A stretch of 64,000 bases of DNA from Chloranthus sessilifolius (lineage: Eukaryota > Streptophyta > Magnoliopsida > Chloranthales > Chloranthaceae). Under the pieces are notes generated by a model, which worked only from the letters and a program-made list of their open reading frames with translations, had not been told where the DNA came from and searched no databases. The position numbers and the translations under genes were made by a program. Of the stretch, positions 1-64,000 are shown piece after piece. Numbering within the stretch: position 1 is the first letter of the stretch; every line of letters starts with the position of its first letter. The stretch is taken from positions 77,503,301-77,567,300 of the forward strand of contig CM037592.1 in the NCBI GenBank assembly GCA_021018995.1, given 5' to 3'.

Positions 1-405
1 CAAGGCCTCGGAACCTTTGTTTTTCAAAAAATCCAAAAAATATATATAAATCAAAACCCAAAAAAGATAATAGTTTGTGGTGCTGGCACAACGGCATCAT
101 CTTACCCTCCGCCGTCCCATAGGGGAAGAAGGAGGAGGATTTTTGGGCCTTATCCAAGGCACCCTTACCCAACCCGTTCCCAAAGAATGTTGTGGGTAGT
201 GGACTCGACTTACGCTGATCTCGACTCATCCCCGCCACATTCTCAAACCCACTCCCATTCGGGAGAAGTTTTTTCTACCATCCCCCTCACCCAACCCCCC
301 TTTACCGTTACCGGCCCGTTTGGCGCCCCCATTTTTCCAACTACTACCTCCCAAAATATCTAAAGCCCAACCCCCCATTCTCCATCTTTTGCCCAAACCA
401 TACCC
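1..405 (+). other. End of untranslated leader of element A
   Basis: This stretch aligns with 46864-47277 of element B and leads into the proline-rich ORF. The frame of that ORF stays open upstream back through this leader to a TAA at 361-363. The same TAA is conserved in element B, so translation probably starts after it, at or near the ATG at 406. I see no other gene here. Confidence 0.6.
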
Positions 406-1690
406 ATGCCAAATCCAACCCATTTCCCATCCACATCCATACAAAACCCAAACCCATTCTCCCAATCCACATCCATGTCCCATTTTCCATCTTCCTCCTA
501 TAGGCCCGATCCACCCACATTCACATACACCACTTCCTCCCTATCCAACCCCCCACAAGTCCCCTCATCTACCCAGGTCATGCCCATTTTTACCGGAGCC
601 ATGCCCGGTTCTTTTCAAGCATGCACCCCTAACATCCCTAATCCTTCCACATCCTTTGCCCCTCCTCAACTCTCCAATCCATCCCATACCCTACCACTTA
701 CCATGACCACTCCCGATCATACTAGGGCCATGCCCAATTTCCCCTCCACCCCATCTCCACCACCCACATCCAATCCTCCCTCCATGACCATGATGGAGGA
801 GATGTTCCAAGCCTACTCCATATGGAAGGCTTCTCAAAACACCTCCCCTCCTCCACACCCCATGTCCCTAAACCCATCTCACACCTTAGCCAATCTCCAT
901 GCCTCACTCCTCAATGACCCCCATCAACTCCCCATAATCCACACCATCCAAACTCCCATTACCCACATGCCCCAAGGCCCCATGGCCCAACCTCCCACTA
1001 CTCATACACCCCAAGGCCAAATGGCCCAATCTCCAACCTCTCACATACCCCAAGGCCCATTGGCCCAAACCCCGTTTTCCCACATATCCCAGGGCCTCAT
1101 GATCCAATACCCCACCACCCAAACCTACCCAGGGCCCATGGCCCAGACCTATCAAGGGCCCATGGCCCAGACCCACGAAGGGCCCATGGCCCATACCCAC
1201 TAAGGCCCATTGGGCCAAACCCACCAAGGGCCCATGGCTTAGACCCATCAAGACCCATTGGCCCAAACCCATCAAGGGCCCATGGCCCAGATCTACCCAG
1301 GGCCCCTAGCCCAAACTCATCAGTGGCCCATAGCCCAAAATGACCAAGGCTTCGTAGCCTAAACCCAAAACCCACACTCATACCTTCCACATTTAACCCA
1401 ACATTCACAGCCAGGTCAAACCCATGCCATACCCCAAACCCAATTTTTCCATGGCCCCACACCCTAAGGCCATCTCCAAACCTTCCCCCATACCCAATGG
1501 CCCCATCAAGCCCCACTTCTAAACCAAAATCCCATCACCCAACAAACCCTCCCTCACCCCCAATGGGCTCACCCAACCCCCACTCATGTCATTCCCATCC
1601 AACCCGTGCAACAACAATAGGAAAATCCCACCCTCACTGCACAATATGCCGACCAGCAGTACGAGGAGGACGAGATTAGAAATAGCGGAG
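406..1690 (+). pseudogene. Proline-rich N-terminal extension of gag (element A)
   Basis: An open frame runs from the ATG at 406 to a TAA at 1201-1203. It is dominated by Pro, Ser, Thr, His and Asn, with short repeats such as MPNPTHFPS and GPMAQTY. A less biased segment near residues 125-150 (MMEEMFQAYSIWKASQN) looks like a short helix and is conserved in element B. After 1203 the similarity to B continues through stops and frame changes to about 1690. No catalytic domain is visible; low-complexity N-terminal extensions occur in other large Tat-lineage elements, and I infer a structural Gag role. Frames on the other strand here are glycine/tryptophan-rich mirror images and are not genes. Confidence 0.6.
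950..1345 (+). repeat. 24-bp coding minisatellite (GPMAQT repeats)
   Basis: A tandem repeat of about 24 bp centred on CAAGGGCCCATGGCCCA encodes octapeptides of the type QGPMAQTY. Units at the left end are more diverged than those near 1130-1290. Element B carries the same array at about 47860-48125 with different unit content, so copy number has changed since the two elements separated. Confidence 0.75.
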
Positions 1691-3374
1691 CCTACGCTGG
1701 GACATTAACCAACCTTAACCCTCCTCCCATAATTGCCCACCCCCTGGTGGCCCAGAGTGAAGTCCAACTAACGGCTGAGAAAGCTGCCCCTATATTAAAA
1801 GAATCAGAGCAGCTGAAAGAATAGTTGGACAAAATACAAAAGCAGTTGATGAAAATGGGTAGTGCTGAAATCCACGCCACGGACTTCACAGATTTATGCT
1901 TGTTTGTTGAGGTCCCCCTTCCCCCCAATTTAAAATGCCTGCCTTCGACAAATATAATGGTACGGGCAATCCTATTGCGCACTTGAAGTCCTACTGTGGG
2001 GACATGTGCCAATACGGAAGGGATGAAAGACTACTAATAAAAGTCTTTCAGAAGAGTCTGACCGACCCGACTTTGAGATGGTTAACATCTTTAGAACCGT
2101 CCATGATAAAAATGTGGAGGGACTTGACGCACCTCTTTCAAGAACAATATGTCTACAATATAGACATTGAGCCGCGTAAGTTAGACTTGGCCCATTTGAA
2201 ACAGAACCAGAACAAGACCTTCAGCGACTACTTGGGGTGCTGGAGAGCACTGACAGCTCAGGTCAGAAACAGAATACCTGATGATGAGCAGATAGAGATG
2301 ATCTTAAAGAATACTCTGCCAGTGATCTCAGACTTTTTGGTGTACCAGCAGCAGTCCAGCTTTGTTGATCTCATGAGAAATGCTAGCCGATGTGAGCATG
2401 CCATCAGGGAGGGCCGTCTGAGTAAGAACATGCCAAGTGGACCCAGTGTGGTTAGGAGGTTTTCAGAGCAAAGGAACAATAAGAGAATAGGGGGCGATGT
2501 CCAGAACATAGCCAATACCAGGCCCAATAACAATACTACCCTATTTTAATTTCAGGTAGCCCCACTAGCACCCGTTAGGCCTGAGCAGATGCAGAGAATA
2601 GGGAATGGGCAAGGAATGGGAGAAAAGGAGAGCTCTTCTGTTCGAGCCACACCACTGGGGCAATCATTGAGTGTACTTCTGCCTTTGTTAGTGGAAAAGG
2701 GATTAGTCACTATCTGTCAACCGCAACCTCCTCCTTACCCGATCCCAAAGAATTATGACCCGAATACCCACTGTAATTTTCATCAGGGTCCGGGTCACCC
2801 AACTGGTCGCTGCTTCCCATTGAAGCACACAATCCAAGATTTGATCTATGTCGGGAAAATTATTCCCCCTGCACCTTCTCAGCATGCTAATATTCACCAA
2901 GTGCCACTACCCCCACATCCTACCGGAGGAGCAGGTTTCAGACCCACCATCGGAATGGTAGAAGACAAGGAGTTTGAATTTGACCCATCCAATTATATCA
3001 GAGATCGGAAGAGTTATGTAGCACCATTATCAAGAAACATGGAAGAGAGGAACATAGGGGTAATTAAACCCCTAACTTTGTCAGAATATTTTCCCAACCC
3101 GTCCTCACAAATTGAACCCTTGGATCTCAGGGCATACTTTCCATCCACCACACCCGTCAATTATGTACATATCAATGCATACCAACCATACACAAAGAAT
3201 TCACACCCGATGAGCCAACAGGCCCCCAATCCTACGCTAGCACCCTCCACTTATCAATGGCCTGTGCCCACCCCATTTCCCCCAGTTCAACTACCGACAA
3301 ACTCCACCGCCCTCATCAATTACCCAATAAGCCATCAGGCCCCCAATCCCACACCCGCACTCGTCAGTTATTAA
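1691..3374 (+). pseudogene. gag: Gag: retrotransposon gag domain and zinc knuckle (element A)
   Basis: Gag packages the element RNA into cytoplasmic particles. A coiled-coil-like lead-in (about 1780-1860, with a TAG at 1824) precedes the capsid-like domain that starts near MPAFDKYNG at 1935 and contains the usual helices around WRDLTHLFQEQ and CWRALTAQ. The frame stops at a TAA at 2547-2549, where element B has CAA, and continues in the same frame to 3374. A zinc-knuckle variant CNFHQGPGHPTGRC (Cys-X2-His-X4-His-X4-Cys) lies near 2770-2815, followed by a helix (LKHTIQDLI), the normal arrangement of plant Ty3/gypsy Gag. Confidence 0.8.
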
Positions 3375-3794
3375 TGGCCCGTGCCCATCCCATCACTCCA
3401 AGTTTTGCCTGCAAACTGTACCACCCCGGTCAATTACCTAACGACCCATCAGACCCCCCATCTCCCGCCAGCGCCCACCAGCTATCAATGGCCTACTTTT
3501 ACCTCATTCCCTCCAATGCCACCACCCCCAAGCTTCACCACCCCTATCTAGCCCAAAGTTTCCACCCAACCTGCTACCACCGAAATAAATCAGGTGTTGC
3601 TCACACCTCCTGAGCCGATAGTGCAAGTACCTCAAGTACCGATAGCCATACCTTTCCAGCTCTCGGGACCAACCTATGACCCTCATTAGGTCCCGCTAAG
3701 CTACAACCAAACGGATGTCAATATCGACAGCAGCAGCAGAGAAGGGGTAGTGGACTTTATCACACGGTCTGGGAGGATATCAAAGTAGCCAGAA
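3375..3794 (+). pseudogene. Proline-rich linker between gag and protease, frameshifted (element A)
   Basis: Similarity to element B continues here but the frame changes at least once after the TAA at 3372-3374. The encoded sequence is rich in Pro, Thr, Tyr and Ala, with repeats of the type PTSYQWPxP. It ends in a segment that matches 50400-50600 of B just before the protease. No enzyme motif is present; I regard it as a flexible linker. Confidence 0.55.
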
Positions 3795-4688
3795 GTGCCA
3801 ACAGCAGCACAAGCCCAACCAGAGGGGAAGAAAGACAATGTTGTGAACCCCTTCGAAAAAATGAGTCGGGAACATATACTAGAGACTCAACTGAGAAGAA
3901 TGCCCACCCACATAACCGTCTGGGATCTGTTGATGACGTCCCCACTCCATTTTCAAGCATTAATGGGGGTGTTAAAAAGCACGCATGTATCACTCCAAGT
4001 TAGCCCAAATGAAGTTGGGTAGATAATAGGGTAAGTGATGGCTCCGAATTCCATTTCATTCTTTGATGCTGATTTACCTGAAGAAGGGTGTAGCCACTCC
4101 AAGTCATTGAATATAACCGTTGAGTCTAGAAATATGGTCATTCCCCTAGTTTTAATTGATAACAGGTCCACATTGAATATATGCCCGTTAAGAACCGCCA
4201 CTAAGATCGTGGTCGATCCATATATGCTGAGGCCCACCAAAATCAGCGCAAGAGGGTTTGATAATACCAGGAGAGAAATAATGGGAGAAGTTGATTTTGA
4301 GCTGTTGAAAGGGCCAATGACCTTTTTCATCTTATTTCAAGTCATGAATATCAAATCTTCATTTAATCTATTATTGGGGCGCCTGTGGCTGCACGAGGTC
4401 GGAGCCATACCTTCCACTTTACACCAGAAACTCAAGTTTATGTTCGGGCACAAAATTATTACAATCATTGGTGAGGGGCACAGTGAGAAAGAAAAAGCCG
4501 CCAATAGCATCGAAAAACCCAATGTGTTGGATATACTGCACACCGCTGAGGATGTCGACCTCCACAGTTTTGAATATGAGGTGTCAGCGATACTCTCGGA
4601 GACCGTTGAGGGCATCATGCCTAAAATAGGAGGTGGTATGGTAGCGGCAGTGGCTATGCTCCAACAATGGGGTTATCAGAAAGGCTGA
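3795..4688 (+). pseudogene. pro: Aspartic protease region of pol (element A)
   Basis: This encodes the retropepsin-like protease that matures the polyprotein. The active-site region reads LVLIDNRSTLNI: the catalytic Asp remains but the normally invariant Gly of the D-[ST]-G or D-N-G loop is Arg. The downstream flap and hydrophobic core (SSFNLLLGRLWLHE, normally LLGRPWIH in this lineage) are recognisable. A TAG at about 4020 interrupts the frame. At about 4680 a frameshift leads into the next segment. The protease of B retains the Gly but lost the Asp, so the two copies decayed independently. Confidence 0.75.
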
Positions 4689-5186
4689 GGGCTTGGGCCC
4701 AATTACAAGGCAGAAGAGAGCCAGTTATTGCTAAGGGACAGAAGGTCAGATTCGGGCTGGGATATAAGCCCACAGAGGAAGAGGTCAGAGAGGCCAAAGA
4801 GAAAGCCAGGGTTACCATAGCAGCAAGAGCTCAAGGAATCAACATAAAAGAGAAACCTCACCCTAGGCCGCACATCAGGGAATCCTTCGTCAGCGCAGGG
4901 GTCGTAAAGATCGACCAAAATGGGGTAACCCATTTGACCCCACACAAACCCATAGCCCCAATACATCCCACCAATCCCCAGATCTCCCTTCCTAGCTTGG
5001 AGATAGATTTGGTCTTGTTGTCCCTTTTCGAGGAACGACGACCAGTACCTGAACAAACTTTCCCTATGGTAAATCACCACAAAACTGAGTTATCGTTTGA
5101 GGACATCATCTCAGATGAAAGGGGGATCAACATGATGGAAGCTGACTCCAATGAGCCATATCAGTCACCACCCTCCATCCCAACAG
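4667..5186 (+). pseudogene. G-patch-like linker and exon 1 end of pol (element A)
   Basis: After the protease the sequence around the frameshift (WGYQKG, then LGPxxQGRREPV in the other frame, then FGLGYKPTEEE) resembles the G-patch-like motif that lies between protease and RT in many plant Ty3/gypsy elements; G-patches are glycine-rich RNA-binding motifs. A charged and proline-rich stretch follows. The frame runs on through the splice-donor-like site at 5187. Confidence is moderate because the motif is split by an indel. Confidence 0.55.
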
Positions 5187-5463
5187 GTAAAAGAGCGGCC
5201 CCTCAGGTATGCAATTGGATATCTTTACCCCAAACCCTAGAAGCAGGGAGTGGCCTAAAGTTTGGCACCTATTTCTAAAAAAAATTAACCTATAAAAAGT
5301 GAGATAAGCCATTGGCAGGCAATACCTTGTATATATAGTAACCCGCCTTACCAAGGGTCTGTCTCCAAAGAAAATAAAAATCTCAAAAACATAGAAAAAA
5401 TATAAAATCCTTAAAATATTGAAAAAAACCAAAGTCCAAAAATATCGTTATTTAAAATTTCAG
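5187..5463 (+). other. Putative pol intron, Ogre type (element A)
   Basis: A stretch of 277 bases starts with donor AACAG|GTAAAA and ends with acceptor TTTAAAATTTCAG. It is A/T-rich with many stops, whereas both flanks are coding and conserved in B. Splicing joins codon phase 1 to phase 1 and restores one frame from the linker into the RT. Element B has the same donor, an acceptor (TTCTAG), length 276 and the same phase. Ogre elements are known to carry an intron at this place. An alternative donor at 5207 (CCTCAG|GTATGC) would give the wrong phase. Confidence 0.65.
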
Positions 5464-6430
5464 AAAAAGTCCCACAAAAGGATGCCTTAATCGAAATACC
5501 CGTCCCATGTAAAATCGGTCCCTTCCCTGTAGAAATACAAGAAGAGGTAGGTGTTACGAGTCTGGATGAGGATAGTCCTTTGGAGGAGATTCCCGATGAC
5601 CTCCTTGACCGGTTCGCCGACTTTGAGCATGGCCCTACCCCCATTGTCGAGTAAACTGAAGACATCAATTTAAGGACTGAGGAGATTCCTAGAATAACCA
5701 AAATCAGAATGTCATTGTCTCCCGAAGAAAGGAAAAGCATGATCAACTTCCTTCGATCATACCAAGACATTTTTGCCTAGTCGTACGAGGACATGCCTGG
5801 TTTGGACACTGATTTGGTCGAGCATGAGTTGCCTCTCTACCCTGATATGAAGCCGATTAAGCAGAAGCTGAGGTGTCTCCGACTCGAATGGATGTTGAAA
5901 GTTAAAGATGAGGTCGTCAAGCAATATGATGCGGGGTTTCTCATGGTATCTAAATACCCACAGTGGCTAGCCAATATCGTGCTTGTACTAAAGAAAGATG
6001 GAAAGGTCTGCATGTGTATCGATTTTTAAAATTTGAACAGAGCAAGCCCAAAGGACGATTTTCCATTGCCACACATCGACATCTTGGTCGATAACACTGC
6101 TAAGCATGGGATGCTTTCTTTTATGGATGGATTTTCATGATATAATCAGATAAAGATGGCAGAGGTAGATCGAGAGAAGACAGTGTTTATCACTCCTTGG
6201 GGAACCTTCTGCTACAAAGTCATGCCGTTTGGGCTAAAGAATATTGGTGCAACATACCAAAGAGCTATGACTACACTGTTTCATGACATGATGCACCGAG
6301 AGATTGAGGTGTACGTTGATGATATGATAGCAAGTCACCGGAGCGAGGCAATCACTTGGTAAACCTTTAGAAGCTGTTTGAGAGGTTGAGAAAGTATCGG
6401 CTATGTCTGAATCCACAGTAGTGCGCTTTT
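5464..6430 (+). pseudogene. pol: Reverse transcriptase (element A)
   Basis: RT copies genomic RNA into DNA in the particle. Seen in order: HELPLYPDMKPIKQKLR (entry to the fingers), SKYPQWLANIV, MCIDF, DDFPLPHIDILVDN, LSFMDGFS (first palm Asp), FCYKVMPFGLKNIGATYQRAM and VYVDDMI (catalytic YVDD, intact). Breaks: TAA at 5652, TAG at 5778 (Trp position), TAA at 6027 (TGT in B), TGA at 6138, and a one-base deletion near 6340 that shifts the frame after YVDD. Confidence 0.85.
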
Positions 6431-7114
6431 GGTGCTATGTCCAAAAAATTGTTAGGATTCATTGTCAGCCAGAGAGGGATCGAGGTCGACCCAGTCAAAG
6501 TTAAAGCTATCATAGAAATGTCACCACCGTCTACTAAGAAGGAAGTTAGAGGGTTCTTGGGTAGAATACAATATATCAGTTGCTTCATTGCATAGCTAAC
6601 TCCAATCTGCACGCCGATCTTCAAGCTACTAAGGAAGAACTCGCCTGTTGAATGGAACGACGACTTTCAAGCAGTGTTCGATAAAGTTAAAGGCTACCTC
6701 CTTAACCCACCTTTGTGGGTACCACCCGAGCCAGGGAGACCACTCTTGATGTATCTCTCCACAACGGAAGTTTCGATGGGATGTGTCTTAGGTCAGCATG
6801 ACGAGACGGGAAGAAGAGAGCAAACCATTTACTATCTGAGCAAGAAGTTTACTGATTATGAAATGTGCTATTCTCATCTGGAGAAAGCATGCCTGGCTCT
6901 TGTATGGGCTACTTAGAGGCTCCACCATTACTTGCTATCTCAGGTCGTTCTACTTCTGGCCCGCATGGATCCGTTGAAATACTTATTTGAGAAGCCCACT
7001 CTCACTGGGCGGATTGCATGCTAACAACTTTTATTATCTGAGTTCGACATCACGTACGTCACTCAGAAGTCAATCAAGGGGTAGGCACTCATCAATCATC
7101 TTGTCAATAATCCT
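6431..7114 (+). pseudogene. pol: RT thumb, connection and pol RNase H (element A)
   Basis: The thumb starts around KLLGFIVSQRGIEVDP and leads through FLGRIQYIS and LLRKNSPVEW to the RNase H, with YLSTTEVSMGCVLGQHDETG, IYYLSKKFTDYE and YSHLEKACLALVWAT, the standard signature blocks of the domain that removes template RNA. Stops lie at about 6593 (TAG), 6914 (TAG), 7021 (TAA) and 7081 (TAG). Most are one-base changes from Gln or Trp codons seen in B. The domain ends at the tether QKSIKG. Confidence 0.8.
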
Positions 7115-7860
7115 TTGCCAGATTATGAACCTTTAAGAATCGAGTTCCCTGATGAGGACATCCTGTTCATGACGGAAGACGATACTGAGGAAGCAGAGGA
7201 ATCATGGGTAATGCACTTTGACGGGGCCACAAATGTCGAAGGTCAGGGAGTTGGCGCCATTCTGATTTCGCCGAAAGGATCCCATGTATCGATCTCTATT
7301 AAGCTAAATTTCCCTTGCACAAACAACATGGCTGAGTATGAAGCTTGTGCCGCTGGTCTGCAGGCGGCTCTCGATCTAAATATAACTCGCCTTCGAGTGT
7401 TTGGTGATTCCCAGTCAATTATATGCCAGACGAATGGTGACTGGAAGACGAAAGATGAGAAACCGATCCCTTACCATGAGCACCTCAAGAATCTGATAGC
7501 TTGCTTCCAAGATGTGACATTCTCATATGTCCCCCGGATAAGGAATCACTTTGTCGATGCACTAGCGACATTGGCATCGATGATAGAAATCCCATATGGT
7601 GCTGAGATGAAGTCGATCATGATCAAGCAGAGAAGTGAGCCGGCCTTCTGCCTACAGATTGAGGAACCTACAAAGCCTGATGATGAGCCACCTTGGTTCT
7701 CAGATATCAAGAATTTCCTCGAGACACTAACTTTCCCTGAGGGTATATCCAAGATGGACCGGCAAACCATTCAACATCTAGCGAGAGGCTACGTCATTTG
7801 TGGGGAATGCCTGTACAAGCGATCCTACAATAATGTTTTGCTAAGGTGCCTTACAGAGGG
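7115..7860 (+). CDS. Second (archaeal-type) RNase H, Tat-lineage hallmark (element A)
   Basis: This is the best preserved part of A: 7115-7999 is open for 294 codons, although the ATG at 7115 is internal to the polyprotein. The domain starts with WVMHFDGATNVEGQGVGA (first catalytic Asp in HFDG), continues with TNNMAEYEACAAGLQAAL (Glu), RVFGDSQSIICQ (Asp in GDS) and ends with VPRIRNHFVDALATLAS (Asp in VDAL). All four catalytic acids are present. A second RNase H at this place defines the Tat lineage and is thought to help primer processing. The linker to the integrase follows (EPPWFSDIKNFL). Confidence 0.8.
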
Positions 7861-8944
7861 TGAAGCGATCAGTATCATGAAGGAGATCCATGAGGGAGTA
7901 TGCAGAGCCCACGTTAGCGGTCACATGCTTGCTAAGAAAATTTTACGGCAGGGATACTTTTGGACCACTATGGAATCATGTTGCTGCAAACATGTTTAGA
8001 AATGCTATAAGTGTCAGGAACACTCTGGTATGATACATTCTCCTGCCATCGAGCTACACTACATGACCACTCCTTGGCCATTTGCTACTTGGGGCCTTGA
8101 CGTCGTCGGAATGATTAGCCCAAAAGCATCAAACGGGCATCGGTTCATCCTCGTCATCATTGAATACTTTATCAAATGGGTAGAAGCGGCGTCATATGCC
8201 AACATTACGACCAGTCACGTCGATAAGTTTCTCAAGAACAATATTGTGTGCCGATTTGGAGTACCCAAAGATATCATCATGGATAATGGTACAAATTTTA
8301 CAAATAAGCATATCCGAACCTTCTGTGAGCAATACAAGATCAAACACCATAGTTCATCACCTTATCGGCCTTAAACTAATGGAGTTGTGGAAGCTGCGAA
8401 CAAGATGGTCATTCGCATCCTCGAGAAAATGGTCGTTACCTACCGAGATTGGAGCGAAATGCTACCATTTGCCTTATGGGCCTATAGAATGTCAATCCTT
8501 ACCGATATAGGGGCAACACCATTCTCCCTTGTGTATGGAACTGAGGCCGTCCTCCTAGTTGAGGTTGAAGTACGCTCGCTCTGAATTCTCATAGAATCAA
8601 GCTTACTCGAAGCAGAGAGAGAGAGATCCTGCTTCGAACAATTAAACTTATTGGACAAGAAGAGACTCCTAGCCTTGTGTCACACTCAGGTGTACCAAGA
8701 GCGAATCACACGCGCTTACAATAAACATGTCCGTGGTCGAGATCTAAAGGTAGGAGATACTATGCTGAAGAAGATCTTTCAATCCCTCCACGTTGATCCG
8801 AGAGAAAAGTTCAAGCCGAACTGGGAAGGACCTTACGTCATTCGAGAGGTACTGCCGGGATACGTCATCCGCCTCGCCACCATGGACGGAGATCATCTTC
8901 CTGAGCCCATCAATGCTGGATATGTTCGACGGTTCTACTCTTAG
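7861..8944 (+). pseudogene. int: Integrase (element A)
   Basis: Integrase inserts the cDNA into chromosomes. The N-terminal zinc finger is visible (His in RAHVSGHM, Cys pair in CYKCQEH). The DDE core has Asp in WGLDVVG, Asp in IIMDNGTNF and Glu in NGVVEAANK, all retained. Further blocks are ATPFSLVYGTEAV and a C-terminal tail with PNWEGPYVIREVLPGY. Stops: TAG at about 7998, TAA at 8372 in PYRPxTNG (CAA in B) and TGA at 8582. The ORF ends at the TAG at 8942-8944. The polyprotein therefore ends here and everything to the 3' LTR is outside gag-pol. Confidence 0.85.
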
Positions 8945-9567
8945 TTTATCGCGATAAGGTAAGTATTGGTGAAACATATACATGATTGCTTAAGAACCAC
9001 CCAAAGGAAGCCATCATCCCAAACATAGCAGCCAAAAAGTATCCCTAAAAATGATGATATCCTTTGCTACCCCATTTGAGCCTGGCCTTTCTTTCAATAA
9101 CCCCCTTCCCCAAGAAAAAAAAATGTGTGTGTGTACATATATAGAAAAGGGAAGTAAAGTTACTATCAAAATCTTAAAAAAATCGAACAAGTAAAGCCTC
9201 AAAAAGAGATTGCTTGAAATAGAGCAAAAAGAACAAAAAAAATGTAGAAAAATCATGGGGCATGTACAGTGAAAATCCCCAAGGAAGAAAGTATGTTGAG
9301 AAAATTGAAGCCACATCAAGGAAACCCTTTTTGCCTAAAATACCTTCAAATCCTAACCTAACCCATGGCCAAGCTATACCCTGAAGAAAGTCCTCTTTTA
9401 GGTTCACAAGTAGTCATAGTATTTGTTAAGTCAACACAAGCCAAGTTGTGGGACGACACCAGAACCCCATCTGGCCGGCTATGACGAAATCGACGTCTAT
9501 GTTGTAGCTTTAAAAATAAAAAATAAAAAAGTAAAAATAAAATAAAAATACAAGCTCAAAGCAAGAT
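8945..9567 (+). other. 3' untranslated region after pol (element A)
   Basis: No ORF with recognisable content. It aligns with 55697-56340 of B, with an A-rich stretch at 9170-9250 and a short TGTG run at 9122. The blocks GAAGCCACATCAA and CCATGGCCAAGCTA are shared with B, so the region is element-derived rather than an insertion. Confidence 0.55.
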
Positions 9568-9707
9568 GGATGTGGTGAAAACTCGAAAGGGCGCTATGGG
9601 TAAAAACAGCGAGTTTGTGCGGACCAGGTGAAAACCCGAAAGGACGCTTGGGGTAAGAGAGCTAAACCCATGGACGTGGTGAAAACCCGAAAGGGCGCCA
9701 CGGGTAA
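9568..9707 (+). repeat. Three copies of a stem-loop motif with GAAA tetraloop (element A)
   Basis: Copies at 9568-9604, 9621-9655 and 9672-9707 share the core GGTGAAAACCCGAAAGGGCG. In the last copy the outer arm CGTGG pairs with CCACG and the inner CCC-GAAA-GGG is a GNRA-type hairpin; the middle copy has CCAGG opposite CTTGG, which also pairs using one G-U. Element B has three copies at the matching place. See the findings for the covariation argument. Confidence 0.7.
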
Positions 9708-10050
9708 AAAAGGAAATAAATAAAAAAAAGAAAAAAAAAAGAAAAGAAAAGAAAGGTTTGGACTGATTGAGAAGATTGATGTTTGAAGAGCCCTCTTGGT
9801 TACTCTCCCTGACCTCTTTTAGGGGCCGCTCATGGTAGTTCGAATCAAGTCCCGACCAGAATTGTTTTCAAGAAATTGCTTTGTCAAACGTATGACTCAA
9901 GGTAGAGAGAAAGGTTTGACTTGACCCAAGGGGATGGACGTTCCGGCCTTGGAAAGACTGTTGAAACTCTTTCAGAATCAACCAGTCAAAGAGGGGTTCG
10001 ACCATGCTCAAAAGAGGACCCAGGGTTTCACAAGGTGATTAAGGCACCAC

Positions 10051-10120
<70 letters not shown>

Positions 10121-10296
10121 TAAAATAAAAAGACCAAAAAGTCTATATAGATGTATATAATAAACTACCTTTTATTTACAAAATGCACCACTTACACCAC
10201 ATCCCAAAAAATAGCCGGCGTGATGACTAGCGTGCTTTCCCTTTTTATAAATAAAAACATAAAGAAAATATGTATACCAAAAATATGTGTATTTGT
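9708..10296 (+). repeat. Non-coding stretch with poly-A and (TA)n microsatellite
   Basis: After an A/G-rich run (9710-9760) the sequence matches 56480-56815 of B. At about 10051-10078 there is a run of A, then an uninterrupted (TA)n run to about 10117. From about 10120 the sequence diverges from B. I see no gene on either strand before the 3' end of the antisense gene at 10365. Confidence 0.6.
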
Positions 10297-10318
10297 AAAG
10301 GGATTTTTATGCCCCTTT
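10297..10318 (-). other. Possible 3'-end hairpin of the antisense DUF7745-like gene
   Basis: On the - strand, about 45 bases after the stop codon of the antisense gene, AAAGGG and CCCTTT are separated by about ten A/T-rich bases. It is placed like the 3'-end hairpins after the antisense units of element C, but the stem is short and there is only one copy, so this is weak. Confidence 0.3.
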
Positions 10319-10364
10319 CCTATGTATCTGATCTGTGCAAAAAAAGTTCTGTGTGCAGGAAGGA

Positions 10365-11864
10365 GTTAGCGGCCTAGCTCACTCTTCAATGCACTAATCT
10401 CAGCATGAAGGTCATCTTCCCGGACATTCCACTCAGTCAGCTAGCGACCATGCAGGCTCTTATACCTCTTCCGAGAAGAGTCGGCGGCTCCAAAAGTGAT
10501 GCTCAATGATCCCTTCAAACGGAGGACCTTGCTCTCTGCTGTTTCTGCTATAACCTTTTCATGTGCCAAAAGTTCTTGCAGGACCCTCTTCTCATCCACC
10601 AGTAGCTCAATGCGGGCTCGGAGTGCTGTCTCTTTCTTTGGCCAGGGGCCTCCAGTGTCAATGATCTCTGATGAATCTGGACCGTCAGCAGCAGGCCGCT
10701 CAGTCAACAGCTAGACTTTGTACTCAGGAGAAGCCTGAACTGAATCTCCATGCTCGATATCACACATCAACGTCGACTAATGCAACTCCCAAAGAGCATA
10801 AATTTGATCTATGTTTTTAGAGGACCCCCTAGAAAAGATCAAATCATATAAAGGGGGTTTGGCCTCACAAGGCACCTACTGAGAGCAGCAGAATTGACGT
10901 AACACTCGGAATGCGAAGTAAAAGGTGCTGCTAGCCAATCCTAGGAGGGTGATGCCCTCATGGTCTCTAGAGCGAACTACTGGGAAGGTCCGGTCCAACC
11001 AAGGACGCCTCCATGTCAGCTCAGCATTAGTCAACCAAAGTTTCAGAGCTGACACATCGCCCTATGGAAGCAAATGTCACCTACCCAGAAAGCACTGAGC
11101 AGCCTCACCTCGAGCAATATAAAAGTGGGGCACAGGCCCCAAGATAGCGAGGTGCTCACCCAACCAGACTTGAAGCAACAAGGGGCACCCCCGAAGGCCC
11201 TCCACCTTGCCCAAAGCAAATGAATCAAGGCCTCGATATAGCTCGGCGAGCACCAAATGCATCATGGATTGGCCCGCCTCTAGCTCTGTCAAAACGTCAC
11301 AAATTATCAATGAGAAGCTCTCCCCCCAGTAAAGAAGAGGATTTTAGAGATGAGACCGAGTGCTAGAGCTTTCACGTTAAAAATATTCCTAACCGGCAAT
11401 CTTCGGAGACTTTCGTCACCAAAAAGTTCTTTGAGGAATTTTAGCGAACACCTTGTGGGCCCCCCAATGAGACTTTTCTCATACTCAAGTTTCTTCAAAC
11501 TGAGAGTAAGGCGAACAGATTTGGAGTAGCCCGGCCGAGGCTTGACTCTTGCAAGGCCCCTATGAAGCTTCAGGCCAGACATATTGGATAGCTCCTCAAG
11601 GGTTGGGGTTAGCTCCCGCTTCCTAAAATAGAATACATGGGAATTCACATCCCAAAATGAAGCGGCAGCGAAAAGGAGTTCCCACCGTGGAGGAACCTCT
11701 AGAAAGGAAGGAAGGCGAGATAGCCCAAGGCGCTCCAAGTCAGTGAGCTCACTCTCATTCAAGCTCCCAAATCAGGCTGTTAGAAATTTGGGCCCCAAGC
11801 CCAAGGAAGGGGATAAATTGTCTCCAGGCCCTCCACGTAAGGAAGGATTAGAAAGCGGGTCCAT
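10365..11864 (-). pseudogene. Antisense DUF7745-like plant protein gene (element A)
   Basis: From an ATG at 11864 the frame reads MDPLSNPSLRGGPGDNL, crosses one TGA (11770-11772) and continues with WELLFAAASFWDVNSHVFYF and KRELTPTLEEL, then after a frameshift near 11310 LAELYRGLD, GCPLLLQVWLGEHL and LTWRRPWLD. These blocks and their order resemble the plant DUF7745 family (typically an FWD block, then VPTIEEY, LAETFRSL, GCAQLLxIWF, WRAPWM and LALRQYG). The C-terminal part (10365-10710) is a charged coiled coil ending at a TAA at 10365-10367, with a TAG at 10441. Total length of about 500 codons is close to the family size. Function unknown. Promoter-like sequence lies at 11996-12199. The family call is from memory of conserved blocks. 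Confidence 0.5.
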
Positions 11865-11994
11865 GAACGTACAAAGATCTTCTGAGAAGACAAAAATCAA
11901 TGTATGGTGATGAACCTGCCTTGGAAAAGCTAGAGCAAAAAGAACCGGTCAAAAGGGCCAAGACAAGAAAAAAAAGTGATTTTTGGACTAACTC

Positions 11995-12199
11995 GGGTAT
12001 ATAAGGACCCACTGCTCCCCAGGTTAAACAGGGCGCAACTATTAGTTGCGCCAGTGTTTTTCTCCCCCAGGTTGAGCCTAGCGTAACTATTAATTATGCC
12101 AGCACATTTTGGTCCCCATTTATGCCTGGCGCAACTAATAGTTGCGCCAGTACATATTTTCTGGGATTTCAACCTGGCGCAACTAATAGTTGCGCCACA
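11995..12199 (-). promoter_or_regulatory. Palindrome array plus TATA box, promoter of the antisense DUF7745-like gene
   Basis: Four copies of the 25-bp palindrome begin near 12031, 12078, 12126 and 12174, a pitch of about 48 bp; the second is degenerate. On the - strand the copy nearest the gene is followed about 25 bp later by TTATATA (around 11997-12004), then about 130 bp later by the ATG at 11864. This spacing fits a promoter with a start site near 11970. The same palindrome clusters occur in the LTRs. Confidence 0.6.
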
Positions 12200-12539
12200 C
12201 TACAATCCCCCTCTTCAGCCATCCCAGTACCTAGCTGTGGGGAGTTACACCGCTTTTGTTTTTTTCACACACCTCCTTTCACTAACAGTTTGGCAATTAT
12301 TTTGCTTATTCATATGCAGGACTGATCCTATATCAAAGCATACGCCCAATGAGTCGCTTTCTGAGAACATTTTGGGCAAACACATCGAAGAGTTCATGGC
12401 ATAAAATCAAAGCAGAAATTCTAAAAATATTTTCCAAAAATAATGATCCAAAGTATCACATCAACCATCCCCAAAATGATTAAACAAACCCAAATCGAAT
12501 TCCAAAGAGTACTGAGTTTTCAAAATAAAAACTAAAAGC
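12200..12539 (-). other. Spacer between the two antisense genes (element A)
   Basis: This holds the presumed 3' untranslated sequence of the PMD gene (stop at 12540) and the far-upstream region of the DUF7745-like gene. No ORF with recognisable content. A GTGATACTT block around 12446-12456 (- strand) resembles the sequence that follows the 3' hairpins in element C. Confidence 0.4.
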
Positions 12540-15004
12540 CTATTCCTTGCTCGTGCCCTTTGATTTCTTACGACGGCGAGAGGAGCACTGGAAGGCCTGA
12601 ATGTCCCCCACCCTGGACCACGCCTGCGAGATCCTACTGAGTAAAGAATGCGACTCCTTAGCACGAGCACGTTGCAGGGCACAGTCAAAGTCAAGAGTTA
12701 GGGTCAATTAAGGGACAAATGATAATGAAATGAATGAGAGGAGTAGAGCAGCAAGGTACTCACCGTCTCCACCTCCCTAAGCTCTGCAAGATGACGATGA
12801 TACTCTGCATATTCCATGGTCGAGTTGAAATCCTACGTTTAGAATGATATAACATCAATTATCAGGGCAATCTTAAAGCATGTACAATAGGAGGCTGAAA
12901 CGGAAGGAGATTGGGTCGTCAGTAGACTTACCCTTGGAACCACCTCAGGAGGAGGGACACGGGCTGCCTCAACAGAAAGTCGTGCTTGTCGATCAACGTC
13001 CACACAGAGGCCCGAAAGGAAGCTGTCATCCAGGCGTCGGAAGGTCCCATAGACCACAGGTGGATCGCCACCAGGGATACTAGCATGAGAGGTACCCGAT
13101 GGACCAGCACCTGAGGAGCCCTCGCCCGAGGGACCCACACCAGAAGGGTCAGCATCGAAGGGATCTTCCCCTGACATATCAACTGCACCCGTCCCGCCTT
13201 CACCATCCGAATCATCCCCTGGAGCAAACTATGAACAGAACGAAGATTCACTTAGAAGGAATGAAGGGCCGAACTAAAGTATAAAGGGAACTAATCAAAG
13301 CTAAGAAGAATTACTTGAACGAGTGGGCTGCCGAACGCAAGAAAATTGGCGCTAGGTACAAAGCGCGACAAGATAAACCGGTATGGCAGGCACTCGTACT
13401 AAAGATGATAGTCCCCGGGCACATGGAGAGCATGGATGGGAAGCCCATTGTTGGAGAAGGCCATGATAAGCTCCTCGATACTGCTAGCGGGATACCAAAC
13501 ATCCGTCAGAGGGTCCACAGGTATGGCATAATAACCCTAGAATTGGTGCACGACTCGCTCCCCCAGATAATAGAATTTGGCCCATGCTCCATAGAAGAAA
13601 ATGATGCGGTGATTGTTAAATAGGCGGGAAGCACCTATAGCTACTCGGTCCCAGAAGGGGGATGCAAGGTACGGGTCAGGGAGGATCTGCCTAAGTCAAA
13701 AGAAAAAAGAGAGAATCCAAGCAGTTAGCACATCTGTAAAAGGGGATTCCCGAGCTAAGAACAAACAAAGTTGAAAGAGAGTTTCACCTGCTCAGGAACC
13801 ATCAAGTCGAGTTGGGACCTCAGACCTGTCTCCAAGTGCTTTAAACCCACATCATGGTGCCAGGCCTGATTCCAGTTGTTGAGGAGGGGATAGGTGAGCA
13901 CCTCTGAGAAAAGAAGTGGGCGCCGAAGGTGAAAGTGATGGTATCCCCATACCTGAAAAGGGGGGCATTGCACAAGAGCGGGTCAGTAGCGTATATGGAT
14001 CATTAAAAAAAAATGGCAAAGACAAAGGAATGAGGAATTACCTCCAGGGCGGCCCAAAATCCAACAGCAGACTTTGAATCCTTGGTCGTGACCCAAGACA
14101 AATTATACATCAGCCATGCATACCCTGCCCCTCCCCAGTCATACCTGTGGACGTCACCCCAGTTGTCCATCACACTCAGCAGGGCTAGGCTGACTCGGCC
14201 ACCCCTCGCATTGGTGAAAAGGGTCTTGCCAAGCAGGACTAAGAGAGTAATGCGGGCTAGGACGATCGCCCACTCTGGCGTGATGTAGAGCACCCTGTCT
14301 GGCTGACCTAGATCCACTAACTCATCAGGTGTATAAAGTGAGGTTAGCCAAGACATCTTAACCTCGGTGCCATGTGTCTGCCCGCGAGGAGGATAGGCCC
14401 TAATCAATCGAATGATGCCCTCTTGACTCGACACCGTGAGATTAGATAATGGTATCCCCCCTATCCTGATGCCGGTAATCGTGACCCAGTCGACGGGTGT
14501 CAAAGTCATCTCTGCATATGGCATGTGAAAGGTCATCGTCTCGGGGCAAAGCTGTTCAATCAGATCTTTTAGATAGGCAGCGTCGGCCCTCATGGCGGGG
14601 CAAGATAGAAATTCTCTGAAGCCCACCTGTGCCAGGAGGACCTTTACCAAGGGAGGGATGTAGAGGTAGAACTCGTGAAAGTTGAGCCACCCCCCGCGAA
14701 ACGCAATGTTGGGCAGGTCTTGCACCCAAGAAAATGCGCATCAGACCACAGAGGCAAAGCAAAAAAATAAACTGCACAATGGAAATAAATTGAACCTCTC
14801 TTTTACCTTGCTCGCAATCTCGAAATTTGAAATGTGGGTATGTTGTTGGTGAAGGAGGCCGACTCGGGCGGCCTCGCCCCGCATCTTGAGCCATGGGCCT
14901 GCTCTCCGATCTACCCAGGTGAACTGCTCCCCCCGTGGGCCGTACACTATCTCAGGCCCCTCCTCGTGGCCCTCCTCAGGAATATGCTCACCCTCGCCTG
15001 ACAT
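12540..15004 (-). pseudogene. Antisense plant mobile domain (PMD) gene, 7 exons (element A)
   Basis: PMD proteins occur in plant genomes (MAIN/MAIL1 family, roles in silencing) and inside transposons. Likely exons on the - strand: 15004-14807 (start MSGEGEHIPEEG), 14718-14042, 13952-13788, 13690-13315, 13228-12932, 12832-12764, and a last one ending at a TAG at 12540-12542. Exon 2 carries the diagnostic blocks PETMTFHMPYAEMTLTPVDW, ITGIRIGGIPL, VLLGKTLFTN and WGGAGYAWLMYNLSW. Exon 3 starts VWGYHHFHLRRP. The tail is acidic, then charged and helical. Donors GTAAAA, GTAATT, GTGAAA, GTAAGT and GTGAGT, with mostly polypyrimidine-AG acceptors, support splicing. Exon 4 has two TAG codons, the exon 1/2 phase does not match, and I found no acceptor for the last exon, so the copy is dead. 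Confidence 0.7.
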
Positions 15005-15759
15005 GTTGGGGCAGCAAAAGGCAACCACATTAGAATAGATCAGTGGTAAAGGACAGTTTTTGTGCTACATACCAAGGGAAGGTAAGTATGCTTACCCTCT
15101 CGCTGTTCATGATCAGGAAGTAAAGATGCACACATACATAGGCAAAAAAAAAAAGAGCACAAAAAAAAAACAACAAAATCCCTTTTGGGTTGAAAATGCA
15201 AAAAAAAAAATCCCCTCCGTTCTATCTTAGAATGTAAAGAAAAAAATAACAATAATAACAATAATAATAAAATAAACCCCCCTTTCTTTTATGTTTAAAA
15301 ATAAAAGCCATTTAAAAAAAAAAAATCGTCATCAAAACCAAAGGATCCTTCCTTTATGCCAAAAAAGGGGGGTTTTAGATAAAGCAAACAAAAAAATCCT
15401 TTTCTTCATGGTTCATAAAATCAAAAACACAAATAAACTCCTTCAAAAAAAATCCCTCCCTTTATGTCCATAAAAAAAAAATCCTCTTTTACAAAAAAAA
15501 AAAACTAAAACCAAAAAATATATATAAATCAATGCCTTAGTTTTCAAACAATAAAATTTTTAAAGGCAAAATCCTTTTCCTTAATTACGTATAAGAAAGA
15601 AAATCGAAAACAAATTCCCTTGATTAGTTTTCAATATATATAGGAACCAAAAATTGTTTTTTATTAACCTTTAAAAAAGAAACAAAAAAACAAACAAAAT
15701 TTTTCCCTTTTTCTAAATAGTATCCTTGCTTGGTATTCAAGAAAAAAACAAAGAAAACC
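15005..15759 (-). other. 5' non-coding/intron region of the antisense PMD gene
   Basis: A/T-rich with many runs of A and repeated blocks of the type AAAATCCCTCCCTTTATG (15290-15560). On the - strand a donor-like GAGAGG|GTAAGC lies near 15094, so a short untranslated exon may precede the ATG at 15004. No coding content seen. Confidence 0.4.
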
Positions 15760-16481
15760 TGTGACAGCCTGACTTTTCCCCTTCTCGAAAATGGGAAAGG
15801 TCGTGCCGTCGGATCACCTAACATGATCTTGTCATACAAGGGCATTGTGTACAAAGTGTTATATATGCGGAAGCGAATTTAATTAACTCTGATACGAAGA
15901 AATATGACAACAACTGATATCCATTCCTTTATCTAAAGTAGTAAATTAAATAGGAAATATAAACAGAAAATATACTTGAAGTAGTAAACTATCTTAATTC
16001 ATACTGTTGTTATACATGTTTAAAATCACTACTCTCTCTCTCTCTCTAAAACCTCTCAAGGAAAGAAGTCCTCAGCAGAACCTTCCTCCTCGTCCTCCTC
16101 AGGCTGGTAAGTAGGAACAGCCTCGTGCTCAGGGTCTTGAACAGTATCTGCAGCTAAGACATAAAGTCATAGGATGAGCTATCATCAAAGCTCAGTAGGG
16201 ACAATTAAGATGCTAATTTATATAAGAGATTATTAATTCATATCTAGATGCAAAAATAAAACGAAGCACATGTCATCTTATATTATGTCTATTCTAGCAT
16301 CAATATATCCTAGCAGTAAATCACAGACAAGTACTAATTCATGCAATTATTGTATCATGCTGACAATGCTGACATACTCATGCTAACATGTTCATGCTGA
16401 CCAAATATGAGTACTGACAAGGAAATCATGCGGGATAATATCAAGGAATCATGCTGAAACCAGACATGTAAAAGGACAAGA

Positions 16482-16680
16482 AAATCAAGCTCCCGAGTAG
16501 CGGGATCACTTGTCTCCCGAGTTAGCGGGATCACTTGGACTGAGATATTAAGCCCCTGAGCAAGGTTAACAGGGTCACTTGACTCAATAAATCAAGCCCT
16601 TGAGCTATGTTAGCAAGGTCACTTGAGACGAGACTGGTCAAGCCCCTGAGCTAAGTTAGCAGGGTCACTTGGCTGAATCC
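16482..16680. repeat. Tandem repeat, units of about 30-55 bp
   Basis: Five units share the pattern CCYGAGnnnGTTAGCnGGGTCACTTG. The first two are short (CCCGAGTAGCGGGATCACTT); the next three are longer, each beginning AAGCCC and ending GGTCACTTGR. Non-coding. Variation in length suggests slippage followed by divergence. Confidence 0.7.
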
Positions 16681-17680
16681 AAAGCAAGCGAGTGTCAAGA
16701 CGAGATCATGTACGAGATTCAAGTATGCGAGAACATCATACACATATATACCTCAAGTATGCTACATCATGTAATAACTCAAAAGTGTCTCAAAGCTTGC
16801 CTAGCATAACTGAGCTTCATATGCTTGTACATAACGAAAACTAGCATACTCAACAATAACATAGTATGTTTATATCCGTTTATTCCATAAAATTGAGCTA
16901 ATACTTTATTAAAGCTGAATTATTAAATGAACATAACCAAAACTAACATAGCATGGTCATCGTATTTACTTTTTAGTAAAATTGAGCTCGCAATTATCAA
17001 AGCTTAATTTTCAAAACTATCCTATCACATCTGAACTCTCAAAGCTGAACGATCAAGCTAACATATTCAAATTGACATTGCATGGCCATATAACTTCATC
17101 CATTTTCAAGACTAGTATATCGATTTCAAAATCAGATATTACATCAGATAGTACATCGGAACACATATCTCATCAATGATATCAATCACTTGATGAACAG
17201 AACTATCATATTTTATGGTACTAGCATATTCATTCTTAATTTAAACTGAACTGAACTCCTAGTAATGTCTCTATCATTATTCATGCCAAAACTAATATGC
17301 GTATAGGTCTACATATGCTCATGTCAATATCTTGCTTAACTAGACGAGAATCAGAACATACCATATAAATTAGAAAGGTAATTTCCCTACCTTAAGATCA
17401 AGCCTGTGCGTTACATTTTATACTTTGCATTTGCATTCATGTGATCACACGCATCCAAGCTAAGTCATCGGCACGAGCGTGTCATGTGCACCAAGTATTT
17501 AAGTCATTGACGTATAGATTGGTTTTAGTATAGTTTAATGGCTTCCAAGGTCATTATAGACCTTATATAAGTCTCCTAGATGGGTCTTACTCATAGGAGT
17601 TAAGGCCTTAAACACATAGACATCATTCATATCAGCACAAAGCATAAACAAGGCCCAGAAATAGGGTTGCCACCATAAGT

Positions 17681-17950
17681 AATAGGGGTTGCCGCGGCAA
17701 GCTCTTCTGTTGAGGACCTTGTCACGACTTGACACCAAATTTTGACCCTTTAAACGTTACATTCAGGAATTTATTAAAACACGAAAGTTGTAGGGCTCGT
17801 TGTCCCCTTTCCAACACATCAAGAATCGTGCCATTTGAAGTTTGGGGTTAAACGTTATAACGAAAATACGGACCAAAGGTCTGAGCACACTGTTGTCGCG
17901 GCAAGCCTGAGTATCTTGCCGCGGCAAGCCTGTAAAGTTGCCGCTGCAAG
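17681..17950. repeat. Palindrome cluster CTTGCCGCGGCAAG
   Basis: A 14-bp perfect palindrome CTTGCCGCGGCAAG occurs near 17912, with close variants near 17687, 17893 and 17935. The last three are about 21 bp apart. The sequence is G/C-rich in an otherwise A/T-rich region. No coding frame explains it. Confidence 0.6.
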
Positions 17951-18739
17951 TCTATCAAGCCAGGCTTGCCAGGGTATTTTCTGCTCTACTTTGGCTTCTT
18001 TTAACATAGGCAATTGGCTGGTTATTCATATATATATTTCATATATATATATATTGCATAGAAAATTAGATTTTTTTATTTGTTTTTGTGCGAAATTTTT
18101 GGTGTATTTCTATAAGAAAGATGGGTTTTGAAACCCATTGCAACCTGTGCTTCATTGTGCTGCTGATTTGGTCTCAGAGAATCGACACCACAGACTGATA
18201 CTTTATCATCAAGTATGTTCGTTGTTCGTTGTATCTTTTGGTGGACTTGTGATTACGATAATGCCGAACGTGTGTCGGTGTCGAGTTCATCGAGTTCGTG
18301 AGAATGAAGGCCGCAATGAACTCTTCGCGACCCAGTGACTACCTTCGCACTCCTCGCGATTAAATTACAAGTCACCTTCATTGAATTTATGGGATTTTAA
18401 GTTGAGCATCGATGTTTCTTGGCTGTGGTTTTACAGAATTTGCAGTAAGGTTTGAAGGAGGAAGAAGAATGCGTGTGGGGGTTTCATCTCGTTTGCACTT
18501 GGCGTGCATGGGATTAGAGGGTGACTCATAGCTACGTGGAGTCAAATGGTGAACTTAAAACATCTTATAAGCTGTTAATGGCTGGGGCTTTGTGTAAAGC
18601 CGGCTTTTGGTTTGAATTTGTATAGGCATGTAACTTATATGCATATAAGCCAAAAGGGAATAATAGAAACTGGCATATAAATCCTATACACTCCTCAAGT
18701 GTATTAGTACTTTTAGACCTTTATTAATTGTGTATATGG

Positions 18740-18821
18740 TTGCCTCAAGCGCTGAGGCAACATACATTACTTGCCTCAGGAGCTGAGGCAACCACTAGGC
18801 TTGCCTCAGATGCTGAGGCAA
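18740..18821. repeat. Three-copy palindrome array TTGCCTCA-n5-TGAGGCAA
   Basis: Copies at 18740-18760, 18771-18791 and 18801-18821, with a pitch of 30-31 bp. The arms TTGCCTCA and TGAGGCAA are perfect in all three while the five loop bases vary (AGCGC, GGAGC, GATGC). Conserved arms with a free loop indicate selection on the inverted repeat, either as dimer binding sites or as RNA hairpins. Confidence 0.7.
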
Positions 18822-19258
18822 CGCTTTTGTTTGCTTGATTTTGGTTAAATGGGTAAGAACATTATGTGTCACACATGCCGATGCATTATTTCGACAATGC
18901 GTGAAGAGCTATTTTGTTTTAATTCTTTTTTTTTTTTCTTTTACAAAAACAAATTCTCATTATTGGGTGACATAGATAGTGTGACTTATCAAGTGAAGTA
19001 TAGTTTTGTCAACTGTTCCAAAACCCCTTTTCTAAGCACCACTAAACACATAAATAAAAATTATTATTGTTTACAAATATTAGTAAAACCCATAAAACCA
19101 CAAAAAAAAGGGGCATTATTAAGGAAAAACCATTCACACATCATCAATCAACATGCTTACAATGGAAATAAACTATTTTTCATCTAGGAATGCAAGATCA
19201 TGATCATATTTGCAAGAAAAAGCAAGAAAATCAAAGAAAATAGGTGTTAAATGGTTAC

Positions 19259-19450
19259 CTCTTAGAAGGAAAAGGGTCTTTGATCTAGCGTGAGCCGACG
19301 ATCGATCCACACAAGCAAAGCAACGACAACGGCAATGGGGCATGCGTAGAGGCAATGTAAAGGAACCCTAGGAGGGGGGCGGTTTTCAGTTTCAAAGAAG
19401 AGGGAGGGGGAGAAAATTTTGAAATAAAGCCCCCCAGCCCGAACTTGGGC
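19259..19450 (-). other. Probable first (5' untranslated) exon of the antisense PMD gene
   Basis: Downstream (- strand) of the TATA-like TTTAAATA at 19452-19459 the sequence runs about 190 bases to a good donor, CTAAGAG|GTAACC (exon end 19259). No coding frame matching the PMD is seen, so this would be an untranslated exon whose intron extends to the coding exons at 15004 and now contains insertion E. The link between promoter and gene is inferred from position and direction. Confidence 0.4.
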
Positions 19451-19632
19451 TATTTAAATTCCCCCAGCCAAGCCTGGCGCAACTAATAGTTGCGCCAGAC
19501 AAAATGTTTCCCACCTTTTTCTTGGCGCAACTAATAGTTGTGCCAGGCTATTTTGAGGCCCCTACTGGCCTGGCGCAACTAATAGTTGCGCCAGACACTT
19601 AGGCCGGGTCTTAGGCCTGGTATGCGCCAGAT
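19451..19632 (-). promoter_or_regulatory. Palindrome array plus TATA-like box, probable promoter of the antisense PMD gene
   Basis: Palindrome copies begin near 19473, 19522 and 19570, with a partial fourth near 19617, again at about 48-bp pitch. On the - strand the last copy is followed within about 15-20 bp by TTTAAATA at 19452-19459. The arrangement copies that at 11995-12199, which argues that both are promoters of the same regulatory class. Confidence 0.55.
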
Positions 19633-21207
19633 GGGAAGACCAGTCCCCCCACTCTTTTTATTTATTCTGTCGCTCCCGGCAGATGCACGCGCTCCCAAGG
19701 CGGCATTTCGATCATCCTTCAACTTGCTAAGAGAGCCATGCTAAAATAAAAGTAGATCGAGATCAATGAGCACCCCGGTCCTACACAGGAAAATATAAAG
19801 AAAAATCTAAAAAAAATTCTCACAGAGAAGCCGGAAGTATTCACAAGAAAAATCCACATAAAATAATAGCTTCAAAAATTCCAAAAAAATCGCAAAAAAT
19901 AACAGTTGAAATTTTTTTAAAAAATTGCATAAAATGATAAAAAAATCAAAAACAGGTTTGTATTCCCCACAGAGACGCACAAGCGTAAGGCGGTAAAATA
20001 TCAATATTTTATCCGCAATGCAGTTGTGCCATACTAAAGTCCTGAGTCAGAGGTTCCCCTCAGATTTTTGGATCCTACTTTAAGGAAGGAGCAACAGTGT
20101 CGGTCTCGGTCAAACAGTCAATGTTTCGATCGAGTCGACTCCACGGCTAAATCTTTGTGATGAGTGTTCTGTTTTGGATTCATGTGAACTTAAGTGTCTT
20201 AAGCTTCAGATTCTTCATTGGAAAAGGTCAATCATTGGTTGAGACCAACATGTTGAGAATGAGATTACGTGTCAATCAAATTATGTACAATCATGCATTC
20301 AGAAGGGTTCATTTCCCTTTTTATTTTTTGCAGGCTTAAAACCTGTATGGGCAGCGGTATCCCTGGAAAGTGTATGCCATACATCTGGGTATCCTTATGA
20401 TGGTCATTTATTCTCGTAAATTATACCCGGGCGGGTCTTTGTCGGGGCTTCCATCACCTTTGTTGTTGCTTATTACCCCTGATGGGTGCATGATTATACA
20501 TAGTTAATTGATGTGTATGATCATTGTCAGTAGAGACTAGGATTGGAGGTCCCTTCATGGAGATACCATAATATTTGGTTGGATCTGTTCAAGGTAATCA
20601 AAGCTGGATGCTCTAGGCCATGTTAATCTAAAGAATGCTTTCGAAAACGACAAGCACTACTAAAAAGCGTTGTGACATCTATTCACTTTGCTCGGGCAGT
20701 CATGCTAAATAAACTTCGGGGTCGATGGGTTCGCCCAAAGACCTCGAACCCTGCTTTCAGCAGGGGCACCCGTAAACAGTCAGATGGGGCCATCAAATGC
20801 CTCATAGGATTGAACGCAAACTGTGGAGCCTTGTGTATGCTTACTTCGTGCCTATCTTTGAATATGGGTCGATCCCCCCTTTTTTTACTCACAAAATTGT
20901 TGCATTCAGAATGAATTTTAAAACATAGGATACCTTCAAAATCATCTCGAGAAGTAAATATCTTTCCCGACTATAGGGAGTTCACAACTCATTCCACCTC
21001 GATTATGCCCAATAATGTCGTTAAGCGCTTGGGAACCGATTACCTCGAGAAACGAATGTTTAGCCTGACATCCAGTTCTTTCATTTTCTCACTGTGTTAC
21101 TCATATGATGTTTGAAGTTCATTCTGAATGTAGCGGACCCATCAGTAATGCCTTGGGCCTCTTCGGATGTCTCTTTTCTTTGGCATTCGATCATTAGTGA
21201 TTGGATG
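19633..21207 (+). other. 3' non-coding region of element A before the polypurine tract
   Basis: From about 19960 this aligns with 57670-58958 of B. It has no credible ORF. A hairpin-like block lies at 19975-20030 (GGTAAAAT facing ATTTTATC, with outer CACAGAGACGC and GCAGTTGTG), the single-copy version of the duplicated block at 57240-57760 in B. The left part (19633-19960) is A-rich with no B counterpart that I can see. Confidence 0.5.
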
Positions 21208-21222
21208 CCAAAGAGGGGCATC
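21208..21222 (+). promoter_or_regulatory. Polypurine tract of element A
   Basis: CAAAGAGGGGCATC lies directly before the TG of the 3' LTR. RNase H-resistant purine tracts at this place prime plus-strand DNA synthesis. Element B has CAAAGAGGGGCATC at 58959-58972. Confidence 0.75.
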
Positions 21223-22857
21223 TGTAGACACCCAAATTTGGCCCAAGGCCTGATCGAAACACCTTTCGAGAGAGGTGAAATTTTGAGCTTTTGATGACAT
21301 GTATGGAACCTTTAGGAACCCCCTAGAACCCTTAGGAACCTTTCCAAACCCTTAAGAATCACCCTAGATCCCTTAGGAACCTGACCCGAACCTTTAGAAA
21401 TCAATCCCGACCCTTAGAACCTGTTCAGAACCTAAACCTAACCTTATCAAGCAAATGGTTGAGGAGGGGTGCACCGAAACTAGCTACGACCCTCTACTAT
21501 GATCGAATCTTATACCATTGAAAAGAAAATGTCGTCAGCTTTTCAACGGTCCAAGAATCACCCCAATCGGAGGCATACATCAAAAGATATGGCAGACAGA
21601 ACTCGGAGGGCAGAAGTATAAATTCGTATGGACCCCCCTAGGGATTTGGCGCAACTAATAGTTGCGCTAGTTATAATTTTGCCTCGAACAATTATTAGTT
21701 GCGCCAGGCCAATTCTCCCAGATTTTAAGCCTGGCGCAACTATTAGTTGCGCCAAGGTTAAAGGTGGGGCCCACCCTCGCGAACCAACTTCCAGGCACTA
21801 TTTAAAACTGTTTTACTGTACATTTGCTTGGCGCAACTAATAGTTGCGCTAGGCATATGAACAGTAACCTTTGGATTTTGCCCTAAAAATTTTGATTGGG
21901 GTTTGACTTGTTTACCACCTTGACCTTTGGGGTGTGTTTTGCTAGTTCTGTTGTACCCATTCCCTACCTATTTGCGACCCTTCAAGTGGCTTAAGGCCTC
22001 ACCCCATCATCCACCATTGGAGGACCTTCTAACACATCTCAAGGCTCTAAAAACCCTAGGAATCCTTAGATATGAGATTACCTAATTGCTAAACCCATTT
22101 AGCTCTTAAGTGCTCTCCTAATCCACCCATTTCCTATAAATAGAACCCCCCTCCCCTTGGTTTAAGGGTTGAGAAATTTGCTTAAGAGAGAAAGAGCTCA
22201 AAGTGAGAAGTTCTTCATCCCTTTTGTGCACAATTTTCATCCAAACTCTAGAATCTTCCAACCTCATTTCAAGCTTATTCTTGCATCCAAAACCCTTAGC
22301 CTAGGTGTGTGTGATCCCCTAGCCTCCCTTCCCTACTTCTTAGCTTCAAGCCTTAGAGGTTAGAACCCCTCTTTCCACCATACAAGCCTTCAAGAGCTCA
22401 TCAAAGCAAGCCACGCAAGGCTCTCCTACGGTGCTACAAGGGCCCGAGGGCTTCGACTCTCCCCTTTCTTCTCCTATCTCTTTCTAGCTCCCTCCATCCT
22501 CCCATTTGTGTCGTTACGCCGCCGACTTTTCTATAGGAACGGAGGGGCACAAATAGGATTCTAACCGGCAAGAGAAAGCTATTTTCCTTTCTTTTGCTTT
22601 ATTTTATTTTTGGCCATAAGTAAAGACCGCGTTAAGCGAGTTGATCGGGTTCCTAACACCTTCCCGATCGATAATCGAAGCCCCTACCCAAGAGCCTTTG
22701 GTGTGGACCAGATTCAGAGTCATATTTTTAGCAGTTCAGTACTCATAAAAATGATATAGGTATCCTGAGACACCGTAAGCTCCGGGTGGCGACTGTATAT
22801 TTTTTGCAAGAGAGCGCATCGCCGCGACGGGATCATCAAAAATCCCACGGTTGCACA
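21223..22857 (+). repeat. 3' LTR of element A
   Basis: It starts TGTAGACACCC and ends GGTTGCACA, 1635 bp, homologous over its length to the LTRs of B at 44011 and 58973. It carries four palindrome copies (about 21646-21852), a TATA box TATAAATAG at 22135-22143 and then about 700 bp of R-U5. The polypurine tract precedes it. The 5' LTR of A is outside the window, so the age of A cannot be estimated from its own LTR pair. Confidence 0.85.
21646..21852 (+). promoter_or_regulatory. Palindrome cluster in U3 of the LTR of A
   Basis: Four copies begin near 21647, 21682, 21731 and 21829. The second has lost its left arm (CCTCGAACAATTA). Intervals are about 36, 48 and 98 bp, the last being two pitches. 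The TATA box is about 280 bp further downstream, unlike the antisense promoters where it is adjacent. Confidence 0.7.
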
Positions 22858-23559
22858 CAAGCTCAGAGGTTGTCTGTAGATTGGGTAGTCTAGGTTGGGC
22901 ATTCTAAGTCCTAATGTGTCTGAACCAATGATTCTGTGCAGTGGAGTATGAGCTTGATCTAATTCTGCGCAGTGGTGCATGCGCTTGATTGCAGGTTCAA
23001 GCGGTCTTAGGAGTTAAAGGTCGGGTTCAAATGTAATTTATGTGCGGGTGATGGGGCGCCTAATCAACTTTTTTTTGGTTTCTTGATATTTTCTTTTTTT
23101 TGGTAGTTTATTTTTATTATTTTTTATTTCTTTTGAAGTAAGAGGTTTTACTTTGTGAAATAAAGGTTTTTTTTTTTAAATAAAGAGGTTTTGAGATTTT
23201 AAAATTTTAGGGATTTTAACTTAAAATCAATTCAGTGGTAAAACGGTAGAAAACGTGGCTTTAGAGACGTCGATGAGCAGATCCACTGGTATGAGATTTG
23301 TAGACCCGACCGTTATTGTGGTTGTCAAGACGACACTTGGCATGCCAGATACTATATCTAACCTTTTCGACGAATACTGATGATTGTCTCTTATGGGAGG
23401 GCTACAGTGATTCACGAGTCGAGAGAGACGAGTTTTAAAAATATTTGATTTAATCATAGCTAACTATATTTATGGGCAATATCGAGTAATTAAAAAAAGG
23501 AGTAATACTTACCTGGGATGATACTTACCTGGGTTGCACGCAGCTTGTACGGTTCGTGG
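22858..23559 (-). other. Left part of element C (or unknown flank), non-coding
   Basis: Immediately right of the LTR of A there is no similarity to A or B. I see a near repeat of TGTGCAGTGGAGTATGAGCTTGATC with GCGCAGTGGTGCATGCGCTTGATT at 22933-22987, a T-rich stretch 23075-23220, and no coding frame. I assign it to element C by position only; the left LTR of C is not recognised here. Confidence 0.3.
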
Positions 23560-24370
23560 TGGTGTTGTAGTGTCGCGATGAGACTTTATGGCTATTATTG
23601 TGATGCAGTGCTCCAGATGTGATATCGCGATGTGACTTTAGAGATTTCTCCTCTTCGGGTCTGCTATGGCAGGGCTTGGCGGTTGTGATACAATGTCTTG
23701 GGATAAATGATGTCGCGATGGGACCTGGGGATTAATTCGAGAAAGGGAGAGAGAGAGTTCGTTTCCTTAGCGATGGGACATGGCTGAGTCTTCCCAATCT
23801 TCGTCATACGGCGTGGCATGCGTTGTCTGAGCCTTCTTTTGTCTTTAGATAGTGAGGTTTGCGATGGGATGTCGGCTGGACGTAGTTAGCGATGGGACAT
23901 TGGTAATATGTTATTTGCGCGATGGAACGTTGTTGTCTTTCTTTGGTGGATCTTGGGTTACAAAAGAAATTGCGTCGTGGTTGTGTTGTGATTGACTTCA
24001 TCTTTAGGCAGTTTGTTTTTGACTTTTCGCGATAGGTCATGAGGGTATGGTTAGTTTATTCTGATGGGACTGGGTACTGAGGTGGTATTGCATATGTGCA
24101 CGTTATTGCAATGGGGTCTTCCTTCTTTGGTGGGGTCATGAGAGCGTTGCAGTAAGGGGCGTGTGTCCTACCGTGACGGGACTAAGGGATGATTAACGCT
24201 ATAGGACGGTGAGTATGTCCTTTTTTTTTTGGGATAGACTATGAGGGCACGCGATGGGATAAAATGGTGTGATTGCGATGTGATAAAAGAATCTTGGCCA
24301 CGATAGGACAAAAGGGTCTTGACCAAGATGGGATACAAAGGTGTAAGGGTGTATATTTCATCCAAGGTTA
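23560..24370. repeat. Degenerate interspersed repeat, consensus GCGATGGGAC
   Basis: About 16 copies of a short motif are scattered at irregular 25-90 bp intervals: TCGCGATGAGAC, TCGCGATGTGAC, TCGCGATGGGAC, TAGCGATGGGAC, TGCGATGGGAT, GCGCGATGGAAC, CGCGATAGGTC, CTGATGGGAC, CCGTGACGGGAC, CCACGATAGGAC and others. Spacer sequences are not alike. No ORF explains it. It leads directly into the antisense promoter-like region of element C. Confidence 0.6.
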
Positions 24371-24399
24371 GGTATTGCACGCCCATTTTTGGTTGCTTA

Positions 24400-24770
24400 A
24401 TACGATTGCATGCCCTTTTTCAGGCATGCGATCTCATACTTAAGGGGTCATTTACGCGCATGTATGTGTGCGTGAAATTGGATTACGCGCTATAATCCTT
24501 GCGCGTGATTGAAGCGTCACCTAGTCAGCGTACAGTCAGTGTACAGGTGACCTTTCGTATTGTGCATTTACAGTGCGTCGTTTAATTGGTTTACACGGTC
24601 TATGGACTGCACGCGATAGGAGCATTGCGCGGATGGCGCGGGCGATGGTTTAATTGCGCGCTTAGGTCAGAGCGCATATTTCGGATTGCGCGCCATGTTA
24701 GTGGCACGTGATCTAATTAAGCGCACGTGTTCAGGCGCGTGATTAAGTCTGTACTCTATATAAGCAACAG
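24400..24770 (+). promoter_or_regulatory. Promoter-like region 1 antisense to element C
   Basis: Degenerate inverted repeats built on GATTRCGCGC and GCGCGTGATT are clustered here (for example GATTACGCGC at about 24482 with TGCGCGTGATTG at about 24500, and GATTGCGCGCC with GGCACGTGATC near 24675-24712). They are followed by a TATA box (CTATATAAGC at about 24757). The sequence after the TATA box resembles that after the TATA box at 27471, including TCTCTGATT and TCGTTTCTTCC, so the two regions are paralogous promoters. Confidence 0.5.
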
Positions 24771-25300
24771 AGCTTCATTTGTTTTTCATTCTCTGATTTA
24801 GTCTCGAGTTTTAACCTTTTTTTGTATATCTTGTGTTCTAAAATTCGTATTTTAGTGATATCGAGTGATCTAATCGTCCGATTGGGATGTCGTTTCTTCC
24901 TATGTTTGTTATTTCGTGTGATCTCCATCCTAAAGCGGTGCTCGTGGACGGTGTTATTCTGAGAATGGGTGGTATTGGGAATAAGTGAGCTTTTCTTCAC
25001 ATCGATCCTTTTTAAGGAACAGTGAAGGCAGTGTTGAAGCGGCGGCAGTGGAGGAGGCGAAGATAGCGGAAGAGAAGGAGTAAAAAGTGGGGGGATGTGT
25101 CTCCCAACCGATGCTCCCTGAAGTCTCTGATCGGATGCTCCGAGCGAAATCTGCTCCTCTCTTCGTCTCAGTTTTGGACCCAGTCTTCGTTTTGGGTTGT
25201 AAGTTAAAGTTTTAGGTTTTCATTTTGGGTTATAAATTCAGGAGGTATGCCTCCGGTGATACTTGTAAAATTTTAAATTATAAATTAAGGGGCATTTCTT
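24771..25300 (+). pseudogene. Remnant of antisense transcription unit 1 of element C
   Basis: Downstream of the TATA box comes a leader like that of the PMD gene of C, then a short coding end rich in Ala, Glu and Lys (EEAKIAEEKE, stop TAA near 25081), then a 3' untranslated stretch ending with a hairpin at 25241-25254. The middle of the gene seems deleted, leaving 5' leader and coiled-coil C-terminus. Which protein it encoded cannot be said. Confidence 0.4.
25241..25254 (+). other. 3'-end hairpin, copy 1
   Basis: Stem GGAGG/CCTCC with loop TATG, preceded by TAAATTCA and followed by GGTGATACTTGTAAA. Two further copies follow antisense units at 26478 and 31579 with different but pairing stems. 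Confidence 0.6.
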
Positions 25301-26090
25301 TTGTTCTTATTACGTTTGTTTATTTATTTAATTTTATTAACGGATTAGTTGGATTTATCTGATTGGTTTAACTTAGTTTTGGTTTAGCTTAGAGTTTTTA
25401 GGACTTATTTATTCAGGGACCATCCCGATGTTAATTCATCTTATTGAGCCTGGTTTAGAGAATTTATTTGGTTCTAGTTGATTGATTGGGGGCATTTTTT
25501 TCAAACCGGTCAGGGTCTCATCCTAGAGAATTGTGTTATTTTTTATTATTATTTAATTTAAAGTTTTTGTTGGTTTAAGGTTTGATTTTTAACTTGAGTT
25601 TTATCTTTTGTTTAATTCAATATGAGGTTGAAAAAGTGTGAGTTTTTAAAGGTTCTAGATGGGTGTTAAATGTCTAAATCTTATTGGTTTATCCATTTTC
25701 TTAGGATTTGTGTCTCTTAAAGGGGTTAAGTGTTGTGTAATCATTGGTTCATGTATGTTTGCCACGGATGGTGGTCTTTCAGGGGGGTATGCGTTTAGTC
25801 TAGATTAGATTAGATTAGAAAGGTTTAAAGATGCAACACTTGTCATTCTATGGTCTAAGGAGTGTAGTTTATAAATGTGTGAGCCAGAAGTTTTGGGCTC
25901 TTGTTTCTTTTTTTTTTTAAGTTTAGGATTGAAAGTTTTGAGGCATTCTTTTTTAGGGTATTTTTTTTATTAATTAATTAATGTCTTTTCTTCCCTTCTC
26001 TTTTGTATCTCGGATGTTGGGTCTGAAGAATTGTGTTTATTGTGTGGGCTCTTGAGAATGAATGGGATTGGAAATGCAAGGTAGCGGTCG
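25301..26090 (+). other. A/T-rich spacer in element C
   Basis: No coding frame. T-rich on the + strand, with repeated short words (TTTATTTATTTAATTTTATTAA, written here only as T/A-rich repeats) and blocks of the type GGGGCATTTTTTT. Composition is like that of 26500-27100, and I read the two as 3' flanks of duplicated units. Confidence 0.35.
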
Positions 26091-26500
26091 AATTGCTATC
26101 ATGCTAAGGGAAGAGATGGAGGAGAAAAAGATGGTAGAAAGGAAAGTCAAGGAAGAGTCAGGGACAGAATTCTCGTGACTGATGCCTATTTTTTCTCGGT
26201 AGGCCTTGCGAATTTAGCGTTAGTTGCTCCTCCTTTTTAGTGTTTCCAAGGCGGGCTCCTAAGGGTGGATCTTGCAGGTCCTGGGTGGTTTTCCGTGAGC
26301 CACTCTTTCTTTTCTATCGGCTCGGGACAAGGGAAAGAGGATATTACGGCTAGAGTTCGTTCAGGGCGCCTCCTTTCTCCGGGTTTCTTCGATATTTCTA
26401 GTTTTCCGAATGAATCCGAATTCAGGGATTGCCTGAATGTGCAGATTTTAAGCTTCTTGTTTTAAGTTGTATATTCAGAGGGTATGCCCTCAGTATGTTT
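26091..26500 (+). pseudogene. Remnant of antisense transcription unit 2 of element C (3' end only)
   Basis: A short charged helical segment (MLREEMEEKKMVERKVKEES, stop TGA at about 26176) is followed by about 300 bases of 3' untranslated sequence ending in the hairpin at 26478-26491. It has the same build as the end of unit 1 (coiled coil, stop, 3' region, hairpin). No 5' part can be seen. Confidence 0.35.
26478..26491 (+). other. 3'-end hairpin, copy 2
   Basis: Stem GAGGG/CCCTC with loop TATG, preceded by TATATTCA and followed by AGTATGTTTTGTAA. Relative to copy 1, both sides of the stem have changed while pairing and loop were kept. Confidence 0.6.
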
Positions 26501-27099
26501 TGTAATTATTTAATTATTTATTAAGATTATGATTTTAAATTCTTTTATAAATTCCAATTTAGTTTATTTTATGGCTTATTTGATTTATTTGGAGTGTGAG
26601 ATTTATTTATTTAATTTATTTATTCTGGATTGGGGCATGTTAGGAGTATTTTTTTGTTTTGATTTAGTCTAGGGTAATCAGAGTGTATAAATGATGGGGA
26701 CATTTTTTTGGTCTTAGTGTATATATAAAAAAAAAAGAAAAGGGGACATTTTTTGGTTGTTTTAATTTAATATCAATTGGGGTTGTGTATGATATGGGGG
26801 CATTCTCGTTTTTTTTTAGTTTTAGATCGGCGTTAGTTGAGGCAAAATTTTAGCTTTAGTTTTAGTTTGGGGCAAGTCTCCTTTTTTTTTTAAAGCTTTG
26901 GTTGGGGTGTGCGAACGGTGTCAGGTCATTTTTTTCGTTCCTCTTTTTTTTTCGGGCATATATTTTCCAAGTTAGGGGTGTCCTTGGATCAGTCTTGATA
27001 AGGGCACGGTTTGGACTGATAATTAGTGTCAGGAATCTCCTAGTTTTAGGTCTGTGAAAGTACAGTTTTATATATGTATATTTTTTATTTTCTAGGGAA
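26501..27099 (+). other. A/T-rich spacer in element C
   Basis: No ORF of interest. Runs of T and blocks GGGGACATTTTTT recur at about 26695 and 26740. I see no promoter or RNA gene before the G/C-rich promoter-like region at 27100. Confidence 0.4.
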
Positions 27100-27480
27100 T
27101 TGCGCGCTTTATTATGGGCATTTAAATGAATTACATGCCAGTCTTAAAGCGGTATTCCAAGGCATTAAAAGGTTATTAAGCGTTAATATTCGGTCGTTTA
27201 ATCGAATTAAACGCAGGGTGAGCGGCGCTTGATTAGGGCGGTGGTGGTTATTGTGGAAGTGACTGTTGGCATTCGCGCGCGCTTGTAAGGGTGATTGATG
27301 TGATTATGCGCTTGGAAGGTGACGCGCAACCAAGTGGTCGGGTTAGTTTGAGCGGGCGACGATTAGATTGCGCACTCTAGATAGGTCATGTAATCTGAAT
27401 TATGTGCTACCAAGGTGGCGCGTGATTGGTTTGGGCTCCAGGATTTAAGCGCGCGCGATTTGACTATTCCTTATAAATGG
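27100..27480 (+). promoter_or_regulatory. Promoter-like region of the antisense PMD gene of element C
   Basis: Several degenerate inverted repeats: AATTATGTGCTACC facing GGTGGCGCGTGATT at about 27400-27430; GATTATGCGCTT facing GACGCGCAACC near 27302-27332; CGTTTAAT facing ATTAAACG near 27202-27221. A TATA box (CTTATAAATGG) lies at about 27469-27479, about 175 bp before the ATG at 27651. It parallels region 24400-24770 and has the same logic as the palindrome promoters of A, with a different motif. Confidence 0.5.
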
Positions 27481-27650
27481 CTTAAAATTTCTCATTTTTG
27501 TCGCGCGATCCATTTTAGTCTCTGATTCTCTGGTTTTCTTGTTTCTGTGCACTTTGATTTTTGTGTTTTCGTGATATCTTGTGATCCGGTTGTCTGTTTC
27601 AGACGTCGTTTCTTCCGTTCTCTTTAGTTTCTCGAGCTCTTCGTTCTAGG

Positions 27651-30600
27651 ATGGAGTCTGAGGGTGGTGGTAGACATGATCTTACTATTTTTGAGTTGGA
27701 GAGGATGCTAAGGGTGGAGATAGGTGAGATGTCCAAGGCCCGGACCGATGTTGTCGTGGAGGCAGATGTTAGGGAGGTAGTTGGAGAGGAGGTACCGGAG
27801 GTTTACCAATCAGTGGTCAGCGAGGAGGCCCTCGAGATTGACCAAGGGGTTGTTGAGGGTGAGGGTGAGAGAGTCGAGGGTGAGATACCTACGTGTGATG
27901 GAGCGGAGGGTGCAGCTACGGAGCACCAGGGTGCGGCTGCGGAGCATCCGGATCGCAGGCACTTCCCGCTGGAGGATTTCTTTGCTCTAGGCCGGGTAAG
28001 CACTCATGAGCAATAGTTCTTCCATTTTCTTAGTGACTTAGGTTATGACATAGGCTTATTAGGATTTGGAACCCCTCTAATTTATGTCAAACCTGCATTA
28101 CTGATTGATTGTGTGTTTACTCATGCATTATGATTATACCTAGGGGAAGGTTATGCTTCTACTCAGTTGTTCTTATCATGTTTTGCGTGTTTTTTGTGAA
28201 TTTTCATTGTGTCTGGAGCATATTTGACTTCGCTTTTAGTTTTTTTTTTTTTTTAATTCATTTGCCTTTCGTCATAATTATGTGTTAGTTTTACTATTAT
28301 TGTTCGTGTTTTGTTTAATAGGAGCCCCCGCAGCTGGCTATCAGCTTGGCATGGGCCGAGTTTCATGCTTGGTATTGTGCCTTGTCGGAGTTTTAGCAGG
28401 CGCGGTTAGTGTCTTTCGGTTTCAGACCGATCCTAAAGTTGGAGCCCTTTTAGGTTGATCGTGGCCTGATTGCAGCAATCTTTGAGAGGTGGAGGGAGGA
28501 GCATCAGGCGCTTCTGTTTCTAGTTGGGATAATATTACCGATTCCAGAGGACTGGGTGAGCCGATCATGGGGCAGATGGCAGGGCATTATTTAGAGAGGT
28601 GTGAAGAGATCTTGGGTGTGTCGTATAGGTCGAGCGGCTTGGGGCCAAGCATAGTTCGAGTCACTTGGTTTTTCGATACATTTGTGAGTGGCTTCCTCCC
28701 TCCGAGGCACCATTCGGAGGCGAAGGCAACTTATGAGGTGCGTTATGCAGTAGTGGTTGGTCGGGAGCCCGTGGTGGAGCCCGAGGTAGCTGCGGATAGG
28801 GTGCTCTGAGCATTTTTTATGCATTTCCTCAGTTCCATAATTTTCTCTTCTTCGACTCGGGGATGCGTCACCGGGTTATTTTTATGGTACTTGGGGATCT
28901 GGATCGAGTCCCTACCTATGCATGGAGTGTGGCCACGTTGGCGCATCTCTCTGACCAGCTTTACCGTCGGGGATAAGGTGTCGCATCGATCGAGGGTTTC
29001 CTTCCGTTCATCCAGGTGAGTTTTTTTAATTAATTAGCATTGTGATGTCTTTAGTTTGGTTAATTTTTGGCCGTTTAATGGTAAACATTTTTCCTCGTGT
29101 GTCGCTGTTATTGTTGTTACTTTCCTTTCAGTTTTGGGCGTATGATCATTTTGCTTTCCTTCGTTCGGGGGTTCCGTTGAAGGTGAAGTTTACGTTTCTG
29201 TGGATGCACGTGTGGAGGGAGGAGTTGAGTGGTCACCGTTGGTCTTCAGATCTTCAAACCGCGCGAGGCCTCTTTGAGGATATGCATGCAGGGCAGGTAT
29301 AGATTGTCATGCGTACACTTCTTTTTATTTTAGTGTTTTAGAATCTGAGTCTTCATTGAGAGGTCGGCTCGTTTGTAGGTGATTTGGAGGCCCTACGAGG
29401 ATGAGGAGGATGTAGACGTGCCAGTGATTCAGTATGGCCGGCCCTTCTTCGATGTGGACATATGGGTCCACTGCTTTGAGAGGGTGGAGCGAATCCACAC
29501 TTCTCGCATGGTACGACAGCTGGGGCTCGCTCAGGGAGTCCCTCTAGATATTCACTATATAGTGGCGAAGAGGATGACCAGCCCTCCTTGCTGGAATTTC
29601 GCGGCATGGATGGCTCTTCAGATAGTAGATTTTAGAGCTTGGGGGACTAGAATTAGAGGGGTGCGCGACAAGGCGGACGCCTGAGAGTACGCGCGGTGGT
29701 TTAGTGCATTGGGTGGCGGGCGCCTCTTCATACATCCCTTCCATGGGAGCGGCTCTTTCGCGATCGGAGGGCCGGAGTCAGCATCGGCTTTAAGGGAGAG
29801 GTTGGCTGCATTGGAGCAAATCCATCTTACTGCAAGCGTGTGAGGGGCATTAGACGCTCTCCACAGGGCGATGGAGTGGATGGGGTGTGCTCGTCCGGAT
29901 GAGGATATGCTGCAGTCTTTAGCCTCCTCGGTTGCTCAGGCTAGGGCAGTGGAAGATGAGTTAGGGATTCAGTCGCGGAGGCTAGATGGCTCCTGGTGAG
30001 TTAATTTGTAGTCTTTTTTTATTATTATTATGTGGACTTAGTTTTTTGGTCGTTCTGACATGGTTGTGGTGTCTCATTTTATTTTGTCTTGAATAGTCTG
30101 AGAAGGAGGGTGAGGTCGCCCGTCAGGCGGCACTACTGGATGTTTATCGCAGTCAACAGCTAGCTGACTAGGAGATAGCGGCCAGTCTACGATATGAGAT
30201 TGACTGATTGGTAAGTGTCTTCACAAGTATGGTTCTGCTTAGCTGTTAGCATTTGGAGCTTGTCGACTGATATGTTTATTATTATTTGTAGAGAGCCGAG
30301 CTGGCTGTCGGAGGTCTTGTTTCAGCATTTGATCCGTCTTCAGTTGCTTCCTCTAGTCGGGAGGATCCAGCGATGGCTCAGCTTCGGGTTGAGCTAGATC
30401 ATTAGGTAAGTTCCGTTCAATTTATTATATTGTTTGCGTCATTATGTTAGTTTGTTGGGTGTTGTTGTTTTGCTTTCTTAGTAGTTTACTAATATCATGT
30501 GGTATCTCAACGTCAGGTTGCCGAGGATCTTTAGATGAGGGAGGCGACTGCTGCCTCTCTATGTCCGGAGAGTCACGTAAAGTTTCTTTTGAGGTGGTAT

Positions 30601-31507
30601 AATTCTGTTTCGGTTATTCCATCTTTATCTTGTTCTAACATCTCTTGTGTTGGATTATTTGGTTCTTTATAGGCTATTTCAGATTCTGCTCCTGAGGCTC
30701 CCCCTCAGGAGTCTATTCCTATCCCTACTCAGGTATGTTTTAGTTATTGTGTTTGTAGTTTATTTGTCATTATAGTATTTTGATGTATTTGTCTATTTCT
30801 ATTACAGCCGCCTATGTCTGTTGTCCCTCTTGTGCCTTCTGCAGATCCGGTGACCGCTGAGACAGTTGAGCGACTCCTGGGGGAGAGGCTAGACCTAGTA
30901 TGGTTCTTTCCTTTTTCAAAGCTTCTTATTTTGTCCATGTATATATTCGTTTTTAGTTTTTTTTTGTTTGAATTTTGGAGGAGGCGCGTCACAGAACGCA
31001 GCAGTGCTAGCACTCGAGAGACGAGTCCTTGGGGAGACACGGAGTCAGATTGACTTATTTGTCGAGATGATGGCCACTCAGATGACTCATATTGAGGGAT
31101 TAGAGGTGGCTCGTCGGACGATGCAGGCGGAGATGCAAGCATCCCTGGATCAGCTATAGTACCGTCTGTTGAGGAGTGAGCGAGGGATATATAGACTATC
31201 TCATCAACTTGGTTGATCGGATTCGAGGGCGACGGGTTCTTCGGCTGGATAGTCTCATTGCACATAGCATGATCGTGCCAGGGGTGATGCTCGAGAAGAT
31301 CCAGTGGTTCATGAGGTTCTAGTGAGGTATCCTCCTCGTTCTCGATTGAGGCGGTTTGTCAGCCAGACGAGTGAGGGAGGATCTGTGGCAGGGCCTCGTC
31401 ACTTAGAGGTTCCGCCGAATCCGGGTGTCGGGATCATATTTTCGGAGGACCAGGCCACAGACCTCCGAGCTAATAATACTGGGGACAGTAGTGCTCGACC
31501 ATCCTAA
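27651..31507 (+). pseudogene. Antisense plant mobile domain (PMD) gene of element C, about 10 exons
   Basis: Transcribed opposite to element C, just beyond its pol. Likely exons: 27651-27995, 28322-29015, 29132-29296, 29379-29995, 30097-30210, 30292-30405, 30517-30576, 30673-30732, 30808-30897, about 30980-31507. Donors are mostly GTAAG, GTGAG or GTATx and acceptors T-rich-AG. Exon 2 holds PMD blocks: LVGIILPIPEDWVS, YLERCEEILGV and VLGDLDRVPTYAWSVATLAH, the counterpart of the LLxDLDxxGxYAWGxAxLAYLY block. Exon 3 (YDHFAFLRSG) has the same length, 165 nt, as exon 3 of the PMD in A. Exon 1 is acidic; the tail is coiled coil (MQAEMQASLDQL). Stops within exon 2 (EFxQARL, EPFxVDR), a frameshift near 28810, and stops after 31159 show it is dead. 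Confidence 0.65.
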
Positions 31508-31578
31508 TGGCAGCGTAGGGAGTAGGGGTGTATGTGTGCTTATGTATCTATAACATGTATGTTGTTGTATATATTGGG

Positions 31579-31589
31579 GGGGTGTCCCC
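31579..31589 (+). other. 3'-end hairpin, copy 3, after the PMD gene of C
   Basis: Stem GGGG/CCCC with loop TGT, preceded by GTATATATTG and followed by AGTGATAGGTGTAAAAAG, 72 bases after the last stop codon of the PMD gene. It is the same cassette as at 25241 and 26478. Confidence 0.6.
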
Positions 31590-31705
31590 AGTGATAGGTG
31601 TAAAAAGAAATGAAAAGATTTGGAATTTATAGATATAATGAGATTCTGGGTTTAGATGTACCTGATTGGCTCCTTTTCCTTTTAGTTACCTCTTGCGTCT
31701 ACTTT

Positions 31706-31813
31706 TACTTTCAATTTCTTTGGCACCGTCAACCGTCATTGGGACTTGGACGCTTACTAAGCTGGCCCAATGATGGTTGAAGGTTGCTTGCGTATCTACA
31801 CATATGAAAGTAA
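31706..31813. repeat. Long interrupted inverted repeat
   Basis: CAACCGTCATTGGG pairs with CCCAATGATGGTTG about 20 bases later (one mismatch), and further out TTACTTTCA pairs with TGAAAGTAA. The region lies between the 3' end of the antisense PMD gene and the 3' end of pol of C, where convergent transcripts would overlap. Confidence 0.5.
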
Positions 31814-33283
31814 TGCTGTCAGTAGTTTTGTTCACCCCCTTGCTAGTTGTCAAGAGGGGTAAGTGTCTCAGACCAAAGTCTTATAGCAAAAGATGGATAT
31901 GTGCACTTTTCTCTTCGTTTTTTTTTTCTTTTAAATTTTTTTTTTTTTTTTCTGAAATGAAAATAATACAATAGGGAAAGCAAATAGCTAGGATAGAAAT
32001 AATAGCAAAACAATAAAATAAAAATAAAAAAAATGCCCCAGTGTAGGAGCGTGGTAGGATCGGCAGTATGGAATCTTCGATAGTGCTTCCCGGAGGATAA
32101 CTTCGTCATTTCTTATCTTCTTTGTGGACAAGCCGACGCTTCTGACATGATTCTTTTTCTAATAAAATAAATGCCCCAACGTCAAGATGCAATGGAGCTT
32201 TTCCGGGTTTCAAGATAAGCACTTTGGGTTTATAAGTAGTCATGGATATCTGGTGGGTTAGTTACAAAGAAAAAAGTTGATCGATGCTGTCACCGAACTA
32301 GTGAGGTCATTTTTATGATTAGGTCAATTGTATACGGGGTCTACCCTAGGGTGGTGCTCGTCCTATCCCGTGGTTATTAGGGATAAGTATAGTATGTATA
32401 ATAGGTGATTGCACCAGTTGTCATTCATCAATTTTCGGTTTCGTTTCTAGGAATATCCTGCAAGACTTCTAATTTATTGTCCAAAAATAAAAATAGCAGA
32501 GGGAGGTAAGGCTCAGTGATGGGAGCAGTAGTTTGTATTTAATGCTTTCGAAAAAGGATAGGTAACGGTCTTTTTCTCAGAAGGGTACATGATGCCATGA
32601 TCGAGCTCTCTGTCATGTTTCAGCACCATCAAAATCTCACATTCTTTGGTTAGCAGGAGTTTATCCTCCTCCCGCCACCTTACGATGACATCTAGTAGTA
32701 TGGAGACATTAGGGGCGCCCTCGCAGCTTGCTTATACACTTCTAGTGAAATTATCAGAGATGTTCTCACGGCCTGCTTATACTTTCCTGAGCTCATTGAC
32801 TTATTCATTCGTCGTAATGCTCTCACTCGATTTTTTTTTTATGCATATATTTTTTTGAAAGCATCCTGCTAGCGTAAGAACAATGAGTTTTGATTGAAAC
32901 TAACATCTTCATTTTTTTACTTTAATATCTCCTCCAATGGCGGGGGAAGGGAAGTGAGGATCGGGTGTTACTTATGCTTTTGAAAGGGGTTAGAGCGGTC
33001 ACTAGTCCTTTAATCAAATTGCTTGAGTGAGAAAATGTGGGCAATAGATCGGAGGTCTTAAGGATATTCTGAGAATTGAAGGCGTACTACCAATGAATGG
33101 GTCGTGACGACTACTGGAGTGGTAAGTATAAGTATTTAACCATGGGATGTGATGATCACAGGGTTGGGGGTAATATTTTCTAAGGTAAATGGCATTCCAA
33201 GGACTAGGGAGTTCTTACCCATCTTGGTTCACCAGTTTATAGGCATTCCCAGGGTATGCAGCTGTTATGACATATGGGCCTTT
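31814..33283 (-). other. 3' non-coding region of element C after pol
   Basis: Runs of T (31918-31960) and weakly repeated T/C-rich words; no coherent ORF on either strand. Three tracts of the type TTTTTCT and a near repeat CAGCTTGCTTATACACTTC / GGCCTGCTTATACTTTCC at 32726-32790. Counterpart of 8945-9567 in A. Confidence 0.35.
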
Positions 33284-34004
33284 CTAGTTCGATTTCAATT
33301 TTCCTTTCGGGTGGGCGTGCTTGAAAGGCATAATTTTCTTCAAGACTAATTCTCTAACATTAAAGGTTCGTTCGAGGAATTTATTATTGTAAGCCCTGGC
33401 CACTCTCCTTTGATATACCTGAGCATGATCAGCTGCCCTTAGACGTGTTTCATCGAGCTGCTCTAGCTGTGTGAGTTTGGGCAATTCTCCTTTCGTCTAA
33501 GGATAGATCATCATCGAGTTAAACCCGTAAAGATAGTACTTATATCTCATATGGTAGGACTGCCTCCATCCCGTAGGTGAGGAGGTAGGGAGTTTGGCTA
33601 GTGGCCATACAAATAGAGGTCTTATAAGCCTAGAGTGCTTCTGGTAGTCGTTCAGGCCAGTCAGCTCTATTGCTTGTTTCTATTGTGCGTTTTAGGATTC
33701 AAATCAACATTTTGTTTGTAGCTTCTGCCTGTCCATTGCCTTGAGGGTAGAACGGGGATGAATGGCGTACATCAATGCCGCAGTTCTTGCATAACTTCTT
33801 CGTCTTCTCAGCGATGAACTGTGATCCATTGTCAGTGATAAACATCCTTGGTACTCCAAATTTGGTGATGATATTTCAAATGATAAACCTCACGAGTGTT
33901 GAAGCGGTGATTCTGACATAGGATTCAGCTTCTGCTCATTTAGTGTAGTATTCGGTTGTTGTAAGAATAAATGCGTGCTTGTGAGTGTTCCCAACTGTGT
34001 TGGT
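33284..34004 (-). pseudogene. int: Integrase, C-terminal two thirds (element C)
   Basis: On the - strand after insertion D the core resumes with a degenerate ILTTTEYYTK, then FGVPRMFITDNGSQF (second catalytic Asp, + positions about 33813-33850) and YPQGNGQAEATNK (catalytic Glu, about 33716-33745), then AYKTSI, TPYLLTYGMEAVLP and a tail with RRVARAYNNK. Several in-frame stops. Insertion D separates it from the N-terminal part at 38039-38400. Confidence 0.75.
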
Positions 34005-34009
34005 GAAGG
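34005..34009. other. Target site duplication of element D, left copy (GAAGG)
   Basis: GAAGG at 34005-34009 and 34038-like sequence GAAGG at 38034-38038 flank element D directly. The element starts TGTTGTG and ends CATCA. A 5-bp duplication is usual for LTR retrotransposons, and removal of D rejoins the integrase of C. Confidence 0.75.
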
Positions 34010-35570
34010 TGTTGTGAAAATTAAGTTGTACTCGCAAGTGCACGAATCGTGATGTAGTTAGTGGGTGCAAAGTATGAGATCGTTCCCACGAGGATTGGTT
34101 AGAAAATGTAAAAGAGGAGATAGCAATTAACCAAAAGAATTACCACAGATCTAGCACAGTATTTAAAACTAATTTTATGATTCTGAGAGTTTGGTAGATG
34201 AGATAAAGACTAGGCAGTAAAATAAAATCTAAACAATTAATAAAATATAAGGATTGGGATACCAAATCTCCTTATCGTAGGTTTATCATTCATGCAATAC
34301 AAATATGTGGATTGAGTTACGAGATTATCAAAAGATGTCAATGTGCAAGCACTGGACCCAAACACACATGAGTTCTAAAGTGCAGATACGAGATCAAGGA
34401 GATGTATGATTAACATCCTATAAGTGTATGATTAATACTCACACCTTAGATAGCACTTAGAATCCAATATCTAGGTAAATTTCATACTACCGATCTAAGA
34501 TCAAGGAGATGTATGATTAACATACCATGAGTGTATGGTTAACACTCACACCTCAGATAGTGGTAGAACTTTACTCAGAGAAGATAGTAATTAGATTAGA
34601 ATCACTATTGCAGATCTGAAATCATAAGGCATGATTAGCTCATAGATCTCCAATTGCAATCGGAATATATCTATATCAATAATAACATCAGGGTCATTAA
34701 AACAATCTCACATCTCAACCGTAGATTTGTATTATTACGAATAAATATATCGGATGAGGTTCATTAGATCCCCATCCTCAATGAAACTAGCCACACATGA
34801 TGAAAATAAATAATAAAATAAAGACATAAATTGAAAATGACATTAAAATACCGTAAAAAATGATCCACAAAAATTCACTAAAGCTTTAATTCAATGCGTA
34901 CAATCCTTTCTTGAATGTAAAATTTAAACTAATCTAAGATCTAAAAGAAGGAAATGGAAAGAACAATGCTTGGAAATAAAAGAGAAAAATTGAAAGAAAT
35001 TAAAAATGCTAAGGAAAATAAAAGGCTCCCCCAAAAGGAGAGATTCCTCGACCCTAACTTTAATTTTTCCCTAAATAGGGTCTAATTTCCAAACCTAACT
35101 TTTCCCCCCAATTTTGAGCTTTAAAAACATAAAGATTCGGTGTGATTGTCGATTGATCGAGTCTGTTGGTCGATTAATCAACTTTCCCAAATTTTCGTGA
35201 AACTCGGCCTAACTCTTCAACAAACACAGTCTCAGTATTTTAGTCATAACTTTTTATTCTGAAGTCGGATTGAGGCGCTTCTTATGGCGTTAGAAAGAAG
35301 ACGACGGGCTCTACAACTTTGGTGTTTTAACCATTTCGTGAATCCAATGTTTTAAAGGTAAAAGTTAAGCTTCAAGTTGGGATAAGTTCTGGATGATCCA
35401 AGGTAACAAGAATTTGACATTATATTCTAAACTCTTGGATTATTTTATGCTCAACACATCTCCAGACCTGCAAATCACTAAAACTATATAAAACATATTA
35501 AATAGCTTTCATTGGATGGCTAAATGTAGGCCTTTAGAAATGAAATATCATCGTATTTTACTACTCATTA
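34010..35570 (+). repeat. Left LTR of element D
   Basis: Begins TGTTGTGAAAATTAAG and ends ACTACTCATTA (CATCA in the right copy). It includes a tandem duplication of about 108 bp near 34392-34560 with the block GGAGATGTATGATTAACAT. The motif CTCGCAAGTGCACGAATCG near the start recurs in many plant repeats I have seen. Confidence 0.6.
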
Positions 35571-36899
35571 CCCACACTTTGCTAGTCCACGAGCAAAGAA
35601 GAAGATAAATAAAATTAAAAAATAAACTAACAACCTAAGAAAAGTAAAGAATGCCACTTTCGTAAGGAGCATGATTACATTTAGCGTATGTAACAAGTAT
35701 TTAAACTCCTAGGTGATCCCTAGTGGAGGAGTTTTGTCTTCTGAGGGTTTTCAGTGAAGTTACCCACAAACTTCAACACATTTTTGAAACCATCGATAAA
35801 GTTGAATTTTCAAAACATGATTTTCATATATATTTAACTTCAAAACTCAAAATCATTAATCAATTCAACATGCAAATTCTCAATTTCAAATAACAATGTT
35901 ATACTAATCATACAAATATCCATTCAAATTAGTCTAATGCTCAAATCGTTAGATAACTCATCCATTCATGCCTAAACGTGAAGTATGTGCATACCAAAAT
36001 CAAGATTCATCCATCTTGGAACCAGTCCAAACAGTAAATCATCATATCTCATGTCTCGACTCAATCCTCACTTTAGGTATACTCTTGAAAATAGAAACAC
36101 TCCAATGATGGATAGATTTTTACACACATGTGAGAGATCAATACTAAACAAATAAAAGGGTCTCACACGATAAAAGAAATACGATGTAATCAATGAATAA
36201 AAGAGAATCTCATAGAAAGATACTTGTATATCCTATACATGTCATATCAAGCACTATAAGTATTATATATTTACTCTCCACAAGGCAGTTATCAATGCAA
36301 GAGCAGATTATGAAGGTCTTTTGTAGGGTTGTAATAGGGCTCAGGTAAGGGTAAGAAAGAAATGGAAGTTGGAATTCAAAATTTCTGAGAAATTGGAAAA
36401 GAAACTAACTTTTGATTTTTCTATTTCTTTTTTTTTTCATTTCTAATCTCTCACTATTTTTCTATTTTCTCAATTTTCTTTTCTTTTCTCACTCTTTTTT
36501 CTTTTGAATTTCATTTTCTAAAAGCACCTCATATTCTTTATTCTTTTTTCAAAATTTTCTTTTTCTTTTTCTCCCCCTTTTTTTAAAATATTTTTGTCAT
36601 ACACTCTCAGTAAATACTACAACTCGGTATCTCTCCACTTACTCTCTTTTCGTTCACTCTCATCCCTCGTTCCTAATTTCTCAGAAATTAGAAGGGTAAA
36701 GCTAAATTTTCAAAATGGTGAAGGGTTAAAGGTTAACGTGACTTATCAAAGAATGCATAAAGGTAAATTTTTCAATAGGCTCAAAGGGGTACTAAAAGGA
36801 TAAATTTATATAAGGTGGGACATTTTAAGCATAAACGAGCCAAAAATAGCCTTCAATCATGTCCTTAAAAGATGGTAACTTTGCCTATTTATCTTGAGT
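35571..36899 (+). other. Internal region of element D
   Basis: Starts CCCACACTTTGCTAGTCCACG. A pyrimidine-rich tract (about 36410-36600) is flanked by AATTTCTGAGAAATT on the left (about 36388) and AATTTCTCAGAAATT on the right (about 36677), so it could form a large hairpin. An ORF of 69 codons at 36594-36803 has no recognisable content. No retroviral motifs. Confidence 0.5.
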
Positions 36900-38033
36900 A
36901 AACGTATGATACGTTCTAGCACCTCGGATGGTAATTGGAACTAACATCTGGGATAAAGTCTACACTACAAATTTAAGATCACGGAGATGTATGATTAACA
37001 TCTCATAAGTGTATGATTAACACTCACACCTCAGATAGTGGTAGAACTTAACCCAGAGAAGACAGTAATTAGATTAGAATCACCATTGCAGATCTGAAAT
37101 CATAGGGCATGATTAGCTCCTAGATCTTAAATTGCAATCGAATTATATCCATATTGATAATAACATTAGGGTCATTAAAACAATCTCACATCTCAACTAT
37201 AGATTTGTATTATTATGAATGAATACCTCGGATGAGGTTCATTAGATCCCCATCCTCAATGAAAGTTGCCACACATGATGAAAATAAATAATAAAATAAA
37301 GACAAAAATTAAAAATTATATTAAAATACCGTAAAGAATGATCCACAAAAATCCACGAAAGCTTTAATCCAACACGTACAATCCTTTCTTGAATGCAGAA
37401 ATTAAACTAATCTAAGATCTAAAACTAAGAAATGAAAAGAACAATGCCTAAAAATAAAAGAGACTAAAAGTGCTAAGGAAAATAAAAGGCTCCCCCAAAA
37501 GGAGAGATTCCTTGACCCTAACTCTAATTTTTTCTTAAATAGGGTCTAATTTCGAAACCTAACTTTTCCCCCCAATTTTGAGCTTTAAAAACATAAAGAT
37601 TCGGTGTGATTGTCGATTGATCGAGTCTGTTGGTCGATTGATCGACCTTCTCGGATTTTCGTGAAACTCGGCCCAACTCTTCAACAGACATAGTCTCAGT
37701 ATTTTGGCCATAACTTTTTATTTCAAAGTCAAATTGAGGCGATTGTATAGAGTTGGAAAGAAGACGACGAGCTCTACAACTTTGGTGTTTTAACCATTTC
37801 GTGAATTTGATGTTTTAAAGATAAAAATTAAGCTTCAAGTCGGGATAAGTTATGGATGATCTAAGGAAGCACGAATTTGACATTATATTATGAACTCTTG
37901 GATTATTTTATGCTTAACACTTCTCCAGACCTGTAAATCACTAAAACTATATATAACATATTAAATAGCTTTCATCGGGTGGCTAAATGTAGGTCTTTAG
38001 AGGTAAAATATCATCATATTTCACTACTCATCA
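36900..38033 (+). repeat. Right LTR of element D, 5' part not aligned
   Basis: Clear similarity to the left LTR begins around 36960-36975 (GGAGATGTATGATTAACAT) and runs to the end at 38033. Differences are mostly single-base transitions. The boundary on its left is uncertain by about 100 bases. Confidence 0.6.
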
Positions 38034-38038
38034 GAAGG

Positions 38039-38400
38039 GTTTAATGATGTCGAAGGCCTACATTGAGAATGTCCATGGCGAGGTCATAGTGTTCAATACA
38101 ATTGATGAAGCTTTAATGAGTGAGGCATGTTCTTAGCATTGCTTACAGGATTAGATGTAGAGGTGGCAATCTCTGATCATTGTTGGCCAGAAGTAACCAT
38201 GTCGTGTAACTCTATCGACGAGTCTCTGTCTACCGGAGTGGGCGCCGCAGGTATTGGCGTGTGCTTCTTGGATGATGTATTATCCTTTGGTGGTCATGAT
38301 GTATCCTAGTAGTGCTCCTTTGGTGAAGGCTTCTTTGTATAATATTTCGCCGAGTATGCAGAATTGGGCGCATCGGTTCCTTATAGCCTTTTATTCAATT
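38039..38400 (-). pseudogene. int: Integrase, N-terminal part (element C)
   Basis: On the - strand the linker ends and the zinc-finger region follows (GAHSGRQRLVDRVTRHGYFWPTM, here cited only as the HGYFWPTM block, with a Cys pair in SCxQCxEH), then TMTSPWTFSM and AFDIIKP with the first catalytic Asp. The frame stops at insertion D exactly after this block. Several stops are present upstream. Confidence 0.7.
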
Positions 38401-39074
38401 TTTGTAGCATACAGAGGAACATGTTGATACTTCAAGAAATTCCAGATATCGAAGTACCATGGTTGTCCATCGTCAATCGATGATTTTTCAAATCTAAACA
38501 TAGCGACTTCGATTTCTGCCTTGACGTGCTTTTCCAAGGTGATTGCTTCTTTTGGTCCTGTACTTGTGGGGAGGATGAGTAATTCTCTTTTGACGGTCCA
38601 TTCTACCTCATGGGCAGGTACTGTCAGCTTTTCAATGAAGAAGGTTTTGGTATTTTGTTCGATAGGTATTTGGATGATCGAGGCTAGCATGGCTAAAGAA
38701 TCTACGAGCTTGTTTTCTAATCTAGGGATGTGCGTAAAAGATATCCTTTCTAATTTCTTTACTAAATATTGAGCGGTTTCTATGTATGCTATTAGTCTCT
38801 TTTCCTTAGTTTTCTATTCTCCTATGACTTGTCAAATTACCAGTTTGGAGTCACCGATAGTTTTTAATTGTTTAACTCCTAATTGTAGCGCTGCTCAGAA
38901 TCCAGCTATAAAGGTTTCGTATTCTGTGATATTATTAGTGACAAGGAAATCTAGTTGAAAAGCTTTAGGTATGACAACTCCTTCTGGGCTTAGGAGGACT
39001 ATTCCAATGCCTTTTCCTTTATGGTTTAGAGCGTCGTCGAAATAAAAAGTCCATGAGGTCTTGTCGGGCTCTTC
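38391..39074 (-). pseudogene. Second RNase H of element C (Tat-lineage hallmark)
   Basis: Block TSWTFYFDDALNHKGKGIGI corresponds to the catalytic start HFDGA..GQGVGA of element A, with the usual FDG changed to FDD. LVTNNITEYETFIAGF carries the Glu. After a stop the GDS block (KTIGDSKLV) follows. The ORF at 38690-38391 covers the end of the domain and the linker with QPWYFDIWNFL. This places element C in the Tat lineage like A and B. Confidence 0.7.
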
Positions 39075-40540
39075 GTTATGAATCGTGAATAAGTCCTCAT
39101 CGGAGAAATCCGCATGTATAGGTTCATCAGTCTGGAGTGGGAGGTCTGCGAGATATTCAGCAATGGCTTGTCCTTTGATCGATTTCTGCGTGACATAAGT
39201 GATGTCGAATTCTTGCAGGAGCATATGCCAGCGAGCGATCTTTCCTGATATTGCGGGCTTTTCGAATATATATTTCAGAAGGTCCATTTGGGCTAGTACT
39301 AGTATTTTATGTGCTCCGAAGTAGTGTCGTAATTTGGTAGAGGCCCACACCAATGTGAGGCAAGTCTTCTCCATCGGAGTATATTTTCGTTTGTACTCGA
39401 CCATCGTCCTACTGAGGTAGTAGATAGCCTTTTCCCTCTTACCGTCTTTTTCATATTATCTCAGAATTACTCCCATTGCTTTATTGTTCACTGAGAGGTA
39501 TAAAATCTAGGTTTTTCTAGGGACAGGTGGCGATAGTATAGGCGGGTTAAGAAGGTATTTCTTAATATTGTCAAAGGCTTGCTGACCCTAGTCATCCCAT
39601 CTGTACTCAACTCCTCCTTTAAGTAGTCTGTAGAAAGGATTGCATCTGTCCGAATGCTGGGAGATAAATCTCCTGATGAATTACAATCTTTCTATCAAGC
39701 CTCATAATTCTTTGATATTACTAGGAGGTGGAATCTCGAGGATGGCTCTGAATTTTACAGGGTCAACTTCTATCCCTCGCTTGGTAACTATAAAACCAAG
39801 TAATTTTCCTGAGGTGACTCCGAAAACACATTTCTTTAGGTTCATTTTTAGCTGGTATTTCTTAGCTCTCTGTAACACCAGTCGGAGTGCTTCAACATGT
39901 CCTATTCGCATTTAGGACTTCACTAATATGCCATCGACGTAGACTTTCACATACTTATGTATCATGTTGTGAAAGATAGCCATCATGGCGTGTTGATACG
40001 TGGCTCCTGTGTTCTTGAGCCTAAAAGGCATAACGACGTAACAGTACGTTCCCCATAGTATGGTGAAGGAAGTCTTCTCTTAGTCGAGCTCCGCTAATTT
40101 GATTTGATTATATCAAGAGAAACTATCCATAAAGGATAACATCTCATATCCTGCGGTGTTGTCGACTAGAGGGTCAATCTGTGGGAGTGGAAAGTCGTCT
40201 TTTGGGCATGCCTAGTTGAGATTTTAGAAGTCGATGTAAACTCGTACTCTAACATCCTTCTTAGCGACAGGTACTATGTTGGCGACCCACTTAAGGTAAA
40301 AAACGACTCGAATAAATTTGACTTTGTGTAATTTATCGACTTCTTTGACTTGGAGGGCAATTTGTGGGTGCATCCTGCGGAGTTTTTGCTTAACAGGCTT
40401 TGCCTCGGGTTCTAAGACAAGACGATATTCTACTAAACTCGGGTCTAAACCGAGCATGCCCTCATAAGACCATGCAAAAGAGTTGAGATGTTCTTGTAAG
40501 ACTTGGGCAATTTGTCGGCGTTCCTTAGAGTTAAGCGTTG
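39075..40540 (-). pseudogene. pol: Reverse transcriptase and RNase H of element C
   Basis: Blocks on the - strand: SFAWSYEGMLGLDPSLVEY, KPVKQKLRRMHP, VRVYIDF, DDFPLPQIDPLVDN, LSFMDSFS, MPFRLKNTGATYQ, then KVYVDGILVKS, where the second Asp of the catalytic YVDD is Gly, so this RT is inactive. Thumb: GKLLGFIVTKRGIEVDP. RNase H: MGVIL, AIYYLSRTMVEYKRKYTPMEK and LTLVWASTKLRHY, continuing to FDITYVTQKSIKGQ. Many stops (for example in DFxNLN and SxMRIGH). Confidence 0.8.
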
Positions 40541-42721
40541 CACTAATTAATAACTAATTGGGTTTCTCTTCAGTGCCAAAGTTAAGTTCTTCGGTGGATT
40601 CTGCGACAGCTTGGGTCTGCTTATCGAAGCGCTTGATAACCTGTTGGAAGTCCAGTGCCTCCTCAGCCACTGGTGCTCTTTCTTCATCCTCAGTGAATTC
40701 GTATACTGTGAAGTTATCACACTGGGGATTTGAATTTGTGAAAGGTAACCCTTCATCGGCATAATTTATAATTGAGAGATCTTTAGTAAGGTAAAGGTCA
40801 AGGCAATTAATTCCTCTCTCAAAGTTATAAAGTATCTCGTCCGGTATGATCAATGGCTTATTGTCTAGCCGGGACGCTTTACACCCTTGTGTGAGGAATA
40901 AGTTAGAAACCTTAGGAGAAGAGTCTCCTTGTTGGCCACAAATCTGGTTAGGGGTGAAGGGTTCTCTCTCCTTTCTGAGGTTTTCTGATTTTTTTAGATT
41001 TTGTATTTATGAATTTTTAGGGTTTTCTATTTTTTCTATTTTTTTGATTTTTGACAATAAATATGGTACAGGGTCGGTCCCCTCAAGGGGCGCTGGGAGA
41101 GTTGCTTCCTTTAGTTGAGGGGGCGAGATGGTTGCTGGGGTCGTTCGGGCGATCCTTCGAGAAATATGGCCTTGTTGTAAATTTGGTATTTTTTTTTAGA
41201 GTCCTCAGCTAATGGGACCTTTTGAATGAGTGACGCAAGCGATAGTGGCACCGATGTTCAGACTTCCTCTCACATTAATGGCCTCTTCATCGAAGAAACT
41301 CTGAAGATCGTAGTCGATCGATCTATCCGCTTCTGAGTCATAATATGGTGGTTCTTCCCATTGAGGGGGATCTCCCAAAGGATACTCAGGGGTAGCAAGT
41401 TCCTTTCCTTGATCTTCATAATATGTTAGGATGAGTGCACATGCTCGACAGTGAGGTTGATAATGGTGAAGAATGTAAGGAGATCCCAAGGGCACTCCCA
41501 TCCTTCTAAATTAGCATCGAAGATGGTATCGAACTCATCTTCTTGATATGATAATGCTTGAAGTCCTAGATTAGCTCACTCGGCTAACTTAAGTGTAGGG
41601 AGATCTATCTAGTAGTCTACGTCATCACTCAGGGGAGGTTGCCATTCCTCTTCAAGAGATATTTGAAATATTTAGAGTTGCGATAAATCCGGGGATGTAG
41701 AAGTGTCTGGTTCGAGTTCCTCTTCAGACTTTATAAAAGCGGGTTGAGTGTTTCCTTCTGAATCAAATGGATAGCCACCGGGACTCTCTGCTCCTTGCAC
41801 CAGTAGCTGAGCTGGTAGGTCATTGCTGATTTCTGTCATCGCGGGATTGAAATGGTCTAATTCCTCCGTTGTAGGATGTCGGGTTCAGTTGATGAAATGT
41901 TCTAATATACTGGTGCATGCCCTAAAGTGGGGCTGGCAAGGATGAACGAAATAAGGGGAATCCCATGGGCATTCCCACCCTCCAAGTCCAAGGCTGAGGC
42001 GGATGCTATACAGGTTAAGATTCTCTTGCAGGGTGTCATCCTCTCCCAACGTTGAGTGCAAGTGCTCTTCATCATCTTGTAGGGCAGCTATATGAAAGTC
42101 TTCACCATCAGTAGATTCCCAATCTTCTAATTGTGGTTTGGTTCCTGGAGGTTCTTCTCTTCTCTTTTCTATGGACTCTTTGAGATCAAACAAGGGTTTG
42201 ACTCCTTCAAGCGGTTCATCAATGTCATCTTTGAGGCTTGTCAAATCGCTAAATGCTTTAGTCATTTGTTCAATTTTTGTTTCTTGGGATTTGGCGAAGG
42301 ACACCTCCTTACGCTTTGGCACGTCAGCTTTTTCAGTGGCCCCATAAACAAAGTGGTCATATAGAGACCATTTCGATGAGGTAGGGCATAAGTCAGCTTG
42401 TGGGCCGTCTGATTGATAACCTAACCCTATGTGTTTGCATATTTTTGTTGGGACGATGGGTCCTATGCGACCTTGTTTGTTCTAACCGAGTTCGGTGTGA
42501 GGGACATATCCAAGTTGATACATGAGATCCCACCCTTTTGTCACGGTAGGGTAGATGTCATAAAGTTTGGCGAGGTCTGGACCGACCTCTCTCCTCATTA
42601 AGTTTTGTTGACGTATCGGGGGAGAATGAGGACGGTCAAGGGGGTGGACCTCTGCGACGATTGTGTCATCAGGGAACCGAGTCTTTCGAATATGGCCCGT
42701 GTTCAATACATAGTCATGCAC
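40541..42721 (-). pseudogene. Linker between protease and RT of element C, with possible intron
   Basis: Acidic, Pro- and Glu-rich frames (42322-41885, 41501-41205, 40853-40554) with no enzyme motif, broken by stops. The block GWECPWDSPYF..QPHFRAC near 41970-41890 recurs in altered form near 41500-41430, an internal duplication. An A/T-rich stop-filled stretch (about 41180-40987) ends with AAAAAATCAG|AAAA on the - strand, like the acceptor of the pol intron in A and B; no good donor was found. Confidence 0.5.
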
Positions 42722-43213
42722 AGTTGGTATGCTTGCCGTGCAATCAGTGTCTATCTCCTGGAGGGGCGCATCAGCGTATAAGCAGATAATGGAGTCCTAG
42801 TGTGAGAATTTGACGCATTGATGGTATGTGGATGCGACGGCCTTCATGGACTCTAGCCATTTTCTTCCTAAGATGTGGTTGTATGTATTAGCAGAATCGA
42901 AAACATGGAAAGTAATGTCTTTCTTCATAGGTCCGAGGTGAACCTGGAGTTTAATAGTTCTTTTCACGAAATGATGTGAGCCATCGTAAGCTATGAGTGA
43001 CAGGGCGGAGGGTCTAACGTCTTGTTATGTGTATTTGAGAGTCTTTAACGTGGTGAGACGGTAGATGTTAAGTCCTGCTCCCGTGTCAACTAGTGTGTGT
43101 GGTACAGAGAATCCTCTAATTATGATCGTGAGATATATGGGGGCCGCACTTCCGCAGAGTGACTCTTTAGGTATATCAGTGTTTGTGAAAGTGAGCACCG
43201 GAGGTTGCACCAT
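42722..43213 (-). pseudogene. pro: Aspartic protease of element C
   Basis: The active site reads HTLVDTGAGLNIYRL with a complete DTGA motif, within MVQPPVLTFTNTDIP...SVPHTLVDTG. Downstream are the flap and FHVFDSANTYNHILGRKWLE, the usual ILGRxWL core. Stops at about 43027, 42800 and elsewhere break the frame. It is the only one of the three proteases in the window with an unaltered catalytic loop. Confidence 0.75.
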
Positions 43214-44010
43214 GACCGAAGCAATTTGATGAAGCTCATCTAGGTCGTGTCCTCATCCACTTGTATGTCTTCGAGTGTCCTTATCAACAACCGGTGATGA
43301 TTAGGCAATTTCTTGATGAGTTCTAATATAGATATCTGGGCTGAGATCTTCTGGAGGTGTCGTAGAAGGTCATATTCTTGTCTTGGCTTGAGTGTCACTT
43401 CTTTTCCTAGCCGGTGAGCCTTGGGTGTAGGTGGTTGGAGTGGTTGAGATGTAGGGATTGGTGGAGGGATGATATGAGGCGGGGGAGGCAAGTTGACCTC
43501 TCTTTCTATCACATTCCCTTCTGGTGGTTGTATGCTCGTGAAATCCTTACTCTGAGGGAAAGGAGAAGGTGGGTAATTAGTTTCTAACTTGAGAATCAGG
43601 CACGTCGGTTGTTAGCTAGACCCAACATGAGTTGACGTCGATGTGTTTGTGGAGCGAGTGAAATTGGGGTCGGAGCGTGTACTTGCACGACACTATTTCA
43701 AGGTGGGAGATACTGTGCGTAATCTTGCTCTTCTATGAAAGCAGAGATCAGTATCTCGCATAGGTCAGGGTGTTTTTCTGGCTCACTTTCTTTCAGATTC
43801 AGCGAATGCTCGGTGGTTGTTTCATTGTCTTGGCTTGGAGTCTTACAGGTGATACTTTCTACCGATGAGGCAACTTGGGCCGCAGTCTGGAGAATGTGAT
43901 CTCCATACTCAAATTTAGAATTGGATGAAGGGAGTGGTAGGGATGTCAGTTCAGGATTTGGAGGGGTTGAAGGTTCTGGTGGGTGACGACAGAGGAATGG
44001 TCTCCTAGCA
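43214..44010 (-). pseudogene. Gag-protease linker of element C, right end cut by insertion B
   Basis: Two frames (44010-43698 and 43512-43240) are Pro/Ser/Glu-rich; the second ends YDLLRHLQKISAQISILELI, which matches in position the NPFEKMSREHILETQLRRM segment of A just before its protease. Element B starts at 44011, so this linker was once joined to the gag at 60562. Confidence 0.6.
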
Positions 44011-45633
44011 TGTAGACACCCAAATTTGGCCCAAGGCCTGATCGAAACATATTTTGAGAGAGGCACATTTTTGAGCTTTTAATGGCATGTATGGAACCCT
44101 TAGGAATCACCCCAAACCCTTAGGAATCACCCTAGATCCCTTAGGAACCTATCCCGAACCTTTAGAAACTAATCTCTACCCTTAGAACCCATTTCAAACC
44201 CTAAACCTAATCTTACCAGGCTCTGGATGAAGAGTGGTGCACTGAAACTAGCTACAGCACTCTACTGTGATCGAGTCTCATACCATTGAGGAGTAGAGGT
44301 CGTCAGCTTTCCAACGATCCAAGAATTGCCCCAATCGGAGGTATACGTCAAAAGATATGGCAAATCGAATCCGAGGGGCAGAAAGTTAAGATCATGTGGG
44401 CCCCCTTAGGGACTTGGCTCAACTAATAATTGCGTCAGTAATAAACTTTGCCTAGCGCAACTAATAGTTGTGCCAGGCCAATTCTCCCTCATTTTAAGCC
44501 TAGCGTAACTAATAGTTGCGCCAGATTCAAAAGTGGGCCCCATCCTCGCGAGCTAACTTCCAGGCACTGTTCATTACTGTTTTACTGTACATTTGCCTGG
44601 CGCAACTAATAGTTGTGCCAGGCATATGAACAGTAACTGTTGGATTTTGCCCTGAATTTTATGATTGGGGTTTGAATTGTTGACCATCTTGACCTTTGGG
44701 GTGTGTTTTGCTAGTTCTGTTGCACCCATTCACTACCTATTTGCAACCCCTTAAGTGGCTAAGGCCTCACCCCACCATCCACCATTAGAGGACCTTCTCA
44801 CATATTTCAAGGCTCTAAAAACCCTAGAAATCCTTAGATGTGAGATTACCTAATTGCTAAATCCATTTAGCTCTTAAGTGGTCTCCTAATCCACTCATCT
44901 CCTATAAATAGAGCCCCCCACCCTTGGTTTAGGGGTTGAGAGTTTCTATCTAAGAGAGAAAGAGCTTAAAAGTGAGAAGATCTTTCTCCCTTTGGTGCAC
45001 ACCCCCCATATAAAAACCAGAATTCCAAAACCTCTTCCCACCCTTAACATTTCATAAAAAATCCTTAGGTTAGGTGTGTGTGACCCCCTTGCCTTCCTTT
45101 CCTACCTATTAGCTTCAAGCCTTAAGAGCTAGAACCCCATTTTCCCCCATACAAAGCCTTCAAGAGCTCATCAAAGCAAGCCACGCAAGGCTCTCCTATG
45201 GTGCTACAAGGGCCCGAGGGCTCTGAGTCTCCCCTTTCTTCTCCTATCTCCTTTTACTCTCCCTATCCTCTCATTTTGTGCCGTTATGCCGTCGAATTTT
45301 TGGTAGGAACAGAGGGGCACAAATAGGATTGGAGGCCCATTTGGGCAAGAGGTAATCATTTCCTTTACTTTTACTTCATTTTAATTTTGGCCATTAGTAG
45401 AGACCGTGTTAAGCAGGTTGATCGGGTGCCTAACACCTTCCCGATCGATAATCGAAGCCCCTACCCAAGTGCCTTTTGTGTGGACTGGATTCAGAGTCAT
45501 ATTTTTAGCACTTCGGTGCTCATAAAAATGAACTAGGTATCCCGGGACACCAAAAGCTCTGGGTGGCGACTCTATATTTTCGTTAGGGAGCGCATCGTCG
45601 CGACGAGATCTTCTCGATTCCCACGGTTGCACA
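44011..45633 (+). repeat. 5' LTR of element B
   Basis: TGTAGACACCC to GGTTGCACA, 1623 bp. It contains four palindromes (44413-44622), TATAAATAG at 44903-44911 and about 700 bp of R-U5. It is followed after two bases by the primer binding site. The ORFs inside on either strand are chance frames. Confidence 0.85.
44413..44622 (+). promoter_or_regulatory. Palindrome cluster in U3 of the 5' LTR of B
   Basis: Four copies begin near 44414, 44451, 44499 and 44597, the same spacing as in the LTR of A (about 37, 48 and 98 bp). Single-base changes (GCGTCAG, TTGTGCC, TAGCGTAAC) have affected the arms, mostly at CG positions. Confidence 0.65.
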
Positions 45634-45635
45634 GA

Positions 45636-45653
45636 TGGCGACTCTGCTGGGGA
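45636..45653 (+). promoter_or_regulatory. Primer binding site of element B
   Basis: TGGCGACTCTGCTGGGGA begins two bases after the LTR. The leading TGG pairs with the CCA end of a tRNA. It resembles the site I recall for Ogre-type elements (tRNA-Arg), but I could not check the tRNA. Confidence 0.75.
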
Positions 45654-46408
45654 ATAGCTTGTAGAGCTTCCTCTTGAACTTGGCCTTGTTATTTTTTATT
45701 TTTACTAACATGTTATTGCTATTTTTTTAGTTTATTTTTGCTATTTTTTTTTACTCACCCTTCGATTAAGTCGTTTCACTTACCCCTACTTTTTCATCAT
45801 TTACGAGCCTTAGCCGATTGGCGGGCCTACTTGCGCATTTATCCTTTATTTTCCTTACTTTTCCGTCATTTTAGTACCTTAGCCAATTGGCGGGCCTACT
45901 TGTGCACTCATATACCATCAGTGGACGCCGGCCCGTAGTGGCGGCACGGGATAATCACCCCCGGTCTTTGAACTAAAGAAAACTTCCAGAAAAAAGAGAA
46001 AAGCTTTGAAAAAATTAAAATTGAAGCAAGTTAGGGAGCTTAATTAATTTGTTTTTACCAGATTGATTTTAAAAAGGGTTGGGATTAGGCAAACATACAA
46101 ACACCCGGGTCTTAGTATGGCGGCAGCCCCTAGTCGTGATGATCCATAAAAGTCCCAGCCCACCTAGTATCTTAGAAGGCGCTCGCGCCGGAGGTATATC
46201 GGGTGGGTTCCCATTCCAAAAGCCTAAACCCTTGGGGAGCGCTCTAGCGAGTTATACCGGACTCAAACCCTTTAGGTGTGGTGAGGAGAGAATCGATCAC
46301 CAAAAAATAGCTCAGTTCTCAGAAGCCTAGCTTTCACAAAAAATAAAAAAAGAGACTCATTTCGGGTGTTGGTGATTGCTGTCATCAGTTCTGGAGCATC
46401 AGTTTTTG
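45654..46408 (+). other. Leader of element B with a tandem duplication
   Basis: T-rich start, then two tandem copies of about 70 bp at about 45768-45905, each with a block ending AGCCGATTGGCGGGCCTAC or AGCCAATTGGCGGGCCTAC. Further right is a G/C-rich stretch around CGCCGGCCCG. No ORF of recognisable content. Confidence 0.5.
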
Positions 46409-46573
46409 CCTGACACAAGTATTAGTTGCACCAGTGCAAAAAATGGAATTTATAAGTGGCGCAACTAGTTGCGCCAGCTTTAAAATCCACATTTTTATCT
46501 TGGCGCAACTAATAGTTGTGCCAGTGTAAAAATAGTGCCCTGCAACCTGGGCGCATGTATTAGTTGCGCCAGG
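46409..46573 (+). promoter_or_regulatory. Palindrome cluster in the leader of element B
   Basis: Four copies near 46409, 46457, 46501 and 46547 (pitch 44-48 bp). The second is a shorter perfect palindrome GGCGCAACTAGTTGCGCC, lacking the central bases. This cluster lies inside the transcribed leader, not in the LTR, so it is a separate array. The corresponding part of A is outside the window. Confidence 0.65.
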
Positions 46574-47277
46574 TCTGCTTAACAGCACCCCAGCCCGAAT
46601 CTGTGGCCTTCTTCACCTCCCAAGTCCCCCGATCAATGTGCTTAGTGCCTTGTTTAGGTCCCGCCATCTCTGACACCCAATACGCCCCCGCCGGTCAAAA
46701 GAGGGCAACTTCTTTTTGGCTCATTCCGAGGGATCAGGTTATCTACCTCGATTTTTATGCCTTCAATAGATCGAAAGTTCTCATTCGATTCTTCCGAAGT
46801 GCATCGGAATCGTCGCCGCGGGTCTTGAATTAAGGTACGAGAGCCACCCGAAAAGGGAATTCCAAGGCCTCAAAACCTTTGTTTTTCAAAACTTTCTCAA
46901 AAAAATTCAAAAAAATATATATATAATCAAAACCTCAAAAATATATATATATAGTTTGTGGTGCCGGCACAACGGCATCATCTTGCCCTCCGTCGCCCCA
47001 TAGTGGAAGGAGGAGGATTTTTGGGCCTTATCCAAGGCACCCTTACCCAACCCGTTCCCGTAGAATGTCGTGGGTAGTGGACCCGACTTACGCCGATCCC
47101 GACTCATCCCTGCCACATTCTCCAACCCACTCCCATTCGGGAGAAGTTTTTTCCACCATCCCCCTCACCCAACCCCCCTTTACCATTACCGGCCCGTTTG
47201 GCACCCCCATTTTCCCAACCGATACCCCCCAAAATATCTAAAGTCCTACCCTCCATTCTCCATCTTTTGGCCAAACC
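46574..47277 (+). other. Rest of leader of element B
   Basis: From 46864 it aligns with position 1 of A. It holds two (TA)n-like stretches near 46915 and 46945 and the block GTGCCGGCACAACGGCATCATC. The frame of the proline-rich ORF is open upstream but stops at a TAA conserved with A. Confidence 0.45.
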
Positions 47278-48660
47278 ATGCCCATGCCAAATCCGACCCA
47301 TTTCCCATCCACACAAAACTCAAACCTATTTTCCCAATCCACATCCATGCCCCAATTCCCATCATCCCCCTATAGACCCGATCCACCCACATTCCCATAC
47401 ACCATTTTCGCCCTATCTGTCCCCCCGCAAAATCCCCCATCCATCCGGGTCATGCCCATTTTTACCGGGGCCATGCCCAACATTCCTCATCCCTCCTCAT
47501 CATGCCCCCCGTCATCCCAAAACATACCCAATACATCCCCTCATCCACCCCATACCCCCCCACTTACCATGGTCATGCCAGATTAAACTGGGGCCATGCC
47601 CAATTTTCCCACCACCTCCATGCCATCTATACCCCATCATCCCTTAAATCTCCCATCTCCATCCAACCCTCCCTCCACGACCATGATGGAGGAGATGTTC
47701 CAAGCCTATTCCATGTGGAAGGCTTCTCAAAACACCCTCCCTCTTTCACACCCCATGTCCCTAAACCCGTCTCACACCCTAGCCAATCTCCATGCTTCAC
47801 TCCCCCATGACCCCCATCAACCCCCCATAATCCACACCACCCAAACCCCCATTACCCACTTACCCCAAGGCCCATAGGCCCAAACCCCCTTTTCTCACAT
47901 ATCCCAGGGGCCCATGGCCCAATACCCCACCACCAAACCTACCCAGGGCCCATGACCCAGACCCATCAAGGCCCATTGGGCCAAACCCCTCAAGGGCCCT
48001 TGGCCCATACCTACCCAGGCCCATTGGCCCATACCTACCAAGGGCCCGTGACCCAAACCTACCAAGGGTCCATGGCCAAAACCTATCAATGGCCTGGGGC
48101 CCAAAATGGCCAAGGGTTCATGGCCCAAACCCAAACCCCACACTCATACCTTCCACAATACCCCCAACATTTAACCCAACCTTCACAGCTGGGTCAAACC
48201 CATGCCATACCTCAAACCCAATTCTCCCATGGCCCCACACCCCAAGGCCATCTCCAAACCTTCCCCCATACCCAATGACCCTATTAGGCCCCACCTCAAA
48301 ACCAAGTTCCCATCACCCAACAAATCTTTCCTCACCTCCAATGGGCTCACCCAACCCCCACTCAAGTCATTCTCATCCAACCCATGCAACAACAACAGGA
48401 GAATCCAGCCCTCACTGCACACTATGCCGACCAGCAGTATGAAGAGGACGAGATTAGGAATAGCGGGGCCTATGCTGGGGCTTTGACCATCTCCTCCCAT
48501 AATTGCCCACCCCCTGGTGGCCCAGAGTGAAGTTCAACTGACGGCCGAGAAAACGACCCCTGTATCAAAGAGTCGAAACAACTTAAAGAACAGTTAGACA
48601 AAATACAAAAGCAGCCGATGAAAATGAGTGGTGCTAAAATCCACGCCATGATTTCTGAGA
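47278..48660 (+). pseudogene. Proline-rich N-terminal extension of gag (element B)
   Basis: From the ATG at 47278 (MPMPNPTHFPSTQN) the frame runs to a TAA at 47584, continues in the same frame as MPNFPTTSMPS through MMEEMFQAYSMWKASQN and stops at 47875. The GPMAQ-type repeats follow at about 47860-48125 in shifted frames, then QQEN/YADQQYEEDEI blocks shared with A. Alternative frames over the same DNA are also proline-rich because the DNA is C-rich, so frame assignment rests on agreement with A. Confidence 0.6.
47860..48125 (+). repeat. 24-bp coding minisatellite (element B)
   Basis: Units of the type CAAGGGCCCATGGCCCA, the same array as 950-1345 in A but shorter and with its own unit variants such as CAAGGCCCATTGGGCC. 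Frame is lost in several units. Confidence 0.7.
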
Positions 48661-49997
48661 CTTATGCATGTTCATTTGAGGTCCCCCCTTTAAATTTAAA
48701 ATGCAGCCTTCAAAAATATAATGGCACGACAATCCTATTGTGCACTGAAGTCCCTCTTGTGGGACATGTGCTATCTGAGGGAGGATGAAAGAGCGCTAAT
48801 AAAAGTCTTTCAAAAGAGCACGACTGTGGCTGTTCAACATCTTTAGAACCGTCTATGATGAAAACATGGAGGGACTTGACGCATTTCTTTCAAGAATAAT
48901 ATGTCTATAATATAGACATTGAGCCGCGTAAGTCCAACTTGGCCCGTTTAAAGCAGAACCAAAACTAGACCTTCAGCGACTATTTGGGGCGATGGAGAGC
49001 ACTAGCAGCTTAGGTCAGGAACAGAATACCTGATGATGAACAGATAGAGATGATCTCAAAGAACACTCTGCCAGTGATTTCAAACTTTTTGGTATATCAA
49101 CATCAGACTAGCTTTGCTGATCTGGTGAGAAATGCTAACCAATGCAAGGATGCCATCAGGGAGGGGCGTCTAAATAAGAATATGCCGAGTGGACCCAGTG
49201 GGGTTAGAAGATTTTCAGAGCAAAGGAATAAGAAGAGAACAGGGGCCGATGTCCAGAACATTGCCAATACCAGGCTCAATAACAATACTACCCCGTTTCA
49301 ATTTCAGGCAGCCCCACTAGCACTAGTTTGGCCTGAGCAGATGCAGAGAATGGGGAATGGGCAAGGAATGCAAATGACCCCAGAACAGAGGAGAGCCCAC
49401 TACGACTGAGTCTTCATACCTCTGGGGCAATCATTGAGTGTACTTTTACCCATGTTAGTAGAAAAGGGATTAGTGATTATCCGCTAACCACAACCTCCTC
49501 TTCACTCGATCCCAAGGAACTATGACCCAAATACCCACTGCAATTTTCATCAGGGTCCGGGTCATCCTACTGATCGTTGCTTCCCATTGAAGCACTCCAT
49601 CCAAGATTTGATCGATGCCGAGAAAATCATTCCCCCTGCACCCTCTTAGCATGCTAATATTCACCAAGTCCCACTACCCCCACATCCCATCGGAGGAGCA
49701 GGTCCCAGACCCACCGTCGGAATGATAGAAGATGAGGAGGAGTTTGAATTTGACCCATCCGATTATATCAGTGATTGGGAGAGTTATGTAGCACCTTTGT
49801 CAAGAAACATAGAAGAGGGGAACATAGAGGTGATTGAACTCCTAAATTTGTCAGAATATTTCCCCAATCCAACCCCGCAATTTGAACCCTTTGATCTTCG
49901 GGCATACTTTCCATCCACCACACCCGTCAATTATGTAAATACCAATGCATACCAACCATACACCACAACCCCCATCAATTACCCTATAAGCCCCTAG
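48661..49997 (+). pseudogene. gag: Gag (element B)
   Basis: The capsid part (48690-49050) has several small deletions relative to A and cannot be read in one frame. From 49050 the frame is open to a TGA at 49407, through FLVYQHQTSFADL and IREGRLNKNMPSG. After the stop the zinc knuckle CNFHQGPGHPTDRC (about 49541-49582) and the helix LKHSIQDLI are recognisable. The ORF at 49722-49997 is the following acidic and proline-rich part. It keeps CAA where A has the TAA at 2547. Confidence 0.75.
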
Positions 49998-50640
49998 GCC
50001 TCCAATCCTGCACCCACACCCGCCAGTTATCAATGACCTGCGCCAGCCCCATTTCAACTACCACCATACACCACAACCCCCATCGATTACCCTTTAAGCC
50101 ACCAGGCCCCCAATCCAACACCCGCACCCATCAGTTATCAATGGCCTGCGCCCACCCCATCACCCTCAATTCAGCCACCGACAAACTCCACCACCCCGGT
50201 CAATTACCTAATGGCCCATCAGACCCCCCATCTGCCGCCAGCACCCACCAGCTATCAATGACCTACTTTTACCTCCTTCCCTTTAATGCCACCACCCTCA
50301 AGCTTCACCACCCCCATTTGGCCTAATCTTTCCACCCAACCCGCTACCACCGAGGTGAATCAAGTATTGCCCAACAGCTCCTCAGCTGACAGTACAAATG
50401 CCTCAAGTACCGGCAGCCATACCTTTCCAACTCTCGAGACTCACATATGATCCTCATCAGGTCTCGCTAAGCTACGAGTTAACAAATGTCAATGTCGGCA
50501 GCAGCAGCAGCAGAGAAGGGGCAGTAGATTTTATTACTAGGTCAGGGAGGATATCAAAGCAGCCAAAAGCACCAGCAGTACCACAACCCAACCCGAAGGA
50601 AAGAAAGACAACGTAGTGAACCCCTTTGAGAAGATGAGTC
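49998..50640 (+). pseudogene. Proline-rich linker gag-protease (element B)
   Basis: Counterpart of 3375-3794. The encoded repeats of the type TTPINYPISP and ASYQWPAPT alternate between frames. Copy B has one more repeat unit than A near 50040-50110. No catalytic motif. Confidence 0.5.
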
Positions 50641-51457
50641 GAGAACATATACTGGAGACTCAGCTGAGAAAGATGTCTGCCATATCACTATATGGGATTT
50701 GTTGATGACGTATCCACTCCATTTCAAAGCATTAATGGGGGCATTAAAACATGCACATGTATCACTACAAGTCAGCCCAGATGAAGTCGGGCAGATAATT
50801 GGTCAAGTAATGGCTCCAAATTCCATTTCATTCTCTGATGCCGATTTACCTGAGGAAGGGTGGAGCCATTCAAAATCCTTAAACATAATCGTTGAGTCTG
50901 GAAATATGGTAATTCCCTTGGTACTAATTAATTATGGGTCTGCATTGAATATATGCCCATTAAGAACCGCCACCAAAATCGGGGTTGATTCGTGCATGTT
51001 AAGGCCCACCAGAACCAGCGCTAGAGGGTTTGACAATACCAGGAGAGAAATAATGGGAGAAGTTGATCTTGAGTTGTTGATAGGGCCAATGACCTTTTCC
51101 ATCTTCTTTCAAGTCATGGATATCAAATCCTCATTTAATCTATTGTTGGGGCACCCATGGCTGCACGAGGTCGGAGCTATACCTTTCACCTTGTACCAGA
51201 AACTCAAGTTTGTGTCTGGGCACAAGATCGTTACAATCATCGGGGAGGGGCACGGTGAGAAAGAAAAGGCCGCCAATAGCATCGAAAGACCTAATATGTT
51301 AGATATACTGCACACCGCTGAGGATGTCGACCTTCACAGTTTCGAATATGACATATCAGCAATACTCCCAGAACCCATTGAGGGCATCATGCCTAAAACA
51401 GGAGGCGGAATGGTAGCGGCAGTGGCAATGCTCCAAAAGTGGGGTTATCAGAAATGA
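50641..51457 (+). pseudogene. pro: Aspartic protease region (element B)
   Basis: Open from 50699 to 51457, but a one-base deletion near 50680 shifts it against the preceding MSREHILETQLRKM. The active-site loop reads LVLINYGSALNI: the catalytic Asp is Asn (a G-to-A change), Gly kept. Core SSFNLLLGHPWLHE follows. It ends with the start of the G-patch-like motif at a TGA (51455-51457). Confidence 0.75.
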
Positions 51458-51959
51458 AGGGGTCTGAGACCCAGATTATAAGGAAGAAAAGAGCCAGTTG
51501 TCGCCAAGGGGCAGAAGGTCCGATTCGGGTTAGGATACAAGCCCACAGAAGAAGAGGTCCGAGAGGCCAAAGAGAAAGCCAGGGTCGCCACGGCTGCAAG
51601 AGCTCAAGGAATCAACATAGAAGAGAAACCTCGCCCTAGGCCACACATCAGGGATCCCTTTGTCAGCGCAGGGGCCGTAAAGATCGATCAAAATAGAGTA
51701 ACACATTTGACCCCACACAAACCCACAGTCCCAATTCATCCCACCAATCCCCAGATCTCCCTTCCCAGCTTGGAGATAGATTTGGCCGCATTATCCCTTT
51801 TTGAGGAACGACGGTCGGTACCTGAACAAACCCTCCCTGTGGTGAATCAGCACAAAACTGAGTTATGGTTTGAGGACATGATCTCAGATGAAATGGGGAT
51901 CAATATGATGGAGGCTGACTCTAATGAGCCATATTAGTCAGCACCCTCCATCCCAACAG
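51458..51959 (+). pseudogene. G-patch-like linker (element B)
   Basis: GLRPRL, GRKEPV and FGLGYKPTEEE continue the motif begun at QKWGYQK, with stops where A has Gly or Gln codons. The acidic and Pro-rich rest matches A (TVPIHPTNPQISLPSLEIDL). A TAG at 51934-51936 lies shortly before the intron donor. Confidence 0.5.
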
Positions 51960-52235
51960 GTAAAGAAGCGGCCCCTCAGGTATGCAACTGGGCATCTTCG
52001 CTCCAAACTCTAGAAGCAGGAAGTGGCCTAAAGTTTGGCACCTATTTCTTAAAAAAATAACCTAAAAAAAGTGAGATAAGCCCTTGGTAGGCAATACCTT
52101 GTATATATAGCAACCCGCCTTGCCAAGGGTCCATCTCCGAAGAAAACAAAAATCTCAAAAACATGAAAAAAACACAAAACCCCAAAAACATTGAAAAAAT
52201 CTAAAGTCCAAAAATATTGTCATTTAAAATTCTAG
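51960..52235 (+). other. Putative pol intron (element B)
   Basis: 276 bases from AACAG|GTAAAG to AAAATTCTAG. Donor, acceptor position, length and phase agree with A (5187-5463). The interior is A-rich with stops in all frames and includes TTGTATATATAG as in A. Confidence 0.65.
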
Positions 52236-53150
52236 AAAATGTCCCACAAAAGGATGCCTTAATCAAAATGCCCGTCCCACGTGAAATCGACCCCTTCCCT
52301 GTAGAAATACAAAAAGAGATAGGGATCACGAGTCTGGACGAGGATGTCCCCTTAGAGGAGCTCCCCAATGAGCTCCTTAACTGATTTACCGACTTTGAGT
52401 ATGGCCCTACCCCCATTGTCGAAGAGACCGAAGACGTCAATCTAGGAACTGAGGAGGTTCCTAGGATGACCAAAGTCGGAACGTCACTATCTCCTGAGGG
52501 AAGAAAAAGCATGATCGACTTCCTTCGGTCTTACCAAGACGTTTTTGCATGGTCATACGAGGACATGCCTGGTTTGGATACTGATTTGGTCGAGCATGAG
52601 TTGCCCCTCTACCCTGATATGAAGCCAGTCAAACAGAAGCTGAGACGACTCCGACCCGAGTGGATGTTGAAAGTCAAAGACGAGGTCATCAAGCAGTATG
52701 ATGCGGGGCTTCTCATGGTATCCAAATACCCGCAATGGCTAGCCAATATCTTACCTTTGTCGAAGAAGGACAGAAAGGTCCGCATGTGTATCGATTTCTG
52801 TAATTTGAACAAAGCGAGCCTAAAGGACGATTTCCCATTACCACACATCAACATCTTGGTCGATAACACAGCTAAGCACGGGATGCTTTCTTTTATGGAT
52901 GAATTCTCAGGATACAATCAGATCAAGATGGCAGAGGTTGATCCCGAGAAGACAGTGTTCATTACCCCCGAGGAACCTTTTGCTATCGAGTCATGCCATT
53001 CAGGCTGAAGAATGTCGCTGCAACGTATCAGAGAGCTATGACTGCACTATTTCATGACATGATGCACTGAGAGATTAAAGTATATGTCAACGACATGATA
53101 GCCAAATCATCAAAGCGAAGCGACCATTTGGTAAACCTTCAGAAGCTGTT
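52236..53150 (+). pseudogene. pol: Reverse transcriptase (element B)
   Basis: Reads through HELPLYPDMKPVKQKLRRL, RMCIDFCNLNKAS, LSFMDEFSGYNQIKMAEVD, which is better preserved than A here. One-base deletion near 52970 before the FCYKV block shifts the frame. The catalytic box is VYVNDMI: the first Asp of YVDD is Asn. A stop lies at MMHxEIKV. A further deletion follows near 53155. Confidence 0.85.
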
Positions 53151-53843
53151 TGAAAGGGACTACGACTGAATCCATAGAAATGTGCATTTGGTGCTATGTT
53201 AGGAAAACTTCTAGGGTTCATCGTCAGCAGGAGGGGGATCGAGGTCGACCCAATCAAAGTCAAAGCCATCACTAAAATGCCACCGCCGTCTACTGAGAAA
53301 GAGGTTAGAGAGTTTCTGGGCAGAATACAGTATATCAGTCGGTTCATTGCACAGCTAACTCCAATCTGCATGCCGATCTTTAAGTTACTAAGAAAGAATT
53401 CGCCCGTTGAATGGAATGAAGATTGTCAGGCAGCGTTTGAAAAAATCAAAAGCTACCTCCTTAATCCATCTGTTTTGGTACCACCTGAGCCAGGGAGACC
53501 ACTCTTGATGTATCTCTCCACGACGGAAGTTTCGATGGGATGTGTCTTGGGGCAGCACGATGAAACGGGAAGAATAGAGCAGGCCATTTACTATCTGAGC
53601 AAGAAGTTTACTGATTATGAAGCGCGCTACTCTCATCTGGAGAAAGCATGCCTGGCTCTTCTATGGGCTACTCAAAGGCTCCGCCACTACTTGTTATCTC
53701 AGGCGGTTATGCTCTTGGCCCGAATGGACCCATTGAAATACCTATTTAAAAAGCCAGCTCTCACTGGACGAACAGCACGATGGCAACTTTAATTATCTGA
53801 ATTCGACATCACGTACATCACTCAGAATTCGATCAAGGGGCAG
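53151..53843 (+). CDS. pol: RT thumb and pol RNase H (element B), open segment
   Basis: 53196-53792 is open for 198 codons: GKLLGFIVSRRGIEVDP, FLGRIQYISRFIAQLTPI, LLRKNSPVEWNED, YLSTTEVSMGCVLGQHDETG, YLSKKFTDYEARYSHLEKAC and RHYLLSQAVMLLARMDPLKY. RNase H catalytic positions seem intact. The ATG at 53196 is internal to the polyprotein. A TAA at 53790 (Gln or Leu position in A) ends the segment. Confidence 0.75.
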
Positions 53844-54600
53844 GTGCTTGCTGATCATCTTGCTAACAATCCTTTACCTGATTATGAGCCTTTAAGAATT
53901 GAGTTCTCCGATGAGGAAATCTTGTTCATGACAGAAGACGATACAGAAGAAGTAGAAGAATCATGGGTAATGCACTTTGACAGGGTAGCAAATGTCAAGG
54001 GTCAAGGAGTCGACGCCATTCTGATTTCGCCGAAAGGATCCCATGTACTGGTCTCTATCAAGCTCAACTTCCCTTGCACTAATAATATGGCTGAGTATGA
54101 AGCTTGTGCCGTTGGTCTGCAGGCGGCTCGAATGTAACTCACCTTCGAGTATTTAGCGATTCACAGTTAATCATATGCTAGATGAATGGTGACTGGAAGA
54201 CAAAAGACGGGAAATTGATCCCCTATCATGAACACCTCGAGGATCTGATAGCTTGCTTCTAAGATGTGACTTTCTCATACGTCCCCCGAATAAGGAATCA
54301 CTTTGCCGACGCATTAGCATCTTTGGCATCATTGATTGAAATCCCCTATGGTGTGGAGATGAAGCCGATCATGATCGAGCAGAGGAATGAGCCGGCCTTC
54401 TGCTTCCAGATTGAGGAACCTACAAAGCCTGATGATGAGCCACCTTGGTTCTCAGATATTAAGAATTTCCTCGAGATTCTAACTTTCCCAGAGGATACAT
54501 CCAAGACAGACTGATGAACCATTCAACGTTTAGCGGCAAATTACGTCATTTGCGGGGAATGCCTCTACAAGCGATCATACAATAACATCCTACCTAGGTG
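53844..54600 (+). pseudogene. Second RNase H (element B)
   Basis: WVMHFDRVANVKGQGVDAIL keeps the first Asp but the DGA motif is DRV; TNNMAEYEACAVGLQAA follows. A deletion near 54130 (relative to the QAALDLNITRL block of A) shifts the frame. The rest, with RNHFADALASLASLIE, is in the frame of 54266-54514. Linker PPWFSDIKNFLEI leads to the integrase. Confidence 0.75.
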
Positions 54601-55696
54601 CCTCACTGAAAGCGAAACGGTCAATATTATGAAAGAAATCCATGAGGGAGTATGCGGAGCCCACGTCAACGGTCAGATGCTCGCTAAGAAAATCCTATGA
54701 CAGGGATACTTTTGGACCACCATGGAATCGGATTGTTGCAAACATGTTCAAAAATGCTACAAGTGTCAAGAACACTCCAGTCTGATACACGCTCCTGCCA
54801 TTGATCTTCACTGCATGACCACTCCTTGGCCATTTGCTACCTGGGGCCTTGACGTTGTCGAAATGATTAATCCGAAAGCATCAAATGGACATCGGTTCAT
54901 CCTTGTCGCCATTGAATACTTCACCAAGTGGGTAGAAGCGGCGTCATATGCTAACATCACGGCCAGTCACATTGAGAAGTTACTCAAGAACAATATTGTG
55001 TGCTGATTTGGAGTACTAAAAGATATCATCACGGACAATGGCATAAACTTTGCGAATAAGCGCATACGAGACTTCTGCGAGCAATACAAGATCAAGCACC
55101 ATCACTCATCCCCTTATCGGCCTCAAACTAATGGAGCCGTGGAAGCTGCGAACAAGATAGTCATCCGCATCCTTGAGAAAATGGTCGTCACTTATCGAGA
55201 TTGGAGTGAAATGCTGCCATTTGCTTTGCGGGCCTACCGAACGTTGATCCGTACCGCTACAAGGGCAACACCATTCTCCCTTGTGTATAGAACTGAGGCC
55301 ATCCTCCCGGTAGAGGTTGAAGTACCCTCACTCCGAATCCTCATAGAATCAGGCTTACCCGAAGCAGAAAGAGAGAGATCTCACTTTGAACAATTAAACT
55401 TATTGGACGAGAAGAGACTCCTAGCCTTGTGCCATACTCAAGTTTACCAAGGGCAAATCGCACCCGCTTATAATAAACGTGTCCACGGTCGAGATCTAAA
55501 GGTAGGAGACACTGTACTGAAGAGGATCTTCCCATCCCTCCATGCCGATCCAAGAGGAAAGTTCACACCAAACTAGGAAGGACCTTACGTCATCCGAGAA
55601 GTGCTGTCGGGATACGCCATCTGCCTCGCCACCGTGGACGGAGATCAGTTTCCTGAGCCCATCAACGCTGGATACGTCCGACGGTTCTACTCTTAG
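54601..55696 (+). pseudogene. int: Integrase (element B)
   Basis: Zinc finger GAHVNGQM (second His replaced by Gln) with CYKCQEH; core Asp in WGLDVVE, Asp in DIITDNGINF, Glu in NGAVEAANK, all three catalytic acids retained. Breaks: TGA near 54699, TGA at 55005-55007, TAG at 55575-55577 (Trp). Tail GPYVIREVLSGY and final TAG at 55694-55696. Length agrees with A. Confidence 0.85.
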
Positions 55697-56340
55697 TCCA
55701 TCACGACAAGGTAAATGTTTGTGAAACAGATACGTGACTGCTTAAGAACCACCAGAAAGAGGTCATCATTTCAAGCACAGTAGCCCAAAAGCATCCCTAA
55801 AAATAATGATATCCTTTACTACCCCATCTGAGCCTGGGCCTTTCTTTCAATAAACCCCTTCCCCAAAAAAAATGCGTGTACATATACCAAAAAAAAGAGG
55901 AGAGAGAAAAGATGCATGTGTGTAAAGTTATTATCAAATTCAAAAAAAAAATCAAAAATGTAAAACCTCAAAAACAGATTGTCTGAAATGGAGCAAAAAG
56001 AATAACAAAAAAAAATATGTGTAGAAGAATCATGGGGCATGTACAGTAAGATCCCCAAGGAAGATAGTATGTTGAGAAAACTGAAGCCGTATCAAAGAAA
56101 CACCCTTTTAGCCCAGCATACCTTCAAATCCTAACCTAACCCATGGCCAAGCTACGCCTTGAAGGAAGCCCTCTTTGTAGGTTCACAAGCAGTCATAATA
56201 TCTGTTAAAGTCAACACAAGTCGAGCTGTGAGACGACATCTGAACCCCATCTAGTTGGTTGTGATGGAATCGACGTCTATGTCGTGGCACTTAAAAAAAA
56301 GAAAATTATAATAAAATAATAATACAAGCTCAAAGCAAGA
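55697..56340 (+). other. 3' untranslated region after pol (element B)
   Basis: Aligns with 8945-9567. A-rich stretches at 55865-55915 and 55940-56020. No ORF of interest. Confidence 0.5.
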
Positions 56341-56480
56341 TGGACGTGATGAAAACCCGAAAGGGCGCTACGGGTAAAACAACGAGTTTATGTGAATCAG
56401 GTGAAAACTCGAAAGGGCGCTTGGGGTAAGAGAGCTAAACCCATGGACGTGGTGAAAACCCGAAAGGGCACCATGAGTAA
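56341..56480 (+). repeat. Three copies of the GAAA stem-loop motif (element B)
   Basis: Copies at 56341-56377, 56393-56430 and 56444-56480 correspond one to one with 9568-9707 of A. In the second copy TCAGG faces CTTGG and in the third CGTGG faces CCATG; both pair if G-U is allowed. The CCCGAAAGGG core is kept in two of three copies; the middle one has CTCGAAAGGG. Confidence 0.7.
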
Positions 56481-57209
56481 AAAGAGGGGAGATAAATATA
56501 AAAAAAATAAGAGAAAAAATTTGAAAAAGAAAAGGTTGGAACGATTGATTAAATGTTTAAGGAGCCCTCTTGGTTACTCTCCATGATCCCTTTTTAGGGG
56601 CCGCTCATGCTAGTTCGAATCGGGTCCCGACCAGAATTGTCTTTGTGAAATCGCATCGCCAAACGTATGACCAGAGGTAAGGAGAAAGGTTTAACTCAAT
56701 CCAAAGGGATCAATGTTTCAGCCTTGGTAAAATTCGAAAACTCACTCAGGTCTGATTGCATGAAAGAGCTCGACTATGCTCAAAATGGGACCCGCTACTC
56801 CGTTTCACTATCAAGGCATTAAAAAAAAAAAAAAGAAGAAAAGCCAAAAACAAAAAATAAAAAAAAATCTAAACACCAAAAAATGTGTATATATTTCTAC
56901 TCATTTTCATGTACATATTTCCAGCATCATATTTCAATCTCAAAAATGAAGAAAAATAATAAAAAATCTCTAAAAACAAAAATCCAAAAAAATATCTTGA
57001 AAATGAAAAAGTGTAGGTAGAAATCTACTTTTTCTTTTGTTGTTTAAGATGCATTTTCTTTATATGTATAAACAAAAAAGGGATTGACGTTGTCTCGAGA
57101 ATGTGCAGGAACATCACATGGTCAAAAGCCTCGAAGTGGGCAACTTCTCAGAGATGGACAAATCAGATAAAGCATCTCACAACCGACGTCAGGTCTAACA
57201 CAAAAAAAA
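56481..57209 (+). other. Non-coding region and deletion junction (element B)
   Basis: Matches A up to about 56815 (poly-A run), then a stretch of A-rich DNA with a hairpin-like GTAGAAATCTAC at about 57018, ending near ATGTGCAGGAACATCAC, which resembles TGTGTGCAGGAAGGAG at 10350 in A. The antisense genes of A would lie between here and about 57210, so B has lost or never had them. Confidence 0.5.
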
Positions 57210-57960
57210 AATGATGAATGAAAATAATTTTGAAAAGGAAAAAAATCTATGTTTTCATGTCTAAGCACAGTTACGCACATGCGTGTTCTGATGCGGTAAA
57301 ATGTCAATATTTTACCGGCAACGCAACTGTGCAAAATTAATGTCTTAGGTCTAAGGTTCACCTTAGATCCATGGATCCTATTTCAAAATAGGAGCGACGG
57401 TGTCAATTTCGGTCAAACAGTCAATGCTTGGATCAGATTGATTCCATCGCTAAATCTTCACCCTGATCGTTCCATATTTTGGTTTCAGGTGAACTTGAGC
57501 ACGTTGGATTCAGTTTTGTCGCAAACTATTACTGAGGCACGGGCTCTTGGAATGCGTTGTCTGGGCGTGCGCCTCCCGGGGTTCGAGGTCTAGATAATGC
57601 TTATTTTAAAAAAAAATGAAAAAAAGCAATCTTAAAAAAAAAAAAAAAAAAGAGAAAAAGAATAAATCTGTGCTTCCTCACAGAGTTACGCACATGCATG
57701 TTCTGATGCGGTAAAATGTTGATATTTTATCAGCAACACTACTGTGCTATAATAACGTCCTAAGTCTAAGGCACGCCTTGGATTCTGGATCCTACTTCAA
57801 CGAAAGAGCAACGGTGCCAGTCCCGGTCAAACAGTCAATGTTTCGATTGAGTCGACTCTACTGCTAAATCTTTACGATGAGCACTCTGTTCATATGAACT
57901 TAAGTGTCTTAAAGCTTCAAATTCTCCATTGGAAAAGGTCAATCGTTGGTTGAAACCAAC
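57210..57960 (+). repeat. Tandem duplication of a hairpin-containing block (element B)
   Basis: Two copies of about 390-420 bp begin near 57240 and 57660. Each has TTACGCACATGC, then GGTAAAATG facing ATATTTTACC (or ATTTTATC), an outer GCACAGTT facing AACTGTGC in the first copy, then GATCCTA and GGTCAAACAGTCAATG. Element A has one copy (from about 19970). Downstream of the first copy TCCTATTT faces AATAGGA. Confidence 0.65.
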
Positions 57961-58958
57961 CTATTAAGAATGAGATTACATATCAATCAAACTATGTGCA
58001 ACCATGCATTCAGAAAGGTTCATTTCCCTTTTATTTTCTGCAGGCTTAAAACTTGTATGGGTAGCAGTATCCCTATAAAGTGTACGCCATGCATCTGGGT
58101 ATCCGTATGATGGTCGCTTTTCCTCGTAAATTATACTCGGGCGGGTCCGAGTCGGGGCTTCCATCGCCTTTGTTGTTGCATATTGCCCCTGATGGGTGCA
58201 TGATTATGCATAGTTAATTAATGATTATGATCATTATTAACAGAGACCAGGATTGGATGTCCCCCTTTTGGGAGTTGCCCAATGTTTGGCTGGATCTTCT
58301 CAAGGAAGTCGAAACTGAATACTCTAGGTCATGCTGAGCTGAGGCATGCTTTCAAAAAAATGACACGTACTCCCAAAAAGTGTTGTGACATCTATTCACT
58401 TCGCTCGGTTGTCATGCTAAATAAACTTTGGGATCGATGGGTTTGCCCAAAGATCTCAAACCCTGCTTTCAGCAGGGGCACCCGCGAATAATCCAATGAG
58501 GTCATCAAATGCCTTGTAGGATTAGACGTAAACTGTGGAGCCTTGCGTATGTTTACTTCACACCTATCTTTGAATGTGGGTCGATCACCCCTCTTACTTA
58601 CGAAGCTGTTGCATTTAGAATGAATCTCGAACATCAATCACCTTCAAATCATCTCGAGAAGCGAACATTTTTCTTGACTAACGAGCTTTCGCAACTTGAG
58701 AGGCGAACATTTTTCCCAGCTATTAGGCTTTCGCAACTCATTCCACCTCGGTTCTGCCCAGTAATGTCGCTCAGTGCTTGGGAACCGATTATCTCGAGAA
58801 ACGAATGATTAGCCTGGCACCCTAGGGCTTTCGTTTTCTCACCGTGTTACTCACCTGATGTTTGAAGTTCGCTCTGAATGTAATGGACCCGTCAGTAATG
58901 CCTTGGGCCTCTTCGGATGTCTCTTTTCTTTGGCATACGATCATTAGTGATCGGATAT
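57961..58958 (+). other. 3' non-coding region of element B before the polypurine tract
   Basis: Aligns with 20280-21207 of A. It includes a 46-bp tandem duplication at about 58661-58740 (GAACATTTTTC and GCTTTCGCAACT, each twice) absent from A. No gene. Confidence 0.55.
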
Positions 58959-58972
58959 CAAAGAGGGGCATC
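58959..58972 (+). promoter_or_regulatory. Polypurine tract of element B
   Basis: CAAAGAGGGGCATC directly before the TG of the 3' LTR, identical to that of A at 21209-21222. Confidence 0.75.
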
Positions 58973-60561
58973 TGTAGACACCCAAATTTTGCCCAAGGCC
59001 TGATCGAAACACATTTCAAGAGAGGCACATTTTTGAGCTTTTGATGGCATATATGGAACCCTTAGGAATCACCTCAGACCCTTAGGAATCACCGTAGATC
59101 CCTTAGGAACCTATCCCGAACCTTTAGAAACCAATCCCTCCCCTCAGAACCCATTTCAAACCCTAAACCTAACCTTACCAGGCTCTAGATGAAGAGTGGT
59201 GCACCGAAACTAGCTACGGCACTCTACTGCAATCGAGTCTCATACCATTGAGGAGTAGAGGTCGTCAGCTTTCCAACGATCCAATAATTTCCCCAATCGG
59301 AGGTATACATCAAAAGATGTGACAAACCGAATCCGGGGGGCAGAAAGTTAAAATCATGTGGGCCCCCTTAGGGACTTGGCACAACTAATAGTTGCGCCAG
59401 TAATAAACTTTGCCTGGCGTAACTAATAGTTGCGCTAGGCCAATTCTCCCTCATTTTAAGCTTGGCACAACTAATAGTTGTGCCAGATTCAAAAGTGGGC
59501 CCCATCCTCGCGAGCTGACTTTCAGGCATTGTTCATTACTATTTTACTGTGCATTTACCTAGCGCAACTAATAGTTGCACCAGGCATATGAACAGTAACT
59601 ATTGAATTTTACCTCGAATTTCATGATTGGGGTTTAACTTGTAGACCACCTTGACCTTTGGGGTGTATTTTGCTAGTTCTGTTGCACCCATTCACTACCT
59701 ACTTGCAATCCCTTAGGTGGCTTAAGGCCTCACCCCATCATCCACCATTGGAGGACCTTCTCACACATTTCAAGGCTCTAAAAATCATAAGAATCCTTAG
59801 ATGTGAGATTACCTAATTGCTAAATCTATTTAGCTCTTAAGTGGTCTCCTAATCCACTCATCTCCTATAAATAGTGCCCTCCACCCTTGGTTTAGGGGTT
59901 GAGAATTTCTACCAAAGAGAGAAAGAGCTTAAAGTGAGAAGATTTTTCTCCCTGTGGTGCACACCCCCCATACAAAAACCAGAATTTCAAAACCTCTTCC
60001 CACCCTTAGCATTTCATAAAAAACCCTTAGGTTAGGTGTGTGACCCCCTTGCCTTCCTTTCCTACCTATTAGCTTCAAGCCTTAAGAGCTAGAACCCCAT
60101 TTTCCCCCATACAAAGCCTTCAAGAGCTCATCAAAGCAAGCCACGCAAGGCTCTCCTACGGTGCTACAAGGGCTCGAGGGCTCCGGCTCTCCCCTTGCTT
60201 CTCTTATCTCCTTTTGCTCTCCCTACCCTCTCATTTTGTGTCGTTACGCCGCCGAATTTTCTGTAGGAACGAAGGGGCACAAATAGGATTGGAGGCCCAT
60301 TTGGGCAAGAGGGAATCATTTCCTTTTCTTTTACTTAATTTTAATTTTGGCCATTAGTAGAGACCGCGTTAAGTGGGTTGATCGGGTGCCTAACACCTTC
60401 CCGATCGATAACCGAAGCCCCTACCCAAGAGCCTTTGGTGTGGACCGGATTCAGAGTCATATTTTTAACACTTCGGTGCTCATAAAAATGAACTAGGTAT
60501 CCCGGGACTCCAAAAGCTCTAGGAATCGCGACGGGATCATCTCGATTCCCACGATTGCACA
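58973..60561 (+). repeat. 3' LTR of element B
   Basis: TGTAGACACCC to GATTGCACA, 1589 bp. TATA box TATAAATAG at 59866-59874. Relative to the 5' LTR it lacks about 38 bp near 60522 (the GGTGGCGACTC to GCATCGTC block), leaving CTCTAGGAATCGCGACGG. The remaining differences are mainly transitions. Confidence 0.85.
59376..59584 (+). promoter_or_regulatory. Palindrome cluster in U3 of the 3' LTR of B
   Basis: Copies near 59376, 59413, 59462 and 59559 at the same intervals as in the 5' LTR. Arm changes (GGCACAAC, GGCGTAAC, TTGCACC) are again mostly at CG dinucleotides. Confidence 0.65.
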
Positions 60562-62526
60562 TGGCCCTAAAGGAATGTACTCATATCTGAGTGAACTTTG
60601 GGTATGGAGGCGGGCTCGGCGGGGCGATTCGAGTGATCAGGGCTGAGGGGTGTAGGGAGGAGGAAGTTCTTGCCGGTGTGGCAAAAGCAGTAGAAGAATG
60701 CGAGTGATTAAGGTAGATGGCCGGAAGGAATGTTGACCAAGGAGATCCATGATAGTGACCTGGGCCGATGTTGCTTGGTTGTGGTCGGGCATAGGGTTGT
60801 TTATGATCCCTAAATTCTGTTGGGGTTGGTTATTATTAGGGTTGGCATTTCTAAGCACTTCCCAATCAATTTAGTTTTGGTCATTCATATCATAGATCAC
60901 ATCCCTAAGGACCCAATAGTCTTCTGAATCGTGTCCTTCATATCGATGGAAGGCACAATATTTACTATAGTCTAGATTCGCAGGCCATGGGCGAGGCTTC
61001 TCCTGTGAGAATTGGTGAAGATTCTGAGTGTTAAGAAGATAGAAAATATTAGGAATCATATCCGGTAAAGGAGGAGAGTGCTCCCACTTTGGCTGGTAAG
61101 GGCCTCAGGTTGGGCTAAATTTTTACGGTGGGGGTACGTTATTATAGTTCAACGCGTGAGCCGGTCGGTTCTATGTTGAGTTATTATTCTAATAGGTGTT
61201 AGGGTATTGGTTTCTATTTTAATATTGGCCTTGATTTTGGTTGGTATATCATTGTTGGTTTTGGTTATGTCTAAAATTTTGCGATTGGAAGTTTCCATTA
61301 TTAGAGTTTTGCCCTTAGTTACCGACGATGTCAACTTGCTCAGTTCCTAAGGCTTTCTTATTATTTTTCAATTTTGATTCGTTGGAAGAGCCTATTCTTG
61401 ACGTGACTATGGATAACGCGAGATCTTTGCCTTTAATGTGTCGCGCTAGTCGGGATGCCCGAGAGTAGAGTGCAGCGAATTCAGGGCAATCACTTATGAC
61501 GAGTGTGCTCTTTAAAGGTTCCCTAGTGTTGTCGATAATAATATCAATCGAGTCTTTCTCTTTCATTGAAGTGTCGGTCCCAGCAGTAAGTTTTCTCCAT
61601 CTGGCGACGAAGTCAGTGAATTCTTCCTCAGGTCCTTGCTTGGCTGCCATTAGATCGCTGAGACTAACTGTCTCTTGGATCAAGTATTTGTATTGGTCTA
61701 GGAATTGACCGACTAATTAGTCAAAGGTTTCTATATTATAAAGCGGGAGTCCCGCAAACCAATCTAAAGCTTCTCCTTCTAACGAATGTTGGAAATAGTG
61801 AATGAGAAGTCTTTGATTATCACGTATGGGTCGGCAATCATTACAAAACAGGGCCAAGTGATGGTTTGGATTTTCGGTGTCGCTATATTTAGTAAACTTT
61901 GGTGGCTTAAATCCTATTGGTAAATTAAACTCAATGTCTCGACAAAATTTGTCGAATCTGAACGAGTGATCGGGGCGCTCTCTCTTGGCCATGTACTCAT
62001 CGAGCATTTTAGGGAGATCTTTGATTTTGATGGTGCGGTCTTTTGGAGAAGCTCGTGAGCAAACCTTCTCTAGAGGGTCATCGTTGAATAATGTGTGGGC
62101 AGATTGTCTCAGTGAGGTGGCGCAGGCTGATATTGTGCTCGGGGTGGGCGGTGGCCTCTCTTGTCGCTCTTGTTCTTCTGAAAATTGTCGTGATGTAATG
62201 GTTTCGTATGCGGCGGCTAACCCTCGAAGCAATTCTTCGGAGTCGTCATCTCCTCTTTGTAAAATTTGGATACTGAGTTCTACGATTTATTGGGCGGTAA
62301 GGTTCTGTCCGATGCCACCATCTCTCCCATCATGATTGTTTTCGGTGTATGGGGTAGAGAAGGGGTTCTCTTGTTCACCGTCCATATTAATCTCAGGTTG
62401 TCGTGGGCTAGAATTATGGAACAATTCTTCTCCATACATGGGGTTGTCATGATATCCCCATAGCTGTGGGTCTCCTAAACTTACTCTTCGTATACCAGAC
62501 ATTTCGAGTCTTTGGCAAAGACTCAT
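60562..62526 (-). pseudogene. gag: Gag of element C
   Basis: From the ATG at 62526 on the - strand (MSLCQRLEMSGIRRVSLGD) the frame stops at 62287 and resumes. Capsid-like blocks: GFKPPKFTKYSDTENPNHHL, CNDCRPIRDNQRLLIHYFQ, SLEGEALDWFAGLPLYNIET and FTDFVARWRKL, typical of the retrotransposon gag domain. An Asn/Gln-rich stretch (61310-61150) precedes a decayed zinc knuckle CAFHRYEGHDSEDY (last Cys is Tyr). The gag is cut by insertion B at 60561, with linker sequence continuing at 44010. Confidence 0.8.
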
Positions 62527-62612
62527 ATATATAAAAGAGAATCTAAGATGGAAAGGAGAAAAAAGGGAAATAGGCTGAAAACTAATTATCTAAAAACAAA
62601 GTCTACGAAAAA

Positions 62613-62630
62613 GTCCCATCACGATCGCCA
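62613..62630 (-). promoter_or_regulatory. Primer binding site of element C
   Basis: On the - strand TGGCGATCGTGATGGGAC lies three bases after the LTR end (...GCACCAACA). It starts TGGCGA like the site of element B and differs in the rest, so the primer may be a different tRNA or the site has decayed. Confidence 0.6.
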
Positions 62631-62633
62631 GTC

Positions 62634-64000
62634 TGTTGGTGCACACTTTTTATAGGTTCCTCTCGGTTCCCATTGAATCAGTGGCTTCCAATTCTGTCTT
62701 GATGGACTCTAGCGATGCGGCGTTTGGAATAATTAAAGTGAAAAAAATAATGACAGGTGTTTTCTAAGAGGATCCCTAGTTTATTGTGATCGCTAACTGC
62801 AGATATTTATCAACGCTGCAACACGTCAATGATCACGCTTAAGAGCAGGTGTGGGTTGCTTTTATACTGAATCGTCCGCCTGCGAACGTCAGCAGCGCTC
62901 TGTTTCTTTAGATTAGATGGTTAAATTTCCTTTTTATTCCCCTTTATAGTTATGATTCTGGTCAATTTAAACTTCCCTGATTTTGTTATGAATTTAGTTA
63001 TATAGGTTTGTTTCAATCCGGTTAAGAGTCCAGTTAATGTTGATTTCCCAATTCTATTAGAGGTCTAATATTTATTAGTTTCTCAATACTACTAGAAGTC
63101 CAATTAGTTTCAGTCTCCTATCGATACTTGGAGTGCAATGTGTATTAATTCCAATAGAACTCTAATTAAATCAAGCATGCTAATTATACTGAGGTTCTAA
63201 AAAATGCAAGTATAGTTGTATCGAAATTCTAAACAAATCAATTATGACAGTCTTACTAGAATTCTAATTGAAATAGAATACTAATTTTACTGAAACTCTA
63301 ATTCAAGCAAATAAATTAATTTAATTAAAATCTAATTAAAACAAATAAACTGATTTTTGTGTGAATCTAATTGAACTAAATGAATTGATTTTTTTAAAAT
63401 TCTAATTAAAGCAATGAATTAACTATACTAAAAATCTAATTAAAGCAATGAAATTGATCATACTAAATTCTAATGAGAGCAAGAAATTAATAAATTAAAT
63501 TCTGATTTAAAGCAACGAAATTAATCATACTAAATTCTGATTTAAAGGGATTAATCAGTCATACTAAGGTTTAATGCACTTAATTAATTAAATATGCTGG
63601 AATAAAATAAACTTATTAATTAATTATGCTAAAAGGATGAAACAAAAGCAATTAATTAATCCTAAAATTCTTTTAAAAAGGGGGTTTTGGGCCCGTTATG
63701 CTAAGGAGGATTGGCCTCATTCCCGAGTACCCTCCGTAAGCTCCCTTGGGAAAATCGGGTGGCTAAGATTGAAGATAAATTGATTTTAGACTATGAGATA
63801 ATATTTTTAGGCTTTTCAGAGTTGATTTCGAAATAATAATTATGAGTTAAATTATAAAATTAGGATTATAGAAACTGAAATTATATTTAGGGTTTTTGGA
63901 GATATTAAAATAAGAATTAAAATTAAAATTAAAATTCCTAGGATTGAATTCGGGTCCGAAATCAGAAAATCAGACCGTATGATTAAGGACTGATTATGAA
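62634..64000 (-). repeat. 5' LTR of element C (runs off the window)
   Basis: Read on the - strand it ends GTGCACCAACA at 62634. A TATA box TATAAAAG lies at about 62868-62861, giving about 200 bp of R-U5. Upstream of it are AGCGCT and GAACGTCAGC-like words, and further out (63240-63600) a very A/T-rich stretch with many copies of CTAATTAAAGCAATGAAATT-like words. The left end of the LTR is beyond 64000. No ORF. Confidence 0.6.

Follow-up and report, generated by a model that had tools for sequence, protein, structure and literature searches.

A 25-bp palindrome in the LTRs, leader and antisense promoters of a Ty3/gypsy retrotransposon family of Chloranthus sessilifolius: a predicted site for coordinating sense and antisense promoters

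Introduction

Why does one 25-bp palindrome recur in the LTRs, the leader and two antisense promoters of the same retrotransposon? The question is raised by a stretch of 64,000 nucleotides of the Chloranthus sessilifolius genome (the window, 64 kb), for which a sequence-only reading had proposed binding sites for a dimeric protein, perhaps encoded by an antisense gene of the element. What antisense genes do in plant Tat-type retrotransposons has yet to be settled. A regulatory function is proposed in two papers, and the available parts of both name no target site (PMC7264820, PMC11963269). In this study, we examined the palindrome, the genes beside it and its distribution in the genome.

Results

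The palindrome, CTGGCGCAACTA-W-TAGTTGCGCCAG, has two 12-bp arms around a central A/T and is two-fold symmetric, with the core CTANTAG. As first described, it forms six clusters in the window (12030-12198, 19474-19594, 21646-21852, 44414-44621, 46410-46572 and 59376-59583), with 22 full-length copies at 0-5 mismatches over the 24 arm positions. One further copy (46456-46477) is a perfect palindrome with a centre 3 bp shorter. At 3 or fewer mismatches, 17 palindromes were found in the window, whereas none occurred in any of 100 dinucleotide shuffles. The array pitch was 47/48 bp, in agreement with the earlier estimate of about 48 bp; the additional LTR pitches were measured in the window as 37/38 and 97, not 36-37 and 98. 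A search of the window and the adjoining upstream stretch for other palindromes (arms of at least 9, centre of at most 4, G+C above 20%) gave six, and only two of these, at 18.8 kb, were alike. IMG/VR gave no match to the central 21 bases of the motif. The three LTR arrays contain stops in all six frames, and stop-free frames were found in the AS1 array (two), the AS2 array (one) and the leader array (one). A coding explanation was rejected because the motif is identical on both strands and is present in LTRs without open frames, as the sequence-only reading had also held.

The clusters belong to two elements. Element A starts upstream of the window and carries five arrays. Its 5' LTR (-2751 to -1105, upstream of the window) is 91.4% identical to the 3' LTR and has an array at -2326 to -2117; the leader array is located at -452 to -334, also in the upstream stretch. 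The 3' LTR (21223..22857, plus strand) has a U3 array of four palindromes at 21646..21852, with pitches of 37, 48 and 97. Element B spans 44011-60561. In its 5' LTR (44011..45633, plus strand), four palindromes with pitches of 38, 48 and 97 form the U3 array (44414..44621), and CCTATAAATAG is found at 44901. The LTR is followed by TGGCGACTCTGCTGGGGA, which was considered for a tRNA-Arg primer site, and a putative primer binding site was read from the sequence at 45636..45653 (plus strand). The leader array (46410..46572) contains three full palindromes and the shortened one. The 3' LTR (58973..60561, plus strand; 92.7% identical to the 5' LTR, K2P 0.078) repeats the U3 array at 59376..59583, again with four palindromes and pitches of 38, 48 and 97. 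The antisense region of A (10084-19963) had no match in B. The domain order pieced together from A and B was that of gypsy elements, RT-RNaseH-RNaseH-integrase, with RT_RNaseH in B (53178-53789) and then RVT_3 before the integrase in A (7085-7996). Dual RNase H has been named as a Tat feature (PMC9289625). As judged from these domains, the palindrome-bearing family is Ty3/gypsy, probably of the Tat type.

Two arrays of A lie beside genes on the minus strand. The AS1 array (12030..12198; four palindromes, 48-bp pitch) immediately precedes antisense gene 1 (AS1) when read on the minus strand, and the AS2 array (19474..19594) has three palindromes at 48-bp pitch. Both had been said to end near TATA-like boxes of antisense genes, and we measured 26 bp to TATATA (11998..12003, minus strand) for AS1 and 15 bp to TTTAAA (19453..19458, minus strand) for AS2, each a putative promoter element. 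AS1 and AS2 both encode plant-mobile-domain (PMD) proteins. On the minus strand, AS1 coding pieces were found at 11310..11771 (DUF7745, 2.2e-4; PMD, 0.0093) and, continued, at 11080..11343 (PMD, 9.8e-5), and AS2 coding pieces at 14006..14740 (PMD, 4.7e-16) and 13758..13982 (weak PMD, 0.025). For PF10536, with a gathering score of 34.9 bits, AS2 of the window scored 59.3, the AS2 copy P0002 60.4 and the AS1 copy P0001 37.4; the window's own AS1 pieces were below this score, at 15.6 and 22.1 bits. P0001, a longer AS1 copy from locus L016, matched PMD at 2.2e-9. TRP28 (PF04195) was not among the domain matches of the window (E up to 0.1) or of P0001 and P0002 (E up to 10). The protein database gave no homologues of P0001 or P0002 at E up to 0.001, and no solved structure matched P0001 at E up to 1. 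AlphaFold on a single AS2 piece gave no usable model (mean pLDDT 37.9).

Most antisense copies are worn, with in-frame stops in 7/10 AS2 pieces and in 4/7 and 3/7 AS1 pieces. The median dN/dS of the antisense genes was 0.16 (45 pairs), 0.32 (21 pairs) and 0.23 (15 pairs), and all pairs were below 1. These values indicate that the antisense genes evolved under purifying selection.

The distribution of the palindrome was then considered. The 2.17-Gb genome contains 3541 exact sites, compared with 0 for a reversed control motif. We assigned 46 clusters with the palindromes masked, 6 from the window and 40 from 20 motif-picked loci of one chromosome, a small sample of the 3541 sites. All 46 fell within a single Ty3/gypsy family, where they occupy four places, namely LTR U3, leader and the two antisense promoters; one of them (L024:2455) was ambiguous, matching both LTR and AS2. 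Random placement was not observed, as the clusters of 20/20 loci on this chromosome were inside the element family, and the proposed location in LTR U3 regions held in the window and the fetched loci alike. Copies picked by protein match also carried the array, in 16/16 AS2 promoters and in 10/11 AS1 stretches containing this promoter region; these were 1-kb stretches aimed at the array, from the best 26 among the matches listed, and are close relatives of A. In a first protein-picked set (L026-L033, of which L026 is the window itself), the palindrome was present in 1/8, because these loci extend only 1.5 kb beyond the match, short of most arrays.

DUF1985 is the domain to which VANC proteins are assigned. 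In the present family, which is high-copy, the arrays occupy noncoding control regions of their own element, which also carries accessory genes; this resembles the short motif arrays in noncoding regions of VANDAL elements with their accessory genes (PMC5735166). An antisense protein might bind the arrays and relieve its own family of DNA methylation and repressive marks. Transposon silencing involves the host PMD proteins MAIN and MAIL1, according to the available part of the source (PMC7156037). However, DUF1985, mentioned once in the VANC paper (PMC5735166), was not matched in the AS1/AS2 copies (two proteins, E up to 10), which gave PMD and DUF7745 only. A kinship of motifs through the common AGTTG was rejected, since shuffled palindromes matched the VANC targets as well (2845/20000 and 4600/20000), placing the similarity at chance level. 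At its CpG columns the palindrome also carries C>T and G>A changes, the decay that methylated copies would undergo. For VANC, a sequence-specific protein, binding and demethylation have been shown, with 8-9 bp motifs lacking dyad symmetry, in a DNA transposon (PMC5735166), whereas this retrotransposon has PMD proteins and a 25-bp palindrome at which binding is predicted. These results suggest that VANC-like anti-silencing is unlikely, and the analogy drawn at the outset found no support in the sequence.

Three of the four array places precede a promoter-like box. The TATA-like box was 25-26 bp from the array in 7/7 AS1 copies (8/10 protein-picked) and 14-16 bp from it in 10/11 AS2 copies (14/16 protein-picked). 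In LTRs, a TATAAAT(A) box was 272-282 bp downstream of the array in 17/22 and at 317 and 392 in two; for the remaining 3/22, the scan halted at an earlier TATAAA and the distance was not counted. The near-constant distances are partly due to homology among copies of one family. The leader arrays had no conserved TATA-like box. An internal sense promoter at the leader array was considered and dropped, as TTTAAA followed the array in L021 and in 0/7 other leader copies (70 bases checked).

Palindromes and linkers were compared. Between far subfamilies, the identity of palindrome and linker was 0.916 versus 0.742 in AS2 (384 aligned linker columns, with 796 more gapped) and 0.880 versus 0.462 in AS1. 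Palindromes were counted up to 5-6 mismatches, which inflates their conservation. The six most diverged AS2 pairs had dS of 1.39-1.79. Pairwise mismatch at A/T columns in palindrome, linker and flank was 0.144, 0.301 and 0.202 in LTRs, 0.127, 0.406 and 0.212 in AS1, 0.117, 0.199 and 0.264 in AS2, and 0.141, 0.160 and 0.173 in the leader. The leader array is weakly constrained, with the exact 10-base core in 13/27 copies. Between places, palindromes were 0.85 identical and linkers 0.40 (0.32 when shuffled). As far as these alignments show, the palindromes are more constrained than the intervening DNA.

This bears on the possibility that the arrays are a functionless tandem duplication that multiplied along with the element. 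In its favour, every place lies within a high-copy family, the pitch is regular, and linkers within one array are somewhat alike (0.47 versus 0.33 shuffled). However, palindromes are kept better than linkers both between subfamilies and between places, and three of the four places are followed by a promoter-like box; we consider mere duplication highly improbable. Because the AS1 and AS2 promoters have a short TGGGG-like stretch in common before the box, and five AS2 clusters from fetched loci have weak matches (37-113 bits) to the leader, the array modules may derive from an old duplication, and the four places may not be fully independent cases.

The palindromes could also act as hairpins in genomic RNA, in packaging, dimerisation or as a small-RNA source. 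Judged by position, the full-length transcript would include the arrays of the leader, AS1, AS2 and the 3' LTR, and maize Sirevirus small RNAs are in excess at palindromic LTR clusters, according to the available part of the report (PMC10760457). However, symmetric double changes numbered 13 against 15.3 expected by shuffling (125 copies), with no excess. In sense RNA, C>T changes, which keep G-U pairs, were no more frequent than pair-breaking G>A changes (66 versus 71, p 0.73, 154 copies). The proximity to antisense TATA-like boxes is also left unexplained. The lack of compensatory excess and G-U bias disfavours this alternative of the sequence-only reading, which we regard as very unlikely.

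Discussion

The nearest known system is the palindromic repeats of Sireviruses, which are Ty1/copia elements. In the available part of the source, 8-32 short palindromes cluster upstream of the LTR TATA box, and further copies are mostly before the third gene, ENV (nine of 13 elements) (PMC2829016). The present arrays similarly lie in clusters ahead of the LTR TATA box, and additional ones precede the extra genes AS1 and AS2. The Sirevirus palindromes are 10-20 bp, mostly with a CGG-CCG core, and ENV is sense (PMC2829016, in part), whereas this family is gypsy, probably of the Tat type. Its palindromes are 25 bp with a CTANTAG core; it also has two antisense PMD genes and a leader array, and its antisense boxes are at near-fixed short distances from the arrays. 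Retand and Grande likewise carry antisense genes, located between pol and the 3' LTR, with an own promoter (Grande) and a proposed regulatory role; their products are TRP28 or gene23 proteins rather than PMD, and the available parts of both papers describe no common palindrome (PMC11963269, PMC7264820).

The evidence points to the palindromes as shared binding sites in duplex DNA, predicted from sequence, which probably coordinate the sense and antisense promoters. A sequence-specific protein would bind them, probably as a dimer because the site is two-fold symmetric, with 12-bp arms and a central A/T. With arrays near promoters, one factor could act on the sense (LTR) promoter and both antisense gene promoters. 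The two common short pitches, 37/38 and 47/48 bp, differ by about one helical turn and may reflect protein-protein contacts. We would guess that the factor activates the LTR or shields it from silencing, and that it feeds back on the antisense genes. The coordination first proposed is partly supported by the sites in LTR, leader and antisense promoters, the near-fixed box distances, the constraint and the adjoining PMD genes under purifying selection, and the VANC analogy draws no support from sequence. In the Drosophila gypsy insulator, an LTR element likewise has an array of binding sites in its 5' leader. That insulator differs in being bound by a host zinc-finger protein, at other sites and in the leader only.

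Which protein would read the site is a more tentative matter. An antisense PMD gene product is the likeliest single candidate, at less than even odds, with a host transcription factor close behind. Multiplied host enhancer sites have been proposed for Sirevirus repeats and for the LTRs of Tnt1 and Tto1, and this element may have multiplied such a site in its promoters. The half-palindrome TTAGTTG fits a MYB consensus, KTWGTTR. However, a MYB site leaves the conserved 25-bp two-fold site unexplained, and we know of no host factor with such a site. Furthermore, all clusters of the fetched loci were in one family and 0 were at host genes (20 loci, one chromosome). Sirevirus palindromic repeats mainly resemble host stress-factor sites, as far as the available part of the source goes (PMC2829016).

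If the reader is a PMD product, the element would encode, in antisense, a PMD-family regulator that reads one 25-bp operator in the LTR and in its own gene promoters. Such a closed self-regulating (or anti-silencing) circuit is possible but doubtful; if true, PMD proteins would gain a DNA target. MAIN and MAIL1, which are host PMD proteins, have been associated with a promoter motif, with direct binding not shown in the available part of that paper (PMC7156037). The 25-bp site is a candidate DNA target on which PMD proteins could be tested. As a high-copy family offers this defined site beside antisense genes, the role of these genes becomes directly testable.

Palindrome Arrays and Their Elements

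The sequence-only reading described a 25-bp palindrome in six clusters, and this was borne out. The 25-mer, CTGGCGCAACTA-W-TAGTTGCGCCAG, occurs in the window in 22 full copies (0-5 mismatches) and one shortened copy. At ≤3 mismatches, 17 copies were found in the window and none in 100 dinucleotide shuffles. The genome (2.17 Gb, 32 contigs), probably a plant's judging from the genes it carries, contains 3541 exact sites and none of the backward-read pattern. A search of IMG/VR with the inner 21 bases gave no hit. Palindromes with the same arms and a shorter centre, keeping their array position, were seen at 46456-46477 and in the AS2 array of locus L009.

Two LTR retrotransposons of one family carry the clusters. 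Element A extends from -2751 (upstream of the window, in stretch L025) to 22857, with an LTR identity of 91.4%; element B lies at 44011-60561 (LTR identity 92.7%, K2P 0.078). The gag, RT, RNase H, second RNase H (RVT_3) and integrase domains were assembled from A and B together. Dual RNase H is reported to characterise the Tat group within Ty3/gypsy (PMC9289625), and the family, pieced together in this way, appears to share it. Element A has two antisense genes, AS1 and AS2, between integrase and the 3' LTR; no counterpart of this region was found in element B. Another LTR-type element lies on the minus strand at 38895-43900 (RT RNase H domain, 38898-39455) and is without the palindrome. Two direct repeats of 1.1 kb at 34426-38031, 88% identical and 1.3 kb apart, resemble the LTR pair of a short element, and 63155-63576 is an AT-rich tandem repeat with a 34/69-bp period.

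Location of the Arrays

We examined 20 loci, each spanning 10 kb about an exact match, which represent 20 of at least 36 hit clusters, all on contig 1. The flanks of each cluster were blasted with the palindromes masked. For all 40 clusters of these loci, and for the window's six, the match fell in one of four parts of the family: LTR U3, leader, AS1 promoter or AS2 promoter. The placement proposed from sequence held for all 46. For L024:2455 the match was to LTR and AS2 alike, and in five AS2 clusters the leader gave a second, weaker match.

Since these loci had been chosen by motif, a second set was chosen by AS2 protein. From 13023 first-look candidates, 150 were scored, and 16 AS2 copies on 13 contigs were taken from the best 26; they are therefore closely related to A. 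Palindromes were present upstream of AS2 in 16/16 stretches (41 copies at ≤6 mismatches; reversed-motif control, 0). At the AS1 position, arrays were present in 10/16. Four of the other six stretches had no AS1 sequence, L062 ended short of the array, and L058 retained worn remains of palindromes with insertions or losses.

Spacing and TATA-like Boxes

Neighbouring palindromes (n = 106) were spaced by 47/48 bp in 69 cases, 37/38 bp in 16, 96-101 bp in 15 and other distances in six. The two short spacings differ by about one helical turn, which may mirror protein contacts. The last AS1 palindrome lies 25-26 bp from TATATA/TTTATA in 7/7 copies, and in 10/11 AS2 copies the last palindrome lies 14-16 bp from TTTAAA; the eleventh (L009) has an additional shortened palindrome between array and box. 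In the protein-picked set, the distance was kept in 8/10 AS1 copies, the other two having an altered box at the same place, and in 14/16 AS2 copies, the remaining two having none and 32 bp. In LTRs, a TATAAAT(A) box follows the array by 272-282 bp in 17/22, and by 317 and 392 bp in two; three gave no value because the scan halted at an earlier TATAAA. No conserved TATA-like box was found for the leader array. In L010, L020, L024 and several other AS2 copies, the TTTAAA box is closely followed by a short inverted repeat, GCCCGAGTTCGGGC.

Constraint on the Palindromes

Conservation was computed from copies with up to 5-6 mismatches. At all four places, though only just in the leader, palindromes showed less pairwise A/T-column mismatch than either linkers or flanks: 0.144, 0.301 and 0.202, respectively, in the LTR; 0.127, 0.406 and 0.212 in AS1; 0.117, 0.199 and 0.264 in AS2; and 0.141, 0.160 and 0.173 in the leader. 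Loci L016 and L019 are far from the other copies, and each of the six most diverged AS2 pairs includes one of them (dS 1.39-1.79). Between these two and the rest, identities of palindromes, linkers and flanks were 0.916, 0.742 (384 aligned columns beside 796 gapped) and 0.684 in AS2, and 0.880, 0.462 and 0.697 in AS1. The inner AACTA/TAGTT columns varied least (≥0.97 of letters; C of AACTA, 0.93). A or T occupies the central position, and decay by C>T and G>A is seen at CpG columns. One of the column counts behind these figures excluded the 29 exact copies from motif-picked loci (125/154 retained). The exact 10-base inner core, counted with motif-picked exact copies included, was present in 67/77 LTR, 28/29 AS2, 19/21 AS1 and only 13/27 leader palindromes. 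The palindrome array is a real, family-wide and constrained feature.

RNA hairpins, one of the alternatives initially offered, predict arm covariation and favoured G-U-keeping changes; neither was observed. Duplicated spacer DNA was also rejected: linkers should then match like palindromes, and between places they matched at 0.40 vs 0.85. Linkers are weakly alike, as are AS2 and leader flanks, so a promoter module may have been duplicated long ago. We consider the best reading, and a likely one, to be that the palindromes are DNA binding sites which the sense and antisense promoters have in common.

Antisense Genes and Candidate Readers

Copies of both AS1 and AS2 matched the plant mobile domain (PMD) above the gathering score; the window's own AS1 pieces fell below it. 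A screen of gypsy elements in plants is reported to have found PMD more often than any other non-canonical domain (PMC9289625). The AS1 and AS2 proteins share only distant likeness (22% over 114 residues, E 0.001). Stops have worn down most of the individual copies. Median dN/dS values were 0.16, 0.32 and 0.23, with 81/81 pairs below 1, which indicates that both genes are maintained as proteins through family history.

Read by eye, AS2 in L014:5029-8443 appears to be split into several exons by introns of the GT-AG type, one of them within the 5' UTR, and to have a basic tail at its end. Such introns may last because the sense RNA would not splice them. The stretch from AS2 array to PMD exon (15300-19300) is 4.7 kb in A vs ~1.2-1.8 kb in L012, L014, L015 and L020; within the additional DNA, further short tandem repeats of palindromic type lie at 17892-17950 and 18740-18822 (the latter with TTGCCTCAGNNGCTGAGGCAA).

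The analogy with VANC proteins of VANDAL transposons (PMC5735166, PMC10398659) drew no support from the sequences: likeness to the VANC6 and VANC21 motifs was at chance level, and DUF1985 was not found in the two proteins scanned, copies of AS1 and AS2. A host factor might read the palindrome and would fit the known cases equally well. Tnt1, Tto1 and the gypsy insulator are further comparison cases. The host PMD proteins MAIN and MAIL1 are described as affecting transposon silencing and a gene set with a promoter motif, direct binding being unproven (PMC7156037).

Sirevirus palindromic repeats are the nearest precedent. They are reported to cluster ahead of the TATA box in the LTR, with a further set in front of the ENV gene (PMC2829016); here, palindromes precede the LTR TATAAAT(A) box and AS1/AS2. 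In maize Sireviruses, a small-RNA excess on palindromic clusters has been reported (PMC10760457). Antisense genes are likewise described in Grande, with their own promoter (PMC7264820), and in Retand (PMC11963269). Among the papers listed by literature searches, no title or abstract opening described a Tat-type element whose LTR and antisense promoters have one palindrome in common, and a prior description may exist.

Since the antisense genes are kept as proteins, an element-encoded reader of the palindrome is plausible. With such a reader, AS1 and AS2 would regulate themselves as well as the LTR.
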